Positions 1-64,000 of a stretch of 64,000 nucleotides of DNA are shown here, piece after piece. Source of the stretch: Mesobacillus jeotgali (GTDB lineage Bacteria > Bacillota > Bacilli > Bacillales > Cytobacillaceae). Numbering within the stretch: the first letter of the stretch is position 1; every line of letters begins with the position of its first letter. The position numbers and the translations under genes are program-made. Under the pieces are notes generated by a model. That model worked only from the letters and a program-made list of their open reading frames with translations, searched no databases and was not told the DNA's origin. The DNA is taken from contig NZ_FVZC01000009.1 of the NCBI RefSeq assembly GCF_900166585.1, positions 186,001 to 250,000 of the forward strand. The letters are read 5' to 3'.

Positions 1-486
1 GTATCTAAGATGAGCTGGTTCGCTGTGAAATTTTTAAATCTCGCGTCCCTTGCTGTTATTCAGGCAATTCTTCTCTCCATTGTTGTTCTAGTATTCCTGA
101 GCTTGAAGGTTGCAAACCCAACAGGTTTCATTTTATTCGCCGTAATGGTAAGTATTGTATTTACGGCCATTGTTATGTTCTTTGCGTCGTTTGGAAATAT
201 TGGCCGTTTTATACTTTTAGCATTAGTGGTCATGCAGCTTTCGACAACTGGAGCTAATCTTCCAATTGATATGCTGCCTGAAAACCTTCGAAGCTTAAGT
301 GTATACCTGCCATTTACCTATTCAATCGCAGGATTCAAGGCATTAATTTCATTAAATGATTTTACAATCGCTTTGACTAACCTGGCTGTATTACTTGTTT
401 TTCTGGGACTATTTGCTTTGATGACCGTAACAGTCTTTATATTGAAGACAAAGGAAGAACCGCAACAAACAGATTTGGCCATGTAA
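1..486 (+). CDS. YhgE/Pip-type membrane protein, C-terminal part (5' end outside window)
   Basis: The reading frame is open to the first base of the window, so this is the 3' end of a longer gene; the ATG at 10 is probably internal. The visible ~160 residues contain about five hydrophobic segments and a motif SVYLPFTYSIAGFKALIS that resembles the C-terminal ABC-2-like membrane domain of YhgE/Pip proteins. Such proteins usually have a large extracellular coiled domain before this part and are linked to phage receptors or type VII-like secretion. Family assignment is by recognition of the C-terminal pattern; function is unknown. An intrinsic terminator follows the stop. Confidence 0.7.
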   Translation, partial: VSKMSWFAVKFLNLASLAVIQAILLSIVVLVFLSLKVANPTGFILFAVMVSIVFTAIVMFFASFGNIGRFILLALVVMQLSTTGANLPIDMLPENLRSLSVYLPFTYSIAGFKALISLNDFTIALTNLAVLLVFLGLFALMTVTVFILKTKEEPQQTDLAM

Positions 487-495
487 TGGCTGGGG

Positions 496-524
496 GACAT
501 CCTTAACAGGGTGTCTCTTTTTTT
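496..524 (+). terminator. Intrinsic terminator after the YhgE/Pip-type gene
   Basis: Stem GACATCC (496-502) pairs with GGGTGTC (509-515) through one G-U pair, with a 6-nt loop, followed by a run of T. Confidence 0.65.
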
Positions 525-612
525 TCAAAGAGCTCAAAACTACCTTATACTTATGAAATTCCTTTTGAATATGGTATGATATCTTAGAATTTACTATTAG
601 GAGGACGGGTAC

Positions 613-966
613 ATGATACATGCCCATATGACAGCCTGGTTTTTGGCTCTTGTTTTATTCTTCGTAGCACTGGGACTACATAAAAGCGGTAAGGAAAAGG
701 GCGCTAAAATTGTCCAGATGGTTCTTAGATTGTTTTACGTACTGATTCTATTGACTGGTTTCGGGCTTCTTTTCAGCATCAATATCAACATCATGTATGT
801 GCTGAAAGCAGCTGTTGGCCTGTGGGTCATCGCAATGCTTGAAATGATTTTAATCCGTACAAGAAAGAATGAAAAAGCGTCCGTCTTGTGGATCCAATTT
901 ATTGTCGCAGTCCTTCTTGTACTGTATTTAGGTTTCTCACTGCCACTTGGTACTTATTTGTTCTAA
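613..966 (+). CDS. yisL: YisL family small membrane protein
   Basis: A 117-residue protein with four predicted membrane segments (about residues 7-22, 35-56, 62-80 and 95-115) separated by short basic loops. The N-terminus MIHAHMTAWFLALVLFF and the length match the YisL (DUF1516/UPF0344) family of Bacilli. The start is ATG at 613, with AGGAGG at 600-605. Function is unknown. It is followed by a terminator, so it is probably transcribed alone. The identity is supported by yisN, asnO and yisQ downstream, which follow the B. subtilis order. Confidence 0.85.
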   Translation: MIHAHMTAWFLALVLFFVALGLHKSGKEKGAKIVQMVLRLFYVLILLTGFGLLFSININIMYVLKAAVGLWVIAMLEMILIRTRKNEKASVLWIQFIVAVLLVLYLGFSLPLGTYLF

Positions 967-984
967 TATTGTAATTGTCGAAAG

Positions 985-1020
985 AAAGCTGTCTTAATAG
1001 GCAGCTTTTTCTTTTTTTTG
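985..1020 (+). terminator. Intrinsic terminator after yisL
   Basis: AAAGCTG (985-991) pairs with CAGCTTT (1002-1008) and is followed by a long T tract. Confidence 0.7.
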
Positions 1021-1097
1021 TCATATCTTAACCCGGTAAAATATGATAATTTAAGATGGAAGGGATATTGGAGAAATATAAATAATTGGAGAATGCA

Positions 1098-3131
1098 ATG
1101 GCTACGACAAAAAGCTGCGTTTACGAAAATGACAGACAACTTATTAGCTTTATAGAGAGCAATTCATTCAAAGAACAAGCCTATCTGCTGGTCCAGATTT
1201 TTTATAAAGAATCACGGAAGCTTAAGCACCTTCAACGATTGCTGAAGATGCAGCTTCCCGTGTCGGCGGTGTTGAGCTGTGAAGCTGAGGGCAGTTTGAA
1301 TGGTGAAAAACAGTATATTATCTCGTTTACTGCTTTCAATAAACAAGAGCTCAACCCAACCATCCACGACCAGTACACAATCAGCACATTAACTAATCTG
1401 CTGGCAACTACGCAACAGGACATCCTTCATCTTAATGAGAGCCTCGAGGTATCTGAGCAGTATTATCGTTCGCTATTTGACAATAACGGCGATTTTGTTT
1501 ATTCAACAGATCTGGCAGGGAATTTCACAAGTGTCAACCAAGCGTTCATGAAAACATTCGGGTATATGGAAAATGAACTTATTGGCAGGTCTGTACTTGA
1601 TTTTATCAATCCAGATGATATACCACGCGCGAAAATGCATTTCATACAGGCCCTTAGAGGGAAAGATCAAACCTATACAATTGAAATCCAAATCAAAAGC
1701 GGTGAGTCACAGATTTTCCAGATCAAGAATATACCGATCACAATCAATGGAGCCTGTGTGGGAACATATGGGATCGGCCGCAATATTACCATCCAGAAAA
1801 AAACAGAGGAAAGAATCATCCAGCTGGCCTACTATGACCAGGATACGGGATTGCCAAACAGAATGAGATTCACGGAACAGCTAGAGGAAATGATTCATCG
1901 TGCAAAGCACAAAAAAGAACTGCTCGCCGTCCTTGTCATTGACATAGACCGCTTCAAGATCATCAATGATAGTCTTGGCCATTATGCAGGAGATATTGTT
2001 TTAAAAGAGCTGGCTGAGAGAATTCAGGACAACATGCCGGAAGGTGCATATATAGGAAGATTCAGCGGCGATAAATTCACGATGCTCCTGACAGAAGATG
2101 TCAGCATTGATCAGACAACAAGGATAGCCAGAGAATTGCAAAAGCTTGTTTCCAGGCCTTTGAACTATCAGAATCAGGAGTTTATCGTCACTGCAAGCAT
2201 TGGCATCAGCTCCTTCCCGGGGGATGGGCTTGATGAGCATACTCTGCTGAAAAATGCTGATATTGCCATGAACCGATCAAAAAAACAGGGTGGGAATAAA
2301 ATTACTTATTTTTCTACAGGAATGAATGACCAGGCAATGGTTCGTCTTGAGCTGGAAAGCTATTTAAGAAAGGCCCTGCAAAAAAACGAGTTCTATCTCT
2401 GTTACCAGCCGCTGATGGATTTGAAATCAGGAGAGATTACCTGTACAGAAGCCCTCATCCGCTGGCGGCATCCGCATCTTGGACTGGTCTCCCCGGCACA
2501 ATTCATTCCGCTTGCGGAGGAAACCGGGTTGATTGAGGAGATTGGCGCATGGGTGCTGACAACAGCCTGTATCCAGACAAAAGCCTGGCAGCAAAAAGGA
2601 TTCCCGCATCTCGGGATATCTGTTAATGTCTCTGCCTATCAATTTCAGCAGCATGCGTTTATCGGCCAGGTGATTAAAGCTCTGAAGGTTTCACAGCTGG
2701 ATCCGGAATACCTATCCCTTGAACTGACTGAAAGCGCGATGTTAAAGGATATAGTCTACAGTATTTCGGTCATGAAATCGCTCCAGGAACTAGGGGTGAA
2801 GGTTTCAATCGATGATTTTGGGACAGGCTATTCGTCATTAAGCTATCTACGCAATTTGCCCATTGATACACTTAAAATAGATCAGTCATTCATCAATAAT
2901 CTGCGTGACAATCCTTCTGATATTGCCATCGTCAAGGCGATCATCACCATGGGCCAGGGGCTATCAGTCAAGATTGTGGCTGAGGGAGTAGAAACGTCAG
3001 AACAGATGAGTATATTGAGGGACCTGGATTGTCATTATGCCCAAGGATACTATATCCAGAAGCCTCTTGATACAGATTCTTTTGAAAAGGGATTTAGGAC
3101 AGCAGAAAATATAGCCTATACCCTAAAATAA
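1098..3131 (+). CDS. PAS-GGDEF(degenerate)-EAL signalling protein, probable c-di-GMP phosphodiesterase
   Basis: About 677 residues. The first ~115 residues are uncharacterised and weakly resemble the start of a FIST sensor domain. A PAS domain follows at about 120-235. The diguanylate cyclase domain (about 240-405) has SGDKF where the active-site GG(D/E)EF should be, so it is probably catalytically dead, although it could bind GTP. The EAL domain (about 415-670) keeps TEALIRWRHP, ESAMLKD, IDDFGTGYSS and VAEGVET, so phosphodiesterase activity is expected. No membrane segments are seen. The ATG at 1098 is chosen because GGAGA lies 5 nt upstream; a TTG at 1086 is in frame. It sits between yisL and yisN, where B. 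subtilis carries an unrelated gene. Confidence 0.88.
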   Translation: MATTKSCVYENDRQLISFIESNSFKEQAYLLVQIFYKESRKLKHLQRLLKMQLPVSAVLSCEAEGSLNGEKQYIISFTAFNKQELNPTIHDQYTISTLTNLLATTQQDILHLNESLEVSEQYYRSLFDNNGDFVYSTDLAGNFTSVNQAFMKTFGYMENELIGRSVLDFINPDDIPRAKMHFIQALRGKDQTYTIEIQIKSGESQIFQIKNIPITINGACVGTYGIGRNITIQKKTEERIIQLAYYDQDTGLPNRMRFTEQLEEMIHRAKHKKELLAVLVIDIDRFKIINDSLGHYAGDIVLKELAERIQDNMPEGAYIGRFSGDKFTMLLTEDVSIDQTTRIARELQKLVSRPLNYQNQEFIVTASIGISSFPGDGLDEHTLLKNADIAMNRSKKQGGNKITYFSTGMNDQAMVRLELESYLRKALQKNEFYLCYQPLMDLKSGEITCTEALIRWRHPHLGLVSPAQFIPLAEETGLIEEIGAWVLTTACIQTKAWQQKGFPHLGISVNVSAYQFQQHAFIGQVIKALKVSQLDPEYLSLELTESAMLKDIVYSISVMKSLQELGVKVSIDDFGTGYSSLSYLRNLPIDTLKIDQSFINNLRDNPSDIAIVKAIITMGQGLSVKIVAEGVETSEQMSILRDLDCHYAQGYYIQKPLDTDSFEKGFRTAENIAYTLK

Positions 3132-3136
3132 ATAGG

Positions 3137-3167
3137 AAAGCCTGCATTTCGTGATGCAGGCTTTTTT
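3137..3167. terminator. Bidirectional terminator between the EAL gene and yisN
   Basis: An 11-bp stem, AAAGCCTGCAT (3137-3147) with ATGCAGGCTTT (3154-3164), separates two convergent genes; a T tract follows on the + strand. Confidence 0.8.
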
Positions 3168-3171
3168 GCAG

Positions 3172-3732
3172 TCAGGAAATTCTCTCGATCACAGTTCGTT
3201 TCCCGTTGTTGAGGGTCAGTTCAAACCGGTCATTCTGAATGTCAAAATAGTCAAAGTGATGCTGGACACTGCAGATGTATTCTTCGTTATCGAAAATTAA
3301 AAAATTCACTCCGGACCTTCCTGATTCATGATCGAGGAATGTGAGATGGTTATAACAATATATACAATCAAAGATGGAGAAATTTAACGAATTCAAGGTA
3401 TTGAGGAATTGGACAAAAGCTTCGTCATTCAAATCATCCAGCAGACGCTCGAATGAATAGATCAGCTGCTTCCTGATCCGGATTATTTCCTGGTCAATCA
3501 GGGAGATTTTTTCATTTCCTGTTTGGATATTGCCGTTATCCAGTAAAAATCCCTTGCACCATTTGTTGTTCCTCTGTACTTCAACCTCCTGGTGGATAAA
3601 TTCATCAACAAGTGCGGCTTCATCCGTTTCTTCGTCAAAGAAAACCCATTGTGAATTAATATATTCTACTGTCCCGGCATTGAAAGACCGTGGCTGGAAT
3701 TCAATTAGATTGCTTCGTTGTTGTCGATTCAT
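3172..3732 (-). CDS. yisN: YisN/DUF2777-like protein of unknown function
   Basis: A soluble, acidic 186-residue protein starting MNRQQRSNLIEF. It begins with a short beta-rich part, has a helical middle (about 75-115) and ends in a second beta-rich part rich in aromatic residues. No catalytic motif was recognised. It is read divergently from asnO. The name rests on this position, which matches yisN beside asnO in B. subtilis, and on a recalled resemblance to DUF2777. The start ATG at 3732 has GGAGGATCC just upstream on the minus strand. Confidence 0.6.
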   Translation of the reverse strand: MNRQQRSNLIEFQPRSFNAGTVEYINSQWVFFDEETDEAALVDEFIHQEVEVQRNNKWCKGFLLDNGNIQTGNEKISLIDQEIIRIRKQLIYSFERLLDDLNDEAFVQFLNTLNSLNFSIFDCIYCYNHLTFLDHESGRSGVNFLIFDNEEYICSVQHHFDYFDIQNDRFELTLNNGKRTVIERIS

Positions 3733-3925
3733 TTGGATCCTCCGTAGAATTATCGCTCACCTTCTTTGTAGACAGATTTTAGCGAAATTATAACATGATT
3801 AAAAATTAGGCAATTAACCAGTTTGGATTCTGCTGCATAAGATGAGTAATGCTTAAGGAATTATCGAGATTGAGAACGTATTTCCTCGAATGGCAAAAAG
3901 TTCCGCTAAGAAGGGATGATCTTAT

Positions 3926-5773
3926 ATGTGTGGAATAACGGGCTGGATAGATTTTCGAAAAAATATGGATATTGAACAGAAGACCATTGCAAAAATGGCG
4001 GAAACATTAAGTAAAAGAGGTCCCGATGATACCAATGTATGGACCTTAAAACATGCTGCACTGGGGCATAAGAGGCTTGTAGTTGTTGACCCTGAGGGAG
4101 GCAAGCAGCCAATGACCAGGGCACAGGGAGACAGCCGTTATACCATTTGCTATAACGGTGAACTTTATAATACTGAAGACCTCAGAAAAGCACTGCTATT
4201 AAAAGGATATTCTTTTAACGGCCATTCTGATACAGAGGTTTTGCTTACTTCTTTCATGGAATGGAAGGAAAATTGCCTTGAGCATTTGAATGGGATATTT
4301 GCCTTTGCTGTTTGGGATCACGACGAAGAAAAGCTGTTCATCGGCCGCGACCGGCTTGGCGTAAAGCCGCTCTTTTTTCTCGAGACAGCGTCGGGTCTTA
4401 TGTTCGCTTCTGAACAAAAGGCTTTGCTTGCACATCCAGATGTAAAGCCGGAGGTAGACAGGGAAGGACTTTGCGAAGTATTTGGGCTTGGGCCATCCCG
4501 TTCTCCTGGCTCAGGCATTTTTAAAAGTATGAAAGAACTGCGTCCGGCACACGGACTCACTTTTTCAAAAGATGGGTTGAAGGTGTGGAGATACTGGAAC
4601 GTAAAAAGTGAAGAACACAAGGATAGCCTTGAGGAGACAGCCGAGAAGGTCCGTGAGCTGTTCACCGATGCAGTCACCAGGCAGCTCGTATCAGATGTGC
4701 CCCTGTGCACATTCCTCTCAGGCGGATTGGATTCAAGTGCGATCACAGCGATTGCCGCTAATCATTATAAGGCGGAGGGCAAGGGCAGCCTGCATACTTA
4801 CTCGATTGATTATGAGGGGAATGACAAGTTTTTTAAGGAAAATGAATTTCAGCCTAACGCTGATGCCTTCTGGATCAATAAAATGACGGAAACATTCGGG
4901 ACTGTTCATCATAACCGGATCATTTCACAGCACGATCTGGCAGATTACCTCACTGAAGCTGTGCATGTCAGGGATCTGCCGGGGATGGCAGACATCGATT
5001 CATCGCTGCTCTGGTTCTGCCGTGAAATCAAACAGGATTTTACAGTTGGACTCTCAGGTGAATGTGCGGATGAAATCTTTGGCGGCTATCCATGGTTTCA
5101 CAGGGAGGATGACTTGAAACGGCAAGGCTTCCCGTGGATGCGGTCAATCAATGAACGGCAAAATATGCTGAGCGACCACTGGCGGAAAAAGTTGTGTCTT
5201 GAAGATTATATGATGTCAAAATTCAACGAAACAATTGCAGAGGTTCCAGTGCTTGATAGGGAAAATATCAGTGATGCCAGGCGGAGACAATTATTCTATT
5301 TAAATATCATCTGGTTCATGACAACCCTCCTGGACAGAAAGGACCGGATGAGCATGGGCGCCAGCCTTGAGGTAAGGGTACCGTTTGCCGACCATCGCCT
5401 TGTTGAATATGTCTGGAACATCCCCTGGGAAATGAAGATGCACGGAAACAGGGAGAAAGGAATCCTGCGCAAAGCATTAGAAGGAATCCTGCCTGATGAA
5501 GTATTATACCGGAAGAAGAGCCCTTATCCAAAAACTCACCATCCAGGTTATACTCAGGCAGTACAAGGAATGCTGTCGGACTTCATGGCTGATTCGAACA
5601 GCGCTCTGCATGAATTCTTTGATAGGACGACGCTGCAGAAAATGATTGAAACCGAAGGCGCATCCTTCAAAGTACCATGGTTCGGCCAGTTGATGACTGG
5701 TCCTCAGCTGCTGGCACAACTAGCCCAAATCCATATCTGGTTCCGGGATTATAATATCAATATAGCAGACTAA
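3926..5773 (+). CDS. asnO: Asparagine synthetase, glutamine-hydrolysing
   Basis: A 615-residue AsnB-family enzyme converting aspartate, glutamine and ATP to asparagine. The N-terminal class II glutaminase domain begins MCGITGW with nucleophile Cys2 and contains RGPDD, YNGELYN and the GRDRLGVKPLFF segment near residue 140. The synthetase domain has the pyrophosphate loop SGGLDSS at 265-271 and a later DRMSMGASLEVRVPFAD motif. Length and the neighbouring yisN and MATE gene fit B. subtilis AsnO (YisO), the sporulation-associated paralogue. GAAGGGATG precedes the ATG. Two hairpins follow the stop. Confidence 0.93.
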   Translation: MCGITGWIDFRKNMDIEQKTIAKMAETLSKRGPDDTNVWTLKHAALGHKRLVVVDPEGGKQPMTRAQGDSRYTICYNGELYNTEDLRKALLLKGYSFNGHSDTEVLLTSFMEWKENCLEHLNGIFAFAVWDHDEEKLFIGRDRLGVKPLFFLETASGLMFASEQKALLAHPDVKPEVDREGLCEVFGLGPSRSPGSGIFKSMKELRPAHGLTFSKDGLKVWRYWNVKSEEHKDSLEETAEKVRELFTDAVTRQLVSDVPLCTFLSGGLDSSAITAIAANHYKAEGKGSLHTYSIDYEGNDKFFKENEFQPNADAFWINKMTETFGTVHHNRIISQHDLADYLTEAVHVRDLPGMADIDSSLLWFCREIKQDFTVGLSGECADEIFGGYPWFHREDDLKRQGFPWMRSINERQNMLSDHWRKKLCLEDYMMSKFNETIAEVPVLDRENISDARRRQLFYLNIIWFMTTLLDRKDRMSMGASLEVRVPFADHRLVEYVWNIPWEMKMHGNREKGILRKALEGILPDEVLYRKKSPYPKTHHPGYTQAVQGMLSDFMADSNSALHEFFDRTTLQKMIETEGASFKVPWFGQLMTGPQLLAQLAQIHIWFRDYNINIAD

Positions 5774-5777
5774 AAAA

Positions 5778-5840
5778 GCAAGCCCAATCACTGGGCTTGC
5801 ATCAAAACTGCAGGCAAATTTACTTTGCCTGCAGTTTTCT
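5778..5840 (+). terminator. Two consecutive terminator hairpins after asnO
   Basis: The first stem is GCAAGCCCA (5778-5786) with TGGGCTTGC (5792-5800). The second is a perfect 15-bp stem, 5804-5818 with 5824-5838, with a 5-nt loop and ending in TTTT. Only the second has a T tract. Confidence 0.8.
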
Positions 5841-5860
5841 ATTGAATTGGAAAAAGTCTT

Positions 5861-6000
5861 CGCTAATTTCCAATTCGCTATTAAAATTAGATTTTCGCTA
5901 TAATAATGAAAAAATCGCTATAAAAAAGAAATTTCCGCTATAAAACTAAAAAACTCGCTATAAAAACAATAATGTCGCTATAAAATCATCGATTTCTCCA
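5861..6000. repeat. 20-bp-period intergenic repeat, core CGCTATAAAA
   Basis: The core CGCTA recurs at 5876, 5896, 5916, 5936, 5956 and 5976, exactly 20 bp apart. Degenerate copies lie at 5861 and 5996. Only about 10 bp of each unit (TCGCTATAAA) is conserved; the rest is A-rich and variable. The repeat lies between convergent asnO and the MATE gene, beyond the asnO terminator. Confidence 0.85.
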
Positions 6001-6044
6001 TATAACAGTGAAACTGGCTGTCACGTCACAGTTTGTTTTTTTCC

Positions 6045-7388
6045 TTAATCTGCAGGAACAAAAGACTTTTTCACCCAAACTCTAGATCTCCAGCGCCAAA
6101 GCATAAGCAACCCGCGCAGCCACTCGTCTGCAATGAAGGCGATCCAGATGCCGACCAGCCCCATCTCAAGATAGATTCCGAGGAAATAGGACAGTGTTAC
6201 GCTGACTCCCCACATTGACAGAATTCCCATATAGACAGGAAACTTCACATCCCCAGCAGCCCTTAGAGAGCTGATTAGGACAAGATTAAAGGATCTGCCA
6301 GGTTCAAGAATGATGGTAAGCAGAATCAAAGTGGTGCCAAGTTCTATGATACTGGGATTATCTGTGAAGATGCCCAGCAGGTTTTTCGAAAAGAAAGAGA
6401 CGATCAACGCTGCGCCAATGGAAATCAATATTGCCAGTTTTAAGCTTTTTAAGGCACGCTTATACGCATTATCAATTTCCTTTGCTCCAACCATATGGCC
6501 AATCAATATCTGTGTACCTTGACTGATTGCGATACTGAAAAGGAAAATGAACATCATGACATTTTGTGTATACACCTTTGCCGTCAACGCCTGGGTTCCA
6601 AGAGTGGCGATAAAATAGGTGATCACCATCTGTGATCCGTTGTAGCTCAAGTGCTCCCCGGCAGAAGGAATTCCGATATTAAGCAGGTTTTTCAAATGCC
6701 TTTTAGGAAAACTGAACAGCATTGAGACTGGCAATGAGCCAGGTATACGTTTAGTCATCACATAAATAGCTGCCAGCAATCCGATGATCCGGCTGACAGT
6801 AGTTGAAATTGCCACACCTTCAACTCCAAGAATAGGAAAACCGAAGGGACCGAAGATGAATAAATAGTTTCCGATAACATTCAGGATGTTCATGCCAATC
6901 GTAACGTACATGATGTCACGCGTAAATCCATAGCTCCGGATAATGCTGCTGACTGTCATGATCAGCGACTGGATGAATGAAAATCCACCCACAATCAGCA
7001 AATAGGAATTTGCTTCATCAAACAATTCAGGGGGCAGGTCCATCATCTTTAGCAATTGTTCGCTAAAAATGAACACACCGGCACTCAGGATTAAACCAAA
7101 AATAAGGTTAGCTCCGATTGAGACTGAGGAAACCTCACGCGCCTCCTGATCCCGTTCTGCACCCAGATTCTGTGCCACAAGGATCGCAGTGCCTGTCGCA
7201 ACGAATCCGAACATGACGATGACCATAGAGAGAATTTGATTGGATACCCCAACAGCTGCCACGGAATTATCTGAATACTGGGACAGCATCAGCGTATCCG
7301 CATTCCCCATCAGCATATAAAGCATAATTTCAATAAAAAGAGGCCAGGTAATGGCAAATAACGATAGTTTTGCAGTTTTTTTCTTCAT
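6045..7388 (-). CDS. yisQ: MATE family multidrug/Na+ antiporter, YisQ-like
   Basis: A 447-residue polytopic membrane protein with about 12 hydrophobic segments arranged as two similar halves, typical of MATE exporters. The N-terminus MKKKTAKLSLFAITWPLFIE and the segment SQYSDNSVAAVGVSNQI are characteristic of the family. The ATG at 7388 is used because GGAGAT lies 9 nt upstream on the minus strand; a frame extension to 7457 has no ribosome site. The substrate cannot be read from sequence. The position after asnO matches yisQ in B. subtilis. Confidence 0.85.
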   Translation of the reverse strand: MKKKTAKLSLFAITWPLFIEIMLYMLMGNADTLMLSQYSDNSVAAVGVSNQILSMVIVMFGFVATGTAILVAQNLGAERDQEAREVSSVSIGANLIFGLILSAGVFIFSEQLLKMMDLPPELFDEANSYLLIVGGFSFIQSLIMTVSSIIRSYGFTRDIMYVTIGMNILNVIGNYLFIFGPFGFPILGVEGVAISTTVSRIIGLLAAIYVMTKRIPGSLPVSMLFSFPKRHLKNLLNIGIPSAGEHLSYNGSQMVITYFIATLGTQALTAKVYTQNVMMFIFLFSIAISQGTQILIGHMVGAKEIDNAYKRALKSLKLAILISIGAALIVSFFSKNLLGIFTDNPSIIELGTTLILLTIILEPGRSFNLVLISSLRAAGDVKFPVYMGILSMWGVSVTLSYFLGIYLEMGLVGIWIAFIADEWLRGLLMLWRWRSRVWVKKSFVPAD

Positions 7389-7502
7389 GTTTTTATATCT
7401 CCATGTTGTAATCCTTTTATTATACAGACAATAGGAGGGATATCGAGTGAAAAACAATCGTTTTCAGAAAAAAATAAAATGAGGATTATATTTACAAAAA
7501 AA

Positions 7503-7595
7503 ATTCCTCGAAACCCAATTGTAATTCCGTGAAAACTATATTTATTCCGCGAAAAAGAGATTTATTTCCGCGGAAAACACCATTAATTCCGCGAA
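7503..7595. repeat. 20-21-bp-period intergenic repeat, core ATTCCGCGAAAA
   Basis: TTCC cores lie at 7504, 7525, 7545, 7566 and 7587, giving periods of 21, 20, 21 and 21 bp. The core ATTCCGCGAAAA is unrelated to the CGCTATAAAA repeat 1.5 kb away, but unit length and A-rich spacers are alike. It lies between the start of the MATE gene and the end of the maltogenic amylase gene. Confidence 0.8.
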
Positions 7596-7645
7596 TTGTG
7601 TTCTCCTACATGGAAAGTGTATTTATTCTCACCATTCAAACAAGC

Positions 7646-7676
7646 AAACCCCTTTCCCAACAGGAAAAGGGGCACT
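7646..7676 (-). terminator. Terminator of the maltogenic amylase gene
   Basis: CCCCTTT-CC and GGAAAAGGGG pair around a short loop immediately downstream of the minus-strand stop codon; TTTGCTTGTTT follows on that strand. Confidence 0.6.
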
Positions 7677-7681
7677 TGAAT

Positions 7682-9469
<1,788 letters not shown>

Positions 9470-9580
9470 TCATAGATTAAAACAAGGGTAGACCACCTAT
9501 TTTGAAATGTCAATTATAAAAAGCCGATTCACAAAAAATTAATTATTTCTCGACTCTGTTAAAAAAAATAAAAAAATTAG

Positions 9581-9608
9581 TTGTCAAAAAGATTTTAGTC
9601 TTTATAAT
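9581..9608 (+). promoter_or_regulatory. Predicted sigma-A promoter of mdxE
   Basis: TTGTCA (9581-9586) and a perfect TATAAT (9603-9608) are separated by 16 bp. Transcription should start near 9615, upstream of both operator-like sites. Confidence 0.75.
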
Positions 9609-9621
9609 AATAAGTAGGTTG

Positions 9622-9635
9622 TGCAATCGTTTTCA
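9622..9635 (+). promoter_or_regulatory. cre-like site (CcpA) in the mdxE leader
   Basis: TGCAATCGTTTTCA matches the cre consensus TGWNANCGNTNWCA at all but the third base. It lies just downstream of the predicted start point, where CcpA would block transcription. Confidence 0.6.
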
Positions 9636-9655
9636 TAGAATTGCAGACAGGATTA

Positions 9656-9665
9656 CAAACGTTTG
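9656..9665 (+). promoter_or_regulatory. LacI-family operator in the mdxE leader
   Basis: CAAAC-GTTTG is a perfect palindrome, extended by T at the left and CACA at the right. The similar GCAAACGGTTGC at 11152 suggests a shared site for the LacI-type regulator encoded at 15298. Confidence 0.6.
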
Positions 9666-9728
9666 CACAGATTGGAAGACTTTCTGCACAATGAAAAGTA
9701 ATTACACATTTTTAGGAGGGGTATACAC

Positions 9729-11006
9729 ATGAAAAAAGCATTGTCAATTTTCATGATGCTGATCTTAATGGTTGGCGCTCTTGCTGCTTGTGGACCTAAA
9801 GAAGAAGAAAACACAGGTTCAAAAGACAACGGCAAGAAAACAGAAGATGCTTCTAAACCAGAGAAGCTGGTAGTTTGGGAAGACAAAGATAAGTCCGGCT
9901 GGCTTGAAAAGGTCGCTGCTGACTTTGAAAAAGAACACGGTATCAAAATCGAGTTCAAAGAAGTTGAAATGGCTACAAAAATGAAAGAGCAATTACGTCT
10001 AGACGGTCCTGCTGGAACTGGCCCGGACATCATCACTCTTCCACATGACCAAATCGGTGAGCTTGCAGTTCAGGGACATATCGCTGAACTTAAGGTAAGC
10101 GACGACGTAAAGAAAACTTTCTCTGAGTCTTCTATCTCTGCACAAACTTTCGATGGTAAATTATTCGGACTTCCAAAGTCTGCTGAAACTCCAGTTTTCA
10201 TCTACAACAAGGCTCTTATGAAAGAAGTTCCTGCTACAATGGAAGATCTATATGAGTTCGCAAAAGCTAACACTAAAGATGGCAAATACGGTTTCCTTGC
10301 ACTTTGGGATAACTTCTACTTTGCACACGCTCCAATCGCTGGCAACGGCGGATATGTTTTCGGGGAAAAAGACGGTGCTCTTAACCCTCAAGATCTTGGC
10401 TTGAACAATGAAGGTGCTGTAAAAGGTACTGAGTACATCCAGAAGTGGTACGCTGAAAAGCTATTCCCTAACGGAATCATCGGCGAAAACGGCGGATCTG
10501 CTATGGACGGACTATTCAACGAAGGTAATGTTGCTTCTGTTATGAACGGACCATGGGCATTCGGCGGCATGAAAGATGCTGGCATCGATTTCGGTGTTGC
10601 TCCATTCCCTAAATTTGCTGATGGCACTCCAATGAAGACTTTCATGGGTGTTAAAGGCTGGCACGTATCTTCTTACTCAAAGAACATTGACTGGGCTACT
10701 AAGTTCCTTGAGTACATCACAAACGACGAAAATGCGAAATACCGTTTCGAGCAAACTTCAGAAGTACCAACAAACGTAGCATTAGTTGACGATCCAGCTC
10801 TTGCTGAAAATGAAGGTGCTAAAGCTGTTGCACTTCAAACCCAAGACGCAGTTCCAATGCCAAACATCCCTGAAATGGGTGAAGTTTGGGCACCAATGGC
10901 AAGTGCATTGCAAACTGTTGTAACAGGCAAAGCTGAGCCAAAAGCTGCTCTAGATTCTGCTGTAAAGCAAATCGAACAAAACATCAAGCAAAACCACTCA
11001 AAATAA
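9729..11006 (+). CDS. mdxE: Maltodextrin-binding lipoprotein
   Basis: A 425-residue ABC-transporter substrate-binding protein. The signal peptide ends in the lipobox LAAC with Cys21 as the lipidation site, followed by a Glu/Lys-rich linker. The mature part follows the maltose-binding protein pattern (SBP family 1), with LVVWEDKDKSGWLEKVAADF near residue 50 and GPDIITLPHDQIG near residue 97. It presents maltodextrins to MdxF/MdxG at the membrane face. Start ATG 9729 has AGGAGGGG at 9714-9721. A weak hairpin and a ~430-bp spacer separate it from mdxF, consistent with higher expression of the binding protein. Confidence 0.93.
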   Translation: MKKALSIFMMLILMVGALAACGPKEEENTGSKDNGKKTEDASKPEKLVVWEDKDKSGWLEKVAADFEKEHGIKIEFKEVEMATKMKEQLRLDGPAGTGPDIITLPHDQIGELAVQGHIAELKVSDDVKKTFSESSISAQTFDGKLFGLPKSAETPVFIYNKALMKEVPATMEDLYEFAKANTKDGKYGFLALWDNFYFAHAPIAGNGGYVFGEKDGALNPQDLGLNNEGAVKGTEYIQKWYAEKLFPNGIIGENGGSAMDGLFNEGNVASVMNGPWAFGGMKDAGIDFGVAPFPKFADGTPMKTFMGVKGWHVSSYSKNIDWATKFLEYITNDENAKYRFEQTSEVPTNVALVDDPALAENEGAKAVALQTQDAVPMPNIPEMGEVWAPMASALQTVVTGKAEPKAALDSAVKQIEQNIKQNHSK

Positions 11007-11024
11007 TAGCATCAAATGATATAG

Positions 11025-11050
11025 CAGTACCTCCCATTGTGGGGGTACTG
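11025..11050 (+). terminator. Weak terminator/attenuator after mdxE
   Basis: CAGTACC (11025-11031) pairs with GGTACTG (11044-11050), with CTCCC/GGG extending it. Only TTGTATTTT follows, so partial read-through into mdxFG is plausible. Confidence 0.55.
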
Positions 11051-11151
11051 TTGTATTTTACAGTAGAAAATTCCAGAATCTGTTTTTTTCGTAAGCGGAA
11101 ATTGAAAGTCACAAAGTTTACGAATTCTGCAGTAAAAAAGTCTTTCATTGA

Positions 11152-11163
11152 GCAAACGGTTGC
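11152..11163 (+). promoter_or_regulatory. Second LacI-type operator, between mdxE and mdxF
   Basis: GCAAACGGTTGC is an imperfect palindrome close to the site at 9656. A possible -10 TAGAAT at 11166-11171 directly follows, so this may control an internal promoter for mdxFG. Confidence 0.5.
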
Positions 11164-11184
11164 GCTAGAATAGAGATAAGTCAA

Positions 11185-11289
11185 TCAGATGCTTCATGAG
11201 AGTGAAAACAAGAGATTTCGGAATAATACAGAGAGTTAGGAACTCATTCTGTATGGATGATAATGTATTCGTTCTCATAAAGCATCTGA
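11185..11289 (+). ncRNA. Nested inverted repeats in the mdxE-mdxF spacer (possible structured leader)
   Basis: A 17-nt arm at 11185-11201 (TCAGATGCTTCATGAGA) pairs with 11273-11289 with one mismatch. Inside lies a second hairpin, ACAGAGAGTT (11228-11237) with AACTCATTCTGT (11241-11252). Together they would form a ~105-nt stem-loop upstream of mdxF. No known riboswitch or T-box motif was recognised. Confidence 0.45.
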
Positions 11290-11440
11290 TGCTTTTACCA
11301 AGGCGGATTATCGGATTGAATGTTGTTCATCAAATGTTATGGTTGCGAGAATCAAAAGATCCTCATTAACTTACCGATGGGAGCAGCAACGTTTACGAAA
11401 ATAGCCTTATCAATCATAGAAAGAGAAAGGGGAATATAGG

Positions 11441-12724
11441 ATGAAAGAGAAGTCCTATCAAACCAACCACCGCAGAATAGCAACAGCCCTTTCGATTATT
11501 CCTGGGCTAGGACAGCTATACAACAAGCAATACTTAAAAGGAACTGCTTTCCTGATCTTGACTGGTGCATTCTTCGGAGTGTTCTCAGACCTGCTGAACA
11601 TGGGATTATGGGGATTGTTTACTCTTGGGGAGCAAACACCGCGTGACCATTCCATCTTCTTGATGGTTGAGGGGATCCTGGCCCTCATTGTCCTGCTTTT
11701 TGGAATCGGTTTCTATCTATTCAACCTAAACGACGCTTATAAGGTCGGATTGAAAAGGGACGCAGGTGAACGCCTGAGCACAGTAAAGGAACAATACAAT
11801 AACCTGATTGACAATGGTTTCCCTTACTTAATCATGTCACCTGGATTCCTGCTTCTCATTTTTGTTGTAGTTTTCCCAATTATTTTCGTAGTGCTGCTCG
11901 CTTTCACTAACTACGATCTATATCATTCACCGCCTGCAAAACTTGTTGACTGGGTCGGGCTTAAAAACTTCTTTGACCTGTTCCAGCTGCAGTCATGGCG
12001 TGAGACATTCTTCTCGGTTCTTTCCTGGACGATCATCTGGACATTTGTCGCAACTACTTTGCAGGTAGCTTTAGGTATGTTCCTGGCGATCCTGGTGAAT
12101 CAGAAGGATGTAAAAGGAAGGGCAATTATCCGTACAGTTTTCATCCTTCCTTGGGCAGTTCCGGCATTCGTTTCAATCCTTGTATTTGCTGGTATGTTCA
12201 ATGAATCATTCGGTGCCATCAACCGCGACATCCTTGGTATGTTTGGAATCGATCCAATTCCATGGATGACCGAAGCGATGTACACGAAAATAGCCTTGAT
12301 ACTGATTCAGACATGGCTTGGATTTCCGTTTATTTTTGCAATGACGACAGGAGTCCTTCAATCCATTCCGGAAGAATTGTATGAAGCTGCCACAGTGGAC
12401 GGCGCAACAAACTTCCAGAAATTCAAGAATATCACTTTGCCGCTCGTGCTATTTGCTACAGCGCCAATCCTAATTACGCAATACACATTCAACTTCAATA
12501 ACTTTAATATCATTTATCTCTTCAACGGCGGAGGACCTGCAGTTTCAGGCGCAAATGCCGGCGGAACAGACATCCTGATTTCGTGGATTTACAGCCTGAC
12601 CATGACTTCTGCACAATATTCCAAAGCCGCTGCCATCACCATGCTGCTATCACTGATTGTTATTGGTGTAGCTCTGTGGCAGTTCAAGAGAACGAAATCA
12701 TTCCAAGAAGAGGATATGATGTAA
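11441..12724 (+). CDS. mdxF: Maltodextrin ABC transporter permease, MalF-type
   Basis: A 427-residue polytopic membrane protein. The N-terminal ~130 residues form an extra membrane region beginning with a TM2-like motif (GLGQLYNKQYLKG). The permease core follows, with the cytoplasmic EAA loop ELYEAATVDGATNFQKFKNI near residue 310 that contacts the ATPase. It pairs with MdxG to import maltodextrins delivered by MdxE. No ATPase gene lies here; in relatives MsmX serves in trans. Start ATG 11441 follows AAAGGGG. The gene ends two bases before mdxG, so the two are translationally linked. Confidence 0.93.
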   Translation: MKEKSYQTNHRRIATALSIIPGLGQLYNKQYLKGTAFLILTGAFFGVFSDLLNMGLWGLFTLGEQTPRDHSIFLMVEGILALIVLLFGIGFYLFNLNDAYKVGLKRDAGERLSTVKEQYNNLIDNGFPYLIMSPGFLLLIFVVVFPIIFVVLLAFTNYDLYHSPPAKLVDWVGLKNFFDLFQLQSWRETFFSVLSWTIIWTFVATTLQVALGMFLAILVNQKDVKGRAIIRTVFILPWAVPAFVSILVFAGMFNESFGAINRDILGMFGIDPIPWMTEAMYTKIALILIQTWLGFPFIFAMTTGVLQSIPEELYEAATVDGATNFQKFKNITLPLVLFATAPILITQYTFNFNNFNIIYLFNGGGPAVSGANAGGTDILISWIYSLTMTSAQYSKAAAITMLLSLIVIGVALWQFKRTKSFQEEDMM

Positions 12725-12725
12725 T

Positions 12726-13568
12726 ATGAGTATCAAACGACAGAAATATATCAGATTGACATTAACGTATCTTGTGATTTTGGTCATGTTCGCTATTATT
12801 ATTTATCCGCTCCTTTGGATTGTCGGATCTTCCTTCAACCCAGGGCAGAGTTTGTCTGGTTCAAACATCATCCCAAAAAATGCGACGCTCGCACACTATA
12901 AGGAACTTTTTGATACCAGCAAGAGCGCGTACTTATACTGGTACTGGAATTCATTGAAAGTCAGTGTTCTGACAATGCTGTTCACTGTCATCCTTGTTAG
13001 CTTGACAGCCTATTCATTCTCACGCTACCGTTTTATCGGACGTAAAAACAGCTTGATGACATTCCTGATTCTGCAGATGATTCCAAACTTTGCAGCATTG
13101 ATCGCTATTTTCATCCTTGCTTTACTAACTGGCTTACTTGATACTCATTTAGGCTTGATCCTTGTATATGTCGGGGGCGCAATCCCGATGAATACATGGT
13201 TAATGAAAGGATATCTTGATACAATTCCGAAAGAGCTTGATGAATCAGCTAAAATGGACGGTGCAGGCCATTTGAGGATTTTCTTCCAAATCGTCATGCC
13301 GCTTGCGACACCAATCATAGCGGTTGTAGCATTGTTCGCATTTATCGCTCCATTCGGTGATTTCATCCTTGCCAGAATTCTTTTAAGAACAGAAGAAAAA
13401 TACACACTTGCTGTTGGCCTTTATGACATGGTAGCAAAACAGTTTGGTGCTGAATTCACTACCTTCGCAGCGGGTGCTGTTCTCATTGCAGTTCCAATCG
13501 CAATCCTGTTCCTGTCATTCCAGAAATACTTCGTATCAGGATTGACGGCTGGCGGAACAAAAGGATAA
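12726..13568 (+). CDS. mdxG: Maltodextrin ABC transporter permease, MalG-type
   Basis: A 280-residue inner-membrane permease with six predicted helices and the EAA-loop motif IPKELDESAKMDGAG near residue 170, typical of MalG. It forms the channel with MdxF. Its ATG lies directly after the mdxF stop, and the ribosome site (GAAGAGG) lies inside mdxF. A hairpin lacking a U tract follows, so transcription probably continues into the amylase gene. Confidence 0.93.
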   Translation: MSIKRQKYIRLTLTYLVILVMFAIIIYPLLWIVGSSFNPGQSLSGSNIIPKNATLAHYKELFDTSKSAYLYWYWNSLKVSVLTMLFTVILVSLTAYSFSRYRFIGRKNSLMTFLILQMIPNFAALIAIFILALLTGLLDTHLGLILVYVGGAIPMNTWLMKGYLDTIPKELDESAKMDGAGHLRIFFQIVMPLATPIIAVVALFAFIAPFGDFILARILLRTEEKYTLAVGLYDMVAKQFGAEFTTFAAGAVLIAVPIAILFLSFQKYFVSGLTAGGTKG

Positions 13569-13590
13569 TCTATTAGGGCAGACAAATTTT

Positions 13591-13618
13591 AAGCAAAGGC
13601 CATAATTGGCCTTTGCTT
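13591..13618 (+). other. Hairpin between mdxG and the amylase gene
   Basis: A perfect 11-bp stem, AAGCAAAGGCC with GGCCTTTGCTT, has a 6-nt loop but is not followed by a T run. It may protect the upstream mRNA 3' end or attenuate transcription. Confidence 0.6.
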
Positions 13619-13639
13619 AAATTATGAGGAGGAGCGGAG

Positions 13640-15175
13640 ATGAAAAAAAAGTTCATCTTCATCTTGATTCCGTTTCTTCTTTTTTACGCCCTCCCAGCAG
13701 GTGCGGCTGAAAAAGAAGGACGCAAATGGCAGGATGAAACTATTTACTTTCTTATGGTGGACCGTTTCAACAACGGTGACAATAGCAATGATTTCAAGGT
13801 GGATGCAAATGATCCCAAAGCTTATCATGGCGGAGACTTCCAGGGAGTCATTGACGAGCTGGATTATATAAAGGACATGGGTTTTACCGCGATCTGGCTG
13901 ACACCAGTTTTTGACAACGCCGATAAAGGCTACCATGGGTACTGGATTAAAGATTTTTATAATACCGAAGAGCACTTTGGAAGCGTTGACAAATTTAAAG
14001 AACTTGTTAAAGAAGCACACAAACGGGATATCAAAATCATCCTTGATTTTGTCGTAAACCATGTTGCTCCGGACCAGGAATGGGTGAACGATCCAGCAAA
14101 GAAGGATTGGTTCCATGAAAAGCAGGATATCATTGACTGGAACAACCAGGATGAGCTGGAGAATAACTGGCTTTACGGGCTGCCTGATTTAGCACAGGAA
14201 AATCCGGAAACAAGGAAATATTTATTGGATGCGGCTAAATGGTGGATTGAAGAAACGGATATCGACGGCTACAGGCTTGATACTGTCCGCCACGTACCAG
14301 TTGATTTCTGGGAAGATTTTTCAAAAGAAGTGAAGAGTGTCAAAGATGATTTTTACCTGATCGGCGAGGTTTGGTCGGAGGATCCGAATTACATTGCCAA
14401 ATACGATAAAGCAGGGATCGATGGCTTTGTTGATTTTCCTTTGAACGAACAGTTGCGCACGGCTTTCGAAAAGCCAGATCAGACATTGGACTGGCTATTG
14501 ACGACAGCGAAAAGAAATAAGTCGATATATGAAAATCCCGAACTGATGGGAAACTTCATTGATAACCATGATATGGTCAGATTCACAAGGAAAGCGGTCC
14601 AGAACAGGCAGCACCCGGGAACGAGATGGAAGATGGCGCTGACTTATATGTATACGGCTCCTGGAATTCCGATTGTTTATTATGGAAGCGAAATAGCGCT
14701 TGATGGCGGAGAAGATCCGGATAACCGCAGGCAAATGAGCTTCAGGGCTGATAAAGAATTAATTGACTATATCACCAAAATCGGCGAGCTCCGGAATGAC
14801 CTTCCTTCACTTACCAGAGGGGATCTTGAAGTTCTCTATGAAAAAAAAGGAATGGCTGTTTTCAAACGTACTTATCAGGATGAAACAGCAGTCATAGCAA
14901 TTAATAATACGTCCAACACCCAGAATGTCACCCTGACCGCCGATCAGTTAAAGGATGACCAGGAATTGCGTGGCCTGCTGGCGGATGACCTTGTAAAGAG
15001 CAAAAACGGGGAATATAACCTGGCGCTAGAACGAGAGGAAGCCGAAATCTATGTACTGGCAGAAAAAACAGGTTTGAATATCCCTTATTTAACTACAATG
15101 GGGGCGGTGTATGCTGCATTCTTTGGCTTCATTTTCCTCCTTGTCAGAAGAGCCAGGAAAAGAAACAAAGAATAA
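13640..15175 (+). CDS. Secreted, membrane-anchored alpha-amylase (GH13)
   Basis: A 511-residue GH13 enzyme expected to cut starch or maltodextrins outside the cell. A Sec signal peptide (about 1-23, ending AGA-A) opens the protein. Catalytic residues are Asp214 in DGYRLDTVRH, Glu243 in LIGEVWSED and Asp311 in FIDNHDMVRF. After a C-terminal beta domain there is a membrane helix (about 483-502) and a basic tail RRARKRNKE, so the enzyme should be tethered with its catalytic domain outside. GGAGG precedes ATG 13640. It lies 71 bp after mdxG and supplies substrate for that transporter. It is not the B. subtilis mdx arrangement. Confidence 0.9.
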   Translation: MKKKFIFILIPFLLFYALPAGAAEKEGRKWQDETIYFLMVDRFNNGDNSNDFKVDANDPKAYHGGDFQGVIDELDYIKDMGFTAIWLTPVFDNADKGYHGYWIKDFYNTEEHFGSVDKFKELVKEAHKRDIKIILDFVVNHVAPDQEWVNDPAKKDWFHEKQDIIDWNNQDELENNWLYGLPDLAQENPETRKYLLDAAKWWIEETDIDGYRLDTVRHVPVDFWEDFSKEVKSVKDDFYLIGEVWSEDPNYIAKYDKAGIDGFVDFPLNEQLRTAFEKPDQTLDWLLTTAKRNKSIYENPELMGNFIDNHDMVRFTRKAVQNRQHPGTRWKMALTYMYTAPGIPIVYYGSEIALDGGEDPDNRRQMSFRADKELIDYITKIGELRNDLPSLTRGDLEVLYEKKGMAVFKRTYQDETAVIAINNTSNTQNVTLTADQLKDDQELRGLLADDLVKSKNGEYNLALEREEAEIYVLAEKTGLNIPYLTTMGAVYAAFFGFIFLLVRRARKRNKE

Positions 15176-15297
15176 GTTTTGCTCCAATACTTACCACTAT
15201 TGTTAACAGCAGCTCTTTAAAAAAATAAGGTAAAAAGCTGGACAATTCATTTATAATAAAGATAGGGATTTTTTCTGGCAAAAGGGAGGGGAACTTA

Positions 15298-16341
15298 ATG
15301 GCTGTTACAATAAAAGACGTTGCGAAGGTCGCAAATGTCGCACCTTCAACTGTCTCTCGTGTTATCGCCAATAGTCCTAGGATCAGCGAAAAAACAAAGG
15401 AAAGAGTCAGGGAGGTTATGGACCAGCTTGGGTATCACCCAAACTTTATCGCCAGAAGCCTTGCGAGTCAGTCTACAAGGGCAATCGGGCTTGTTATGCC
15501 AAGCTCGACAGATGTTGTATTTCAGAACCCGTTCTTTCCAACTGTCTTGACCGGATTGAGTGAAGGGGCACATGCGAAACAATACGCACTTCATATGACT
15601 ACCGGGAAAACAGATAATGAAATTTTCGATGGTGTCGTTGCAATGGTCCAGGGCGGCAGGGTAGATGGTGTGGTTCTTTTATATTCAAAAGTTGAAGATA
15701 AAGTTATCTCTTATCTTAAGGAAAGAGATTTTCCATTTGTCGTGATCGGCAAGCCGTTTAAAGATGACGAAAATACGAGCTATGTTGATAATGATAACTT
15801 TAAAGCTGGAAAAGAAGTCACCGAATACTTAATCCAGCTCGGTCATGACCGAATTGGTTTCATCGGAGGCAATCTCGATCTAGTGGTTACGGTAGAGCGC
15901 CTGCTAGGCTATGAAAAGGCTTTGAGGAACTCAGAGATCAAGCTGGTCGATGATTATATCATCAATGACGAATTCCTCCGGGAGAGCGGTCAGGATGCAG
16001 TTGAAGTGCTGCTCTCATTGGAACATCCACCTACAGCAATGGTCGTAGCGGATGACCTGATGGCATTAGGTGTTTTGAATAAACTTGATGAGATGGGAAT
16101 CGTTGTACCAAAGGATATTTCCATTGTAAGTTTTAATAATGTATTGATAGCCGAGATGGCCAGACCGCCTCTCACATCTGTGGATATCAACATTTTTGAC
16201 CTCGGATACCAGGCAGCCAAGAGCCTCATCCAAAGAATTGAGAATCCTGATGAACCAATCAAACGGATTATTGTGCCGTTCAAGATTGTGACGAGATTTT
16301 CCTGTGATCAACCCAAGAACTCTAAGGAATCACTGGTATAA
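15298..16341 (+). CDS. LacI-family transcriptional regulator of the maltodextrin genes
   Basis: A 347-residue repressor-type protein. An N-terminal helix-turn-helix (about 4-24, VTIKDVAKVANVAPSTVSRV) and a hinge helix (ARSLASQSTR) precede a periplasmic-binding-like effector domain. It probably senses maltose or maltodextrin and binds the CAAACGTTTG-like sites at 9656 and 11152; this is inferred from the neighbourhood. It resembles B. subtilis YvdE/MdxR and MalR of other Firmicutes. AGGGAGGGG precedes ATG 15298. A strong terminator follows. Confidence 0.88.
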   Translation: MAVTIKDVAKVANVAPSTVSRVIANSPRISEKTKERVREVMDQLGYHPNFIARSLASQSTRAIGLVMPSSTDVVFQNPFFPTVLTGLSEGAHAKQYALHMTTGKTDNEIFDGVVAMVQGGRVDGVVLLYSKVEDKVISYLKERDFPFVVIGKPFKDDENTSYVDNDNFKAGKEVTEYLIQLGHDRIGFIGGNLDLVVTVERLLGYEKALRNSEIKLVDDYIINDEFLRESGQDAVEVLLSLEHPPTAMVVADDLMALGVLNKLDEMGIVVPKDISIVSFNNVLIAEMARPPLTSVDINIFDLGYQAAKSLIQRIENPDEPIKRIIVPFKIVTRFSCDQPKNSKESLV

Positions 16342-16348
16342 AAAAGCG

Positions 16349-16382
16349 AAAGCAAAGCGTTGTTGTACGCTTTGCTTTTTTT
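16349..16382. terminator. Terminator after the LacI-type gene
   Basis: A perfect 12-bp stem, AAAGCAAAGCGT (16349-16360) with ACGCTTTGCTTT (16367-16378), is followed by T. It lies between convergent genes and may serve both. Confidence 0.85.
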
Positions 16383-16391
16383 GTGTTTGTG

Positions 16392-17258
16392 CTATCCATT
16401 AACTATAGTTCCGCCGTTTACATGGATTGTCTGTCCGCTGACATATGTGGAATCATCGCTTGCAAGATAGACATATGCCGGTGCAAGTTCATACGGCTGG
16501 CCAGCTCGTCCCATTGGAGCATTTGTACCAAATTTAGCGACTTCCTCAGCTGAGAAAGTTGATGGAATCAAAGGAGTCCAGATTGGACCTGGAGCTACGC
16601 TGTTAACCCGTATTCCCTGTGACGTGAGGGACATGGCAAGGGAACGCGTAAAAGTAACAATAGCACCTTTTGTTGACGAGTAGTCAATCAGCGTCTCGTG
16701 GCCTTTATATGCGGTTATGGAGGAAGTATTAATGATCGTGCTTCCTTTTTGAAGGTGAGGCAGGACTGCTTTAGTCAGGTGGAAGATTGAGAATATATTC
16801 GTGCGGAACGTCTTCTCCAACTGTTCAGCAGAAATATCCAGCAGGCTCTTTTGCGGATGCTGCTCTGCAGCGTTATTGACAAGGATGTCAATTTTACCAA
16901 ACTGTTCTATTGTTTGCTTTACAGCATCCTTACAAAACTGCTCGCTGCCAACATCACCGGCTAGCAGCAGGCATTTACGGCCTTCAGCCTCAATTAGCTC
17001 CTTCGTCGTTTGGGCATCGTTATTTTCCTCAAGGTAGACAATCGCTACATCCGCACCTTCTTTTGCATAGTAGATGGCAACAGATTTGCCAATTCCACTA
17101 TCTCCTCCAGTAATCAAAGCAACCTTGCCAGACAGTTTTCCAGACCCTTTATAATTTTCATCGACTGATTTTGGTTCGGGATTCATTTCCGGCTCAGTAC
17201 CAGGCTGATGATCCTGATGCTGTGGCGGAAAACCTTGTTTATTTTTCTCGTTAGCCAT
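16392..17258 (-). CDS. Short-chain dehydrogenase/reductase, general-stress type (YhdF/YhxC-like)
   Basis: A 288-residue classical SDR with an N-terminal polar extension rich in Gln, Pro and Glu (about 1-40). The nucleotide-binding TGGDSGIGKS, the NNAAEQHPQ motif and the catalytic SSITAYKGH...YSSTKGA (Ser, Tyr and Lys) are all present. Related proteins are annotated as general stress or glucose/ribitol dehydrogenase homologues; the substrate is unknown. The ATG at 17258 is preferred (GGAG 11 nt upstream); an in-frame GTG at 17270 overlaps that ribosome site. It is convergent with the LacI-type gene. Confidence 0.88.
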   Translation of the reverse strand: MANEKNKQGFPPQHQDHQPGTEPEMNPEPKSVDENYKGSGKLSGKVALITGGDSGIGKSVAIYYAKEGADVAIVYLEENNDAQTTKELIEAEGRKCLLLAGDVGSEQFCKDAVKQTIEQFGKIDILVNNAAEQHPQKSLLDISAEQLEKTFRTNIFSIFHLTKAVLPHLQKGSTIINTSSITAYKGHETLIDYSSTKGAIVTFTRSLAMSLTSQGIRVNSVAPGPIWTPLIPSTFSAEEVAKFGTNAPMGRAGQPYELAPAYVYLASDDSTYVSGQTIHVNGGTIVNG

Positions 17259-17414
17259 AGAACATATCACTCCTTCTATTTATATCCCATTTATTAGATT
17301 CCTTTAAAACCCAGAGTGAAAACATGGAAATTCCTTCTTTTTGTTATCGAGGGTAAATAAGAACGGCCCAGCTTGTAATCGATTTCTCTTGGTTTATGAC
17401 AGAGGAGCCGAAAA

Positions 17415-17819
17415 GGTAGAGTGCAAAACGGTAAAGACAGAAGCTCTGCATTCCCCAAAAAAGTGAAAGGGAGTGCAAAACGGTAAAAGCAGAAGCTCTC
17501 CATTGCCCGAAAAAGGGAAAGGGAGTGCAAAACGGTAAAAGCAGAAGCTCTGTATTGCCGAAAAAGTAAAAGGGAGTGCAAAACGGTAAAGACAGAGTCT
17601 CTGCATTCCCCAAAAAAGTGAAAGGGAGTGCAAAACGGTAAAAGCAGAAGCTCTTCTTTGCCCGAAAAAGGGAAAGGGAGTACAAAACGGTAAAAGCAGA
17701 AGCTCTGCATTGCCCGAAAAGTGAAAGGAAATGTAAAACGGTAAAAGCAGAAGCTCTGCATTGTCCCAAAAAGTGAAAAGGAGTGCAAAAACGGTAAAAG
17801 CAGAAGCTCTGCATTTAGC
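17415..17819. repeat. 51-52-bp tandem array, about 8 units, core GTGCAAAACGGTAAA
   Basis: GTGCAAAACGGTAAA or close variants begin at 17421, 17473, 17525, 17576, 17628, 17680, 17731 and 17783, with periods of 51-52 bp. Each unit carries the small inverted repeat GCAGA-AGC-TCTGC and a purine-rich tract. All three minus-strand frames stay open through the array, but these translations are repetitive and not credible proteins. The array begins right after the terminator of the CoA-disulfide reductase gene. Confidence 0.9.
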
Positions 17820-17832
17820 AAAAAACAAAATA

Positions 17833-17857
17833 AGCGGCATCCTCAAAGGGAGCCGCT
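17833..17857 (-). terminator. Terminator of the CoA-disulfide reductase gene
   Basis: On the minus strand AGCGGC and GCCGCT pair around a 13-nt loop and are followed by TTATTTTGTTTTTTG. Confidence 0.7.
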
Positions 17858-17864
17858 ATATTCA

Positions 17865-19517
17865 TTACTGAATTTTATTTTTAAAGATAGAGTAAGTCTT
17901 GTACCCGCCAGTGAGGTTCTTTACTTTGAATCCATTTTGCTGAAGGATCCGTGAAGCAAGGTATCCTCTTAGGCCAACCTGGCAAGTGATCAGGATGGTA
18001 TCATCTTTAGGCAGCTCGTCAAGACGGTTGCGCAGGTCGTCAAGAGGGATGTTCTTTGAACCCTCAATTTTGCCTTCTGCGTGTTCTTTTTCTGTACGGA
18101 CGTCAATCATGAATGCACCTTTTTCGATTAGATCGTCCACTTCATAATGTTGTACTGTTTCAATTGTTCCGTCAACAATATTGGAGGCTACATATCCAGC
18201 CATGTTTACTGGGTCCTTAGCAGAAGAGAATGGTGGTGCGTAAGCAAGCTCAAGCTCCTGAAGGTCATAGACACTCAGGCCGCCTTTAATTGCCGTGGCA
18301 ATGACATCAATACGCTTGTCGACACCATCTTTACCTACTGCCTGAGCACCGAGGATCTTGCCGCTTTCTCTATCAAAGATGACCTTAAGAGAGATTTGCT
18401 CTGCGCCAGGATAATAGCCAGCATGTGACAGTGGGTGAATATGAACAACTTCATATGGAATACCCAGTCTGCGCAAAAGTTTTTCGCTGTTGCCAGTTGT
18501 AGCAGCTGTCAATTCGAATACTTTTACGATGGAAGTTCCGAGAGTTCCAGGGTATGCAATATTTCTGCCATTGATATGGTGTCCGACAATATGTGCCTGG
18601 CGGTTCGCAGGCCATGCCAGCGGAATCATAGTTGGCTGGCCATTGATGTAGTCAGTGACTTCGATGGCGTCACCCATTGCATAGATGGACTGATCGGAAG
18701 TCTGCAGATATTCATTGACTTTGATACCGCCGCGTTCGCCAAGGTCTAGGCCCGATTCTGCTGCGAGCTGATTTTCTGGACGCACGCCGATTGACAGGAT
18801 AATCAATTCTGCATCAAGGGTCTTTCCGCTCTCAAGGACAACCTTTGTGCCATTTTCCTGTACATCAGTGATTCCATCGCCAAGGATTAGCTCAACGCCA
18901 TTCTTTCTTAATTCATCTTCAACGATTGCTGCCATTTCAGGATCAACCGGACCCATAACCTGAGGTAATTTCTCTACAAGAGTAACATTAATTCCAGCAT
19001 GGACAAGGTTTTCCGCCATCTCAAGACCGATGAAGCCTCCGCCGATCACAACTGCATTCTTTGGTGAGTTGTCTTCAAGGTAAGCTTTAATTTTATCCAT
19101 GTCAGGAATGTTTCTAAGTGTGAATACATTGGCGCTCTTCAAACCCTCGATTGGAGGAATGATTGGTTTTGCCCCTGGTGATAGAACAAGTACATCATAG
19201 CTTTCTGTATACTCCTTACCAGTTTGGACGTGTTTCACCGAAACTGTTTTCTCTTCACGGTTGATTGATGTCACTTCTGAGAAATTGCGAATATCTAGGT
19301 TATAGCGGGCATTCATCCCCTCAACAGTTTGAAGAAGAAGTTTTTTACGATCTTCAATCACTCCACTAATATGGTATGGCAATCCACAGTTTGCGAATGA
19401 AATGAATTCCCCTCTTTCAAAAAGTACGATTTCAGCTTTTTCATCGAGTCTCCTTAGTTTGGTTGCAGTAGTTGCGCCTCCTGCAACACCGCCTACTATT
19501 ACGATTTTTTTACCCAT
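17865..19517 (-). CDS. cdr: CoA-disulfide reductase with C-terminal rhodanese domain
   Basis: A 550-residue FAD- and NAD(P)H-dependent oxidoreductase. The N-terminal FAD motif VGGVAGGATTATKLRR and the active-site FANCGLPYH with Cys44 are typical of CoA-disulfide reductases. A second nucleotide-binding site (VVIGGGFIGLEMAE) lies near residue 160, and a dimerisation domain follows. The last ~100 residues are a rhodanese domain with LITCQVGLRGY (Cys512). Such fusions reduce CoA disulfide, CoA persulfide or polysulfide, linking thiol redox balance with sulfane sulfur. ATG 19517 is preceded by AAAGGATG on the minus strand. Confidence 0.9.
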   Translation of the reverse strand: MGKKIVIVGGVAGGATTATKLRRLDEKAEIVLFERGEFISFANCGLPYHISGVIEDRKKLLLQTVEGMNARYNLDIRNFSEVTSINREEKTVSVKHVQTGKEYTESYDVLVLSPGAKPIIPPIEGLKSANVFTLRNIPDMDKIKAYLEDNSPKNAVVIGGGFIGLEMAENLVHAGINVTLVEKLPQVMGPVDPEMAAIVEDELRKNGVELILGDGITDVQENGTKVVLESGKTLDAELIILSIGVRPENQLAAESGLDLGERGGIKVNEYLQTSDQSIYAMGDAIEVTDYINGQPTMIPLAWPANRQAHIVGHHINGRNIAYPGTLGTSIVKVFELTAATTGNSEKLLRRLGIPYEVVHIHPLSHAGYYPGAEQISLKVIFDRESGKILGAQAVGKDGVDKRIDVIATAIKGGLSVYDLQELELAYAPPFSSAKDPVNMAGYVASNIVDGTIETVQHYEVDDLIEKGAFMIDVRTEKEHAEGKIEGSKNIPLDDLRNRLDELPKDDTILITCQVGLRGYLASRILQQNGFKVKNLTGGYKTYSIFKNKIQ

Positions 19518-19750
19518 TGTATTGTCATCCTTTCGGTTAAAAGTTTATTTTGTTTTATACCCCTACTGGTATATTAACGTGAAAATAGGGGGAATCCAAT
19601 AGTACTTTGTGAAGGATTTGTGAAAGTTATCTCGAATTTTCTGTTGCAAATAGATAAATATCACACTTGACTTTTAATATGGAGAGAAGGTTTAGACACA
19701 TAGAAGGTTGTTTAGGGGCATTTCTTTTTTTAAAATTAATAAAACAAAAA

Positions 19751-19773
19751 CGGACAATGCATCACAATGTCCG
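19751..19773 (-). terminator. Terminator of the yajQ gene
   Basis: CGGACA and TGTCCG pair around an 11-nt loop. On the minus strand the T-rich TTTTTGTTTTATT follows. Confidence 0.65.
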
Positions 19774-19804
19774 CTTCTATACAATATTTAGTATTGCGTG
19801 GGTT

Positions 19805-20296
19805 TTAACGATAATTCACGAATTGAACATCAACGCTAAGGTCCGCTTCTTTAACAGCTGCAATAATTTTTTGGAGATCATCACGATTCTTTCCAGTCAC
19901 GCGCACCTGGTCGTCCTGAACCTGGCTCTTTACCTTCAGGCCGCTGTTTTTGATGACTGTGTTGATTTTTTTTGCATTCTCCTTATCAATTCCCTGCACC
20001 AGCTTGGCTCTTTGGCGCACAGTCCCGCCAGATGCACGTTCCACCTTCCCGTAGTCCAAATTTTTTATTGGAATTCCGCGTTTGATCATTTTGCTGAATA
20101 GAACGTCCTTCAACTGGTCAAGCTTAAATTCATCATCAGAAATTAGGACGAGTTCTTCCTTATCTAGGGAAATGTCACTTTTGCTTCCTTTAAAATCGTA
20201 ACGGTTCTGGATTTCCTTCATGGCAATACTGATTGCATTCGTTACTTCTGACATTTCAACTTTGGATACAATATCAAATGAGCTCTCTTTAGACAT
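19805..20296 (-). CDS. yajQ: YajQ family nucleotide-binding protein (YitK)
   Basis: A 163-residue protein made of two similar small alpha/beta domains. The motifs [18 protein letters not shown] at the N-terminus, [13 protein letters not shown] near residue 33 and a C-terminal VQFVNYR identify the YajQ/UPF0234 family. Homologues bind nucleotides, RNA or c-di-GMP; the role here is unknown. It is divergent from yitL as in B. subtilis. The start ATG 20296 is preceded by GGAGGTAGCC on the minus strand. Confidence 0.92.
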
Positions 20297-20621
20297 GGCT
20301 ACCTCCGGGTAATCTATTTTATGCAGCGCATGAACAAGGAACTGTCCAGACGCTTTCGCTTTTGCTTACATTATAGTAAAATATAGCAGTTCAAACAACT
20401 TTGCGTTATGCAGCAAATTTGTTTAATAAGGCTCATTTCGGAAACATGTTGTGCTCACAGCCAAAGTAAAAATCAGCTTTGGGGTTTTTACGAATATTTT
20501 CGCATATCCAATTGGGGAATTTTCAAAGCCCGCCCATTTAAGAATGCGGATTTTAGTTTTGGTCCGTATAGCAATAATTAATTCGAAAAAAGGCACTAAA
20601 AACAAGGCAGGAGGGATTTTT

Positions 20622-21485
20622 ATGTCCTTGAATGAATATACCGGTCAGACTCTGGAATTGACCGTAGCAAGAATCGTTGATTTCGGCTATTTTTTAACAG
20701 ATGGAGAAGAGGATGTCCTGCTCCATTCGAATGATACTGACCGGACCTTTGAAGAGGGAGAGAAGGTTGAGGTATTCCTATTTGTGGAATCAAGGGGCAG
20801 GCTTGCTGCAACTACAAAGATTCCAAAGGTACAAGTGGGTGAATATGAATGGGTATCAGTTGTTGACGTAAAGGAGGGTATTGGGGTTTTCCTTGATATC
20901 GGAATCAGCAAGGATGTCCTGCTAGGTGAGGAAGACCTGCCAGTTGTAAGGTCGGTCTGGCCTGAAAAAGGGGACCTGCTTTATATTACGCTCAGGGTGA
21001 ATCGTAATAATATGATTTATGCTCGAATGGCGACTGACCCTGTCATCCAGGAAATTTCGGTTCCAGCGGACAGAAGTGCTTTCAATAAGAATGTCCACGG
21101 TTATATTTACCGTACGGCAAGGGTTGGCAGCTGGATGATTACCGCAGAAGGATACAAAGGTTTTATCCATGAATCACAACGCCGTACCGAGCCGCGCATT
21201 GGCGAGAAAGTCGAAGGCCGAATTATTGATGTGAAACCAGACGGCTCCGTTAATATCTCGCTGCTCCCGCGCAAGCAAGAGGCACTGGATGAGGACGCTG
21301 AGAAGATCATGGCTTATCTCGACCTGAGGAATGGAGCAATGCCTTACCATGACAAGAGCATGGCCGAAGATATCCAGGAACGCTTCGGGATGAGCAAAGG
21401 CTCCTTTAAACGCGCATTGGGCAGGCTTATGAAGGAAGACAAAATTTATCAGGAAGATAATTGGACATATAAAAAAGAAAAATAG
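20622..21485 (+). CDS. yitL: S1-domain RNA-binding protein, CvfB/YitL type
   Basis: A 287-residue protein with several S1-like beta-barrel domains followed by a winged-helix C-terminus (about 225-287). Family members bind RNA and in Staphylococcus aureus CvfB affects virulence factor expression. The start ATG 20622 has AGGAGGG at 20609-20615; the frame is open 57 codons further upstream but without a ribosome site. It is convergent with a small DUF3941-like gene across a short bidirectional terminator. Confidence 0.88.
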   Translation: MSLNEYTGQTLELTVARIVDFGYFLTDGEEDVLLHSNDTDRTFEEGEKVEVFLFVESRGRLAATTKIPKVQVGEYEWVSVVDVKEGIGVFLDIGISKDVLLGEEDLPVVRSVWPEKGDLLYITLRVNRNNMIYARMATDPVIQEISVPADRSAFNKNVHGYIYRTARVGSWMITAEGYKGFIHESQRRTEPRIGEKVEGRIIDVKPDGSVNISLLPRKQEALDEDAEKIMAYLDLRNGAMPYHDKSMAEDIQERFGMSKGSFKRALGRLMKEDKIYQEDNWTYKKEK

Positions 21486-21507
21486 AGCCAGTTGGCTCTA
21501 TTTTTCT
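21483..21507. terminator. Bidirectional terminator between yitL and the DUF3941-like gene
   Basis: TAGAGCC (21483-21489) and GGCTCTA (21494-21500) pair with a 4-nt loop. T runs follow on the + strand and A runs precede, so it can work both ways. The stem begins at the yitL stop codon. Confidence 0.7.
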
Positions 21508-21509
21508 TT

Positions 21510-21641
21510 TTATAAATGGTCAGTTTTTTTAGAATAGGCGTTCTTTCCAGCCTTCCTGTTCTTTTCACGCATCATATTTTTTTCATGGCGAAGGGCATTG
21601 TTGTCCTTTGCCTTTTTATCGTTATCGGATGTATGCGGCAT
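21510..21641 (-). CDS. Small basic protein, DUF3941-like (43 aa)
   Basis: The minus strand encodes 43 residues beginning MPHTSDNDKKAKDNNALRHE and ending KKTDHL, extremely rich in Lys, Asn and Asp. The pattern fits my recollection of the DUF3941 family of short Bacillus proteins. AAGGAG lies 9 nt before the ATG at 21641 and a terminator follows directly, so it has the signals of a real gene despite its size. Function is unknown. Confidence 0.8.
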   Translation of the reverse strand: MPHTSDNDKKAKDNNALRHEKNMMREKNRKAGKNAYSKKTDHL

Positions 21642-21704
21642 AAGAAAAACTCCTTTCAGGTTAGGTACATTTTATTTTTCCATAACCTCAAAGGAGTATG
21701 TAAT

Positions 21705-22565
21705 TTAAGAGGGCTGTTTATTTAAAAAGAAAATTGCAATTGTGCCTGGTCCGGTATGGGAACCAACAGCTGCCCCAATCGAAGTGATATAGACATCTTT
21801 GGCATGAAGTTCACTTATAACCATGTCCTTCATCTCTGAAGCTGTTTCGAGGTCGTCAGCATGGCTGATGCCGACGATCTGGTCCTCGATTCCATCGCCG
21901 CGTTCCCTCATCACTTCGATTATCCTGCGGAGGAGTTTCTTCTTACCGCGGATTTTTTCAATAGGGACCAGTTTGCCATCCTCAACATTCAGGAGCGGCT
22001 TTATATTGAGAAGCCCGCCAACGAATGCTGACGCTTTTGATACACGTCCGCCTTTTGCGAGATGGTCAAGGTCATCCACGGAAAAAAGATGTTCCATATG
22101 CTGGCTGAGGAATTGGACAGCCTGCACGATTTCTTCCTTTGGACGATTCGCCTCAGCCATGCGGACAGCCTCCATGACTACAAGCCCCTGTCCAAGAGAA
22201 GCGCATTTTGTATCAATCACGGACAAGTTGAAATCGGGATATTCCTCTTTGACCTGCTGGGCAATCATGACAGCGGTCTGGTAGGTTCCTGACAGTTCAG
22301 AAGAGAAAGCTATGTAAATTCCATCCTGGTTATTCTCGGCTAATTCTGTAAAAACTTCTTTAAAACCAGCAGGAGACGCCTGTGAGGTTTTTGGAAGGTT
22401 GCCAGCGCGTATTGCATCATATACTTCTTTAGGCTGGATTGTTCTGAGATCTTCATACTCGGTTCCATCAATTTGAACTTTTAATGGAAATAAAATTGCG
22501 CCATTTTCTTCATAAAAATCCAATGGCAAATCACATGCACTGTCAGCCATGATTTTTACTGACAT
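21705..22565 (-). CDS. DegV family fatty-acid-binding protein (YitS)
   Basis: A 286-residue two-domain protein. The start SVKIMADSACDLP carries the DSxxD motif, and SSELSGTY near residue 90 and GxHTGPGT (SHTGPGTIAIFF) at the end are DegV hallmarks; Ser and Arg residues bind the fatty acid carboxylate. DegV proteins deliver fatty acids to FakA kinases. The start is taken as ATG 22565; an in-frame GTG lies one codon upstream. Position between yitL and yitT matches yitS of B. subtilis. Confidence 0.92.
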   Translation of the reverse strand: MSVKIMADSACDLPLDFYEENGAILFPLKVQIDGTEYEDLRTIQPKEVYDAIRAGNLPKTSQASPAGFKEVFTELAENNQDGIYIAFSSELSGTYQTAVMIAQQVKEEYPDFNLSVIDTKCASLGQGLVVMEAVRMAEANRPKEEIVQAVQFLSQHMEHLFSVDDLDHLAKGGRVSKASAFVGGLLNIKPLLNVEDGKLVPIEKIRGKKKLLRRIIEVMRERGDGIEDQIVGISHADDLETASEMKDMVISELHAKDVYITSIGAAVGSHTGPGTIAIFFLNKQPS

Positions 22566-22694
22566 CACTTACACCTGCTTTCAACCTTTATATGATAATA
22601 GTTTATCGGGAATATCTCAAAAAGACAATTAAATATAGTGATTTTCGGCAAAATAGGGGTAGAGGAAGAATAGAAAAATATAAGGGGGATTCAC

Positions 22695-23537
22695 ATGGTC
22701 TGGTTGGAAACAAAAAAAATCATCATCGTAGTGATCGGCGCATTTTTAAATGCGATGTCGCTGAATTTCTTTTTAATCCCGGCAAATGTCTATGCCAGCG
22801 GTTTCACCGGAATAGCCCAGCTAGTTTCGAGCATATTGGGTGAATTTGCTCCATTTAACATTTCGACAGGTATTCTTCTTTTGCTATTGAATATTCCTGT
22901 GACAATCCTCGGCTGGATGAAAGTAGGGAAATCATTTACCCTCTATAGCTTTATATCTGTATTACTTTCATCATTCTTTCTTGAAATCCTGCCTGTGAAG
23001 GAAGTATCCGGTGATATCCTGCTGAATGCTGTTTTTGGCGGCGTCATCGGGGCACTGGGGGTTGGGCTGACATTGAAATGGGGGGCGTCGACAGGTGGCA
23101 TGGATATCATAGCAATGATTCTTTCCCGCATGAATGATCGCCCGGTTGGTACATATTTCTTTGCCTTAAATGGCATCATTATAATGACAGCAGGTTACAT
23201 TTTTGGCTGGGAAAATGCACTTTATACTCTTGTGGCACTGTATGTTTCCACTCGCGTGATCGATGCGATCCATACTCGTCACGAAAAATTAACGGCAATG
23301 ATTGTCACCAAGAAATCGGATGAATTAAAGAAAGCCATCCATGACAAGCTAGTCCGCGGCATTACATTGCTTCCTGCAAAAGGGGCTTTCTCCGGGGAAG
23401 AAAAGGAGATGTTGATTATTGTCATCACCAGGTATGAAATGTACGATCTTGAACATATCATCAAGGAAGTCGATCCTCAGGCGTTCACCAATATTGTAGA
23501 GACAGCCGGGATCTTTGGTTTTTTCAGGCGGGAATAA
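22695..23537 (+). CDS. yitT: YitT family membrane protein
   Basis: A 280-residue protein with five or six membrane helices in the first ~190 residues (YitT/DUF161) and a cytoplasmic C-terminal DUF2179 domain (about 220-275, ending DPQAFTNIVETAGIFGFF). The conserved GGVIGALGVGLTLKWGASTG lies near residue 115. Transported compound and role are unknown. ATG 22695 is preceded by AAGGGGGA. It lies 22 bp before the BsuPI-domain gene and probably shares a transcript with it. Confidence 0.92.
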   Translation: MVWLETKKIIIVVIGAFLNAMSLNFFLIPANVYASGFTGIAQLVSSILGEFAPFNISTGILLLLLNIPVTILGWMKVGKSFTLYSFISVLLSSFFLEILPVKEVSGDILLNAVFGGVIGALGVGLTLKWGASTGGMDIIAMILSRMNDRPVGTYFFALNGIIIMTAGYIFGWENALYTLVALYVSTRVIDAIHTRHEKLTAMIVTKKSDELKKAIHDKLVRGITLLPAKGAFSGEEKEMLIIVITRYEMYDLEHIIKEVDPQAFTNIVETAGIFGFFRRE

Positions 23538-23559
23538 AATTAGAAACGGGGGTTTGTGA

Positions 23560-24348
23560 ATGAGGAGAATCAGCTTATTGATCATTTTGGTGTTGATGGC
23601 GGTTGCACCGGCATTGGCAATAGGGGAGGAAAAGCAGACAACGGTAAACCCAGGCTTCAGTTTTTACATCGACCCAATAGCCGGTCCCGAACATGTTGAG
23701 TTTGAATTAACCCTCCAGAATCATGGTGATGCAAATTTGACATTTGAATTCCCCACCTCTCAGAAGTATGAAATCATAGTTATGGATGATAAAGGTAAGA
23801 AGGTCTATCAATACTCAGAGGACAAGGCCTTTTTACAGGCGTTTGAAAAATTGACTTTGAAACCGCAAGAGACGAAGAAATGGCGAGAAAACTGGGATTA
23901 TAAAAATGCGGGCACCAGAGTAAAAGAAGGCGAATACACAGTCACTGCTCAATTAAAGGCCACTAGTATAGGCGAAAAACCTGTAATGGACAAAAAGCAG
24001 CTGACTGATGAGAAGAAAATGTATGTTCCAGGTGAAAATCCAGTTTTTAAAGGCGTTCATTCAAAGGGCACCATGGGTTCGTATAAAGTCCTGGGAGAAG
24101 CCAGGCCAATCCAGGGCAGGTTCTTTTATTCAGTTGAGGATGGACATAACCAGCTGATTGCGGAAACAGAAGTGACCCAGGAGTCAAAATATCCGGACTG
24201 GCACTCGTTGTCGATTGACATCACTATCCCTGAAAGCAAGCTTCCGCAAAACGGATCTCTGATCCTTAATCTTTACGAACGCAGCAAAGAAGGGGAAATC
24301 ATTCACACCTATCCAGTTTTGCTAGAAAAATTCAACAATAGTAAATAG
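23560..24348 (+). CDS. Secreted protein with BsuPI (Ipi-like) and Gmad2-like domains
   Basis: 262 residues. A Sec signal peptide (about 1-22, MRRISLLIILVLMAVAPALA) is followed by a BsuPI intracellular proteinase inhibitor-like beta domain (about 28-145, with FEFPTSQKYEIIVMDDKGKK). A second immunoglobulin-like domain resembling Gmad2 spans about 165-258. The B. subtilis Ipi gene at this place makes a ~119-residue cytoplasmic inhibitor of the major intracellular protease. This version appears exported and longer, so inhibition of an intracellular protease is doubtful. GGGGG precedes ATG 23560 and a terminator follows. Confidence 0.82.
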   Translation: MRRISLLIILVLMAVAPALAIGEEKQTTVNPGFSFYIDPIAGPEHVEFELTLQNHGDANLTFEFPTSQKYEIIVMDDKGKKVYQYSEDKAFLQAFEKLTLKPQETKKWRENWDYKNAGTRVKEGEYTVTAQLKATSIGEKPVMDKKQLTDEKKMYVPGENPVFKGVHSKGTMGSYKVLGEARPIQGRFFYSVEDGHNQLIAETEVTQESKYPDWHSLSIDITIPESKLPQNGSLILNLYERSKEGEIIHTYPVLLEKFNNSK

Positions 24349-24357
24349 GTAAAAGCA

Positions 24358-24386
24358 AAAGCTGGCGGGATTCCCGCCAGCTTTGC
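24358..24386. terminator. Bidirectional terminator after the BsuPI-domain gene
   Basis: AAAGCTGGCGGG and CCCGCCAGCTTT form a 12-bp stem with a 3-nt loop between convergent genes. Confidence 0.75.
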
Positions 24387-24389
24387 CTG

Positions 24390-24581
24390 TTACTTGTTTT
24401 CAATTGAATTCAGCTCGTCCTGAAATGACCTAAGCTGCTCTTTTTCCGCCATCGTTGTATTGGCATAAGCGGAAGAAAGAGCATTTTTCGCTGTGCTGAT
24501 GGCTGCAGATTGTTCAGCCGGCTCCGCAGTCTTGGCTAATTGAACAGCCTTCCTTGCTTCTTGAAAAAGCCTGTTTCCCAT
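24390..24581 (-). CDS. DUF3813-like small protein
   Basis: A 63-residue, probably all-helical protein starting MGNRLFQEARKAVQLAKTA, rich in Ala and Glu. It resembles DUF3813 proteins of Bacillus, of unknown role. Its ATG follows the stop of the upstream gene with no gap (TAA-ATG). Its ribosome site GGAGG lies in the last codons of that gene, so translation of the two should be coupled. Confidence 0.75.
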   Translation of the reverse strand: MGNRLFQEARKAVQLAKTAEPAEQSAAISTAKNALSSAYANTTMAEKEQLRSFQDELNSIENK

Positions 24582-24734
24582 TTAGACTCCTCCTAAAGAG
24601 GACTCTCTGACATTCGCCATCTTTTGAGCTTCAGCTTCGGCATACGTGGTGTGGTAAGGGATTCTTTGATCATGCTTGGAGACAGTATCTACCCCTTGCT
24701 GTACAAAACGCTTGGATTTATTACTTTTACCCAT
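24582..24734 (-). CDS. Small conserved-looking protein of unknown function (50 aa)
   Basis: A 50-residue basic protein starting MGKSNKSKRFVQQGVDTV and ending SSLGGV, with a His/Tyr-containing middle (YHTTYAEAEAQKMANVRE). A strong GGAGGGG lies 7 nt before ATG 24734. Similar short proteins in Bacillus are annotated only as cytosolic or hypothetical. It is co-translated with the DUF3813-like gene. Confidence 0.7.
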   Translation of the reverse strand: MGKSNKSKRFVQQGVDTVSKHDQRIPYHTTYAEAEAQKMANVRESSLGGV

Positions 24735-24895
24735 CGTTGTACCCCTCCATCTACGAGCGAATTTTGAAACAGACAATCACGCTGCTTCAAACATAGTATG
24801 CACTTTTGCTGGAAAAACAATCGCTTCAGGGAACGTTCGATTTTGGCAGGTTCAGACAATTTTTTAGCAGCCAACCGAAATCAGGAGGGAAAGCC

Positions 24896-26290
24896 AAGTA
24901 TCCGATAGCGGCATTCTATCGGCCAAACTGAACAGGCGGCAGGGCAAAAATAGTCCAATAGAGGCTTTATATCGGCCAAACAGAGCAGGAAAGAAAGGCA
25001 AAAGTGTCCGTTAGAGCATTCCTATCGGCCAAACGGACCAGGAAGGAAAGCAAGAATGTCCGATAGAGCCAGCCTATCGGACAAACGGAACCAGGAGGTA
25101 TAAGCAAAGTGTCCGATAAAGCCTTCCTATCGGACAAACGGACCAGGAAGGAAAGCAAGAATGTCCGATAGAGCCAGTCTATCGGACGAGCGGACCAGGT
25201 TGTAAAGCAAGAATGTCCGATAGAGCCAGCCTATCGGACAAACGGAACCAGGAGGTATAAGCAAAGTGTCCGATAGAGCCTTCCTATCGGACAAACGGAC
25301 CAGGAAGGAAAGCAAGAATGTCCGATAGAGCCAGTCTATCGGCCAAACGGAGCCAGGAGGTATAAGCAAAGTGTCCGATAGAGCCTTCCTATCGGACAAA
25401 CGGACCAGGAAGGAAAGCAAGAATGTCCGATAGAGCCAGCCTAACGGCCAAACGGAGCCAGGAGGTATAAGCAAAGTGTCCGATAGAGCCTTCCTAACGG
25501 CCAAACGGAACCAGGAGGTATAAGCAAAGTGTCCGATAAAGCCTTCCTATCGGACAAACGGACCAGGAAGGAAAGCAAGAATGTCCGATAGAGCCAGTCT
25601 ATCGGACGAGCGGACCAGGTTGTAAAGCAAGAATGTCCGATAGAGCCAGTCTATCGGCCAAACGGAGCCAGGAGGTATAAGCAAAGTGTCCGATAGAGCC
25701 TTCCTAACGGCCAAACGGAACCAGGAGGTATAAGCAAAGTGTCCGATAAAGCCTTCCTATCGGCCAAACGGACCAGGAAGGAAAGCAAGAATGTCCGATA
25801 GAGCCAGCCTATCGGACAAACGGAACAGGTTGTAAAGCAAAAATGTCCGATAGAGCCAGTCTATCGGACAAACGGAGCCAGGAGGTATAAGCAAAGTGTC
25901 CGATAGAGCCTTCCTATCGGCCAAACGGACCAGGAAGGAAAGCAAGAATGTCCGATAGAGCCAGCCTAACGGACAAACAGAACCAGGAGGTATAAGCAAA
26001 GTGTCCGATAGAGCCTTCCTATCGGACAAACGGAACCAGGAGGTATAAGCAAAGTGTCCGATACAGCCTTCCTATCGGACAAACGGAACCAGGAGGTATA
26101 AGCAAAGTGTCCGATAGAGCCTTCCTATCGGCCAAACGGACCAGGAAGGAAAGCAAGAATGTCCGATAGAGACAGCCTATCGGACAAACGGAACAGGTTG
26201 TAAAGCAAGAATGTCCGATAACTCCATTCTATAGGACAAACAGGCCAGTCATAAAAGCAAAAATGCCCGATAGAAATCTTCTCCGGGCGT
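24896..26290. repeat. 52-53-bp tandem array, about 27 units, core TGTCCGATAG
   Basis: TGTCCGATA or variants recur every 52 or 53 bp from 24899 to 26264. Most units contain TGTCCGATAG, a 7-nt loop such as AGCCTTC, and CTATCGGACA, a perfect 10-bp stem. The linker alternates mainly between GGACCAGGAAGGAAAGCAAG and GGAACCAGGAGGTATAAGC types, with a rarer GGTTGTAAAG type. Units at both ends are more degenerate than those in the middle. Long open frames on the minus strand are repetitive and not genes. Confidence 0.95.
26256..26288 (-). terminator. yitU terminator formed by the last array unit
   Basis: GCCCG (26265-26269) and CGGGC (26284-26288) pair; on the minus strand ATTTTTGCT follows. The stem sits in the degenerate end unit of the array. 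Confidence 0.5.
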
Positions 26291-26304
26291 TTTGTTTCAC
26301 ATTA

Positions 26305-27123
26305 TTATAGTGCCTTCAAATTCAGCAGATCGTTCAAATACACACCAATTCCGTCTTCTTCATTTGTCAGTGTCATGTCGTTCGCGATATTTTTTACATC
26401 GGCAACTGCATTTCCCATTGCAATTCCCCGGCCTGCATATTCAAGCATTTCTAAATCATTATCTTCATCGCCGAATGCAATGATTCGCTCAGCTGGAATC
26501 TGGAAATAATCCGAGGCTTTCTTTAACCCTACAGCTTTATTCAGGCCATTTTTGACGATTTCAACGACGTGGAACGGTGCTGCCCAACTTCTGTGGTCGA
26601 TTACTTCTGCATGGACCTCTGATAGGTGAGCGCGGATTTTTCGTACATGCTCCTCGTCTGAATGGATGAGCATACTTGTTGGGGATGCCTTTAAATACCT
26701 TCTCAAATCACCTGTCGTGATATTTGGATTCCCCATATTGAAAATGTCCATTAATTTTTCATCATGGTAGTGGACGTACACATCATCGATCACTTCGGCA
26801 ATGATATTGTAAAATTTAAAATCATCGAGCGCCTCAACGATATCCTTGGCAACATCGATTGATAGAGGAGAGTGGTGTACTCCCCAGTTGTTATCCAGCG
26901 GATGGTGCATAAATGCTCCATTAAAATTAACAATCGGTGTATCAAGCTGAAGCTCATGGTAATACATCTCACTGGAACGGAATGGTCGCCCCGTAGCGAT
27001 CATCACCACATGCCCTTCTTCACGGGCTTTTTTAATGACTTGTTTGTTCCTGTCGGATATTTTTTTATCATCTGTTAGTAATGTACCGTCTAAGTCTAAA
27101 GCGATTAAATGTTTCTCAGTCAT
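26305..27123 (-). CDS. yitU: Cof-type HAD phosphatase (YitU)
   Basis: A 272-residue HAD-superfamily hydrolase with a C2 cap (Cof type). Motif I is LIALDLDGTLLTDD with nucleophile Asp near residue 9. Motif II is MIATGRPF, a Lys lies near 190 (VEIVKNGLNKAVGL), and the acidic motif is IAFGDEDNDLEML. B. subtilis YitU is assigned as a phosphatase acting on a riboflavin precursor; substrate transfer to this protein is by position and family only. It is divergent from yitV. Confidence 0.88.
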   Translation of the reverse strand: MTEKHLIALDLDGTLLTDDKKISDRNKQVIKKAREEGHVVMIATGRPFRSSEMYYHELQLDTPIVNFNGAFMHHPLDNNWGVHHSPLSIDVAKDIVEALDDFKFYNIIAEVIDDVYVHYHDEKLMDIFNMGNPNITTGDLRRYLKASPTSMLIHSDEEHVRKIRAHLSEVHAEVIDHRSWAAPFHVVEIVKNGLNKAVGLKKASDYFQIPAERIIAFGDEDNDLEMLEYAGRGIAMGNAVADVKNIANDMTLTNEEDGIGVYLNDLLNLKAL

Positions 27124-27332
27124 AAATGCTCCTTCTTATCTCTAATTTTTAAAATCATGCATATGATTGGCTCTTTTTTTACAAGAGTTCTACAATACAT
27201 ATATTGAATAAGGGTTAATAGTCCTTCTTACCACTATGGTAACCATTTTACAGTTAAATTGTAAAAAAATCATATCACATACTTAAAAGTCCGGTAAATT
27301 TAATGTCGGTCCGCTCAATTGGAGGTTTAACA

Positions 27333-28100
27333 GTGATTTTAGTCGAAAAGAAACACATTCAAGATATTCCCGTTCTCCATATCGTAAAACAAAATCAATT
27401 TTCAGATAGAATGCCGCTGATTGTTTTTTTGCATGGCTTTACTAGCACTAAAGAACGAAACATGCATTACGCCTATCTATATGCTGAAAAAGGTTTCAGA
27501 GTCATCCTGCCCGAGGCAAAATATCATGGGAGCCGCGGTGAGGGGTTTTCAGAAAAAGAACTGAGCTTCCGCTTTTGGGAAATTGTTATGAACTCGATCG
27601 AAGAGCTTGTTTTGATCAAGGATGAGCTGGTTGAGGAAGGACTTGTTGATCCCACCAGGATAGGTGTTGCCGGAACATCGATGGGCGGCATTACTACGCT
27701 AGGAGCCATGGCAAAATATGACTGGATCAAGGCGGGCGTCAGTCTGATGGGTAATCCTTCTTTTGAACAGTTTGCTCTATGGCAGCTGAATGAAATTGAA
27801 AAAAGAAATATAAAAATCAACTTATCTAAAGAAGAGGTTTCGAGTTTGCTGAATCAACTAAAGCAATATGACCTCAGCCAACAGCCTGAAAAGCTGGATA
27901 AACGGCCGCTGTTATTCTGGCACGGAAGATTGGACCCTGTTGTACCATATGAAGCCGCTTATCATTTTTATGAGCAAAACCGGAAAAACTATGAGGGAAC
28001 AGATGGAATGTTTGAATTCATTACCGATGAGCATGCTGGACACAATGTGTCAAACGCAGGTGTAATGGCTTCAGCAGAATGGTTTGCAAAACATATCTAA
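27333..28100 (+). CDS. yitV: Alpha/beta hydrolase, YitV-like esterase
   Basis: A 255-residue serine hydrolase. It shows the oxyanion region VFLHGFTSTKERN, the nucleophile elbow GVAGTSMGGITT, an acidic residue in LFWHGRLDPVVPYEAA and the catalytic His in DEHAGHNVS. The start is GTG 27333, with GGAGG at 27321-27325 and 7-nt spacing; an ATG at 27303 lies in frame upstream without a site. Natural substrate unknown. It precedes yitW as in B. subtilis. Confidence 0.87.
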   Translation: MILVEKKHIQDIPVLHIVKQNQFSDRMPLIVFLHGFTSTKERNMHYAYLYAEKGFRVILPEAKYHGSRGEGFSEKELSFRFWEIVMNSIEELVLIKDELVEEGLVDPTRIGVAGTSMGGITTLGAMAKYDWIKAGVSLMGNPSFEQFALWQLNEIEKRNIKINLSKEEVSSLLNQLKQYDLSQQPEKLDKRPLLFWHGRLDPVVPYEAAYHFYEQNRKNYEGTDGMFEFITDEHAGHNVSNAGVMASAEWFAKHI

Positions 28101-28177
28101 CGCCTTACCGCTTTAAATGCGAATGAATCATTGTTATGATAGAAATAGGTACAGCTATAAAAAAGGAGTGTTCACCG

Positions 28178-28489
28178 ATGGATGAAGAATTAAAAGAGAG
28201 CATTATGGGTGCGCTTGAGATGGTCGTTGACCCTGAACTTGGCGTTGATATCGTTAATTTAGGGCTTGTATATGATGTGGATTTAAATGAAGAAGGGCTA
28301 GCCACTGTAACCATGACCCTGACTTCAATGGGCTGCCCTCTTGCCGGCACGATCGTTGAGCAGGTTAAATTGGCACTTGCCGATCTTCCTGAGGTTAAAG
28401 ATACTGAAGTAAACATTGTCTTTAATCCGCCATGGTCAAAAGACATGATGTCCCGTTACGCTAAAATAGCCCTGGGTGTCAGGGATTAA
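28178..28489 (+). CDS. yitW: MIP18/SufT-like metal-sulfur cluster assembly factor (YitW)
   Basis: A 103-residue DUF59 protein starting MDEELKESIMGALEMVVDPE, with DPELGVDIVNLGLVYDV and the conserved Cys in TLTSMGCPLAG. Members help place Fe-S clusters. AAAGGAG lies 9 nt before ATG 28178. It is the last gene of the yit block, immediately before the anaerobic island, and is closed by a strong terminator. Confidence 0.92.
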   Translation: MDEELKESIMGALEMVVDPELGVDIVNLGLVYDVDLNEEGLATVTMTLTSMGCPLAGTIVEQVKLALADLPEVKDTEVNIVFNPPWSKDMMSRYAKIALGVRD

Positions 28490-28498
28490 GTGGGACAG

Positions 28499-28530
28499 AA
28501 ACAGCAGGAGCCTTCCTGCTGTTTTTTTTT
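28499..28530 (+). terminator. Terminator after yitW
   Basis: AAACAGCAGGA-type stem (28499-28509) pairs with TCCTGCTGTTT (28514-28524) and runs into nine or more T. Confidence 0.85.
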
Positions 28531-28593
28531 ATGCTTTATCCCGGTCAGAGGTCACAAAATTGTCAAACAAATAGGGCAAATCTTACCCGCTTA

Positions 28594-28636
28594 TGTGAGT
28601 TAGTTCACTTAAACATGTTGGTAACACTTATATACT
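28594..28636 (+). promoter_or_regulatory. Fnr box and -10 element of the radical SAM gene
   Basis: TGTGAGTTAGTTCACT (28594-28609) matches TGTGA-N6-TCACA with one mismatch. A -10 TATACT starts 29.5 bp from the box centre (28631-28636), the class II activator arrangement. Confidence 0.75.
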
Positions 28637-28671
28637 TCTTGTATAGAGAAGTATTTAAGGAGGCGCCACTC

Positions 28672-29796
28672 ATGTTTGATAGAGATTTTAATAAAGACCC
28701 ATTCATTGTGATCTGGGAACTTACGAGAGCCTGCCAATTGAAATGCCTGCACTGTCGTGCGGAGGCACAATATAGAAGAGATCCTCGTGAACTGTCTTTC
28801 GAAGAAGGGAAGGCGCTTATTGATCAAATATACGAAATGAATAATCCAATGCTAGTTTTTACAGGCGGCGACCCATTGATGAGGGAGGACGTATTCGGGA
28901 TTGCTGAGTACGCGGTGAAAAAGGGCGTCCGCGTATCAATGACACCAAGCGCGACTCCTAATGTAACGAAAGAAGCCATTGAAAAAGCGAAAACAGTCGG
29001 GCTTTCACGCTGGGCTTTCAGCATCGACGGCCCAACCGCAGAAGTCCACGACCACTTCAGGGGAACAGCTGGCTCCTTTGATTTAACAATGGAAAGAATC
29101 AAATACTTGCATGAACTGGAAATTCCGATTCAGATCAATACTGTAATTTCCCGTTATAATATTGAATATTTAGATGAGATGGCAAAGATGGTAGAGGACT
29201 TAGATTGTGTCCTATGGAGTGTTTTCTTCCTTGTCCCGACAGGTCGTGGCCAGGAAAAGGACATGATTTCTCCTGTTGAGCATGAAAAAGTGTTCCAGTG
29301 GCTTTATGATCTCAGTAAACGGGTGAAATTCGATATTAAAACAACTGCGGCTCAGCACTATCGACGGGTGGTCATCCAGCAAAAGATGCGGGAGGCCAAA
29401 AATCATACTGAAGAAATCGATTACTTGACTGCCCTGACAAAGGAAGGATTGACAGGGTCCATTGATGGTCTTGGCCGGGCGCCAAAAGGTGTCAATGATG
29501 GCAATGGCTTTGTATTCATTTCACACATAGGGGACGTCTATCCGAGCGGCTTGCTGCCCGTTAAAGCGGGGAATGTACGCGAACAGCCGCTTGCTGATAT
29601 ATATAGGGAATCACCTGTGTTCAAGTCATTGAGGAATCCAGATGAATTCAAAGGTAAATGCGGGGTTTGTGAGTTCAGGCATGTATGCGGCGGGTCTCGT
29701 TCAAGGGCATATGCCATGACAGGGGATTACCTGGAGAGTGAACCGTTCTGCGTATATATTCCGAAAGCACTGAGAAAACAAAAGCAAGAAAGCTGA
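28672..29796 (+). CDS. Radical SAM/SPASM protein, TIGR04053-like (heme-synthesis related family)
   Basis: A 374-residue radical SAM enzyme. The [4Fe-4S]/SAM motif CQLKCLHC lies near residue 22-29 and the glycine-rich VFTGGDPLM follows. The C-terminus has a SPASM-type cluster region (CGVCEFRHVCGG and a final Cys in SEPFCVY). It resembles the AhbD/NirJ group that modifies heme side chains and especially the TIGR04053 family found near nitrate-respiration genes. The exact reaction is unknown. ATG 28672 has AAGGAGG 8 nt upstream; the frame runs further upstream without a site. An Fnr box predicts anaerobic expression. Confidence 0.85.
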   Translation: MFDRDFNKDPFIVIWELTRACQLKCLHCRAEAQYRRDPRELSFEEGKALIDQIYEMNNPMLVFTGGDPLMREDVFGIAEYAVKKGVRVSMTPSATPNVTKEAIEKAKTVGLSRWAFSIDGPTAEVHDHFRGTAGSFDLTMERIKYLHELEIPIQINTVISRYNIEYLDEMAKMVEDLDCVLWSVFFLVPTGRGQEKDMISPVEHEKVFQWLYDLSKRVKFDIKTTAAQHYRRVVIQQKMREAKNHTEEIDYLTALTKEGLTGSIDGLGRAPKGVNDGNGFVFISHIGDVYPSGLLPVKAGNVREQPLADIYRESPVFKSLRNPDEFKGKCGVCEFRHVCGGSRSRAYAMTGDYLESEPFCVYIPKALRKQKQES

Positions 29797-29870
29797 AATA
29801 GCGGAAAAAAGGCCGGAAAGCCAGATTAGCGAAAAAATAGCAGGAAAGCCAAAAAAGCAGTTCTTGCCAA
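29797..29870. repeat. Two copies of a 28-bp A/G-rich repeat
   Basis: TAGCG-AAAAA...GGAAAGCC occurs at 29799 and 29827, 28 bp apart, with a partial third copy. It starts directly at the stop codon of the radical SAM gene and lies before its terminator. Confidence 0.55.
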
Positions 29871-29891
29871 ACCGGATGGAACTTCATAAAA

Positions 29892-29931
29892 AAACGAGTG
29901 GAATCGATTAGAGCTCCACTCGTTTTTTTTA
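29892..29931. terminator. Bidirectional terminator between the radical SAM gene and fnr
   Basis: AAACGAGTGGA (29892-29902) pairs with TCCACTCGTTT (29915-29925) and continues into eight T. Confidence 0.85.
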
Positions 29932-30630
29932 TTAGTCGATTGAACAGAAGATTGCCGGGCAATTTTCACAGCCGATTTCCTGGCGAAGGTAATCCACATC
30001 ATGGACAAGGATTTTCCCCTTTTTGATGGAGATGATTCCTTCCCGCTTCAGTTCATTCAGAATCCGGTTGGTGCTTTCACGTGATGTGCCGCAAAAATTG
30101 GCCAGCTCCTGATTTGTTAAAGGCAGGTCTATTAGAATGCCTGTATCTTTATGGATACCATAGCTATTAGTCATCCTGATTAAAGTGGAGAATAAAGCGC
30201 CCTTTTTCCCATTGAGTACTAAATCACGGAATTTTGTCTGTGTTTTGCGGAAGTGGTCGCTCATCCATTTCATGAATTCAAATGCAAGAGATGGATTATG
30301 GAAAATTTCTTTCTCGATTACGTCTTTTCGGATCGCCGCGATTTTTGCATCTTCAAGGATCAATGCGCTTAACAAATATTTTGGTGCATCTGTAAAAAGG
30401 GTCAATTCCCCGCAAAGGTCATTCTCCCCGCAAATCCTTAAGGCAAGCTCACGGCCGTCCTGGGTGACCTTGCTGATCTGGACCTTACCGCCAAGAATTA
30501 AATAAAGCTCCTCCGCCTCCATACCTTCCTGGAATAAATAGGTTCCCTTTTCAACCTTGAATGTGCGGTCAGCAAACTGGAGTAATTCTTTGATTTCAAT
30601 TGAATGAGTCACTTTAGTTGTATTTGGCAT
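29932..30630 (-). CDS. fnr: Anaerobic regulator Fnr, first paralogue
   Basis: A 232-residue CRP/FNR-family regulator. A cNMP-like sensory beta-barrel (about 15-120) and a long helix precede a winged helix-turn-helix (about 170-210, TNQELANFCGTSRESTNRIL). The C-terminal CENCPAIFC (Cys221, 224, 229) matches the cluster-ligating cysteines of Bacillus Fnr, which differ from the N-terminal cysteines of E. coli FNR. It should activate anaerobic genes through TGTGA-N6-TCACA boxes. The ATG at 30630 is chosen (AAGGG 8 nt upstream); ATG 30636 and GTG 30639 are in frame. Divergent from narK. A second paralogue lies at 40157. Confidence 0.88.
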   Translation of the reverse strand: MPNTTKVTHSIEIKELLQFADRTFKVEKGTYLFQEGMEAEELYLILGGKVQISKVTQDGRELALRICGENDLCGELTLFTDAPKYLLSALILEDAKIAAIRKDVIEKEIFHNPSLAFEFMKWMSDHFRKTQTKFRDLVLNGKKGALFSTLIRMTNSYGIHKDTGILIDLPLTNQELANFCGTSRESTNRILNELKREGIISIKKGKILVHDVDYLRQEIGCENCPAIFCSID

Positions 30631-30750
30631 GGTCATCACCCTTTTTAGATTTTTTTCCCGTATCTCTTATTTGTTGACCCAATAATAACACCTGCATAGT
30701 GTTAACTAAATGAGGTATATGGAATTGTCAAAATCTCGTCACAATCTAGG

Positions 30751-30765
30751 TTTGATTTGTTCACA
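30751..30765. promoter_or_regulatory. CRP/FNR-type inverted repeat between fnr and narK
   Basis: TTTGA-TTTGT-TCACA resembles an Fnr box but has a 5-bp spacer. A TATATT lies at 30790-30795 toward narK. Confidence 0.35.
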
Positions 30766-30958
30766 TTTTAGAAACAAAATCGATCTATGTATATTATATC
30801 GATAAAAAAGGCAGTTGTTTCTGATGTTTAAAGACATCTGTGACAGTTTATTGAACAAAGGAGCAGGAGTGAAGTTTTGCACAGCGGAAATTTTGCAATT
30901 TTTCTACTATTTAAGGCAATGGAACTTTCCTCGAAGTAAACAAGAAGGGAGAAAAATC

Positions 30959-32458
30959 ATGCGAACACAAAGACATCAGCTGCCGCTTCAAACGCTCAGC
31001 CTAGTTGCTGGGTTTATGGTTTGGGTCATACTATCATCATTGATGCCATATATAAAAGAAGATATTCAGTTGTCTGCTAATGAGGTTGCCGTTGTTGCAG
31101 CACTCCCTGTTATTCTGGGTTCAGTGCTGAGAATCCCAATTGGCTACTGGACAAACAAGTATGGAGCACGAAAACTGTTTTTTGTCAGCTTTGCCTTCCT
31201 CCTGTTTCCGGTATATTTTATCAGTCTGGCAGATTCCTTTATTGACCTGCTGTTAGGCGGCTTGCTGGTTGGAATAGGCGGTGCCATATTCTCTGTAGGT
31301 GTAACCTCGCTGCCAAAGTACTATCCAAAAGAACGCCATGGCTTTATCAACGGAATTTATGGGGTGGGCAACCTTGGAACCGCGGTCACCACCTTTTCAG
31401 CACCAGTCATTGCGGCGGGAATTGGCTGGCAGCCGACAGTAAGGCTTTACATGATTCTTATGATTGCATTTGCAGTGCTGAACTTTTGCCTGGGAGATAA
31501 AAATGAACCAAAAGTTGTCACACCTTTGGCGGAACAAATTAAAAGTGTATACAAGAACGAGAAGCTCTGGGCATTGTGCTTATTCTACTTCTTAACCTTT
31601 GGGTCATTTGTTGCCTTCACGATCTACCTTCCGAACTTCCTTGTATCACACTTTGGGCTGGAAAAAGTGGATGCAGGTTTCCGGACAGCTGGATTCATTG
31701 CTCTCGCGACATTCTTTAGGCCTATTGGCGGATGGCTAGGTGATAAATTCAATTCGTTTGTAATTTTGATAGTCGTATTTGCCGGCATGACCATCTCAGG
31801 GATATTGCTTTCCTTCACGCCTTCCCTGACTCTTTATACAATTGGATGTCTTGTGGTAGCAATCAGTGCAGGAATCGGCAACGGAACAATTTTTAAACTT
31901 GTCCCGCTTTATTTTTCCAAACAAGTAGGGATCGTAAATGGTATTGTTTCAGCAATGGGAGGTTTGGGAGGATTCTTCCCGCCGCTCATGCTCGCATTCC
32001 TGTTCAACCTCACAGGGCATTATGCTATAGGCTTCATGGCACTTTCACAGGTAGCGCTGGCAAGCTTGATCATCGTTATCTGGATGTACTATCAGGATAA
32101 ATTGAACCTTGCCAAAAATATTATTGACCATACAGCTGAGGGAATCATGATTACAGATATAAAAGGCACGATTGAAAAAGTTAATCCGGCGTTTACGACC
32201 GTAACAGGTTACAAAGCAGAAGAAATCATTGGAGAAAATCCAAGAATCCTGCGATCAGGAAAGCATGGTGAAGCTTTTTACGAGGAGATGTGGAAATCAA
32301 TAGAAGAGAAGGGCTCCTGGCAGGGGGAAATCTGGAATAAAAAGAAGAATGGCACCGTTTACCCTGAGTGGCTGACAATCAGTCCTGTCAAAAATGAAGC
32401 TGGTGAAATCAAACACTTTGTCGGCATGTTCAGTGAAATCCCCAAAAGAAAACAATAA
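30959..32458 (+). CDS. narK: NarK-type nitrate/nitrite transporter fused to a C-terminal PAS domain
   Basis: A 499-residue protein. Residues about 1-380 are a 12-helix major facilitator protein with the NarK-type motifs RIPIGYWTNKYGARK and a second GGWLGDKFN, expected to move nitrate or nitrite. Residues 387-499 are a complete PAS/PAC domain (NIIDHTAEGIMITDIKGTIE, then GEIWNKKKNGTVYPEW) ending EIPKRKQ at the stop. The PAS would be cytoplasmic. ATG 30959 has AAGGGAG upstream; an upstream frame extension to 30815 has no ribosome site. It is divergent from fnr, as in the B. subtilis narK-fnr region, and ends at a strong terminator. Confidence 0.9.
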   Translation: MRTQRHQLPLQTLSLVAGFMVWVILSSLMPYIKEDIQLSANEVAVVAALPVILGSVLRIPIGYWTNKYGARKLFFVSFAFLLFPVYFISLADSFIDLLLGGLLVGIGGAIFSVGVTSLPKYYPKERHGFINGIYGVGNLGTAVTTFSAPVIAAGIGWQPTVRLYMILMIAFAVLNFCLGDKNEPKVVTPLAEQIKSVYKNEKLWALCLFYFLTFGSFVAFTIYLPNFLVSHFGLEKVDAGFRTAGFIALATFFRPIGGWLGDKFNSFVILIVVFAGMTISGILLSFTPSLTLYTIGCLVVAISAGIGNGTIFKLVPLYFSKQVGIVNGIVSAMGGLGGFFPPLMLAFLFNLTGHYAIGFMALSQVALASLIIVIWMYYQDKLNLAKNIIDHTAEGIMITDIKGTIEKVNPAFTTVTGYKAEEIIGENPRILRSGKHGEAFYEEMWKSIEEKGSWQGEIWNKKKNGTVYPEWLTISPVKNEAGEIKHFVGMFSEIPKRKQ

Positions 32459-32463
32459 ATTGG

Positions 32464-32503
32464 AGAAGGCTGCATCAAATCCTTGATGCAGCCTTCTTTT
32501 TTA
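32464..32503 (+). terminator. Terminator after narK
   Basis: A perfect 15-bp stem, 32464-32478 with 32483-32497, has a 4-nt loop and a T tract. Confidence 0.9.
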
Positions 32504-32620
32504 GATAATATGACAACATAGTGACAATTCTTAATAAAAACACTATCCTGGCAGTATTTATGTTGTAATATAGGTGTAAGGGTAAAATCTACTATTTTAA
32601 AAGAGGACTATTGATGTTAC

Positions 32621-32663
32621 TGTGAGAATATTAACAGTTAACAATGTTTGTATTTGTTACAAT
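32621..32663 (+). promoter_or_regulatory. Fnr-like box and -10 element of moaA
   Basis: TGTGAGAATATTAACA (32621-32636) differs from the Fnr consensus at one base. TACAAT (32658-32663) begins 29.5 bp from the box centre. Confidence 0.65.
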
Positions 32664-32701
32664 GTCAATAATCATAACTTCTTTAATTGGAGTTGACACA
32701 T

Positions 32702-33718
32702 ATGGTAAAAAGCATAATTAAAGACCAATTAAATAGACCGCTGCGCGACCTGCGTATTTCTGTTATAGATCGATGTAATTTCCGCTGTCAGTATTGTATG
32801 CCTGCTGAAATTTTTGGACCTGACTTCGCGTTTTTGCCAAAGAGTGAACTGCTGTCATATGAAGAAATTGAAAGAGTGGCAAAAATGTTCATAGAACTTG
32901 GTGTGGAAAAAATCAGGCTTACAGGCGGCGAACCATTAATGCGGAAGGATTTGCCGATTCTTGTCAAAAAGCTGAACCAGATTGAAGGACTTCAGGACAT
33001 AGCCCTGACTACAAATGGTGTCATGCTTCCTAAACATGCAGAAGAGTTGTATTCAGCTGGCTTGAAGCGTGTCAATATCAGTCTGGATAGTTTAAAGGAC
33101 GAACTGTTCGGCGAAATCAATGGACGGAATGTAGGGGTAGGACCAGTACTCAAGGGAATCGAGGCGGCAAAAAAGGCCGGTTTGGGCGTTAAAATCAACA
33201 TGGTCGTCAAAAAAGGCCTGAATGATTCTGAAATCCTTCCGATGGCAGAATTTTGCAAGAAGGAAGGACTCGAGCTTCGTTATATTGAATACATGGATGT
33301 AGGAAGCACGAATGGCTGGAAAATGGATGATGTCATAACGAAGAAGCAAATCCATGAAATGATTAGTCAACAATATGAACTGGAAGCAGTGGATCCTGAT
33401 TATTTTGGAGAAGTCGCAAAAAAATACCGTTACAAGGATACGGATATCAATGTCGGCTTCATTTCATCCGTATCAGAGTCCTTTTGCTCCAGCTGCACAA
33501 GGTCACGTTTATCGGCAAATGGACAGGTTTTCACCTGCTTATTCAACGGAAATGGCCATGATATCCGCGATTTCATGCGTGCCGGTGCTACAGACGATGA
33601 GCTGCGCAATCGCATTACGGATATATGGAACCATAGAACGGACCGGTATTCAGATGAACGGACAGCGGAAACAGTGGCGAATAGAAAGAAAATCGAAATG
33701 TCCTATATTGGCGGTTAA
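32702..33718 (+). CDS. moaA: GTP 3',8-cyclase MoaA (molybdenum cofactor synthesis)
   Basis: A 338-residue radical SAM enzyme making the first molybdopterin intermediate from GTP with MoaC. The N-terminal cluster ligands are Cys25, Cys29 and Cys32 in [11 protein letters not shown], followed by [10 protein letters not shown]. The C-terminal cluster ligands lie in CSSCTRSRL and VFTCLF. The protein ends in the conserved Gly-Gly that activates the enzyme. ATG 32702 has GGAG 9 nt upstream; a TTG at 32687 overlaps that site. An Fnr-like box precedes it. Confidence 0.95.
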
Positions 33719-33744
33719 AGACTCCTTCGGGGGTCTTTTTTTTT
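33719..33744 (+). terminator. Terminator after moaA
   Basis: AGACTCC (33719-33725) pairs with GGGGTCT (33730-33736) with one G-U pair, followed by a T run. Confidence 0.75.
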
Positions 33745-33799
33745 CAAGCGGACCACTCACTGATACCGCCAACACATAAAACTGCAACAGTTTTTTACA

Positions 33800-33922
33800 G
33801 GTGGGCGATATAAGTGAACAAGTGGCTGATATATTCACAAATCTGGCCGATATATATTCGCAAAAGTGGTCGATAAATCCTGAATTGCGGCCGATAAGTT
33901 TCAGAATTTGGCCGATAAAATG
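33800..33922. repeat. 21-bp-period intergenic repeat, core GTGGCCGATA
   Basis: GATA cores at 33807, 33828, 33849, 33872, 33893 and 33914 are 21 or 23 bp apart. The consensus is GTGGCCGATAAATTC with variable filler. It lies between the moaA terminator and cls; the rest of the 370-bp gap shows nothing else clear. Confidence 0.8.
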
Positions 33923-34088
33923 AACTAATCTCTCAACCATTCAACCACCGCCAGGTTAATTCTGCTGACTAACAAATATCCCTCCAAAATAAAACAATGA
34001 TTTGTATTTTGGGCATACTATGTTTCCAATGTTAGAGAGTATGGGTATATAAATGAAACTACGATAAACTTTGTTGGAGAATACCTGA

Positions 34089-35600
34089 ATGTTAAAAAGA
34101 GGAATCGAATTCTTATTTGTATTTATTTTAATGGCGTGTATGTACATTGTTTTTTTTACAGCTTACGGCCAATTGATAAAAATTGGGGCGATAGTGATTT
34201 ATGCGTTGATTTTGTTTATCAGCATCTATTCTTTGATGCTCGAGAACCGTTCGCCGCAGCACACACTGATGTGGATGTATGTGATGCTGTTATTTCCTGT
34301 TGCAGGGTATTTTTTCTACTTATTTTCCGGGCAGCTGTACTTAAAAGGGTATTTGTATAAAAGCAAGCGTACCCGGGATCGTGATCAATGGGAAAGGCTG
34401 ATGAGGAAGGAAGAGTCGAGGGATCTTTCTTTTTTGATAGAAAACCAGCTATGCTTTGCCAAATATGCAAAGAATGCCACATTGACTCCGATTACAACCG
34501 CTTCACGGGCAAAAATACTGAAAAATGGAGAAGAGACATTTTCCAAGATAAAAGAGAAGTTACGGGAAGCGCAAAAATTCATCCATATGGAATACTATAT
34601 TTTCAGATCTGATCGTCTTGGACGGGAAATTATCGATATCTTGATCGAAAAAGCAGAGCAGGGTGTCGAGGTTTTATTTATGTTCGATGCTGCCGGAAGC
34701 ATGAAGATGGGTGCAAAAGACCTTAAGGATATGCAGGATGCAGGCATTAAAGCCTCCCCGTTCTCTCCCCTTAAGTATGGATTCTTCAATCAAAAATTCA
34801 ATTTTCGGAACCACAGGAAAATAGTGATCATTGATGGGGAAATTGGGTTTGTTGGTGGATTGAATGTTGGGGTGGAATATCTGGGTCAAGATGAAAAAAT
34901 AGGGTTTTGGCGTGATACCCATCTGATGCTGACAGGAGAGGCTGTTTACACTCTTCACAATGTCTTCCTGCTTGATTGGGAATATGTCAGTGGGGAAAAG
35001 GTCCTTGACAACCATGTGGCCCAGAAAAAACCGCATACTAACGACGAACTGGATGGTGCTATCCAGGTGGTGCCAAGCGGCCCGGATACACAGCAAGGTA
35101 TCATGAGCGATTTTTACTACACCATGATGTCCTGTGCAACAAAGTCGATCTGGATTGCTACTCCTTATTTCGTTCCAGATGAAGCAATCCGGACTGCATT
35201 GCGTGTAGCTGCCGCCAAGGGGATTGAGGTGAGGATCCTGGTGCCGGAAATCAATGATAGTTTCCTTACACAGTACGCCAGCCGCTCTTACTTTTCAGAG
35301 CTGCTGCGGAATGGGGCTGAAATATACTCTTATAAAAAGGGGTTCTTGCACCAGAAGGTTATCATTGTGGATGGGAATATCGCGTCTATTGGAACGGCCA
35401 ATATGGATATGAGGAGTTTCCATCTGAATTTTGAGGTGAATGTCTTCCTGTTTGGAACAAGCTCGATCAGGGATCTTGTTGCGCATTATGAGGATGATCT
35501 CAATGATTCTGAGAAAATCAGAGCGGTCCAATATCATAAGCGCGGGCTCTGGGAAAGAACGAAAGAATCCTTTGCTCGTCTGTTTTCAGGTGCATTGTGA
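34089..35600 (+). CDS. cls: Cardiolipin synthase
   Basis: A 503-residue membrane enzyme joining two phosphatidylglycerols into cardiolipin. Two N-terminal membrane helices (about 5-25 and 35-55, plus a hydrophobic stretch near 65-80) precede two phospholipase D domains. Their HKD motifs are NHRKIVIIDGEIGFVGG and LHQKVIIVDGNIASIGT. Length and layout match Bacillus ClsA/YwnE. TTGGAGA precedes ATG 34089. It lies inside the anaerobic island without an evident Fnr box. Confidence 0.92.
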   Translation: MLKRGIEFLFVFILMACMYIVFFTAYGQLIKIGAIVIYALILFISIYSLMLENRSPQHTLMWMYVMLLFPVAGYFFYLFSGQLYLKGYLYKSKRTRDRDQWERLMRKEESRDLSFLIENQLCFAKYAKNATLTPITTASRAKILKNGEETFSKIKEKLREAQKFIHMEYYIFRSDRLGREIIDILIEKAEQGVEVLFMFDAAGSMKMGAKDLKDMQDAGIKASPFSPLKYGFFNQKFNFRNHRKIVIIDGEIGFVGGLNVGVEYLGQDEKIGFWRDTHLMLTGEAVYTLHNVFLLDWEYVSGEKVLDNHVAQKKPHTNDELDGAIQVVPSGPDTQQGIMSDFYYTMMSCATKSIWIATPYFVPDEAIRTALRVAAAKGIEVRILVPEINDSFLTQYASRSYFSELLRNGAEIYSYKKGFLHQKVIIVDGNIASIGTANMDMRSFHLNFEVNVFLFGTSSIRDLVAHYEDDLNDSEKIRAVQYHKRGLWERTKESFARLFSGAL

Positions 35601-35606
35601 TTCAGC

Positions 35607-35645
35607 AAAAATGACCCCATCATGAAGGATGGGGTCATTTTTTAC
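35607..35645. terminator. Bidirectional terminator between cls and ric
   Basis: A 15-bp stem, 35607-35621 with 35628-35642 (ATGACCCCATC core), is flanked by A and T runs between convergent genes. Confidence 0.9.
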
Positions 35646-35668
35646 ATAATAATTCATGAAGTTCCTTA

Positions 35669-36367
35669 CTATGCAATATATCTAGGGAATAGAATATTAT
35701 TTTCAAGATGTACATGCATGAATGTGTGTGATTCCAGGGCTTCAAGTCGTTTATAGACTAACCGGTAAGTTCCGCAAGCATCGATTGGCGGATTGAAGCC
35801 GCCTGTAATTTCCCGCAATTGTTTAAGAATAGAGCCTGCATGGTCATGTTCTTTTTCAAGCGCCTTAATTTCGGCAACCATTTCAGCTCGTTTTTCATCC
35901 TCTTCTGCTTCCAGCTGGAGAAGAAGCGGGAATACGGCAGCTTCTTCTTTGGCCGTATGTTCCAAAAGCTCCTTCTTTAATTCGTAGAAAAGTTCATACA
36001 CTTCTAACAATTCTTCGTGGCGATCACCATGGACTTTTGCAACTTTGGTTACATAGGGGCTAAGCATCTTTAATTCTTCTTCCAGTTCACGGTGGTATTT
36101 ATTTTTGATGTGCTCGATCAATTCTTCAGAATCACTCTCGGTCCAAACCTCCATGTTTTCGGCCTTGCCATTGTGCTTCTTGTACAGCTCCTCCAATTCA
36201 TTCATCAGCGCAGGAACATCTAGGTTCTGTTCTATCGCAGCATCTGAAAGCGGACGATTCCCGCCACAGCAAAAATCGAGTCTGTTTTTCTTAAATAAAT
36301 CGCTGGATTGAGGGAATATATTGACAATATCTTTGACTAGTGAATTTTGATTAAAAGGCATTTGCAT
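35669..36367 (-). CDS. ric: Di-iron Fe-S cluster repair protein (RIC/ScdA/YtfE)
   Basis: A 232-residue protein. The N-terminal ScdA_N domain contains DFCCGGNRPL. The hemerythrin-like four-helix bundle supplies iron ligands in YHREL, HGDRHEEL, EHTAKEEAAVFP, EHDHAGS and HVHLENNILFPR. It repairs Fe-S clusters damaged by nitric oxide or oxidants, which suits a nitrate/nitrite island. ATG 36367 is used (GGAGG 8 nt upstream on the minus strand). Confidence 0.92.
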   Translation of the reverse strand: MQMPFNQNSLVKDIVNIFPQSSDLFKKNRLDFCCGGNRPLSDAAIEQNLDVPALMNELEELYKKHNGKAENMEVWTESDSEELIEHIKNKYHRELEEELKMLSPYVTKVAKVHGDRHEELLEVYELFYELKKELLEHTAKEEAAVFPLLLQLEAEEDEKRAEMVAEIKALEKEHDHAGSILKQLREITGGFNPPIDACGTYRLVYKRLEALESHTFMHVHLENNILFPRYIA

Positions 36368-36582
36368 GTAAAAAACCTCCAATAAAATGAGTTAATATGG
36401 CTTTTTCCGTAAACGTTGCAGCTTTTCCCGAAAAATGGTCGTATTCCAGTGAGCAGTTTTCTTGTATAAGCCCGTAATCTGTAGAATCATGTTGGAAGGG
36501 CAGAATGAAAAGCAACAAACTTACGCAAGACAGCTTATATACGGTTTACATTCTCAGCATAAAGGAAATGTTGTTACTACTT

Positions 36583-36598
36583 GGTGATGTGTATCACA
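36583..36598 (+). promoter_or_regulatory. Fnr-like box upstream of moeA
   Basis: GGTGATGTGTATCACA fits TGTGA-N6-TCACA with one mismatch. A candidate -10 TAGAAT lies at 36639-36644, which would place the box near -60. It could also serve ric on the other strand. Apart from this, the 366-bp ric-moeA gap shows only AT-rich sequence. Confidence 0.5.
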
Positions 36599-36733
36599 CT
36601 TCACAAAAATTCTACATATTTTAAGAAAATATTTTTGATAGAATACTGTGAGGTTTGTTATGTTTTCATTTTTACATTACTCTTATAATGTAAAAGATGA
36701 TCATTAGATAAGCCTGCAATAGGAGCTGATAAT

Positions 36734-37999
36734 ATGTTAGAGAGAAGGAATCCCATTCCTATAGGAGAGGCCGTTAAAAGGGTTATGGAGCATAAAAAGA
36801 AGGGCGCCATTGAATACGTATCAATCAATGAAAGCTATGGCCGCTATCTTTCAGAAGACCTGAAAGCAACCAGTGATGTCCCGCATTTTGACAGGGCGCC
36901 ATATGATGGGTATGCAATCCGATCGGTCGATTCAGCGGAAGCATCACAAGACCATTCTGTGGAATTTGAAGTGGTGGACCATATCGGGGCAGGTATGCTT
37001 ACAGATAAAGAACTTGGACCTTTCCAGGCTGTCAGGATCATGACAGGCGCGCAAATGCCTGTTGGGGCTGATGCTGTTGTCATGCTTGAATTGGTAAAAG
37101 AAAATGAGCGTGACGGTAAAAAATACATGGAAACGAAACGCAAGCATAATAAAGGTGACAATATTTCTTATCGCGGGGAGGATGCGAAGGAAGGGGAAGT
37201 GCTCGTCAAAAAAGGCACATTTATCAATCCTGGTATCCAGGCAATGCTTGCGACTTTTGGGTATGCCCAGGTGCCTGTTGCTAAGAAACCAGTGATCGGG
37301 CTCTATGCCACTGGAACAGAGCTGCTTGATGTTGATGAACCGCTCGAACCTGGAAAAATCCGCAACAGTAATTCCTATATGATCTCTGCTCAAATTCTGC
37401 GTGCAGGAGCAGAAGTAAGATACTTTGGCCAGCTTCCAGATGACTTTGATACATGCTTTGACGCAGTCAGCAAAGCTATCGAAGAAGTGGATTTATTCAT
37501 TACAACCGGGGGAGTGTCAGTGGGAGATTATGATTATCTTCCGGAAATTTACGCAAAGCTCGGAGCGGAAGTTTTGTTCAATAAGGTGGCAATGAGGCCA
37601 GGAAGCGTAACGACGGTTGCCCAGCTTGATGGCAAATTGCTCTTTGGCCTATCTGGTAACCCTTCTGCCTGTTACGTAGGATTTGAATTATTCGCCAGGC
37701 CGATTATCAGGACCATGCTGTTTACCGGGAAGCCTCATCTAAGAAAGGAAAAGGCAGTGCTTGACGCCAACTTCCCTAAAGCGAATCCTTTCACAAGATT
37801 TGTAAGAAGTGCGCTTTCAGTCCAAAATGGGAAGCTGGTGGTAACCCCGAGCGGTCTTGATAAATCCAATATCATTATGAGCCTTGCCGGCGCAAACTCA
37901 CTCATGATCCTCCCGGGAGGAACAAGAGGCTTTGAAGAAGGTACTGAGGTAGAAGTTCTCATGCTTGAGGACCATGTTGGCAGTGAATGGCCTTGGTAA
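36734..37999 (+). CDS. moeA: Molybdopterin molybdotransferase MoeA
   Basis: A 421-residue enzyme inserting molybdate into adenylated molybdopterin. It has the VPHFDRAPYDGYAIRS motif near residue 50, IMTGAQMPVGADAVV near 100, the MPT-binding TTGGVSVGDYD near 260 and GLSGNPSACYVGFE near 310. All four MoeA domains seem present. AGGAGC precedes ATG 36734. The 3' end overlaps mobB by 13 bp. Confidence 0.95.
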   Translation: MLERRNPIPIGEAVKRVMEHKKKGAIEYVSINESYGRYLSEDLKATSDVPHFDRAPYDGYAIRSVDSAEASQDHSVEFEVVDHIGAGMLTDKELGPFQAVRIMTGAQMPVGADAVVMLELVKENERDGKKYMETKRKHNKGDNISYRGEDAKEGEVLVKKGTFINPGIQAMLATFGYAQVPVAKKPVIGLYATGTELLDVDEPLEPGKIRNSNSYMISAQILRAGAEVRYFGQLPDDFDTCFDAVSKAIEEVDLFITTGGVSVGDYDYLPEIYAKLGAEVLFNKVAMRPGSVTTVAQLDGKLLFGLSGNPSACYVGFELFARPIIRTMLFTGKPHLRKEKAVLDANFPKANPFTRFVRSALSVQNGKLVVTPSGLDKSNIIMSLAGANSLMILPGGTRGFEEGTEVEVLMLEDHVGSEWPW

Positions 38000-38511
38000 A
38001 ACCCGTACTGTTCCAATTGGCAGGATACCAGAACAGCGGGAAGACGACACTTAGCCTTAGGTTGATTCAGCAACTTGCTCAGGCTGGCCTGAGGGTTGCA
38101 ACGGTTAAACACCATGGACACGGAGGCAAGCCGGATATAGTGGAGACAAAGGATTCTGGCCGGCATGTGCACGCAGGCGCGGCTGTCTCCCTTGTGGAAG
38201 GCGGAGGCAGGATGGTTCTTCAAGCTGAGAAAGGACAATGGTCCCTGGCTGAGGAGATAGAGGTTTTAACCTGTTTTAAGCCTGATGTAATTTTGATAGA
38301 AGGTTACAAAACTGAGCCTTATCCTAAAGCTGTTATTCTTAGAGATGAAGCAGATTTAGAATTACTGGACCGTCTTTCGAATATCCAGGCAATCTTTTAT
38401 CGAGACCAGAAGCTGGCTGCTCAGTTAAAAGATTGTCCGTTACCGAATTTTCATATGGAGGAAGACAAGGGAGTGAATTGGACTCTTGAATATGTCCTCA
38501 GTCAAGTTTAG
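37987..38511 (+). CDS. mobB: Molybdopterin-guanine dinucleotide synthesis adaptor MobB
   Basis: A 174-residue P-loop GTPase-like protein. The Walker A motif GYQNSGKTTL lies near residue 14, followed by VKHHGHGG and a later ILIEGYKTEPYPK. It assists MobA in forming the guanine dinucleotide cofactor; mobA, moaC, moaD and moaE are not in the window. The ATG lies inside moeA, so translation is coupled. The stop codon is part of the terminator stem. Confidence 0.92.
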   Translation: MALVKPVLFQLAGYQNSGKTTLSLRLIQQLAQAGLRVATVKHHGHGGKPDIVETKDSGRHVHAGAAVSLVEGGGRMVLQAEKGQWSLAEEIEVLTCFKPDVILIEGYKTEPYPKAVILRDEADLELLDRLSNIQAIFYRDQKLAAQLKDCPLPNFHMEEDKGVNWTLEYVLSQV

Positions 38512-38542
38512 GTGGAAAGTCCCTCTTTCCACCTGTTTTATT
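38510..38542 (+). terminator. Terminator after mobB
   Basis: AGGTGGAAAG (38510-38519) pairs with CTTTCCACCT (38525-38534) over a 5-nt loop, followed by GTTTTATTGTTT. Confidence 0.8.
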
Positions 38543-38570
38543 GTTTAAAAGTTCATGATTTTGTCAAAGG

Positions 38571-38613
38571 GGCGACTTTTGTCACTGTCACTTCACACTT
38601 AGCCGGTTAGAAT
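38571..38613 (+). promoter_or_regulatory. Degenerate Fnr-like box and -10 of the NarI-like gene
   Basis: GGCGACTTTTGTCACT (38571-38586) has a good right half-site and a poor left one. TAGAAT (38608-38613) begins 29.5 bp from its centre, the same spacing as at three other island promoters. Confidence 0.45.
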
Positions 38614-38657
38614 GTTAATGGAGTTCATGTTTGTGGATTTTTTGTGAGGTGAGAGCA

Positions 38658-39086
38658 ATGGAAATGCTGCACATGTTTTTATGGATTGTATATCCATATA
38701 CAGTAGTAGCAATAGTAGGAATGGGCATTGTCTGGCAATATGATGCGTCTAGTGATGAGGGGGCAAGAACGGAAGCAGGAAGGCTGCTGATAGTAATGGT
38801 AAAAATATTAATGGCTGCGAGTACTGCAACTGGAATCGCCATCGTAACGTCAAGCAGCTTGGCTGACGAACCAGTCTTGTTGTTAAGGTGGCTCATTAGT
38901 CTGGTTCAGCTTCAGCCAGACATGAGCTTGATTCTGGATATTTCTGTTCTCTCAACGGTTCATTTTATCGTTGTGTTCTTATTCCTGCTGAGTCTGGCAT
39001 TCACAAAGGAAATTTATTATTTAATGAAGCCCCATCATTATTTGAAAAAAATCTATCTGAAAATACATGTTGAAAAAAGAGGATAA
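38658..39086 (+). CDS. Short NarI-like membrane protein
   Basis: A 142-residue protein with three hydrophobic segments (about 6-26, 44-66 and 96-120). The N-terminus MLHMFLWIVYPYTVVAIVG and the C-terminal part (LVQLQPDMSLILDISVLSTVHFIVVFLF) resemble the two ends of nitrate reductase gamma subunit NarI, which is normally about 220 residues and ligates two hemes through His. Here the middle is missing and only one membrane His (VHFIVV) is obvious, so heme ligation is doubtful. ATG 38658 is preceded by AGGTGAG. It may be a regulatory relic or a separate family. Confidence 0.55.
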   Translation: MEMLHMFLWIVYPYTVVAIVGMGIVWQYDASSDEGARTEAGRLLIVMVKILMAASTATGIAIVTSSSLADEPVLLLRWLISLVQLQPDMSLILDISVLSTVHFIVVFLFLLSLAFTKEIYYLMKPHHYLKKIYLKIHVEKRG

Positions 39087-39094
39087 GCTGATAG

Positions 39095-39148
39095 ACTGCA
39101 CATCATTGGTTGGCAACAATTAACCAGTGGGGTGCAGTTTATTTTTGT
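39095..39148 (+). terminator. Terminator after the NarI-like gene
   Basis: A 17-nt imperfect stem, 39095-39111 with 39122-39138, is followed by TTATTTTTGTT. The remaining spacer to 39332 holds no convincing gene. Confidence 0.7.
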
Positions 39149-39332
39149 TGAGGGGGAAGGTATTGCACCTCTAGATATTCGCGCATGGCCATTTTTATCC
39201 CTGAGTGTGCTTGTGAAAAGTATCTTATTGTGATAAGTGTCAGCTTTGAGCAGCTCTGACATAAGGATTTACGCTTTTCTTATGGCCGGTTTTTTGACAG
39301 TTCGGTGTCATTTGAAAGCAATGCCGACAAAA

Positions 39333-39375
39333 TGTGATGTGTTTCACTTATACAATCTCCCTGCTGCTTTATAGT
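39333..39375 (+). promoter_or_regulatory. Fnr box and -10 element of ywiC
   Basis: TGTGATGTGTTTCACT (39333-39348) has one mismatch to consensus. TATAGT (39370-39375) begins 29.5 bp from the box centre. Confidence 0.75.
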
Positions 39376-39406
39376 AAAGATAGGAAACAAAAGGGAGTGT
39401 TCATTA

Positions 39407-40123
39407 ATGAATTTATTTTTGCCAAAACAGCATGGAGCCTGGGCGATGCTGATCATCCCTTTCTGGCTTGGAGCAGCAGCAAGTGGAATCGTCTGGCAGC
39501 ATATCCCGTTCTTTATTGGATGGCTATTATTATATTTAGGAACATATCCGCTCCTCTTAATATTCAAGAAAAAGAAAATCCCGTTTTACCGCAAATGGGC
39601 CCTTATATACATTTTGCCAGCTTTAGCGTTTTTGATGATTCCGCTATTCACGACACCATCCATTGTGTTCTTTGGATTTGCGATGGTTCCATTTTTTATC
39701 ATCAATGCCTTTTTTTCAGCAAGAAATAAAGACAGGGCACTGATGAATGATCTAAGTGCCATCATAGTTTTTTCAATTGCTGGCCTGGCAAGCAGTTATT
39801 TGCCCGGGGCGGAAATCAATCAGCATGCCATTCTGGTTTTTGGCTCAACGATTCTATTTTTCGTCGGCAGTACATTCTATGTAAAAACGATGATCCGTGA
39901 AAAAAAGAACAATCAATTCAAATTGATTTCTTGGACCTATCATTTTGTGGTCCCCGTATTGTGGCTGGCAGCCGGAGAAGCAATCGTCGCTATTGCTGCT
40001 GTGCCTAGCTTGCTCAGAGCAATCCTATTTTACGGCAAGCCGCTCACGGTCATGCAGGTGGGAATATATGAAATCTTGAACGCAGTCCTGTTTTTCGTCA
40101 TTATGCTGTTTGTAATCCTATAA
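39407..40123 (+). CDS. ywiC: YwiC-like membrane protein
   Basis: A 238-residue polytopic protein with about eight hydrophobic segments, starting MNLFLPKQHGAWAMLIIPFW. The QHGAWAM motif and layout are typical of the YwiC family, which lies beside narK-fnr in B. subtilis; the function is unknown. A distant likeness to UbiA prenyltransferases is possible but the Asp-rich motifs are not evident. AAGGGAG precedes ATG 39407. It has a well-formed Fnr box. Confidence 0.85.
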   Translation: MNLFLPKQHGAWAMLIIPFWLGAAASGIVWQHIPFFIGWLLLYLGTYPLLLIFKKKKIPFYRKWALIYILPALAFLMIPLFTTPSIVFFGFAMVPFFIINAFFSARNKDRALMNDLSAIIVFSIAGLASSYLPGAEINQHAILVFGSTILFFVGSTFYVKTMIREKKNNQFKLISWTYHFVVPVLWLAAGEAIVAIAAVPSLLRAILFYGKPLTVMQVGIYEILNAVLFFVIMLFVIL

Positions 40124-40131
40124 AAAAGTAG

Positions 40132-40156
40132 AGCCGCCAATCTTTTGGCGGCTTAT
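40132..40156. terminator. Bidirectional terminator between ywiC and the second fnr
   Basis: AGCCGCCAA (40132-40140) pairs with TTGGCGGCT (40145-40153) over a 4-nt loop. Confidence 0.75.
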
Positions 40157-40849
40157 TTATTCGATATTGCAGATTTCAACTGGACAATTTTCACAGTCAA
40201 TTTCCCTTTTCAGGCGATGGAGGGCGTGTACAGTGATAAAACCTTTATCGATGGAGATAATCTTTTTCTTCCTTAGCTCGCTCAATAACCGGTTTACGAC
40301 CTCACGGGATGTACCACAGAAGTTTGCGAGTTCCTGGTTAGTCAGAGGTACATCTATTTTCAGCCCATCTTCTGTTTTTACTCCGTAGCTGTTCACCATT
40401 CGAATAAGGGTAGAGTATAGTGCACCTTTCTTTCCGTGCAGGACAAGATCCCTGATTCTTGTTTGCGACTTACGGTGCTGCAGGGAAAGCCACTTAACCA
40501 GTTCAAGCGCCAATCCGCTATCCTTGGCAATTTCTGCCTCTAACCTATCCTTCTGAATGACCGCAACACTTCCGCTTTCTGAAGATCTGGCGGTCAGTAT
40601 ATGCTGGGAGGCTGGACTGAACAATGCCAGTTCTCCAATCAATTCACCAGCAGAACACATTCTGATAGTTAATTCACGGCCGTCCGGTACTATTTTACTG
40701 ATTTGGAATTTTCCGCTTTGAATAATGTATAGCTCATTTGCATGATTCCCTTCTTCAAAGAGGAAGCTGCCTTTATCAATATTCTTGATTCTATGGACTT
40801 TTTCAAACAGCTTATTCATATTCGGTGACAAGGTTGCTGCTGTCAACAT
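40157..40849 (-). CDS. Fnr-type regulator, second paralogue
   Basis: A 230-residue CRP/FNR protein closely similar to the one at 29932. Shared segments include DLVL-GKKGAL, LTNQELANFCGTSRE and the C-terminal CENCPxxxC (Cys219, 222, 227), so it should also carry an Fe-S cluster. The recognition helix differs slightly (SREVVNRLL against SRESTNRIL), and the sensor domain differs more. Start ATG 40849 has AAGGTGG upstream on the minus strand. It closes the island next to argC. Confidence 0.88.
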   Translation of the reverse strand: MLTAATLSPNMNKLFEKVHRIKNIDKGSFLFEEGNHANELYIIQSGKFQISKIVPDGRELTIRMCSAGELIGELALFSPASQHILTARSSESGSVAVIQKDRLEAEIAKDSGLALELVKWLSLQHRKSQTRIRDLVLHGKKGALYSTLIRMVNSYGVKTEDGLKIDVPLTNQELANFCGTSREVVNRLLSELRKKKIISIDKGFITVHALHRLKREIDCENCPVEICNIE

Positions 40850-40944
40850 CTGAATACCACCTTATTTATGGGGATTTATACACCCGTCCGTATCTGATAA
40901 TTAATATAATTATATTGTAAAGCATACAAAATCGGCAACGTAAT

Positions 40945-40959
40945 TGTGAAAAGTTCACA
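40945..40959. promoter_or_regulatory. Perfect TGTGA-N5-TCACA inverted repeat upstream of the second fnr
   Basis: TGTGAAAAGTTCACA has two perfect Fnr-type half-sites but a 5-bp spacer. It lies about 95 bp from the fnr paralogue start and upstream of the argC promoter. Confidence 0.5.
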
Positions 40960-40976
40960 TATTGTTAATAAATTAG

Positions 40977-41005
40977 TTGCCTTTTGATGATTTAGTTTTT
41001 ATAAT
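40977..41005 (+). promoter_or_regulatory. Predicted argC promoter
   Basis: TTGCCT (40977-40982), a 17-bp spacer and a perfect TATAAT (41000-41005). Confidence 0.7.
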
Positions 41006-41012
41006 AAAAAGA

Positions 41013-41050
41013 AATTTATTAATATTTATAAACATAAATGTTTATTTATG
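41013..41050 (+). promoter_or_regulatory. ARG boxes upstream of argC
   Basis: AT-rich tandem palindromes, including CATAAATGTTTATTTATG at 41033-41050, fit ArgR/AhrC operators. They lie just downstream of the promoter, suiting repression by arginine. Confidence 0.6.
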
Positions 41051-41071
41051 CATTTCGAAAGGAGGAAGAAA

Positions 41072-42106
41072 GTGAAGGCAGCGATCATTGGCACAACAGG
41101 GTATGGAGGCGGGGAACTGATCCGTATTCTTAACAATCATCCATTTTTCACCATACACTCTGTCCATACCACTCGTGATGAAAAGCCCGTATCTGCAGAG
41201 TATCCACATTTGACTGGCATTTTTGACAAAGTACTTACCAAGATAGATCCTGATAAAATCAGTGCGGAAGCGGATATTGTCTTCCTGGCTACCCCCTCGA
41301 GAGTATCTGGAGACCTTGTGTCAGCTTTCATTGACAAAAACATCAAAGTGGTCGACCTATCCGGAGACCTGAGATTAAAAGATTCAAAGGCTTATAGAAA
41401 CTGGTATAAACATGAACCAGTTGCAGACAGGATCTTAAATGAAGCAGTTTATGGTCTTAGCGAATGGAACAGGGGGAAGATTTCCAATGGAACCCTTCTT
41501 GCCAATCCCGGCTGCTATCCGACATCTGCGCTACTAGGCCTGGCACCAGTCTTAACGGAAAAAGTGATTGACCCGAAAAGCATAATTATCGATGCAAAAT
41601 CTGGTGTATCCGGGGCAGGAAGATCACCTTCAATAGGAACTTTGTACGCAGAGTTAAACGAAAATTTCAAAATTTATAAAGTCAACGAACATCAGCATAT
41701 CCCTGAGATCGAACAACAGTTAAGCCTTTGGAATGGTGAAGGGGTGACGGTAACCTTCAGCACCCACTTGATTCCGGTTACGAGAGGAATCATGACTACC
41801 ATGTATGTGAATTTAAAAGAAGATTGGAATACTTCGAGATTACTGGATTTGTATGAGGAGACCTATCAGCAGCATCCTTTTGTTCGGGTCAGGAAGCAGG
41901 GGATTTTCCCGGCGATTAAAGAGGTTAAAGGATCGAATTATTGTGATATCGGCTTGCATGCCGACAGCAGGACTGGAAGGCTCACCATTGTTTCAGTCAT
42001 CGATAATTTAATGAAAGGCGCTGCAGGGCAGGCGGTCCAGAACGCAAATATCATGTTTGGAATGGAGGAAACAGCGGGACTCGAAATGATGCCCCTGTAT
42101 CCATAA
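41072..42106 (+). CDS. argC: N-acetyl-gamma-glutamyl-phosphate reductase
   Basis: A 344-residue NADPH-dependent enzyme of ornithine synthesis. It has the nucleotide-binding GTTGYGGGELIRIL at the N-terminus, the catalytic Cys in NPGCYPTSALLGL near residue 147, and a His in HLIPVTRGI. The start is GTG 41072, with AAAGGAGG 6 nt upstream; an ATG at 41048 lies before the ribosome site. It is the first gene of argCJBD-carAB-argF. Confidence 0.95.
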   Translation: MKAAIIGTTGYGGGELIRILNNHPFFTIHSVHTTRDEKPVSAEYPHLTGIFDKVLTKIDPDKISAEADIVFLATPSRVSGDLVSAFIDKNIKVVDLSGDLRLKDSKAYRNWYKHEPVADRILNEAVYGLSEWNRGKISNGTLLANPGCYPTSALLGLAPVLTEKVIDPKSIIIDAKSGVSGAGRSPSIGTLYAELNENFKIYKVNEHQHIPEIEQQLSLWNGEGVTVTFSTHLIPVTRGIMTTMYVNLKEDWNTSRLLDLYEETYQQHPFVRVRKQGIFPAIKEVKGSNYCDIGLHADSRTGRLTIVSVIDNLMKGAAGQAVQNANIMFGMEETAGLEMMPLYP

Positions 42107-42117
42107 AGGAGGATTAT

Positions 42118-43353
42118 ATGTACCAGGCTTTTACTGACGAAAAAGTGATCAGAGCAATTGCGGACGGGGGAATTTTGACTCCAAAGGGATTCAAATGTGG
42201 CGGAATTCATGCCGGCTTACGCTATAACAAGCTTGATTTAGGACTGATTGTAAGCGATACACCTGCAAGCTGCGCTGCTGTGTATACGACAAGCCATTTC
42301 CAGGCTGCTCCACTGGTTGTTACACAGGAGAGCATAGCCCAGGAAGGAATTTTACAGGCAGTTGTTGTAAACAGTGCCTGTGCGAATGCCTGCACAGGCG
42401 AGCAGGGCTACAAGGATGCTTTGAAGATGCGAGAGCTGACAGCAGCGAAATTAGGTATTGCTGAACACCAAGTTGCTGTAGCTTCCACAGGAGTCATTGG
42501 CGAATATTTGCAAATGGATAAAATTGAGGCGGGTATCGCAAAGCTGGCTGTCGGGGATGCTGCCAAAGATGCAAACGACTTTCAGACTGCAATCCTGACA
42601 ACCGACCTTGTAATGAAACACTCTTGTTATTCTGCTGAAATTGATGGTATGACAGTCTCAATAGGAGGAGCAGCAAAAGGTTCAGGGATGATCCATCCGA
42701 ATATGGCTACAATGCTTGGTTTTTTAACAACTGATGCAAATATATCAAGTGCCGATCTGACTTTTGCGCTCAGAGAAGTAACGAACACAACTTTCAACCA
42801 GATAACTGTCGATGGTGATACCTCGACAAACGATATGGTACTGGTAATGGCAAATGGCGCTGCCGGGAATCATCCATTGAACCCTGAGCATCCAGACTGG
42901 CCGGTTTTTATCGGCTTGTTAAAAGAAAGTTGTGCCAGCCTTGCGAAGCAAATTGCAAGGGATGGAGAAGGTGCAACCAAACTGATTGAGATATCTGTAT
43001 CGGGTGCAATATCTGATGAAGAGGCTCGGATGATTGGCAAGCAGATTGCGGGCTCAAATTTAGTGAAGACCGCTGTATATGGTGCGGACGCCAACTGGGG
43101 AAGGATTATTGGGGCCATTGGCCAGAGCCAGGCGACGGTAAATTCAGAAACGGTCGACATTTCGCTGGGAGAAATCATCATGCTGAAAGAAAGTACTCCT
43201 ATTGCTTTCGATGAAGAAATAGCCAGAGAGTACCTGCAGAATGACAAGGTAGATATTTTTGTTGATCTTCATCTCGGTGAGGGAAGAGGAATGGCCTGGG
43301 GCTGTGACCTTTCCTATGATTATGTGAAAATTAACGCAAGCTATCGGACATAA
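42118..43353 (+). CDS. argJ: Bifunctional ornithine acetyltransferase/N-acetylglutamate synthase
   Basis: A 411-residue self-cleaving Ntn-type enzyme that recycles the acetyl group in arginine synthesis. The autocleavage site is the Thr in HPNMATMLGFLTTDA near residue 195, giving alpha and beta chains. The C-terminus ends in NASYRT, typical of the family. AAAGGAGG precedes ATG 42118. It lies 11 bp after argC. Confidence 0.95.
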   Translation: MYQAFTDEKVIRAIADGGILTPKGFKCGGIHAGLRYNKLDLGLIVSDTPASCAAVYTTSHFQAAPLVVTQESIAQEGILQAVVVNSACANACTGEQGYKDALKMRELTAAKLGIAEHQVAVASTGVIGEYLQMDKIEAGIAKLAVGDAAKDANDFQTAILTTDLVMKHSCYSAEIDGMTVSIGGAAKGSGMIHPNMATMLGFLTTDANISSADLTFALREVTNTTFNQITVDGDTSTNDMVLVMANGAAGNHPLNPEHPDWPVFIGLLKESCASLAKQIARDGEGATKLIEISVSGAISDEEARMIGKQIAGSNLVKTAVYGADANWGRIIGAIGQSQATVNSETVDISLGEIIMLKESTPIAFDEEIAREYLQNDKVDIFVDLHLGEGRGMAWGCDLSYDYVKINASYRT

Positions 43354-43366
43354 AGGGGCGGATTCT

Positions 43367-44140
43367 TTGGAAACTGTAGTCATTAAATGCGGCGGAAGTG
43401 TGATGGAGGAGCTTAATGACAGTTTTTTTGAAAGTCTTAAAGAAATTATGAAGGACGGTTATTTTCCGGTCATTGTCCATGGCGGCGGGCCAGCAATTAA
43501 TTCGATGCTGGATTTATATAATATTGCTGCGGACTTTAAGGATGGACTTAGGGTGACATGTGAAAAAACAATGGGGATTGTTGAATTGGTCCTTTCAGGG
43601 CAAACGAACAGGCAGCTGTGCAGCATGTTCATAAAGCAGGGACTAAAGGTGCTTGGCATTAATGGAAGTGACGGTTCATGCCTGCAGGCTGACTATATCG
43701 ATAAACAAGGGCTGGGTTATGTAGGGACAATAAACACAGTCAATACCGACCTGATCATGATGGCGGTACAGAATGGATATATTCCTGTCATTACTCCAAT
43801 CGGGATTGCTGAGGATGGCTGCAAGCTGAATATCAATGGTGATTATGCCGCTGCATCTGTCGCAAAAGCTTTGAAAGCAGAGCGTTGCGCTTTTGTGACC
43901 AATGTTGATGGTATCCTGGTCAACGGGGAGCTCATCAGCGAAGTTAACGAACGTCAAATAAAAGGTTATATTTCTGATGGAAGTATATATGGCGGAATGA
44001 TACCAAAGGTAAATTCGGCATTATCCGCAACAGCTGCTGGTATAGAGAAAGTGATGATCATTTCTGGCAAAAAGCCATTTTATAAGAATAACTGCTGGTA
44101 TGGCACCGCGATAGCAGCTGAAGAAGGAGTGTTAAAATGA
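43367..44140 (+). CDS. argB: Acetylglutamate kinase
   Basis: A 257-residue amino acid kinase. The phosphate-binding VIKCGGSVM at the start, VHGGGPAINSML near residue 37 and the FVTNVDGILVNG motif are present. It phosphorylates N-acetylglutamate. The start is TTG 43367 with GGGGCGG upstream; no ATG fits the conserved N-terminus. It overlaps argD by 4 bp (ATGA). Confidence 0.94.
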   Translation: METVVIKCGGSVMEELNDSFFESLKEIMKDGYFPVIVHGGGPAINSMLDLYNIAADFKDGLRVTCEKTMGIVELVLSGQTNRQLCSMFIKQGLKVLGINGSDGSCLQADYIDKQGLGYVGTINTVNTDLIMMAVQNGYIPVITPIGIAEDGCKLNINGDYAAASVAKALKAERCAFVTNVDGILVNGELISEVNERQIKGYISDGSIYGGMIPKVNSALSATAAGIEKVMIISGKKPFYKNNCWYGTAIAAEEGVLK

Positions 44141-45294
44141 GTCATTTATTCCCTACGTATCAAAGATGGGAGATCGAGCCTGAGAAGGCGAGCGGTACTG
44201 TTATTTACGCTAAAGATGGACGTGAATATCTGGATTTCACTTCGGGAATTGGTGTTTGCAATCTTGGTCATCGACCTGAAGCTGTTGAACAGGCTGTCAA
44301 AGAGCAGCTCGAATTATTTTGGCATGTATCAAATCTTTTTCCGCAATCCATCCAGGAAGAAGCGGCCACGAAGCTTGCGGCAGCATCTGGCTTGGACTAT
44401 GTTTTTTTCGCCAATAGCGGGGCAGAAGCAAATGAAGCGGCAATAAAAATGGCACGAAAAGCGACTGGCAGGACTAAAATCATTACCTTCCTTCAATCAT
44501 TTCACGGAAGGACATTTGCAGGCATGGCAGCTACCGGTCAGGAGAAAATCAAGCAGGGTTTCGGCAGCATGCTCGAAACTTTTATACACCTTCCATTCAA
44601 TGACTTGGAAGCTTTAAGTAAAGAAATTGATTCCGATACAGCGGCAGTCATGATCGAGATGGTCCAGGGGGAAGGCGGAATTCATGTCGTTACTGCCGAT
44701 TTTATAAAAGAAGCCTCCAGGATATGCACAGAAAATGGGGTCCTGCTTATTGTAGATGAAATCCAGACAGGAATCGGCCGCACAGGAAAGCCATTTGCCT
44801 TTCAGCACTTCGATATTTCACCAGATATCATAACGGTTGCTAAAGGACTTGGTAATGGCCTGCCTATTGGGGCGGCAATCGGAAAAATGGAACTGGCAGA
44901 ACATTTCGGGCCTGGAAGCCACGGCTCTACATTCGGAGGGAATCCAATCAGCACAGCCGCAGCATCAGCTGTAATGGACATCATCTTTGACGAAAAGTAC
45001 CTGACAGAGGTCACCGCCAAAGGGGAATTGTTATTTCAACTGCTGGATAAGGAGCTTGGCAGTTTAGGAGCAGTAAAAGAAATTAGAGGCCTCGGCTTAA
45101 TGGCAGGAATCGAATTAACTGTTGCGGCCCCACCGATACTCGCACAATTGAGGAAGTCGGGATTAATCGCCTTGCCTGCAGGAGAAAAGGTCATCAGGCT
45201 TCTCCCGCCACTAAGTGTAAGTGCTGAAGAGCTTGAAAAGGCTGTCTTAATAATGAAAGATAATATAGTAAAGACAACTGTAACAGCTTCATAG
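44137..45294 (+). CDS. argD: Acetylornithine aminotransferase
   Basis: A 385-residue PLP-dependent class III aminotransferase making N-acetylornithine. It shows the NSGAEANEAAIKMAR motif, SFHGRTFAGMAATGQ, the cofactor-binding VDEIQTGIGRTGKPFAF and the Schiff-base Lys in TVAKGLGNGLPIGA. Translation is coupled to argB through ATGA. A 72-bp AT-rich spacer with ArgR-like boxes separates it from carA. Confidence 0.95.
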   Translation: MSHLFPTYQRWEIEPEKASGTVIYAKDGREYLDFTSGIGVCNLGHRPEAVEQAVKEQLELFWHVSNLFPQSIQEEAATKLAAASGLDYVFFANSGAEANEAAIKMARKATGRTKIITFLQSFHGRTFAGMAATGQEKIKQGFGSMLETFIHLPFNDLEALSKEIDSDTAAVMIEMVQGEGGIHVVTADFIKEASRICTENGVLLIVDEIQTGIGRTGKPFAFQHFDISPDIITVAKGLGNGLPIGAAIGKMELAEHFGPGSHGSTFGGNPISTAAASAVMDIIFDEKYLTEVTAKGELLFQLLDKELGSLGAVKEIRGLGLMAGIELTVAAPPILAQLRKSGLIALPAGEKVIRLLPPLSVSAEELEKAVLIMKDNIVKTTVTAS

Positions 45295-45308
45295 CTGTAT
45301 ATTTTTAA

Positions 45309-45350
45309 ATATAAAATGCATAAAAATTAATTTAAATAAATTTTTATCCA
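45309..45350 (+). promoter_or_regulatory. ARG box-like sites upstream of carA
   Basis: ATGCATAAAAATTAATTT and AATAAATTTTTATCC resemble paired ArgR operators, suggesting separate control of carAB-argF. Confidence 0.5.
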
Positions 45351-45366
45351 ACTGGAGAGGTGACTG

Positions 45367-46446
45367 ATGAAAGGATATTTGCATCTGGCTGACGGCAAGA
45401 CGTTTGAGGGACAGCTGCCTGGTTTACTAGGCGAAGAGGAAATAGCCGGTGAAATTGTATTTTTTACAGGGATGACTGGTTATCAGGAGGTACTGACGGA
45501 TCCTTCCTATAAGAACCAAATCATTGTGTTCACTTACCCTTTGATCGGCAATTATGGCATAAATAAACAGGATTTTGAAAGCAAAAAACCGCATGTTGCA
45601 GCCGTGATTGTCTGCGAAGCTGCAAAAGAGGCCTATCATTATGAGGCTAATTATTCATTTACAGAGTATCTCGATAAATGGAATATTCCTGTCCTCGAAC
45701 ATGTAGATACTCGTGAGCTTGTAAAAAACATCCGTGAAAAGGGCACGATGCCCGCAATATTATCGAACCGGCCTGAATGTGATTCTTACTTTGACTCATT
45801 TAACAGCCTTAAGGTGAAAGAGGTCTCAATCAAGTCGCCCGAAACAATCGGAATGGGTAATACACATATTGTACTGGTAGACTATGGTTTCAAAAAGTCG
45901 ATAGCCGACTATCTCGTAAAACAAAAATGCCTGGTTACAATTGTGCCTTATGATTATAGCTTTGAACAAATTTCTGCACTGAAGCCTGATGGGGTGCTTT
46001 TATCCAATGGACCGGGCGACCCGAAAGAGTTGATAAATCAGCTGCCGGAGATCAGGAAAGCAGCCGAATACTACCCTGTGTTAGGAATCTGTCTTGGCCA
46101 CCAGCTTGCTGCCCTTGCTTTCGGAGCGGATACGAAAAAGATGCTTTTCGGACATCGTGGAGCAAACCAGCCTGTATTCGACGTCACAGGAAACCGTGTA
46201 TTCATGTCATCACAAAACCACAGCTATATGGTCGATCAAAAAAGCCTGGGAAACACAGGCTTAAAAATACGCTTCCTGAACAAAAATGACCAGTCGATCG
46301 AGGGGCTTTATCACGAAAAACTGCCTTTGATGACAGTCCAGTTCCATCCTGAAGCAAGTCCGGGACCTGAAGACAGCATTTTCATATTTGAAGAATTCAT
46401 CAACACAGTAAAATACAGAAAGCGGAGAGAAGTCAGCTATGCCTAA
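45367..46446 (+). CDS. carA: Carbamoyl-phosphate synthase small (glutaminase) subunit, arginine-type
   Basis: A 359-residue class I glutamine amidotransferase that delivers ammonia to CarB. An N-terminal CPSase small domain is followed by the glutaminase with the nucleophile Cys in LGICLGHQLAALAFG and the catalytic His-Glu in VQFHPEASPGPED. Location in the arg operon indicates the arginine-regulated isozyme rather than the pyrimidine one. CTGGAGAGG precedes ATG 45367. It overlaps carB by 8 bp. Confidence 0.95.
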   Translation: MKGYLHLADGKTFEGQLPGLLGEEEIAGEIVFFTGMTGYQEVLTDPSYKNQIIVFTYPLIGNYGINKQDFESKKPHVAAVIVCEAAKEAYHYEANYSFTEYLDKWNIPVLEHVDTRELVKNIREKGTMPAILSNRPECDSYFDSFNSLKVKEVSIKSPETIGMGNTHIVLVDYGFKKSIADYLVKQKCLVTIVPYDYSFEQISALKPDGVLLSNGPGDPKELINQLPEIRKAAEYYPVLGICLGHQLAALAFGADTKKMLFGHRGANQPVFDVTGNRVFMSSQNHSYMVDQKSLGNTGLKIRFLNKNDQSIEGLYHEKLPLMTVQFHPEASPGPEDSIFIFEEFINTVKYRKRREVSYA

Positions 46447-49400
46447 GGATACTAGCGTTAAATCGATATTGGTAATAGGTTCTGGTCCGATCATCATCGG
46501 CCAGGCGGCAGAATTTGATTATGCGGGAACCCAGGCCTGCATCGCGCTTAAGGAAGAAGGCTATCGGGTCATCCTTGTCAATAATAATCCGGCCACCGTT
46601 ATGACAGATCATGTTTTTGCAGACGCAGTCTATTTTGAACCAATGACGGTAGAAAGCGTGGAGAAGATCATTCAACGTGAACGGCCAGATGGCATTCTGG
46701 GCACACTGGGCGGCCAGGCAGGTCTTAATCTGGTGTTCAGACTGAGTGAGGAAGGAATCCTCGAAAAATATTGTGTGAAAGTACTTGGCACTTCAGTGGC
46801 GAGCATCAAGCAAGGGGAGGACAGGGAAGCATTCCGGAGCCTGATGCATAAGCTGAATGAACCTGTACCAGAAAGCGAGATTGTCCAATTAGTTGAAGAA
46901 GCTGTTGCTTTTGCAGAAAAAATCGGCTTTCCCCTGATTGTACGCCCAGCCTACACATTAGGAGGCACTGGAGGGGGAATTGCTGGAAATATGGAAGATT
47001 TGATTTCCCTTGTTTCAGGCGGGTTAAATGAGAGCCCAATCAATCAATGCCTTGTTGAAAGAAGTATTGCCGGATTTAAAGAAGTTGAATATGAAATGAT
47101 GCGGGATGCAGAAGGTACCTGTATCGCCATATGCAATATGGAGAATATTGACCCGGTCGGCATCCATACTGGGGACTCCATTGTGGTAGCTCCTTCCCAA
47201 ACGCTGACAGACCGTGAGTATCAAATGCTCAGAACTTCAGCTGTTAAAATCATTTCTGCTTTAGGAATCGTCGGCGGATGTAACATCCAGTTTGCCCTTG
47301 ACCCAGATAGCAAGAATTATTACTTGATTGAAGTAAATCCAAGGGTCAGCCGCTCGTCCGCACTGGCCTCAAAAGCGACAGGATACCCGATTGCCCGCAT
47401 GGCAGCAAAACTGGCAGTCGGATATAGCCTGGCAGAGATAAAAAATCCAGTAACAGGCAATACCTTTGCCAGCTATGAGCCGGCTCTGGATTATATTGTA
47501 GTGAAAATCCCGAAATGGCCGTTTGAACAATTCCCCCAAATAGACCGGACCCTCGGGACACAAATGAAGGCAACTGGTGAAGCAATGGCCATTGACCGAA
47601 GCTTTGAACGAGCGTTCATCAAAGCCGTCCGGTCACTTAACATCAAAACAATGGACTTGAAGCTTCCTGCAATTGCGGATTTTAGCGTTGAAGAGCTGTA
47701 CAGATTGGCAGCAAATCAGACAGATCAGCGTATTTTTGCTTTGCTGGAGCTGATGCGAAGGGGCGAACAAATCAAGGATCTGCATGAAGAAACAAAAATT
47801 GATCGATTTTTTCTGGGGAAATTTAAATCAATCATTGAATTGGAGGAGAAGATTGAAGACCAAAACTTTGAGGAAATTACTGCTTCCGAGCTTAGAGTTT
47901 TGAAAGAAAAAGGATTCAGCGATGCTTTTCTATCCTCAATATGGGATGTTTCAGAGAAAGAAGTCCGGGAACTCCGTAAACAATACGAGGTCATGCCGGT
48001 GTATAAGATGGTTGATACATGTGCTGCTGAATTTGAATCAGCTTCCAATTATTTTTACTCCAGCTATCTCGGAGCAAATGAGGCGGCGGCTAAAAGTGGA
48101 AAGCGAAAGGTTCTTATCATTGGCAGCGGCCCAATCAGCATAGGGCAAGGAGTTGAATTTGACTATTGCTCTGTTCACGGTGTATTTGCTCTTAAGGAAG
48201 AAAATGTTGAAACAATTATGATCAATAATAATCCCGAGACAGTGAGTACAGATTTCGCGACATCTGATCGCCTGTATTTTGAGCCATTAACCCTGGAAGA
48301 TATTTTGAATGTGATCGAACTGGAAGGCATTCATGAAGTCATTGTTCAGCTGGGAGGCCAGACAGCTTTAAATCTAGCAAAAGGGCTCGAAGAAGAAGGG
48401 ATAGAACTGTTAGGAACGAGCTCCGGGACAATCGATGTATTTGAGGACAGAGATCAGTTTTACCAGTTAATGGATAAACTGAAAATCCCGAGAGTAAAAG
48501 GAGAGACAGCCGCGAATCAGGAAGAATTGCAGAATGCAGCCGAGCGCCTGGGTTATCCGGTGCTGATCAGGCCGTCGTATGTTATTGGCGGGCTGAATAT
48601 GGTTGTGATTCAAAATCACCAGGAATTGAAAAGGGTAATGGAGAGCGGGAAAGTTCAATTTCCAATCCTGGTTGACCAGTATCTTGAGGCCAGGGAGGCA
48701 GAGCTTGATCTCGCTGCAGACGGTGAGCATGTTTTAATTCCCACGATCGTAGAACATATTGAAAAAACCGGTGTCCATTCGGGCGACAGCTTTTGTATAC
48801 TCCCTGCCCAAAGCTTCCCCCAGGAGACAAAAAAGTTGATGGCAGATTATGCAAAAAGAATCGTGTGCGCACTTAAATACAAAGGGTTAATGAATATCCA
48901 ATTCATTGTGAAAGGAACCGAAGTGTACTTGCTCGAAGTCAACCCGCGTTCAAGCAGGACTATGCCGATCGTTAGCAAGGTAGCCGGAGTTGATTTAGTG
49001 AATAAAGCGACAAAAATATTGCTCGGGAAATACTTTTTGTCGAAAGACGAAATCGTGCTAGATTCTGATTCGCCTTTTGTCTGCGTTAAACATCCAGTGT
49101 TTTCGAATTTCGCATTGAAAGGGCTTGATAGTAAAACAGGTCCGCAGATGATTTCTACAGGCGAGGGTATTAGTATCGGATCTTCTTTTCAAGAAGCCAT
49201 CAATAAAAGCTTCCATTCGATAAATGGAAAGAATGTTCAAGGCCCGATTGCCTTTGCTGACAAAAATGTTCTATTTGAAATGACGAACCAGTTCCCATCT
49301 GCAGTTCTTGTTGATTTCGATTACCTCACTGACTATACCCAGATCTCTGCACTTTACTGCCCTGGAGCAACGGAAAAGGACATCGCTTTAAGGGAGTGGG

Positions 49401-49540
49401 CAGTAAAAAACCGAAAAATCATATTGACCCATGCAGAAACCTTAATTGCATTTTTAGAAAGCAGTAGCGTGGAAGATTGGAATGTGAAATCACTGGATGA
49501 ATGGCTGACAGAAAATAATGAGGAAGTGACTATAAAATGA
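46439..49540 (+). CDS. carB: Carbamoyl-phosphate synthase large subunit, arginine-type
   Basis: A 1033-residue enzyme made of two homologous ATP-grasp halves. Each begins with a nucleotide-binding [10 protein letters not shown] motif (near residues 12 and 558). The ATP-grasp loops include [12 protein letters not shown] and [12 protein letters not shown], and the metal-binding [12 protein letters not shown] and [11 protein letters not shown]. The allosteric C-terminal domain is short, as in the arginine-specific CarB of B. subtilis. AGCGGAGAG upstream and the overlap with carA suggest tight coupling. Confidence 0.95.
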
Positions 49541-50493
49541 CATCATTGCAGCAGGTGGAGATCGATTTAAAAGGGAAGGATTTATTAACACTCGCTGATT
49601 TAGAAAAATTTGAGATTATGGCATTGCTGGAAAAGGCGCTTTTGCTGAAGGAGAAGACCTTGAAAAAACAATTTGACCAGCCTTTAAAAGGAAAAATTCT
49701 CGGAATGATTTTCGATAAATCATCGACTCGTACCAGGGTATCCTTTGAAGTCGGCATGATCCAGCTTGGAGGAAGCGCATTATATTTAAATGGAAATGAT
49801 CTTCAATTGGGGAGAGGTGAATCGCTAAGCGATACGGCTCAAGTCCTTTCTCAGTATCTTGATGGCATCATGATCCGTACATTTTCTCATAAAGCGATTG
49901 AGGAACTGGCAGAACATGCAGATATACCAGTCATAAATGGATTGACCGATATGTATCACCCTTGCCAGGCACTGGCCGATCTAATGACGATATACGAAAA
50001 AAAGGGCAAGCTGGCAGGCCTTAAGCTTGCATATATCGGGGATGGCAACAATGTCGCTCACTCGTTGATGATCGCCTGCACAAAAGTTGGCATGGACATA
50101 TCGCTTGCATGTCCAAAAGGGTATTTCCCTGATTCTGAAATTACATCGCTTTGTGAAGGTTATGCATCCGAGAGCGGTGCAAAGCTTGTTATTACAGAAT
50201 CTCCTTCAGATGCTGTCGCTGATGCAGATGTGATTTACACAGATGTATGGACCAGCATGGGGCAGGAAAGCGAGAACGAAAAAAGATTAAAGGATTTTCA
50301 AGATTTTCAGGTAAATGCTGAATTGCTAAAGACTGCAAAAGAAGATTACCTGTTCATGCACTGTCTCCCGGCTCATCGTGATGAAGAAGTAACCGCAGAA
50401 GTAATAGACGGAAAGCATTCCGTCGTCTTCGATCAGGCAGGAAATCGACTGCATGCGCAAAAAGCATTGCTGGTGGAAATTTTAAAAGATTAA
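49537..50493 (+). CDS. argF: Ornithine carbamoyltransferase
   Basis: A 318-residue transcarbamoylase making citrulline. The carbamoyl-phosphate loop is [14 protein letters not shown], and [28 protein letters not shown] and the ornithine-site [11 protein letters not shown] motif are intact. It overlaps carB by 4 bp and ends the operon. argG and argH are not here. A 51-bp tandem array starts about 20 bp after the stop. Confidence 0.95.
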
Positions 50494-50513
50494 ATTGAGT
50501 GGGTGATGGTGAA

Positions 50514-51193
50514 GAAGGGAATTTTATAAGCCTGAATGGAGCTAGAGGAAAGAAAAAGGTCACATAGAAAAATTCTATAAACCCAAAAGGGAGTTCGGAG
50601 CTTCAAAAGGTCACATAGAAAAATTCTATAAGCCCAAAAGGGAGTTCGGATCTTTAAAAGGTCACATAGAAAAATTCTATAAGCCCAAAAGGGAGTTCAC
50701 AGCTACAAAAGGTCATAAAGAAAGATTCTATAAGCCCAAATGGAGCTCGAGAACAGAAAAAGGTCACATAGAAAAATTCTATAAGCCCAAATGGAGCTCG
50801 AGAACAGAAAAAGGTCACATAGAAAGATTCTATAAGCCCAAAAGGGAGTTCGGAGCTTCAAAAGGTCACATAGAAAAATTCTATAAGCCCAAAAGGGAGT
50901 TCGGAGCTTCAAAAGGTCACATAGAAAAATTCTATAAGCCCAAAAGGGAGTTCGCAGCCACAAAAGGTCAAATAGAAAAATTCTATAAGCCCAAAAGGGA
51001 GTTCGGAGCTTTAAAAGGTCACATAGAAAAATTCTATAAACCCAAAAGGGAGTTCGGAGCTTCAAAAGGTCACATAGAAAAATTCTATAAGCCCAAAAGG
51101 GAGTTCGGAGCTACAAAAGGTCACATAGAAAAATTCTATAAGCCCAAATGGAGCTCGAGAACAGAAAAAGGTCACATAGAAATTTTATAAGCC
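50514..51193. repeat. 51-bp tandem array, about 13 units, core GGTCACATAG
   Basis: GGTCACATAG or variants begin at 50559, 50609, 50660, 50711, 50762, 50813, 50864, 50915, 50966, 51017, 51068, 51119 and 51170: one 50-bp step, then 51 bp throughout. Each unit contains ATAGAA-AAA-TTCTAT and a purine-rich AAAAGGGAGTTCGGAGC or AAATGGAGCTCGAG variant. Because 51 is a multiple of 3, a long minus-strand frame remains open, which is an artefact. The array lies immediately 3' of argF. Confidence 0.95.
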
Positions 51194-51668
51194 CTAGAAA
51201 TAATTTAATCCGAAACTGTCTCGAAAAAATAATGATTTCTACAGGACATTTGTTGTCAACTTCATACACATAAAATACCCCGGTTATTGGAATAGCCGGG
51301 GGTTATTTGTTGATAAGAAAATAAAATAACACCTGGCCCTACTACAAAACAGCGGTCCGCGGTCCATACTATACGTGAACCTTTAAAGCAGGGTTCATAA
51401 ACAACGCAAAGTCATCTATTTTAAAGCAAGTAAATGCTCAGCAATTTCAAGATGGACGTTTGACGATGAATTGATGATGTGTTGTAAGCCAAGAAGTATC
51501 TCTTTAATTACATCAAATTTTATCCTTATTGTATCGATCCAGTACCTTTTTCATGCAAACTAACGCAACTTATGATCATTTCTTTTGGAAGGATAAATTA
51601 GGCATTAATACTTTATGTAAAAAAGTAAATAATATAACAGCCGGATTACTTATAAAGGAGGAAGGCAG
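51194..51668. other. Intergenic spacer argF array to yjzC
   Basis: This 475-bp stretch holds one hairpin (ACCCCGGTTATT at 51277-51288 with AATAGCCGGGGGT) that may be the operon terminator, an inverted repeat TGAACC/GGGTTCA near 51376-51397, and a possible broken minus-strand small frame at 51415-51554. No convincing gene was found. Confidence 0.5.
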
Positions 51669-51851
51669 ATGGGTCAGAGTCATCAGTTCCGTGCAGGGCA
51701 AAAGGCGCCTAACAATGGTATTTATATTGAAATTGGAGAAACAGGGAGCAATGTCAACAACCCGCAAAAGATCAAGCTGAAAGCTGGAGATCGTTTTCCT
51801 GAAAACTCCAATCACAACCGTCATTGGACATACATGCCAAAATTTAAATAA
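51669..51851 (+). CDS. yjzC: YjzC family protein
   Basis: A 60-residue soluble protein starting MGQSHQFRAGQKAPNNGIYI and ending HNRHWTYMPKFK. Sequence and position after argF match YjzC of B. subtilis, a conserved small protein of unknown role. AAAGGAGGAAGG lies before ATG 51669. A hairpin GCCATCC/GGATGGC follows at 51861-51879. Confidence 0.9.
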   Translation: MGQSHQFRAGQKAPNNGIYIEIGETGSNVNNPQKIKLKAGDRFPENSNHNRHWTYMPKFK

Positions 51852-51879
51852 AAGCGATAAGCCATCCAATGTGGATGGC

Positions 51880-51907
51880 TTTACTTTATGGAAATTTTTA
51901 TTATAAT
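51880..51907 (+). promoter_or_regulatory. Predicted clpB promoter
   Basis: TTTACT (51880-51885), 16 bp, then TATAAT (51902-51907). Confidence 0.65.
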
Positions 51908-51916
51908 ATAACTAAA

Positions 51917-51933
51917 GGTCAAAAAAGGTCAAA
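51917..51933 (+). promoter_or_regulatory. CtsR operator of clpB
   Basis: GGTCAAA-AAA-GGTCAAA is a perfect CtsR heptad direct repeat. It lies just after the -10 and reaches the ribosome site, so CtsR should repress clpB until heat or proteotoxic stress. Confidence 0.9.
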
Positions 51934-51945
51934 GGAGTGGTTGGG

Positions 51946-54549
51946 TTGGATTTGAATAGGATGACAGAAAGCCTTCAGCAGGCATTTGTATCAGCGCAGA
52001 CCATGTCTGTTCAACATAACCATCAGGAAGTGGATGATACACATTTGGTTCTGGCCTTACTCGGACAAGAAGGCAATCTGGCTGCATCTTTGCTCGCTGG
52101 TATTGGAATAAATCTGGAGGATTTTAAAAAGCGCTTAAATCGTTCCCTGGCAAAAAAACCACAAGTCTCAGGAAGTGGAGTTGAGCAGGGAAAGTTATAT
52201 ATTACATCAACGCTGCAAAAGGTTTTGGCACAAGGCGAAAAGGAAATGAAACAGTTTGAAGACGAATATCTTTCCGTGGAACATGTTTTGCTTGCGGCAC
52301 TCGAAACTGCTGGTTCTGACACGGGCTCTCTCTTGAGGAACTCAGACATAACCAGGGCCAAATTGTTAACTAGAATCAAAGAGGTTAGGGGGAATCAAAG
52401 AGTGACTTCACCAAATCCAGAAGGTACTTATGAAGTTTTAAAAAAATATGGAAGAGACCTTGTCGAGGAAGTTCGTTCAGGCAAGGTGGATCCGGTAATT
52501 GGCAGGGATAGCGAAATACGTAATGTAATCCGTATCCTGTCAAGGAAGACAAAAAACAATCCCGTATTGATTGGGGAACCGGGCGTTGGAAAGACTGCTA
52601 TCGTGGAAGGTCTTGCGCAAAGAATTGTTCGTAAGGATGTTCCCGAAGGCTTGAAAGATAAGACTGTTTTTGCGCTGGATATGAGTGCGCTGATTGCAGG
52701 TGCCAAGTTCCGGGGTGAATTTGAAGAGAGACTGAAAGCTGTATTGAATGAAGTGAAAAAGAGTGAAGGGAAAATCCTGCTTTTCATTGATGAACTCCAC
52801 ACTATCGTAGGGGCCGGTAAGACAGAAGGGGCAATGGATGCCGGTAATATGCTTAAGCCTATGCTGGCCCGCGGTGAGCTCCATTGCATTGGAGCAACAA
52901 CATTGGATGAGCACCGCAAGTATATTGAAAAGGATCCCGCGTTAGAACGTAGATTCCAGCAGGTACTCGTGCGTGAACCTGATGTCGAGGATACAGTCTC
53001 GATTTTACGTGGGTTGAAAGAAAGGTTTGAAATCCACCATGGAGTAAATATACATGACCGTGCGCTGGTCGCAGCTGCCACATTATCTGATAGGTATATC
53101 ACGGACAGGTTCCTGCCAGATAAAGCGATTGACCTCATTGATGAAGCTTGCGCAATGATCCGTACTGAAATAGACTCAATGCCATCTGAGCTTGATGAAG
53201 TGACTAGAAGGGTTATGCAGTTAGAAATCGAAGAAGCGGCTTTGACAAAGGAAAAAGATGATGCCAGCCGGGAACGGTTGGAAACTCTTCGGAAAGAACT
53301 TGCAAATTTAAGGGAAAAAGCAAATGGGATGAAAGCAAGATGGCAGAAGGAAAAAGAAGGGATCCAAAAGGTCCAGGAAAAACGGGAAATGCTCGAAAAG
53401 CTCCGCCGTGAACTGGAAAAGGCAGAAAATGATTATGATTTGAACAAGGCTGCTGAATTGAGGCATGGCCGTATTCCTTCTCTGGAAAAAGAACTGAAAG
53501 AGCTCGAACAGGAAGTCAGCAAAAACGAAGGTGAACGGCTTCTTCGTGAGGAAGTGACCGAAGAAGAAATTGCCGGAATTGTTTCACGGTGGACAGGAAT
53601 TCCTGTGATGAGGCTGGTTGAAGGAGAGCGCGAAAAGCTCCTCAAACTTGAGAGAATTCTGCACGAACGCGTGGTCGGACAGGATGAGGCTGTGTCTCTT
53701 GTTGCTGATGCAGTTCTTAGGGCAAGGGCTGGCATCAAGGATCCAAACAGGCCGATTGGTTCATTCATTTTCCTGGGGCCAACCGGGGTTGGAAAAACAG
53801 AACTGGCCAAAACACTTGCTCAGTCATTGTTCGACAGTGAAGAACATATCATTCGAATTGATATGTCTGAGTATATGGAAAAGCATGCAGTTTCAAGGTT
53901 GATCGGAGCTCCTCCAGGATATGTCGGATATGAGGAAGGCGGTCAGCTGACAGAGGCTGTCAGGAGGAACCCGTATTCAGTGATCCTTCTTGACGAAGTA
54001 GAAAAGGCGCATCCTGAAGTATTCAATATCCTGCTCCAAATGCTGGATGATGGCAGGGTAACAGATTCACAGGGCAGGACGGTCGACTTTAAAAACACAG
54101 TGATTATTATGACATCCAATATTGGCTCGCATCATTTATTGGAGCGACAGGATCGGTCGAAAGATATCTCGCCCGAAACAAGGGACCGGGTCATGTCCCA
54201 GCTGCGCAGCCATTTCCGTCCTGAATTCTTGAATCGTGTTGATGAAATCATTCTCTTCAAGCCTCTCGCATTGAAGGAAATCAAAATGATTGTCGAAAAA
54301 TTAGTTTCCACTCTGCAGGGAAGGCTGGCAGACCAGCAAATTCAGCTGAATATCACGGATGAGGCAAAAGAGTTTTTAGCTGAGCAAGGTTTTGATCCTG
54401 TTTACGGAGCGAGACCGTTGAAGCGATTCATTCAGAGGACCGTAGAAACAAAGCTTGCAAAGGAAATTATAGCAGGCAGGATAAAAGAGAAAAGCCAGGT
54501 GGAAATTGGCGTAGATAATGATGATATTCAATTGAAACTTATACAGTAA
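51946..54549 (+). CDS. clpB: ATP-dependent disaggregase ClpB
   Basis: An 867-residue AAA+ unfoldase that rescues aggregated proteins with DnaK. An N-terminal Clp repeat domain (about 1-145) is followed by AAA-1 with Walker [10 protein letters not shown] near residue 204, a coiled-coil middle domain (about 400-525, rich in Glu/Lys) and AAA-2 with Walker [10 protein letters not shown] near residue 608. The long middle domain and absence of a ClpP-binding loop fit ClpB rather than ClpC/E. TTG 51946 is preferred (GGAG 8 nt upstream, giving MDLNRMTES); a GTG at 51937 overlaps the ribosome site. B. subtilis has no ClpB, so this is an addition to the conserved order. Confidence 0.93.
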
Positions 54550-54602
54550 GAGACGTTAAATTCAGCCTGACGAACATTTTCACAGCATGTGCCCTGAAAG
54601 AA

Positions 54603-54635
54603 AAAAAGTCATCCATGTGGATGACTTTTTTATGT
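54603..54635. terminator. Bidirectional terminator between clpB and yjzD
   Basis: AAAAAGTCATCC (54603-54614) pairs with GGATGACTTTTT (54619-54630) over a 4-nt loop. Confidence 0.9.
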
Positions 54636-54637
54636 AC

Positions 54638-54826
54638 TTAATGACCGTGCTTTTCTTCAGAACCGTTGGGAAGGACTGCAGGAACCACGAGAATGATAAT
54701 TGTTGCCACAATAGCAATGATCGTGCTTTGAACCAAGTCCAATCCAACGCCAATCATAGCGCCGGCTACATAATTAAGCATTAGAACAAGAAGGAATGTC
54801 CAGAATAAAGTCCAGAAATATTTCAC
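54638..54826 (-). CDS. yjzD: YjzD-like small membrane protein (DUF2929)
   Basis: A 62-residue protein with two membrane helices (about 3-25 and 32-54) and a polar tail ending SEEKHGH. It matches the DUF2929/YjzD pattern and position. The start is taken as GTG 54826, with AGAGGTG about 6 nt upstream; longer frames exist but place the ribosome site inside the gene. Function unknown. The 304-bp region to yjaU holds a cre-like palindrome at 54906-54920 and nothing else clear. Confidence 0.8.
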   Translation of the reverse strand: MKYFWTLFWTFLLVLMLNYVAGAMIGVGLDLVQSTIIAIVATIIILVVPAVLPNGSEEKHGH

Positions 54827-55130
54827 GATTTTCACCTCTAACATTATTAAATCTTTTCTCATCTTACCACAAGCCATCTAAATTATAAATGAAATTTAAA
54901 CAAAATGAAAAGCGTTTTCACGTTATCATTCCAATTTACCGTATCAGAGTATTATTATATAGATGTAACAGGAATCAAAATCATTTTCCAGAGTTCCCGC
55001 CTTATTTAAACAGGCCCTAATCTTTCATAATGATTCTAAGGTTTAGTGAAAAAAATGGGCAAACTCCCGTTCATTTCTTATTAAATTACATACAGTAATA
55101 TGAATAATCTGTAGGGAAGGGGCTGGTAAA

Positions 55131-55871
55131 ATGGAGAGCCGGAACTTTAAACTGGATACCGAATGGAATGTAATCCATTACCCTGATAGACCAAATGGTT
55201 TCGGTATCCTGGCTATTGGAGATGAAAGACATTTTGTGAACGGTGCAAGCAGTTTCTGGACACAGAATGAAGGTAAACGTTCAATGCTGAACATATGGAA
55301 GAGGGAAGGATACACTGTTTTCTATTCAAATCTATATGGCAGGCATTGGGGAAGTGAAAAGGCTGTTGATCTGGCGATGAGATTATGCAGTCATATAGTC
55401 CGCAATGAAATTTTGAATACTTCCTTCCATGTAGTAGCAGAAGGGATGGGGGCATTAATTGCCTTGAAGCTATTGGCTCATAGTGATTATAAGATAAGGT
55501 CATTGGTCCTTATTAATCCAATCCTCTCATTGCATACGCATCTGGCACAAGAGAAAGAAAACAAGTTTTTTTACAAAAAGCTTGTAGCCGAACTTGAAAC
55601 AGCCTACGAAACGGACATCGAGACTCTTCTTCAAAAACTTAATCAAGCGGGTAACGGTGCTGATATATTCAATAAAGATACACCAGTAAAAATTATTCAC
55701 GTACTGTCTGGTAACAGAGCCTATAAGCAATCAAATATCATCAAAGAAATGTCTGCAGAATGGGAAAAAGCCAGTCTTCCTATTACGATAACCTATGTCT
55801 TGCCAGAAAAGAAGCTTCAGTTAGGGAACCAAATCGTCCAATTTTTATCAAAACATGAGCAAGTCCTATAA
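55131..55871 (+). CDS. yjaU: YjaU-like alpha/beta-hydrolase-fold protein
   Basis: A 246-residue protein with an alpha/beta hydrolase-like outline: a nucleophile-elbow position reads HVVAEGMGALIALKLL near residue 105. The usual G-x-S-x-G serine is replaced by Gly (EGMGA), so classical esterase activity is unlikely. Position before yjaV and med matches yjaU of B. subtilis. ATG 55131 is preceded by AAGGGG. Confidence 0.75.
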   Translation: MESRNFKLDTEWNVIHYPDRPNGFGILAIGDERHFVNGASSFWTQNEGKRSMLNIWKREGYTVFYSNLYGRHWGSEKAVDLAMRLCSHIVRNEILNTSFHVVAEGMGALIALKLLAHSDYKIRSLVLINPILSLHTHLAQEKENKFFYKKLVAELETAYETDIETLLQKLNQAGNGADIFNKDTPVKIIHVLSGNRAYKQSNIIKEMSAEWEKASLPITITYVLPEKKLQLGNQIVQFLSKHEQVL

Positions 55872-55938
55872 CTCCTTGTAAATATTTTTAATATTAGATT
55901 CATAGGATACAAGAGAGTATTTGCAAGGAGGAATTCAA

Positions 55939-56766
55939 ATGGAAAGGGCAGCAATTTTTGGAGTGTACGATTTTATAGGTTATAGTCTATGTCGGCACAT
56001 GCTCGATATTGGAATTGAAGTAGAAGGAATCCATCCTGCAGGTGAAGGAGAGGATTATTATACAGAAGAAAAACGTCTGGAAATCGGCAGGAATGCCAAC
56101 TTTATAGAAACCAGTCTATTAGATTGGCAAGCTGTTGAGACCGAAGATTTTCTTTTTATTACTTTGTTTGAAGCGTTTCTAGATGAGGATCGTACAGTTG
56201 ATTTTCTGGAAACACTTTTAACTAAACTGGAGTTCCGCAACAGTAAAGAGATGAGTACGGTAGTGGTCCTTCCTGCCTATTTTGCCCAGAAAAATGCGAA
56301 ACTTGAAAAAGCAGGTGTTGAATTGAACCGTTTTATCAACAATAGACTTCCTTCCATTCTGACAATCTATCTTCCGACCATTTATGGTCCCTGGCAGCCT
56401 GGGAAGTTTTTTTTTCAGCAGGTGATGAACCATTCATCGAATGAAATCCGTGAATTACCTGACGTCAGCCAATTGGAGTGGACGGATGATTGTTTGTACA
56501 TTGATGATGCGGTAAAATCGATTAGGGAAATGGCTGAATCAGGCAAGCACGGGCAGTTTTTACTCTCGAGTGGAGATTCAGGCAGGTGGAAAGCATGCGT
56601 CAGGGAATTGCTTGGCAAGGAACCTGCAATGCCTGGGTGCTGTGTAGCAAAGCCAAATTTTAAAGAGACCATTAAATTTAGTAAAGTGGCCAGTAATGAA
56701 GAAGTGAGCAGGGGATTAAGCAAACAAAGGGAGCAATATTTCAGGATACAGAACAGCAGAGTCTGA
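55939..56766 (+). CDS. yjaV: YjaV-like NAD(P)-binding epimerase-fold protein
   Basis: A 275-residue protein with an extended-SDR outline: a beta-strand start (AAIFGVYDFIGYSLC), a PTIYGPWQPGKFFF segment near residue 150 and an epimerase-like DDCLYIDDAVKSI. The nucleotide loop is degenerate (GVYDFIG instead of GxxGxxG) and no YxxxK is evident, so activity is uncertain. ATG 55939 has AAGGAGG 7 nt upstream. It lies 67 bp after yjaU. Confidence 0.75.
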   Translation: MERAAIFGVYDFIGYSLCRHMLDIGIEVEGIHPAGEGEDYYTEEKRLEIGRNANFIETSLLDWQAVETEDFLFITLFEAFLDEDRTVDFLETLLTKLEFRNSKEMSTVVVLPAYFAQKNAKLEKAGVELNRFINNRLPSILTIYLPTIYGPWQPGKFFFQQVMNHSSNEIRELPDVSQLEWTDDCLYIDDAVKSIREMAESGKHGQFLLSSGDSGRWKACVRELLGKEPAMPGCCVAKPNFKETIKFSKVASNEEVSRGLSKQREQYFRIQNSRV

Positions 56767-56908
56767 AGGGATTTTCCATAAATCACTTTTCAAACGATAC
56801 TCCACAGAGTAAAATGGTAAAAGATTCTTTTTATCGGTTCCATTTAAAAAGCGGACACTGAGGTTGAAAATGATATTTGCACAGTGGCGCATAAAGGAGA
56901 TGCATCGG

Positions 56909-57859
56909 ATGCTGAAACGTTTCGGGCTGATATTGTTAAGCCTTCTTTTGCTCGGAGGGTGCGGACAACCTCTCGCAACTGGCAAGGTGGAGAAAGTCGG
57001 TCTGCTGGTGCCTGAAACAATAGATGATCAGGTGTGGGGGACAAAGGGATATCGTGGACTTTTGCAAATTCAGGCCGGTTTGGGGGTTGATGTCTTTTTC
57101 AAAGAAGGCATGAATTCACAAGAATTGGTAGAGGAAGCTGTCAAGGAGTTTGACCGTAAAGGTGTGAACCTCATCTATGGCCATGGCAACGAGTACGCTG
57201 CCTTTTTCAATAAGATTTCAGGGAAATATCCTGATATTCATTTTATTAGTTTTAACGGTGATGCTAGGACAAAAAATTCGACAAGCCTGAATTTTAAGGG
57301 CTATGCCATGGGTTTCTTTGGAGGTATGGTTGCCAGCCATATGTCCGAAACCGGCAAGGTTGGAATAATAGCGGCATATGAATGGCAGCCTGAAGTGGAA
57401 GGTTTCTATGATGGGGCTATTTTTGAAAATAAGGACATGAAGATAGACATTCGCTATGTGGGTCACTGGGATGACCAAAGGAAAGCAATGGATGTTCTCG
57501 ATGATGTTTTAAGTGAGGGTGCTGATGTAATATACCCTGCTGGTGATGGATATAATGTTCCCGTAATTGAAAAAGTAAAGGACAAAGGCTTCTATGTAAT
57601 TGGATATATTTCTGACCAGTCGGATTTTGGTGAGTCCACCGTTTTAACAAGTACTGTCCAGCATGTTGATGACTTGTATGAACTAACTGCTGAGAAGTAC
57701 AATAATGGTGATCTTAAATCAGGCAATTTATCATTCGATTTTCAGGACGGTGTGATTACCCTGGGCAAATTCAGCCCTCTTGTCGATTCTGAATATCGAA
57801 AAAAAATGAATTCTTATATCAATACTTATAAAGACACCGGTAAACTACCCAATCAGTAA
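56909..57859 (+). CDS. med: Med-like lipoprotein, BMP/PnrA family
   Basis: A 316-residue lipoprotein: the signal peptide MLKRFGLILLSLLLLGGC puts the lipid-bearing Cys at 18. The mature part is a BMP/PnrA-type binding fold with VGLLVPETIDDQVWGTKGY at its start. In B. subtilis Med upregulates comK and so competence. ATG 56909 is chosen (AAGGAG 9 nt upstream); earlier in-frame ATGs overlap or precede this site. It is followed by comZ after 25 bp, as in B. subtilis. Confidence 0.88.
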   Translation: MLKRFGLILLSLLLLGGCGQPLATGKVEKVGLLVPETIDDQVWGTKGYRGLLQIQAGLGVDVFFKEGMNSQELVEEAVKEFDRKGVNLIYGHGNEYAAFFNKISGKYPDIHFISFNGDARTKNSTSLNFKGYAMGFFGGMVASHMSETGKVGIIAAYEWQPEVEGFYDGAIFENKDMKIDIRYVGHWDDQRKAMDVLDDVLSEGADVIYPAGDGYNVPVIEKVKDKGFYVIGYISDQSDFGESTVLTSTVQHVDDLYELTAEKYNNGDLKSGNLSFDFQDGVITLGKFSPLVDSEYRKKMNSYINTYKDTGKLPNQ

Positions 57860-57884
57860 TTCTAGACAATAGGAGGCAATAAAC

Positions 57885-58073
57885 ATGCAAAACAACGATA
57901 AAACGATGGAATTTATGCAAATCGCCATGAAATATCTTCCGGAAGCTCAGCAGAAACTGCAGGAAGCAGGTATCGAGTTGACAATGGACAACCTGCAGCC
58001 GTTCTTTACGCTTTTTACTAACGTGATGAACGAAGCATATGAACTGGGAAAAGCAGATGCATCAAAAGAATAA
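57885..58073 (+). CDS. comZ: ComZ competence regulator
   Basis: A 62-residue, mostly helical protein (MQNNDKTMEFMQIAMKYLPE...) matching ComZ, which in B. subtilis represses comG and is co-transcribed with med. AGGAGG precedes ATG 57885. A perfect palindromic terminator follows. Confidence 0.9.
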   Translation: MQNNDKTMEFMQIAMKYLPEAQQKLQEAGIELTMDNLQPFFTLFTNVMNEAYELGKADASKE

Positions 58074-58084
58074 GCTGGTACAGG

Positions 58085-58118
58085 AAAAGCTGAGGCGCGC
58101 CTCAGCTTTTATTTTTTT
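58085..58118. terminator. Terminator after comZ
   Basis: AAAAGCTGAGGCG-CGCCTCAGCTTTT is a perfect 26-bp palindrome (58085-58110) followed by ATTTTTTT. It lies at the end of the convergent gene as well; that gene's stop is inside the stem. Confidence 0.9.
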
Positions 58119-58404
58119 CAATGAAATGGTCGAAGATTGGCCTGACTTTGCCCAAAAGCGGCTTTAGCTCCTTAGCTGAAGTAATCAGCGTATCAACATG
58201 GAACATAACTTCATCTAAATCAATCCTCTCAAGATACTTGCTCAAGGGGGAAGGTTGCTCAGCAGGAGGCTCACTTTGTTCCTCAATATTCCTCGTACCG
58301 CCAAACATGAAGCGGTCGAAATGATCCCTATCATGCTTTGCGCTGACTTCAGGATCATTTCTGTGTTTAAAACCAAACAGGTCGTTTTCCCATTCATCTC
58401 CCAT
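58102..58404 (-). CDS. Hypothetical acidic protein at the yjzB position
   Basis: A 100-residue protein starting MGDEWENDLFGFKHRNDPE, acidic and hydrophilic, with a Pro/Glu-rich linker (about 40-52) and a C-terminal helical part (about 55-100). No family was recognised with confidence. The ATG at 58404 is preceded by GTGTGAATATCA on the minus strand without a strong site (AAAGGTGTG). Gene position between comZ and fabH equals that of yjzB in B. subtilis, but the sequences were not compared. Confidence 0.65.
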   Translation of the reverse strand: MGDEWENDLFGFKHRNDPEVSAKHDRDHFDRFMFGGTRNIEEQSEPPAEQPSPLSKYLERIDLDEVMFHVDTLITSAKELKPLLGKVRPIFDHFIEKNKS

Positions 58405-58525
58405 TGATATTCACACCTTTCTCTACTTCTAATCCTTTTGCAGATATAGACGGAATGTCTCACTGTCAGTCTATGAAAAATCTGGTCATCTGGACTAGGG
58501 CAAGAGTGGAAATCTAATTTTTCAG

Positions 58526-58572
58526 TTGCAGTAAACGAATGGTTTCTGATAAAATTAGTACCAAGTCATAAT
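58526..58572 (+). promoter_or_regulatory. fabH promoter with FapR-like operator
   Basis: ATTAGTACCAAGTCATAAT (58554-58572) closely follows my recollection of the FapR site (ATTAGTACCTAGTCTTAAT type). It overlaps a -10-like GATAAA (58548-58553) preceded by TTGCAG (58526-58531) at 16 bp. FapR represses fatty-acid genes until malonyl-CoA rises. Confidence 0.65.
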
Positions 58573-58631
58573 AATTGATAATATTAGTTGTTCTAAATAG
58601 ACAGAATTCAAATTAAAAGGAGATGGATCCC

Positions 58632-59564
58632 ATGAATGCAGGGATAACTGGGGTTGGGCGGTATTTACCAGAAAATATTGTAACAAACCTTGATTTAGAA
58701 AAAAGGATGGATACTTCGGATGAGTGGATCCGGACAAGGACTGGCATTGAAGAAAGAAGAATTGCCGGGGATGATATGGATACATCTGATTTAGCCTATC
58801 GTGCTGCAGCAGAGGCCATCAAAAATGCTGGTATTTCTGCTGAGGATCTAGACCTGATACTGGTAGCGACAGTTACGCCTGATCAGCCTTTCCCTACAGT
58901 AGCATGCATGCTTCAGGCTCAGCTTGGTGCAAAAAAAGCTGCTGCCATGGACGTGAGTGCCGCATGTGCCGGCTTCATGTATGGAATGGTCACCGCCAAG
59001 CAATTTATAGAAGCAGGTACTTATAAGTATGTTTTAATAGTTGGTGTAGAGAAACTATCCAAAATCACCGATTGGAACGACCGTAATACCGCTGTACTGT
59101 TTGGTGATGGTGCCGGGGCTGTTGTAATGGGACCTGTTCCTGATGGAAAAGGGGTGCTTTCATTCGAACTGGGTTCAGATGGATCTGGCGGAAAGTTCCT
59201 TTACCAGGACGATTATATTGTGATGAACGGCCGGGAGGTCTTCAAGTTTGCAGTAAGGCAGATGGGTGAAAGCAGTATCAATGTCCTTGAAAAAGCCGGG
59301 CTATCAAAAGAGGATGTGGACTTTCTGATCCCACACCAGGCAAATATCAGGATTATGGAATCAGCTCGTCAGAGGCTTGAGCTTCCAATTGAAAAAATGT
59401 CAAAGACAGTTCATAAGTACGGAAATACATCTGCAGCTTCAATCCCTATTTCCCTTTTTGAAGAACTTGAAGCAGGAAAAATCAAGGATGGCGATGTAGT
59501 AGTTATGGTCGGATTTGGCGGAGGATTGACATGGGGCGCTATTGCCATGCGCTGGGGTAATTAA
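58632..59564 (+). CDS. fabH: Beta-ketoacyl-ACP synthase III
   Basis: A 310-residue thiolase-fold enzyme that starts fatty-acid chains by condensing acyl-CoA with malonyl-ACP. The catalytic Cys lies in [13 protein letters not shown] near residue 112, His in [10 protein letters not shown] and Asn in [10 protein letters not shown]. The start is ATG 58632 with AAGGAG 9 nt upstream; the ATG at 58623 overlaps that site. It precedes fabF as in the B. subtilis fabHA-fabF operon. Confidence 0.95.
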
Positions 59565-59617
59565 TCACAACAACACTGACTCGATTTTAAAAGAGATAAG
59601 ATAAAGGAGATGCAATA

Positions 59618-60862
59618 ATGATGGAGAAACGCAGAGTAGTAGTTACCGGAATTGGGGCTGTGACGCCTCTGGGCAATGATGCAGAAACTACCTGGAAAAA
59701 TATCGTGGAAGGTGTATCGGGTGTTGGCCCCGTCACAAGACTAAATGCAGATGACTTCCCTGCAAAGGTAGCAGCTGAAGTAAAAGAATTTAACGTAGAA
59801 AACTTCATGGACCGCAAAGATGCCAGGAAAATGGATCGCTTCACTCATTACGCGGTGGCCGCATCCTTGATGGCTGTAAAAGATGCCGCTCTAGAAATAA
59901 CGGACGAAAATGCACCGCGCGTCGGTGTATGGATCGGATCCGGTATTGGCGGAATGGAGACATTTGAGCAGCAGCATGAAACATTCATGAACAGAGGGTA
60001 CCGCAGGGTCAGCCCGTTCTTCGTGCCAATGATGATTCCTGATATGGCAACAGGACAAGTATCAATCACCCTTGGTGCGAGGGGATTCAACTCTTGTACA
60101 GTCACAGCCTGTGCAACTGGGACAAACTCGATTGGTGATGCGTTTAAGGTCATCCAGCGCGGCGATGCAGATGTGATGGTAACTGGCGGAGCAGAGGCGC
60201 CAATCACAAAAATGTCTTTTGCTGGATTCTGTGCAAATACAGCATTATCTACAAATCATGATCCACAGAAAGCAAGCAGACCGTTCGATAAAGACCGCGA
60301 CGGGTTTGTCATGGGTGAAGGAGCGGGAATTGTCGTTCTTGAAGAATTAGAGCACGCATTGGCACGCGGAGCTAAAATTTACGCAGAAATCGTAGGTTAT
60401 GGAGCAACTGGAGATGCATACCATATTACTGCACCAGCTCCAGAAGGTGAGGGCGGAGCAAGAGCGATGAAAATGGCACTTGATGATGCAGGCCTTGCTC
60501 CAGAAGAGGTCGGTTATATTAACGCGCACGGAACAAGCACAGAGTATAATGATAAATACGAAACGATGGCAATCAAGACAGTCTTTGGCGAGCAGGCATA
60601 CAAGCTGGCAGTAAGTTCAACAAAATCGATGACAGGCCATTTGTTAGGCGCAGCTGGAGGAATCGAAGCAATCTTCACAGTCCTGGCCCTGAAGGAAGGA
60701 ATTCTGCCGCCGACCATCAATCTTGAAACACCAGACCCTGAATGTGACCTGGACTATGTTCCAAATACATCACGCAGGCAGCAGGTAAATGCAGCAATCA
60801 GCAACTCCCTCGGTTTTGGAGGCCACAACGCCACAATAGCATTCCGAAAATACGACGCATAA
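59618..60862 (+). CDS. fabF: Beta-ketoacyl-ACP synthase II
   Basis: A 414-residue condensing enzyme for fatty-acid elongation. The catalytic Cys is in [16 protein letters not shown] near residue 165, with the two His in [11 protein letters not shown] and [21 protein letters not shown] lies 8 nt before ATG 59618. It is 53 bp after fabH, with no terminator between, so the two form an operon. Confidence 0.96.
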
Positions 60863-60892
60863 TCAAGATGGAGGGAAATCCCTCCCTATATC

Positions 60893-60935
60893 AAAGCAGA
60901 AACCCTTTTGAATTTGAGGGTTTCTGCTTTTTGTT
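60893..60935 (+). terminator. Terminator after fabF
   Basis: AAAGCAGAAACCCT (60893-60906) pairs with AGGGTTTCTGCTTT (60917-60930) and is followed by T-rich sequence. Confidence 0.9.
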
Positions 60936-61364
60936 TTGTCCGTTAATTCTCTGGACTGCCATTTGGCTAATGACAACACTCATTGACTGTTTGCAAAAGC
61001 AGAAGTGTGGCATTACCCCTGAATGAACAAGATTAATCTCCCCGAATGGATCGAATCGATAAATTTTCCTGCATGCGGTTCGTAATGTTAACTGGTATTT
61101 CCTCAAAGAAACTGCCATCACAATCTATCTTCTTGTCGTTTTCTTCTTGGAAATAAAGCCCAAATCTATTTTTCTGAAAAAGTATTATTCCTTCAAAAAG
61201 CACACTTAAACAAAATTAGTACGGAAAAACGGCTTAAAAAAAGTAATGAAAGTGTAATAAAAGGAGTTGGTTTCTAATAATTAATAATTATCAGAATCTT
61301 TTACTGGGTAAAAAGTCAATTCTCTTTATATCAATTTCATTAGGATAGGCGGTGTGCAAGAATC
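60936..61364 (+). promoter_or_regulatory. fabF-appD intergenic region with a CodY-like site
   Basis: In this ~430-bp AT-rich region, AATTATCAGAATCTT (61286-61300) matches the CodY box AATTTTCWGAAAATT with three mismatches, fitting nutritional control of a peptide transporter. A 75-codon minus-strand frame (61118-60891) exists but ends inside the fabF terminator and is not trusted. The yjaZ gene found here in B. subtilis is missing. Confidence 0.4.
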
Positions 61365-62348
61365 GTGACAGCCTTATTGGAACTAAAGAATCTTAAAACC
61401 TATTTTAAAAGGAAAAAGACAGTGATTCCAGCAGTGGACGGAGTAGATCTTGTAATCAACAAAGGAGAAACTGTCGCATTGGTAGGGGAATCGGGCTCTG
61501 GAAAAAGTATCACCTCTCTATCTATTATGCGATTGATTCCTAATCCACCCGGGGAAATTGTGGACGGGCAGATCCATTTTAATGGCCAGGACCTTGCTAA
61601 AGCCAGTGAGGAAGAGATGTGCAGGATCCGCGGCAATGATATTTCAATGATTTTTCAGGAACCGATGACATCACTGAATCCTGTTCTTACGATCGGGGAG
61701 CAAATCACCGAAGTACTGACATACCATCAGGGATTAACTCATGCAATGGCCAAGAAAAAGGCGATCGAGATGCTGGAACTAGTGGGATTTTCCCGTGCAA
61801 AGGAAATTATAAATGATTATCCACATCGGCTGTCGGGAGGAATGCGCCAGCGGGTAATGATAGCGATGGCGATGAGCTGCAACCCAAAGCTATTGATTGC
61901 CGATGAGCCGACAACAGCACTGGACGTGACAATCCAGGCGCAAATATTAGATTTAATGAAGGATCTAAGCACCAAATTCGATACCGCTATCCTGATTATT
62001 ACCCATGACCTTGGTGTAGTTTCTGAAGTAGCAGACCGGGTCGTCGTTATGTATGCTGGCCAGGTTGTGGAAGAGGCAATAGTGGAGGATCTATTTGAAA
62101 ATCCGCTCCATCCTTACACGAATGGTTTGATGGGTTCTATCCCATCGATAGACGAGGATCACGCTAGACTTACCTCAATAGAAGGGAATGTACCATCTCC
62201 AGAAAATTTGCCAAAAGGCTGCCGTTTCGCTCCCCGCTGCCCACATGCTTTTGACCGATGTTTCGCTGAAATGCCAATGTTAGTGAGGAAATACAGCACT
62301 CGGTCTGTACGCTGCTTTTTACATGATGGGAAGGAGTTGGTGAAATGA
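61365..62348 (+). CDS. appD: Oligopeptide ABC transporter ATPase AppD
   Basis: A 327-residue ABC ATPase. Walker A is GESGSGKSI, the Q-loop lies in [12 protein letters not shown], the signature is LSGGMRQRV, Walker B is [12 protein letters not shown], and an H-loop His is in ITHDLG. The C-terminal oligopeptide-transporter extension has [14 protein letters not shown]. The start is GTG 61365, preceded by a poor GGCGGTG. It pairs with AppF to drive oligopeptide uptake. It overlaps appF by 4 bp. Confidence 0.93.
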
Positions 62349-63367
62349 TCTCAGCAAGTGAGTCACTAGAAAATAAATCATCGGAGAATAGCTCCCAAAC
62401 TTTGCTTGAATTACAAGGCCTAAAGAAGCACTTCCCTATCAAATCCGGTATGCTGCAAAAGACAGTTGGTCATATAAAGGCTGTCGACGGAATAGATTTG
62501 AAGGTGAATAAAGGAGAAACGCTCGGAATCGTCGGAGAATCGGGCTGTGGCAAATCGACGGTCGGCAGAACTATTATCCGGCTCTACGATCCTACCGATG
62601 GAAAAATCATCTTTAATGGCAAGGATATCTCCCATCTTTCAGAGAGTGACCTGCGAAAAGATGTACGCAAAAATATCCAGATGATTTTCCAGGATCCATT
62701 TGCTTCTCTCAATCCCAGGAAAACTTTGAGATCGATCATCAGGGAGCCGCTCGATACCCACCACCTCTATAAAAGCAAAGAACGTGACGAACATGTTGAG
62801 AGTTTATTAGAAAAGGTCGGTCTGAATGCTTCATTCATAAATCGTTATCCACATGAATTTTCCGGAGGACAGAGGCAGAGAATCGGGATAGCCAGAACCC
62901 TGGCTTTAAACCCCGAATTGATTATAGCTGATGAAGCCGTTTCTGCACTGGACGTTTCGATTCAGGCACAAATCATCAATTTAATGGAGGATCTTCAGGA
63001 GGAATTTGGGCTTACCTATATCTTTATCTCTCACGACCTTAGCGTTGTCAGACATATTAGTGACAGGGTAGGGGTGATGTATTTAGGGAAAATGATGGAG
63101 CTTGCTTCAAAAAAAGAGCTTTATGCAGACCCCCTTCATCCCTACACTCAGGCACTTTTGTCAGCTGTACCGGTTCCCAGGAAGAAAGGTGTCATGAAAC
63201 GGGAGCGGATAATCTTGAAAGGCGAGCTCCCAAGTCCATCAAATCCACCCAAAGGGTGTGTTTTCCATACAAGGTGCCCAGCTGCATTTGACCTTTGCAA
63301 ACAAGTGAATCCTGACTTCAAAGAAGTCAAGAGCCATCATTTTGTTGCCTGCCATCTATATACATAG
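62345..63367 (+). CDS. appF: Oligopeptide ABC transporter ATPase AppF
   Basis: A 340-residue ABC ATPase with Walker [23 protein letters not shown], signature [10 protein letters not shown], Walker [13 protein letters not shown] and the C-terminal [20 protein letters not shown] lies in the appD end. Its ATG overlaps the appD stop, showing translational coupling. Confidence 0.93.
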
Positions 63368-63451
63368 GGCAGCTGCATGATTTGAAGGGAGGAGATAGAA
63401 ACACCTTTCAGCTTGTCTTAAAAAATAGTAAATATTTAAGGGGGAAATAAT

Positions 63452-64000
63452 GTGAAATTAAGAAAAGTTTCATGGTTGTTAATCAGTCTTACCCTGATCC
63501 TGTCTATATTCCTTACTGCTTGTACAGGAAATAATGCAGAGGACCCTAAAGAAACTCCGGGAGATGACGGAAAAAAAGAAGAAGAGGCTGCAGGACCACA
63601 GAAGGGCGGAGATTTAATCATTGGTTCAACTGGTGCACCGACCGTTTTCAACCCGCTTTATTCAACAGATACATCCAGCTCTGACATAGAAGGATTCATT
63701 TATGACAGCCTTGTATCATCTGATACCGAATTTAACCCGACACTGAGCATGGCTGAGTCAATCGATATATCTGAAGATGGATTGACATTTACAGCTAAAT
63801 TGAAAAAGGGGATTAAATGGCATGACGGGGAAGAGTTCACGGCAGATGATGTCGTTTTCACCTTCAGCATCCCAAAAAACCCTGATTACAATGGCGAGCG
63901 GGGATCGGCCTTCGAAGCAATGGAATCTGTCAAAAAAATTGATGATTATACTGTCGAGTTCAAGCTGAGCAAGAAGGATGCTTCTTTCTATCCTGTTTCT
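63452..64000 (+). CDS. appA: Oligopeptide-binding lipoprotein AppA (3' end outside window)
   Basis: 183 codons are visible; the gene continues past the window. GTG 63452 is preceded by AAGGGGG. A lipoprotein signal peptide ends LTAC near residue 25, followed by a Glu/Lys/Pro-rich linker. The mature part has GGDLIIGSTGAPTVFNPLYS and FTAKLKKGIKWHDGEEFTAD, the SBP family 5 (OppA/AppA) pattern. Gene order appD-appF-appA is that of B. subtilis; appB and appC would follow outside. Confidence 0.92.
   Translation, partial: MKLRKVSWLLISLTLILSIFLTACTGNNAEDPKETPGDDGKKEEEAAGPQKGGDLIIGSTGAPTVFNPLYSTDTSSSDIEGFIYDSLVSSDTEFNPTLSMAESIDISEDGLTFTAKLKKGIKWHDGEEFTADDVVFTFSIPKNPDYNGERGSAFEAMESVKKIDDYTVEFKLSKKDASFYPVS

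Follow-up and report, generated by a model that had tools for sequence, protein, structure and literature searches.

Tandem arrays of short non-coding repeats with units of 20-21 and 51-53 nt form a published satellite class of the Bacillaceae. Both size classes were reported in Bacillus, including a near relative of the genome studied here, and were left unexplained (Subirana and Messeguer, 2021; PMC8161180); B. selenatarsenatis is listed there with 30 and 49 arrays. The puzzle that this leaves is why repeats of unrelated sequence hold to one of two unit sizes across many members of the Bacillaceae. In the window analysed here, a stretch of 64,000 nucleotides of Mesobacillus jeotgali, six of seven intergenic clusters are members of this class. 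As in the published repeats, units come in two sizes and keep that size across unrelated sequences, the arrays are non-coding, one genome holds several families, characteristic short words occur together with their reverse in a single repeat, and conservation between strains is partial; in our material such partial conservation was seen between close genomes that are species of one genus and not strains. The statement of the earlier note that no description of such a set was known was thus wrong. The main text of PMC8161180 mentions neither an internal signal at 10.4 bp nor a polarity with replication, does not compare core with spacer, and describes no orthologous gap at which the class switches. 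New here are a 10.4-bp rhythm, leading-strand polarity, a division of the unit into core and spacer, and replacement at orthologous gaps.

All seven clusters were recovered by TRF and sequence inspection at or very near the sites first proposed, and all are given on the + strand. The 20-bp array with the core TCGCTATAAAA (5861..5985; TRF 5875-5985; 4.6 copies) lies in the convergent gap between the genes for asparagine synthase (+) and a MATE transporter (-), and among the relatives compared G006, G012 and G020 carry the same family in their orthologous gaps. A 21-bp array with the core TTCCGCGAA (7503..7595; TRF 7524-7595; 3.5 copies) has the MATE gene on one side and a cyclomaltodextrinase-like gene on the other; its family also forms arrays in the orthologous gaps of G003, G006, L023, L027 and L033. 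A further 21-bp array, with units of 21-23 bp and the core TGGCCGATA, separates moaA from the cardiolipin synthase gene (33801..33919; TRF 33829-33919); TRF reported it as two pieces, of 2.0 and 2.3 copies, and six cores were seen by eye. Among 13 relatives, only G018 carried this core in the orthologous gap, with 3 matches to a short-core pattern that has a background. Reversed controls for the 21-bp short-core patterns gave a high background (14 vs 26, 17 vs 26 and 27 vs 112, palindromic cores being counted on both strands), so single matches of such cores carry no weight.

The long units were found in three further arrays. The 52-bp array with the core GGTAAAAGCAG..CTGCATTGCCC (17409..17815; TRF 17419-17815; 7.7 copies) lies 3' of the CoA-disulfide reductase gene (-), and its + strand is the purine-rich one. 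The 52-53-bp array 3' of a HAD hydrolase gene (-) combines the dyad core TGTCCGATAG-N7-CTATCGGACA with a purine-rich spacer (24882..26274; 26.6 copies) and shows higher-order periods of 105, 210 and 420 bp in TRF. The 51-bp array 3' of argF (+) has the core GGTCACATAGAAAAATTCTATAAGCCC and a purine-rich spacer (50514..51194; TRF 50554-51194; 12.6 copies). Its core was seen again at C9:116816 and C9:573076, and relatives of the 24896 core were found at C9:450377, C9:839004, C9:849541 and C8:158670; the proposed convergence of architecture without shared sequence stands, but not the uniqueness of every core. Outside both period classes is the cluster at 29774..29858, with three imperfect, purine-rich units of 28 bp (3.0 copies, 71% match in TRF). 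Of 14 genomes, 13 have an orthologous gap of 74-141 bp and one has a gap of 198 bp; no 28-bp array of at least 2.4 copies was detected there by TRF in the 13 relatives, and the cluster looks lineage-specific.

Arrays of at least 2.4 copies were surveyed in 1,649,571 of the 4,626,523 genome bases, with genes called by our own script; the 33829 cluster fell below the copy cut-off and was left out. The 73 non-coding arrays had periods of 19-21 bp (26), 51-53 bp (38), 105 bp (1) or other values (8), and the two classes, with the 105-bp array counted among them, made up 65 of the 73 in this 1.65-Mb sample, which supports two period classes genome-wide. Every period in the 15 coding arrays was divisible by three, and 51-53 bp occurred in 0/15. 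The expected peaks at multiples of the helical turn were seen at two and five turns, but a three-turn class was absent. Intergenic placement was borne out, and among the 38 arrays of the 52 class that had a called gene on either side divergent gaps were avoided (1/38 arrays vs 151/835 gaps; Fisher p 0.008) and convergent gaps favoured (13/38 vs 104/835; p 0.0007). No such placement bias was observed in the 21 class (divergent 3/26, convergent 5/26). By circular alignment, with a similarity threshold higher than any of 60 shuffled pairs reached, the 38 long units fell into 11 families; the threshold for the short class, 0.72, was set by hand. Clustering by shared words was dropped, as it put all 38 long units together in one cluster and divided the 26 short ones between just two; with these clusters, tests at the level of families did not reach significance (p 0.11 and 0.25).

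The units of these unrelated families have, on average, a common modulation of A/T content at 10.4 bp. The harmonic, given as family averages, reached 0.082 in the 11 families here vs 0.040 after shuffling (2/2000 shuffles reached the value) and 0.039 under a dinucleotide-preserving null (0/1000), while non-array intergenic 52-mers (n = 5801) gave 0.045. An excess was likewise seen in the 20 families formed by 27 consensus units from the published table (0.108 vs 0.038 shuffled; 0/2000), nine units in seven families of other genera (0.085 vs 0.039; 6/2000) and 14 families of the 21-bp class (0.249 vs 0.101; 0/2000). Of the first ten harmonics, the fifth ranked highest in only 7/11 families here, 12/20 published and 4/7 from other genera, and in other genera the seventh exceeded it on average (0.123 vs 0.085). 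The earlier note had tied unit length to the helix, with every unit facing the same side of the DNA. The A/T periodicity within units upholds the link, but the same-face claim is weak because 51- and 53-bp arrays drift oppositely, no single helical repeat placing both exactly in phase, and because there is no three-turn class.

The long unit consists of a largely dyad-symmetric core of about 27-31 bp and a purine-rich spacer whose length is kept and whose sequence drifts. An inverted repeat plus a purine-rich remainder, as first described, holds for most long units, dyads being present at shuffle p <=0.05 in 26/38. At three orthologous loci core identity was 0.87, 0.91 and 0.90, and spacer identity 0.54, 0.61 and 0.76; the indel-to-substitution ratio was 0.12 within 52-class arrays vs 0.28-0.70 in non-array gaps. 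The dyad of the argF family carries a T.C mismatch that is conserved in 20/23 distinct cores (found by the centre alone), which disfavours pure base pairing, and the conserved core suggests that sequence is read too. At one orthologous gap, unrelated families, and even both size classes, replaced each other across relatives, and copy number ranged from about one unit to 26. Any given array was absent from several genomes, and families recurred at several loci with other spacers.

In the 52 class the purine-rich strand was the leading strand in 35/39 arrays, against a background of 0.51-0.53 in intergenic DNA, and the leading-strand purine mean exceeded one half in 10/11 families. By gap, this held for 13/13 convergent, 4/4 head-on and 16/20 co-directional arrays; transcription was rejected as the source of the polarity, since the arrays follow replication even where the gap is convergent or head-on. 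In four complete relatives, in which dnaA was located and the terminus assumed to lie opposite, the argF family has its polar core on the leading strand at 14/14 loci. Three loci outside the argF gap with a single exact core (G003:1649332, G008:3334533 and G010:3796285; exact matches only) were polar as well. Among arrays of other genera, 2/9 (L071, L100) opposed the polarity. No purine polarity was shown for the 21-bp class (16/26), in which TCGCTATAAAA was the only family seen to follow replication (40/50 listed loci); no clean rule of gene context emerged for it at 19 loci in five genomes (10 picked exceptions and 9 consistent). Neither replication polarity nor the core and spacer division had been part of the earlier note.

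We tentatively favour the explanation that the arrays are a DNA-level architectural element. They would act as DNA and not as RNA, and may present helically phased, bendable and polar DNA to a wrapping or architectural protein, for which gyrase, an HU-like protein, SMC or a translocase are candidates. The site of action would be behind genes, where replication meets transcription-driven supercoiling. Since a mechanical property would be read more than the sequence, one unit could give way to an unrelated one of the same length, and unequal exchange probably makes the arrays grow and shrink, to judge from the higher-order periods and the copy-number differences. The shared A/T phase and the replication polarity indicate that the constraint to look for is at the DNA level. 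It is a more doubtful proposal that both classes are one sequence-independent part, helix-phased in A/T over two or five turns, with length under selection, with replication polarity in the long class, and able to be exchanged within a gap for an unrelated unit of the same mechanics; such a part would be recognised by shape and would handle supercoils or segregation in the Firmicutes in a polar manner. If right, the Firmicutes would gain a shape-read, replication-oriented chromosome element. Counted against the architectural element were the 51- and 53-bp lengths that are not exactly in phase, the missing three-turn class, the patchy fifth harmonic, the 21 class without purine polarity, the 16/20 of co-directional arrays, the 2/9 opposed arrays of other genera, the conserved core, the patchy occurrence among genomes and the matter of gyrase, for whose action we know of no polarity.

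The main rival is orientation-dependent slippage, which we consider possible but rather unlikely. Here the arrays would be non-adaptive satellites, whose units, being prone to form hairpins, would slip and expand on the lagging-strand template in only one of the two orientations, survive where no gene is broken and owe their length to slippage geometry. The strand polarity that tracks replication, the periods of 105, 210 and 420 bp, the dyads beyond shuffle in 26/38 units and the spread of copy number at a single orthologous gap, about one unit to 26, all agree with it. However, cores are kept while spacers drift, indels are depleted in the arrays, the three loci of the argF family that hold one exact core outside the argF gap are polar too, and slippage offers no reason for the 10.4-bp rhythm.

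It is improbable that the arrays are polar transcription stops ending head-on or antisense transcription, even though many long units, read against the fork, form a hairpin followed by a T-rich tract. With loops of <=20 nt, terminator-like sites numbered 154 vs 57.5 shuffled in the head-on sense and 24 vs 10.3 in the other, 12 were scanned on the minus strand of the 24882 array, and long arrays favour convergent gaps. Yet such sites occurred in at least half of the units in only 15/38 arrays, and in 5/38 with loops of <=8; at the latter setting five argF-family arrays had 0, 0, 2, 0 and 0 sites although the family is strictly polar, and two arrays of the CoA-disulfide reductase family had 0 and 0. 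The 7503 array lies past a terminator-like site of its upstream gene, and arrays are widely transcribed in B. coagulans according to the accessible part of PMC8625621. For the 17409 array one upstream terminator-like site was seen by eye and none by the scan.

The RNA-seq signal stated for arrays in B. coagulans (PMC8161180; accessible part of PMC8625621) and the dyads in 26/38 units speak for the proposal of Subirana and Messeguer that the arrays are transcribed into structured small RNAs. We regard it as quite improbable, because orientation tracks replication and not the adjoining gene, the argF-family dyad holds a conserved mismatch, and the window had no Rfam match at the gathering threshold, on which ground a known RNA family was also rejected.

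Spread as non-autonomous REP-kind units by a Y1 (HUH) transposase on the lagging-strand template, followed by local amplification, would suit the replication polarity, the families at several loci with other spacers and the exchange of unrelated families at one gap, but is highly improbable: G016 has no Y1_Tnp match yet holds two arrays of about six units, which could be inherited, and GTAG/CGTC tags flank 1/33 dyads. Y1_Tnp matches were present in 18/21 genomes surveyed, four of them in G000, and none were found in G016, G019 and G020; HUH/REP mobility was unsupported by this survey and by the tag test.

As far as the accessible sources describe them, REP and BIME elements resemble our arrays as extragenic palindromes, regularly spaced in BIMEs, for which roles in supercoiling and termination have been hypothesised; the arrays differ in the tag (1/33 only), in their head-to-tail units where those of BIMEs alternate, and in having many unrelated families at one fixed period. 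KOPS and the SpoIIIE recognition sequences (SRS) are purine-rich and replication-oriented, as are the arrays, but are short single motifs. The octamer that we take to be the SRS was too rare in the C9 and C8 sample to matter. CRISPR arrays likewise combine a constant with a variable part, a comparison also made in PMC8161180, whereas the spacers here are alike within an array and differ between species, and the period is about 52 bp.

All seven intergenic repeat clusters that the earlier note had described in the window were recovered, both with Tandem Repeats Finder (TRF) and in the raw sequence. By NCBIfam annotation, the first two are flanked by genes for an asparagine synthase, a MATE transporter and a cyclomaltodextrinase-like enzyme; the 52-bp cluster at 17409 neighbours an SDR oxidoreductase and a CoA-disulfide reductase, the array at 24882 a Cof-type HAD hydrolase and the 28-bp cluster a radical SAM protein, while the cluster at 33801 is flanked by moaA and cardiolipin synthase and that at 50514 neighbours argF, downstream of carAB. 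Within the 64-kb window no tRNA gene was found, nor any Rfam family at threshold. At window 24400-24760, between a plus-strand gene and the long array, two short minus-strand ORFs resemble, by eye, small spore-type proteins. Among named organisms, the sequences most similar to the region of the MATE gene came from the Mesobacillus clade (selenatarsenatis, boroniphilus, subterraneus). Two sequence records, L025 (titled Chryseobacterium) and L022 (titled Cytobacillus oceanisediminis 2691), have titles that look wrong: each matched the MATE gene at 94%, while L039, another record of the same Cytobacillus strain, matched at 73%.

The period census was carried beyond the window to 1,649,571 of the 4,626,523 genome bases (20-kb stretches plus the window), with genes called by a codon-usage script and TRF arrays kept at 2.4 or more copies, a score of at least 50 and a period of at least 10. 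It yielded 88 arrays, 15 coding, every one with a period divisible by three, and 73 non-coding, whose periods peaked as the earlier note had suggested at 19-21 bp (26 arrays, the 21 class) and 51-53 bp (38 arrays; the 52 class, with one of 105 bp), leaving eight with other periods. An array of 86-bp period at G000:C9:139984-140270 of the source genome, also read by TRF as 44 bp, has a unit that by eye resembles a duplication of GGYCGATA-type 21-bp units. A coding array at G000:C8:218292-218936 (21-bp unit, about 30 copies) presumably encodes a protein with seven-residue repeats. The 52 class avoided divergent gaps (1/38 arrays vs 151/835 gaps) and favoured convergent ones (13/38 vs 104/835), and in tandem gaps it lay closer to the upstream gene's 3′ end than to the next start in 16/24; neither divergent avoidance nor convergent preference was seen for the 21 class in the sampled genome.

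The 52 class was mostly oriented with replication. Where the plus strand is leading (positive GC skew, genes mostly plus), the purine-rich strand was plus in 24/25 arrays, and on the other sampled arm it was minus in 11/14, so that the leading strand was purine-rich in 35/39. Its mean purine fraction was 0.62, vs 0.51-0.53 in other intergenic DNA, and 10 of the 11 families had a mean above one half. This polarity held in convergent gaps (13/13) and between head-on genes (4/4), as well as in co-directional (16/20), divergent (1/1) and unassigned (1/1) gaps; because convergent and head-on gaps uncouple replication from transcription, the arrays there track replication, not transcription. The asymmetric core of the argF family, ATAGAAANATTCTATAAGCCC, was on the leading strand at 14/14 loci in the four complete relatives with matches (6, 5, 2 and 1), loci that are not all independent, orthologous ones being counted once per genome. 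For this count matches were grouped by eye, dnaA was located and the terminus was taken as the opposite point; among the seven genomes searched, G006 and G020 gave no match. In other genera, local GC skew agreed with polarity in 7/9 arrays, the records L071 and L100 disagreeing. No purine polarity was found for the 21 class in the sampled genome (16/26 arrays); for the core TCGCTATAAAA of one of its families in the window, 40 of the 50 loci among the matches listed in five genomes were in leading-strand orientation, and the window's other two 21-bp families were, by eye, of mixed orientation.

A second regularity was the A/T rhythm, measured as Fourier power along each circular unit. For the 52 class the peak was the fifth harmonic and for the 21 class the second, each about 10.4 bp, with the limit that units of 51 and 53 bp imply 10.2 and 10.6 bp. 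Averaged by family, fifth-harmonic power in the 11 families of the source genome was 0.082 vs 0.040 in shuffles (reached by 2 of 2000), and under a dinucleotide-preserving null the mean was 0.039, with 0 of 1000 reaching the observed value. Twenty families built from 27 published units gave 0.108 vs 0.038 (0 of 2000), which made the signal firm, and seven families of other genera gave 0.085 vs 0.039 (6 of 2000), the seventh harmonic there exceeding the fifth on average. Array-free 52-mers reached 0.045 (intergenic) and 0.039 (coding) at the same harmonic. The fifth was the highest of the first ten harmonics in 7/11, 12/20 and 4/7 of these three family sets. Second-harmonic power in 14 families of the 21 class was 0.249 vs 0.101 (0 of 2000), being the largest harmonic in 6/14. 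Family-level tests under an earlier, faulty clustering were not significant.

The inverted repeat plus purine-rich tract that the earlier note had ascribed to the long arrays of the window was found in most long units. In leading-strand orientation, 26/38 consensus units had an inverted repeat reached by at most 5% of 60 shuffles (mean score 7.6 vs 4.5), and outside it the unit was 72% purine. Dyad span was 27 nt in 9/38 and 14-47 in the remainder. By eye, an imperfect TGTC..GACA dyad, equal in span to that of the 24882 array, was seen in three published families from other species (coagulans 8_52_18, litoralis 42_52_9 and thermoamylovorans 30_53_11; PMC8161180). A T.C mismatch within the dyad was kept in 20/23 distinct argF-family cores found by the centre alone, and in the TGTCCG family A.A was the commonest pair opposite the dyad's seventh position (41/142 distinct cores). 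Across species, with core columns chosen by hand (31, 27 and 27), core exceeded spacer identity at the argF (0.87 vs 0.54; 7/7), HAD (0.91 vs 0.61; 8/10) and CoA-disulfide reductase (0.90 vs 0.76; 5/10) loci, the fractions giving the genomes used out of those whose locus holds a 52-class array; the genomes omitted at the latter two carry another family. Despite spacer divergence, unit length at all three stayed at 51-53 bp. Indels to substitutions numbered 186 to 1507 in 28 arrays of the 52 class (174 of the indels single-base) and 34 to 187 in 13 of the 21 class, compared with 75/269, 27/98, 92/270 and 88/125 in array-free gaps; this supports a kept unit length without proving it, since TRF may be biased towards detecting regular arrays.

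Comparison of orthologous gaps among 14 genomes of the genus revealed that family and size class can change at one gap. The flanks of the CoA-disulfide reductase gap were recognisable throughout; seven genomes had arrays or remnants of one 52-bp family there, six had those of a 52-bp family that looked unrelated, and one had a 21-bp array, G014 and G015 being assigned by reading the sequence after the pattern scan missed both. At least six changes were required on a tree of 20 proteins, and contents differed within the sister pairs G004/G008 and G010/G015. Four genomes had 20-bp arrays in the asparagine synthase-MATE gap, and three had a 53-bp family there, with one single unit in addition; G014 was placed via the array adjoining its MATE gene. 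By pattern search the HAD gap had at least one unit of its own family in 13/14 genomes; other 52-bp families were present in G004 and G016. In the asparagine synthase-MATE gap of G008 (L246:10852-12027), a Mutator-family (Transposase_mut) transposase gene has a 53-bp array of the same family on either side, apparently because an insertion sequence entered an array. Four IS200-type (Y1_Tnp) matches of similar score occur in the source genome, at G000:C9:369882, 692304, 1664926 and 2035810.

We suggest that the arrays may be a DNA element recognised by its shape and polarity. Orientation-dependent slippage is a serious rival to this. Such a DNA element accounts for the data better than readings as RNA, mobile element or terminator do, each of which failed some test in a subset of the arrays. 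Its putative function is judged from sequence.

The earlier note had known of no such set. However, both size classes had been published for Bacillus, and the set is therefore of a known kind: among 4029 tandem repeats in 176 genomes, 781 had units of 20-21 nt and 1886 of 51-53 nt (Subirana and Messeguer 2021, PMC8161180). Among the titles and abstract openings retrieved from the open-licence literature, no report on strand polarity or helical phase of such repeats was found. Transcription of B. coagulans repeats is reported in PMC8625621. The Bacillus repeats of both sizes were described as constant in size, variable in sequence and mainly non-coding, 20-21 nt was already equated with two helical turns, nucleoid proteins or small RNAs were proposed as functions, and B. 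selenatarsenatis was listed with 30 arrays of 20-21 nt and 49 of 51-53 nt (PMC8161180).
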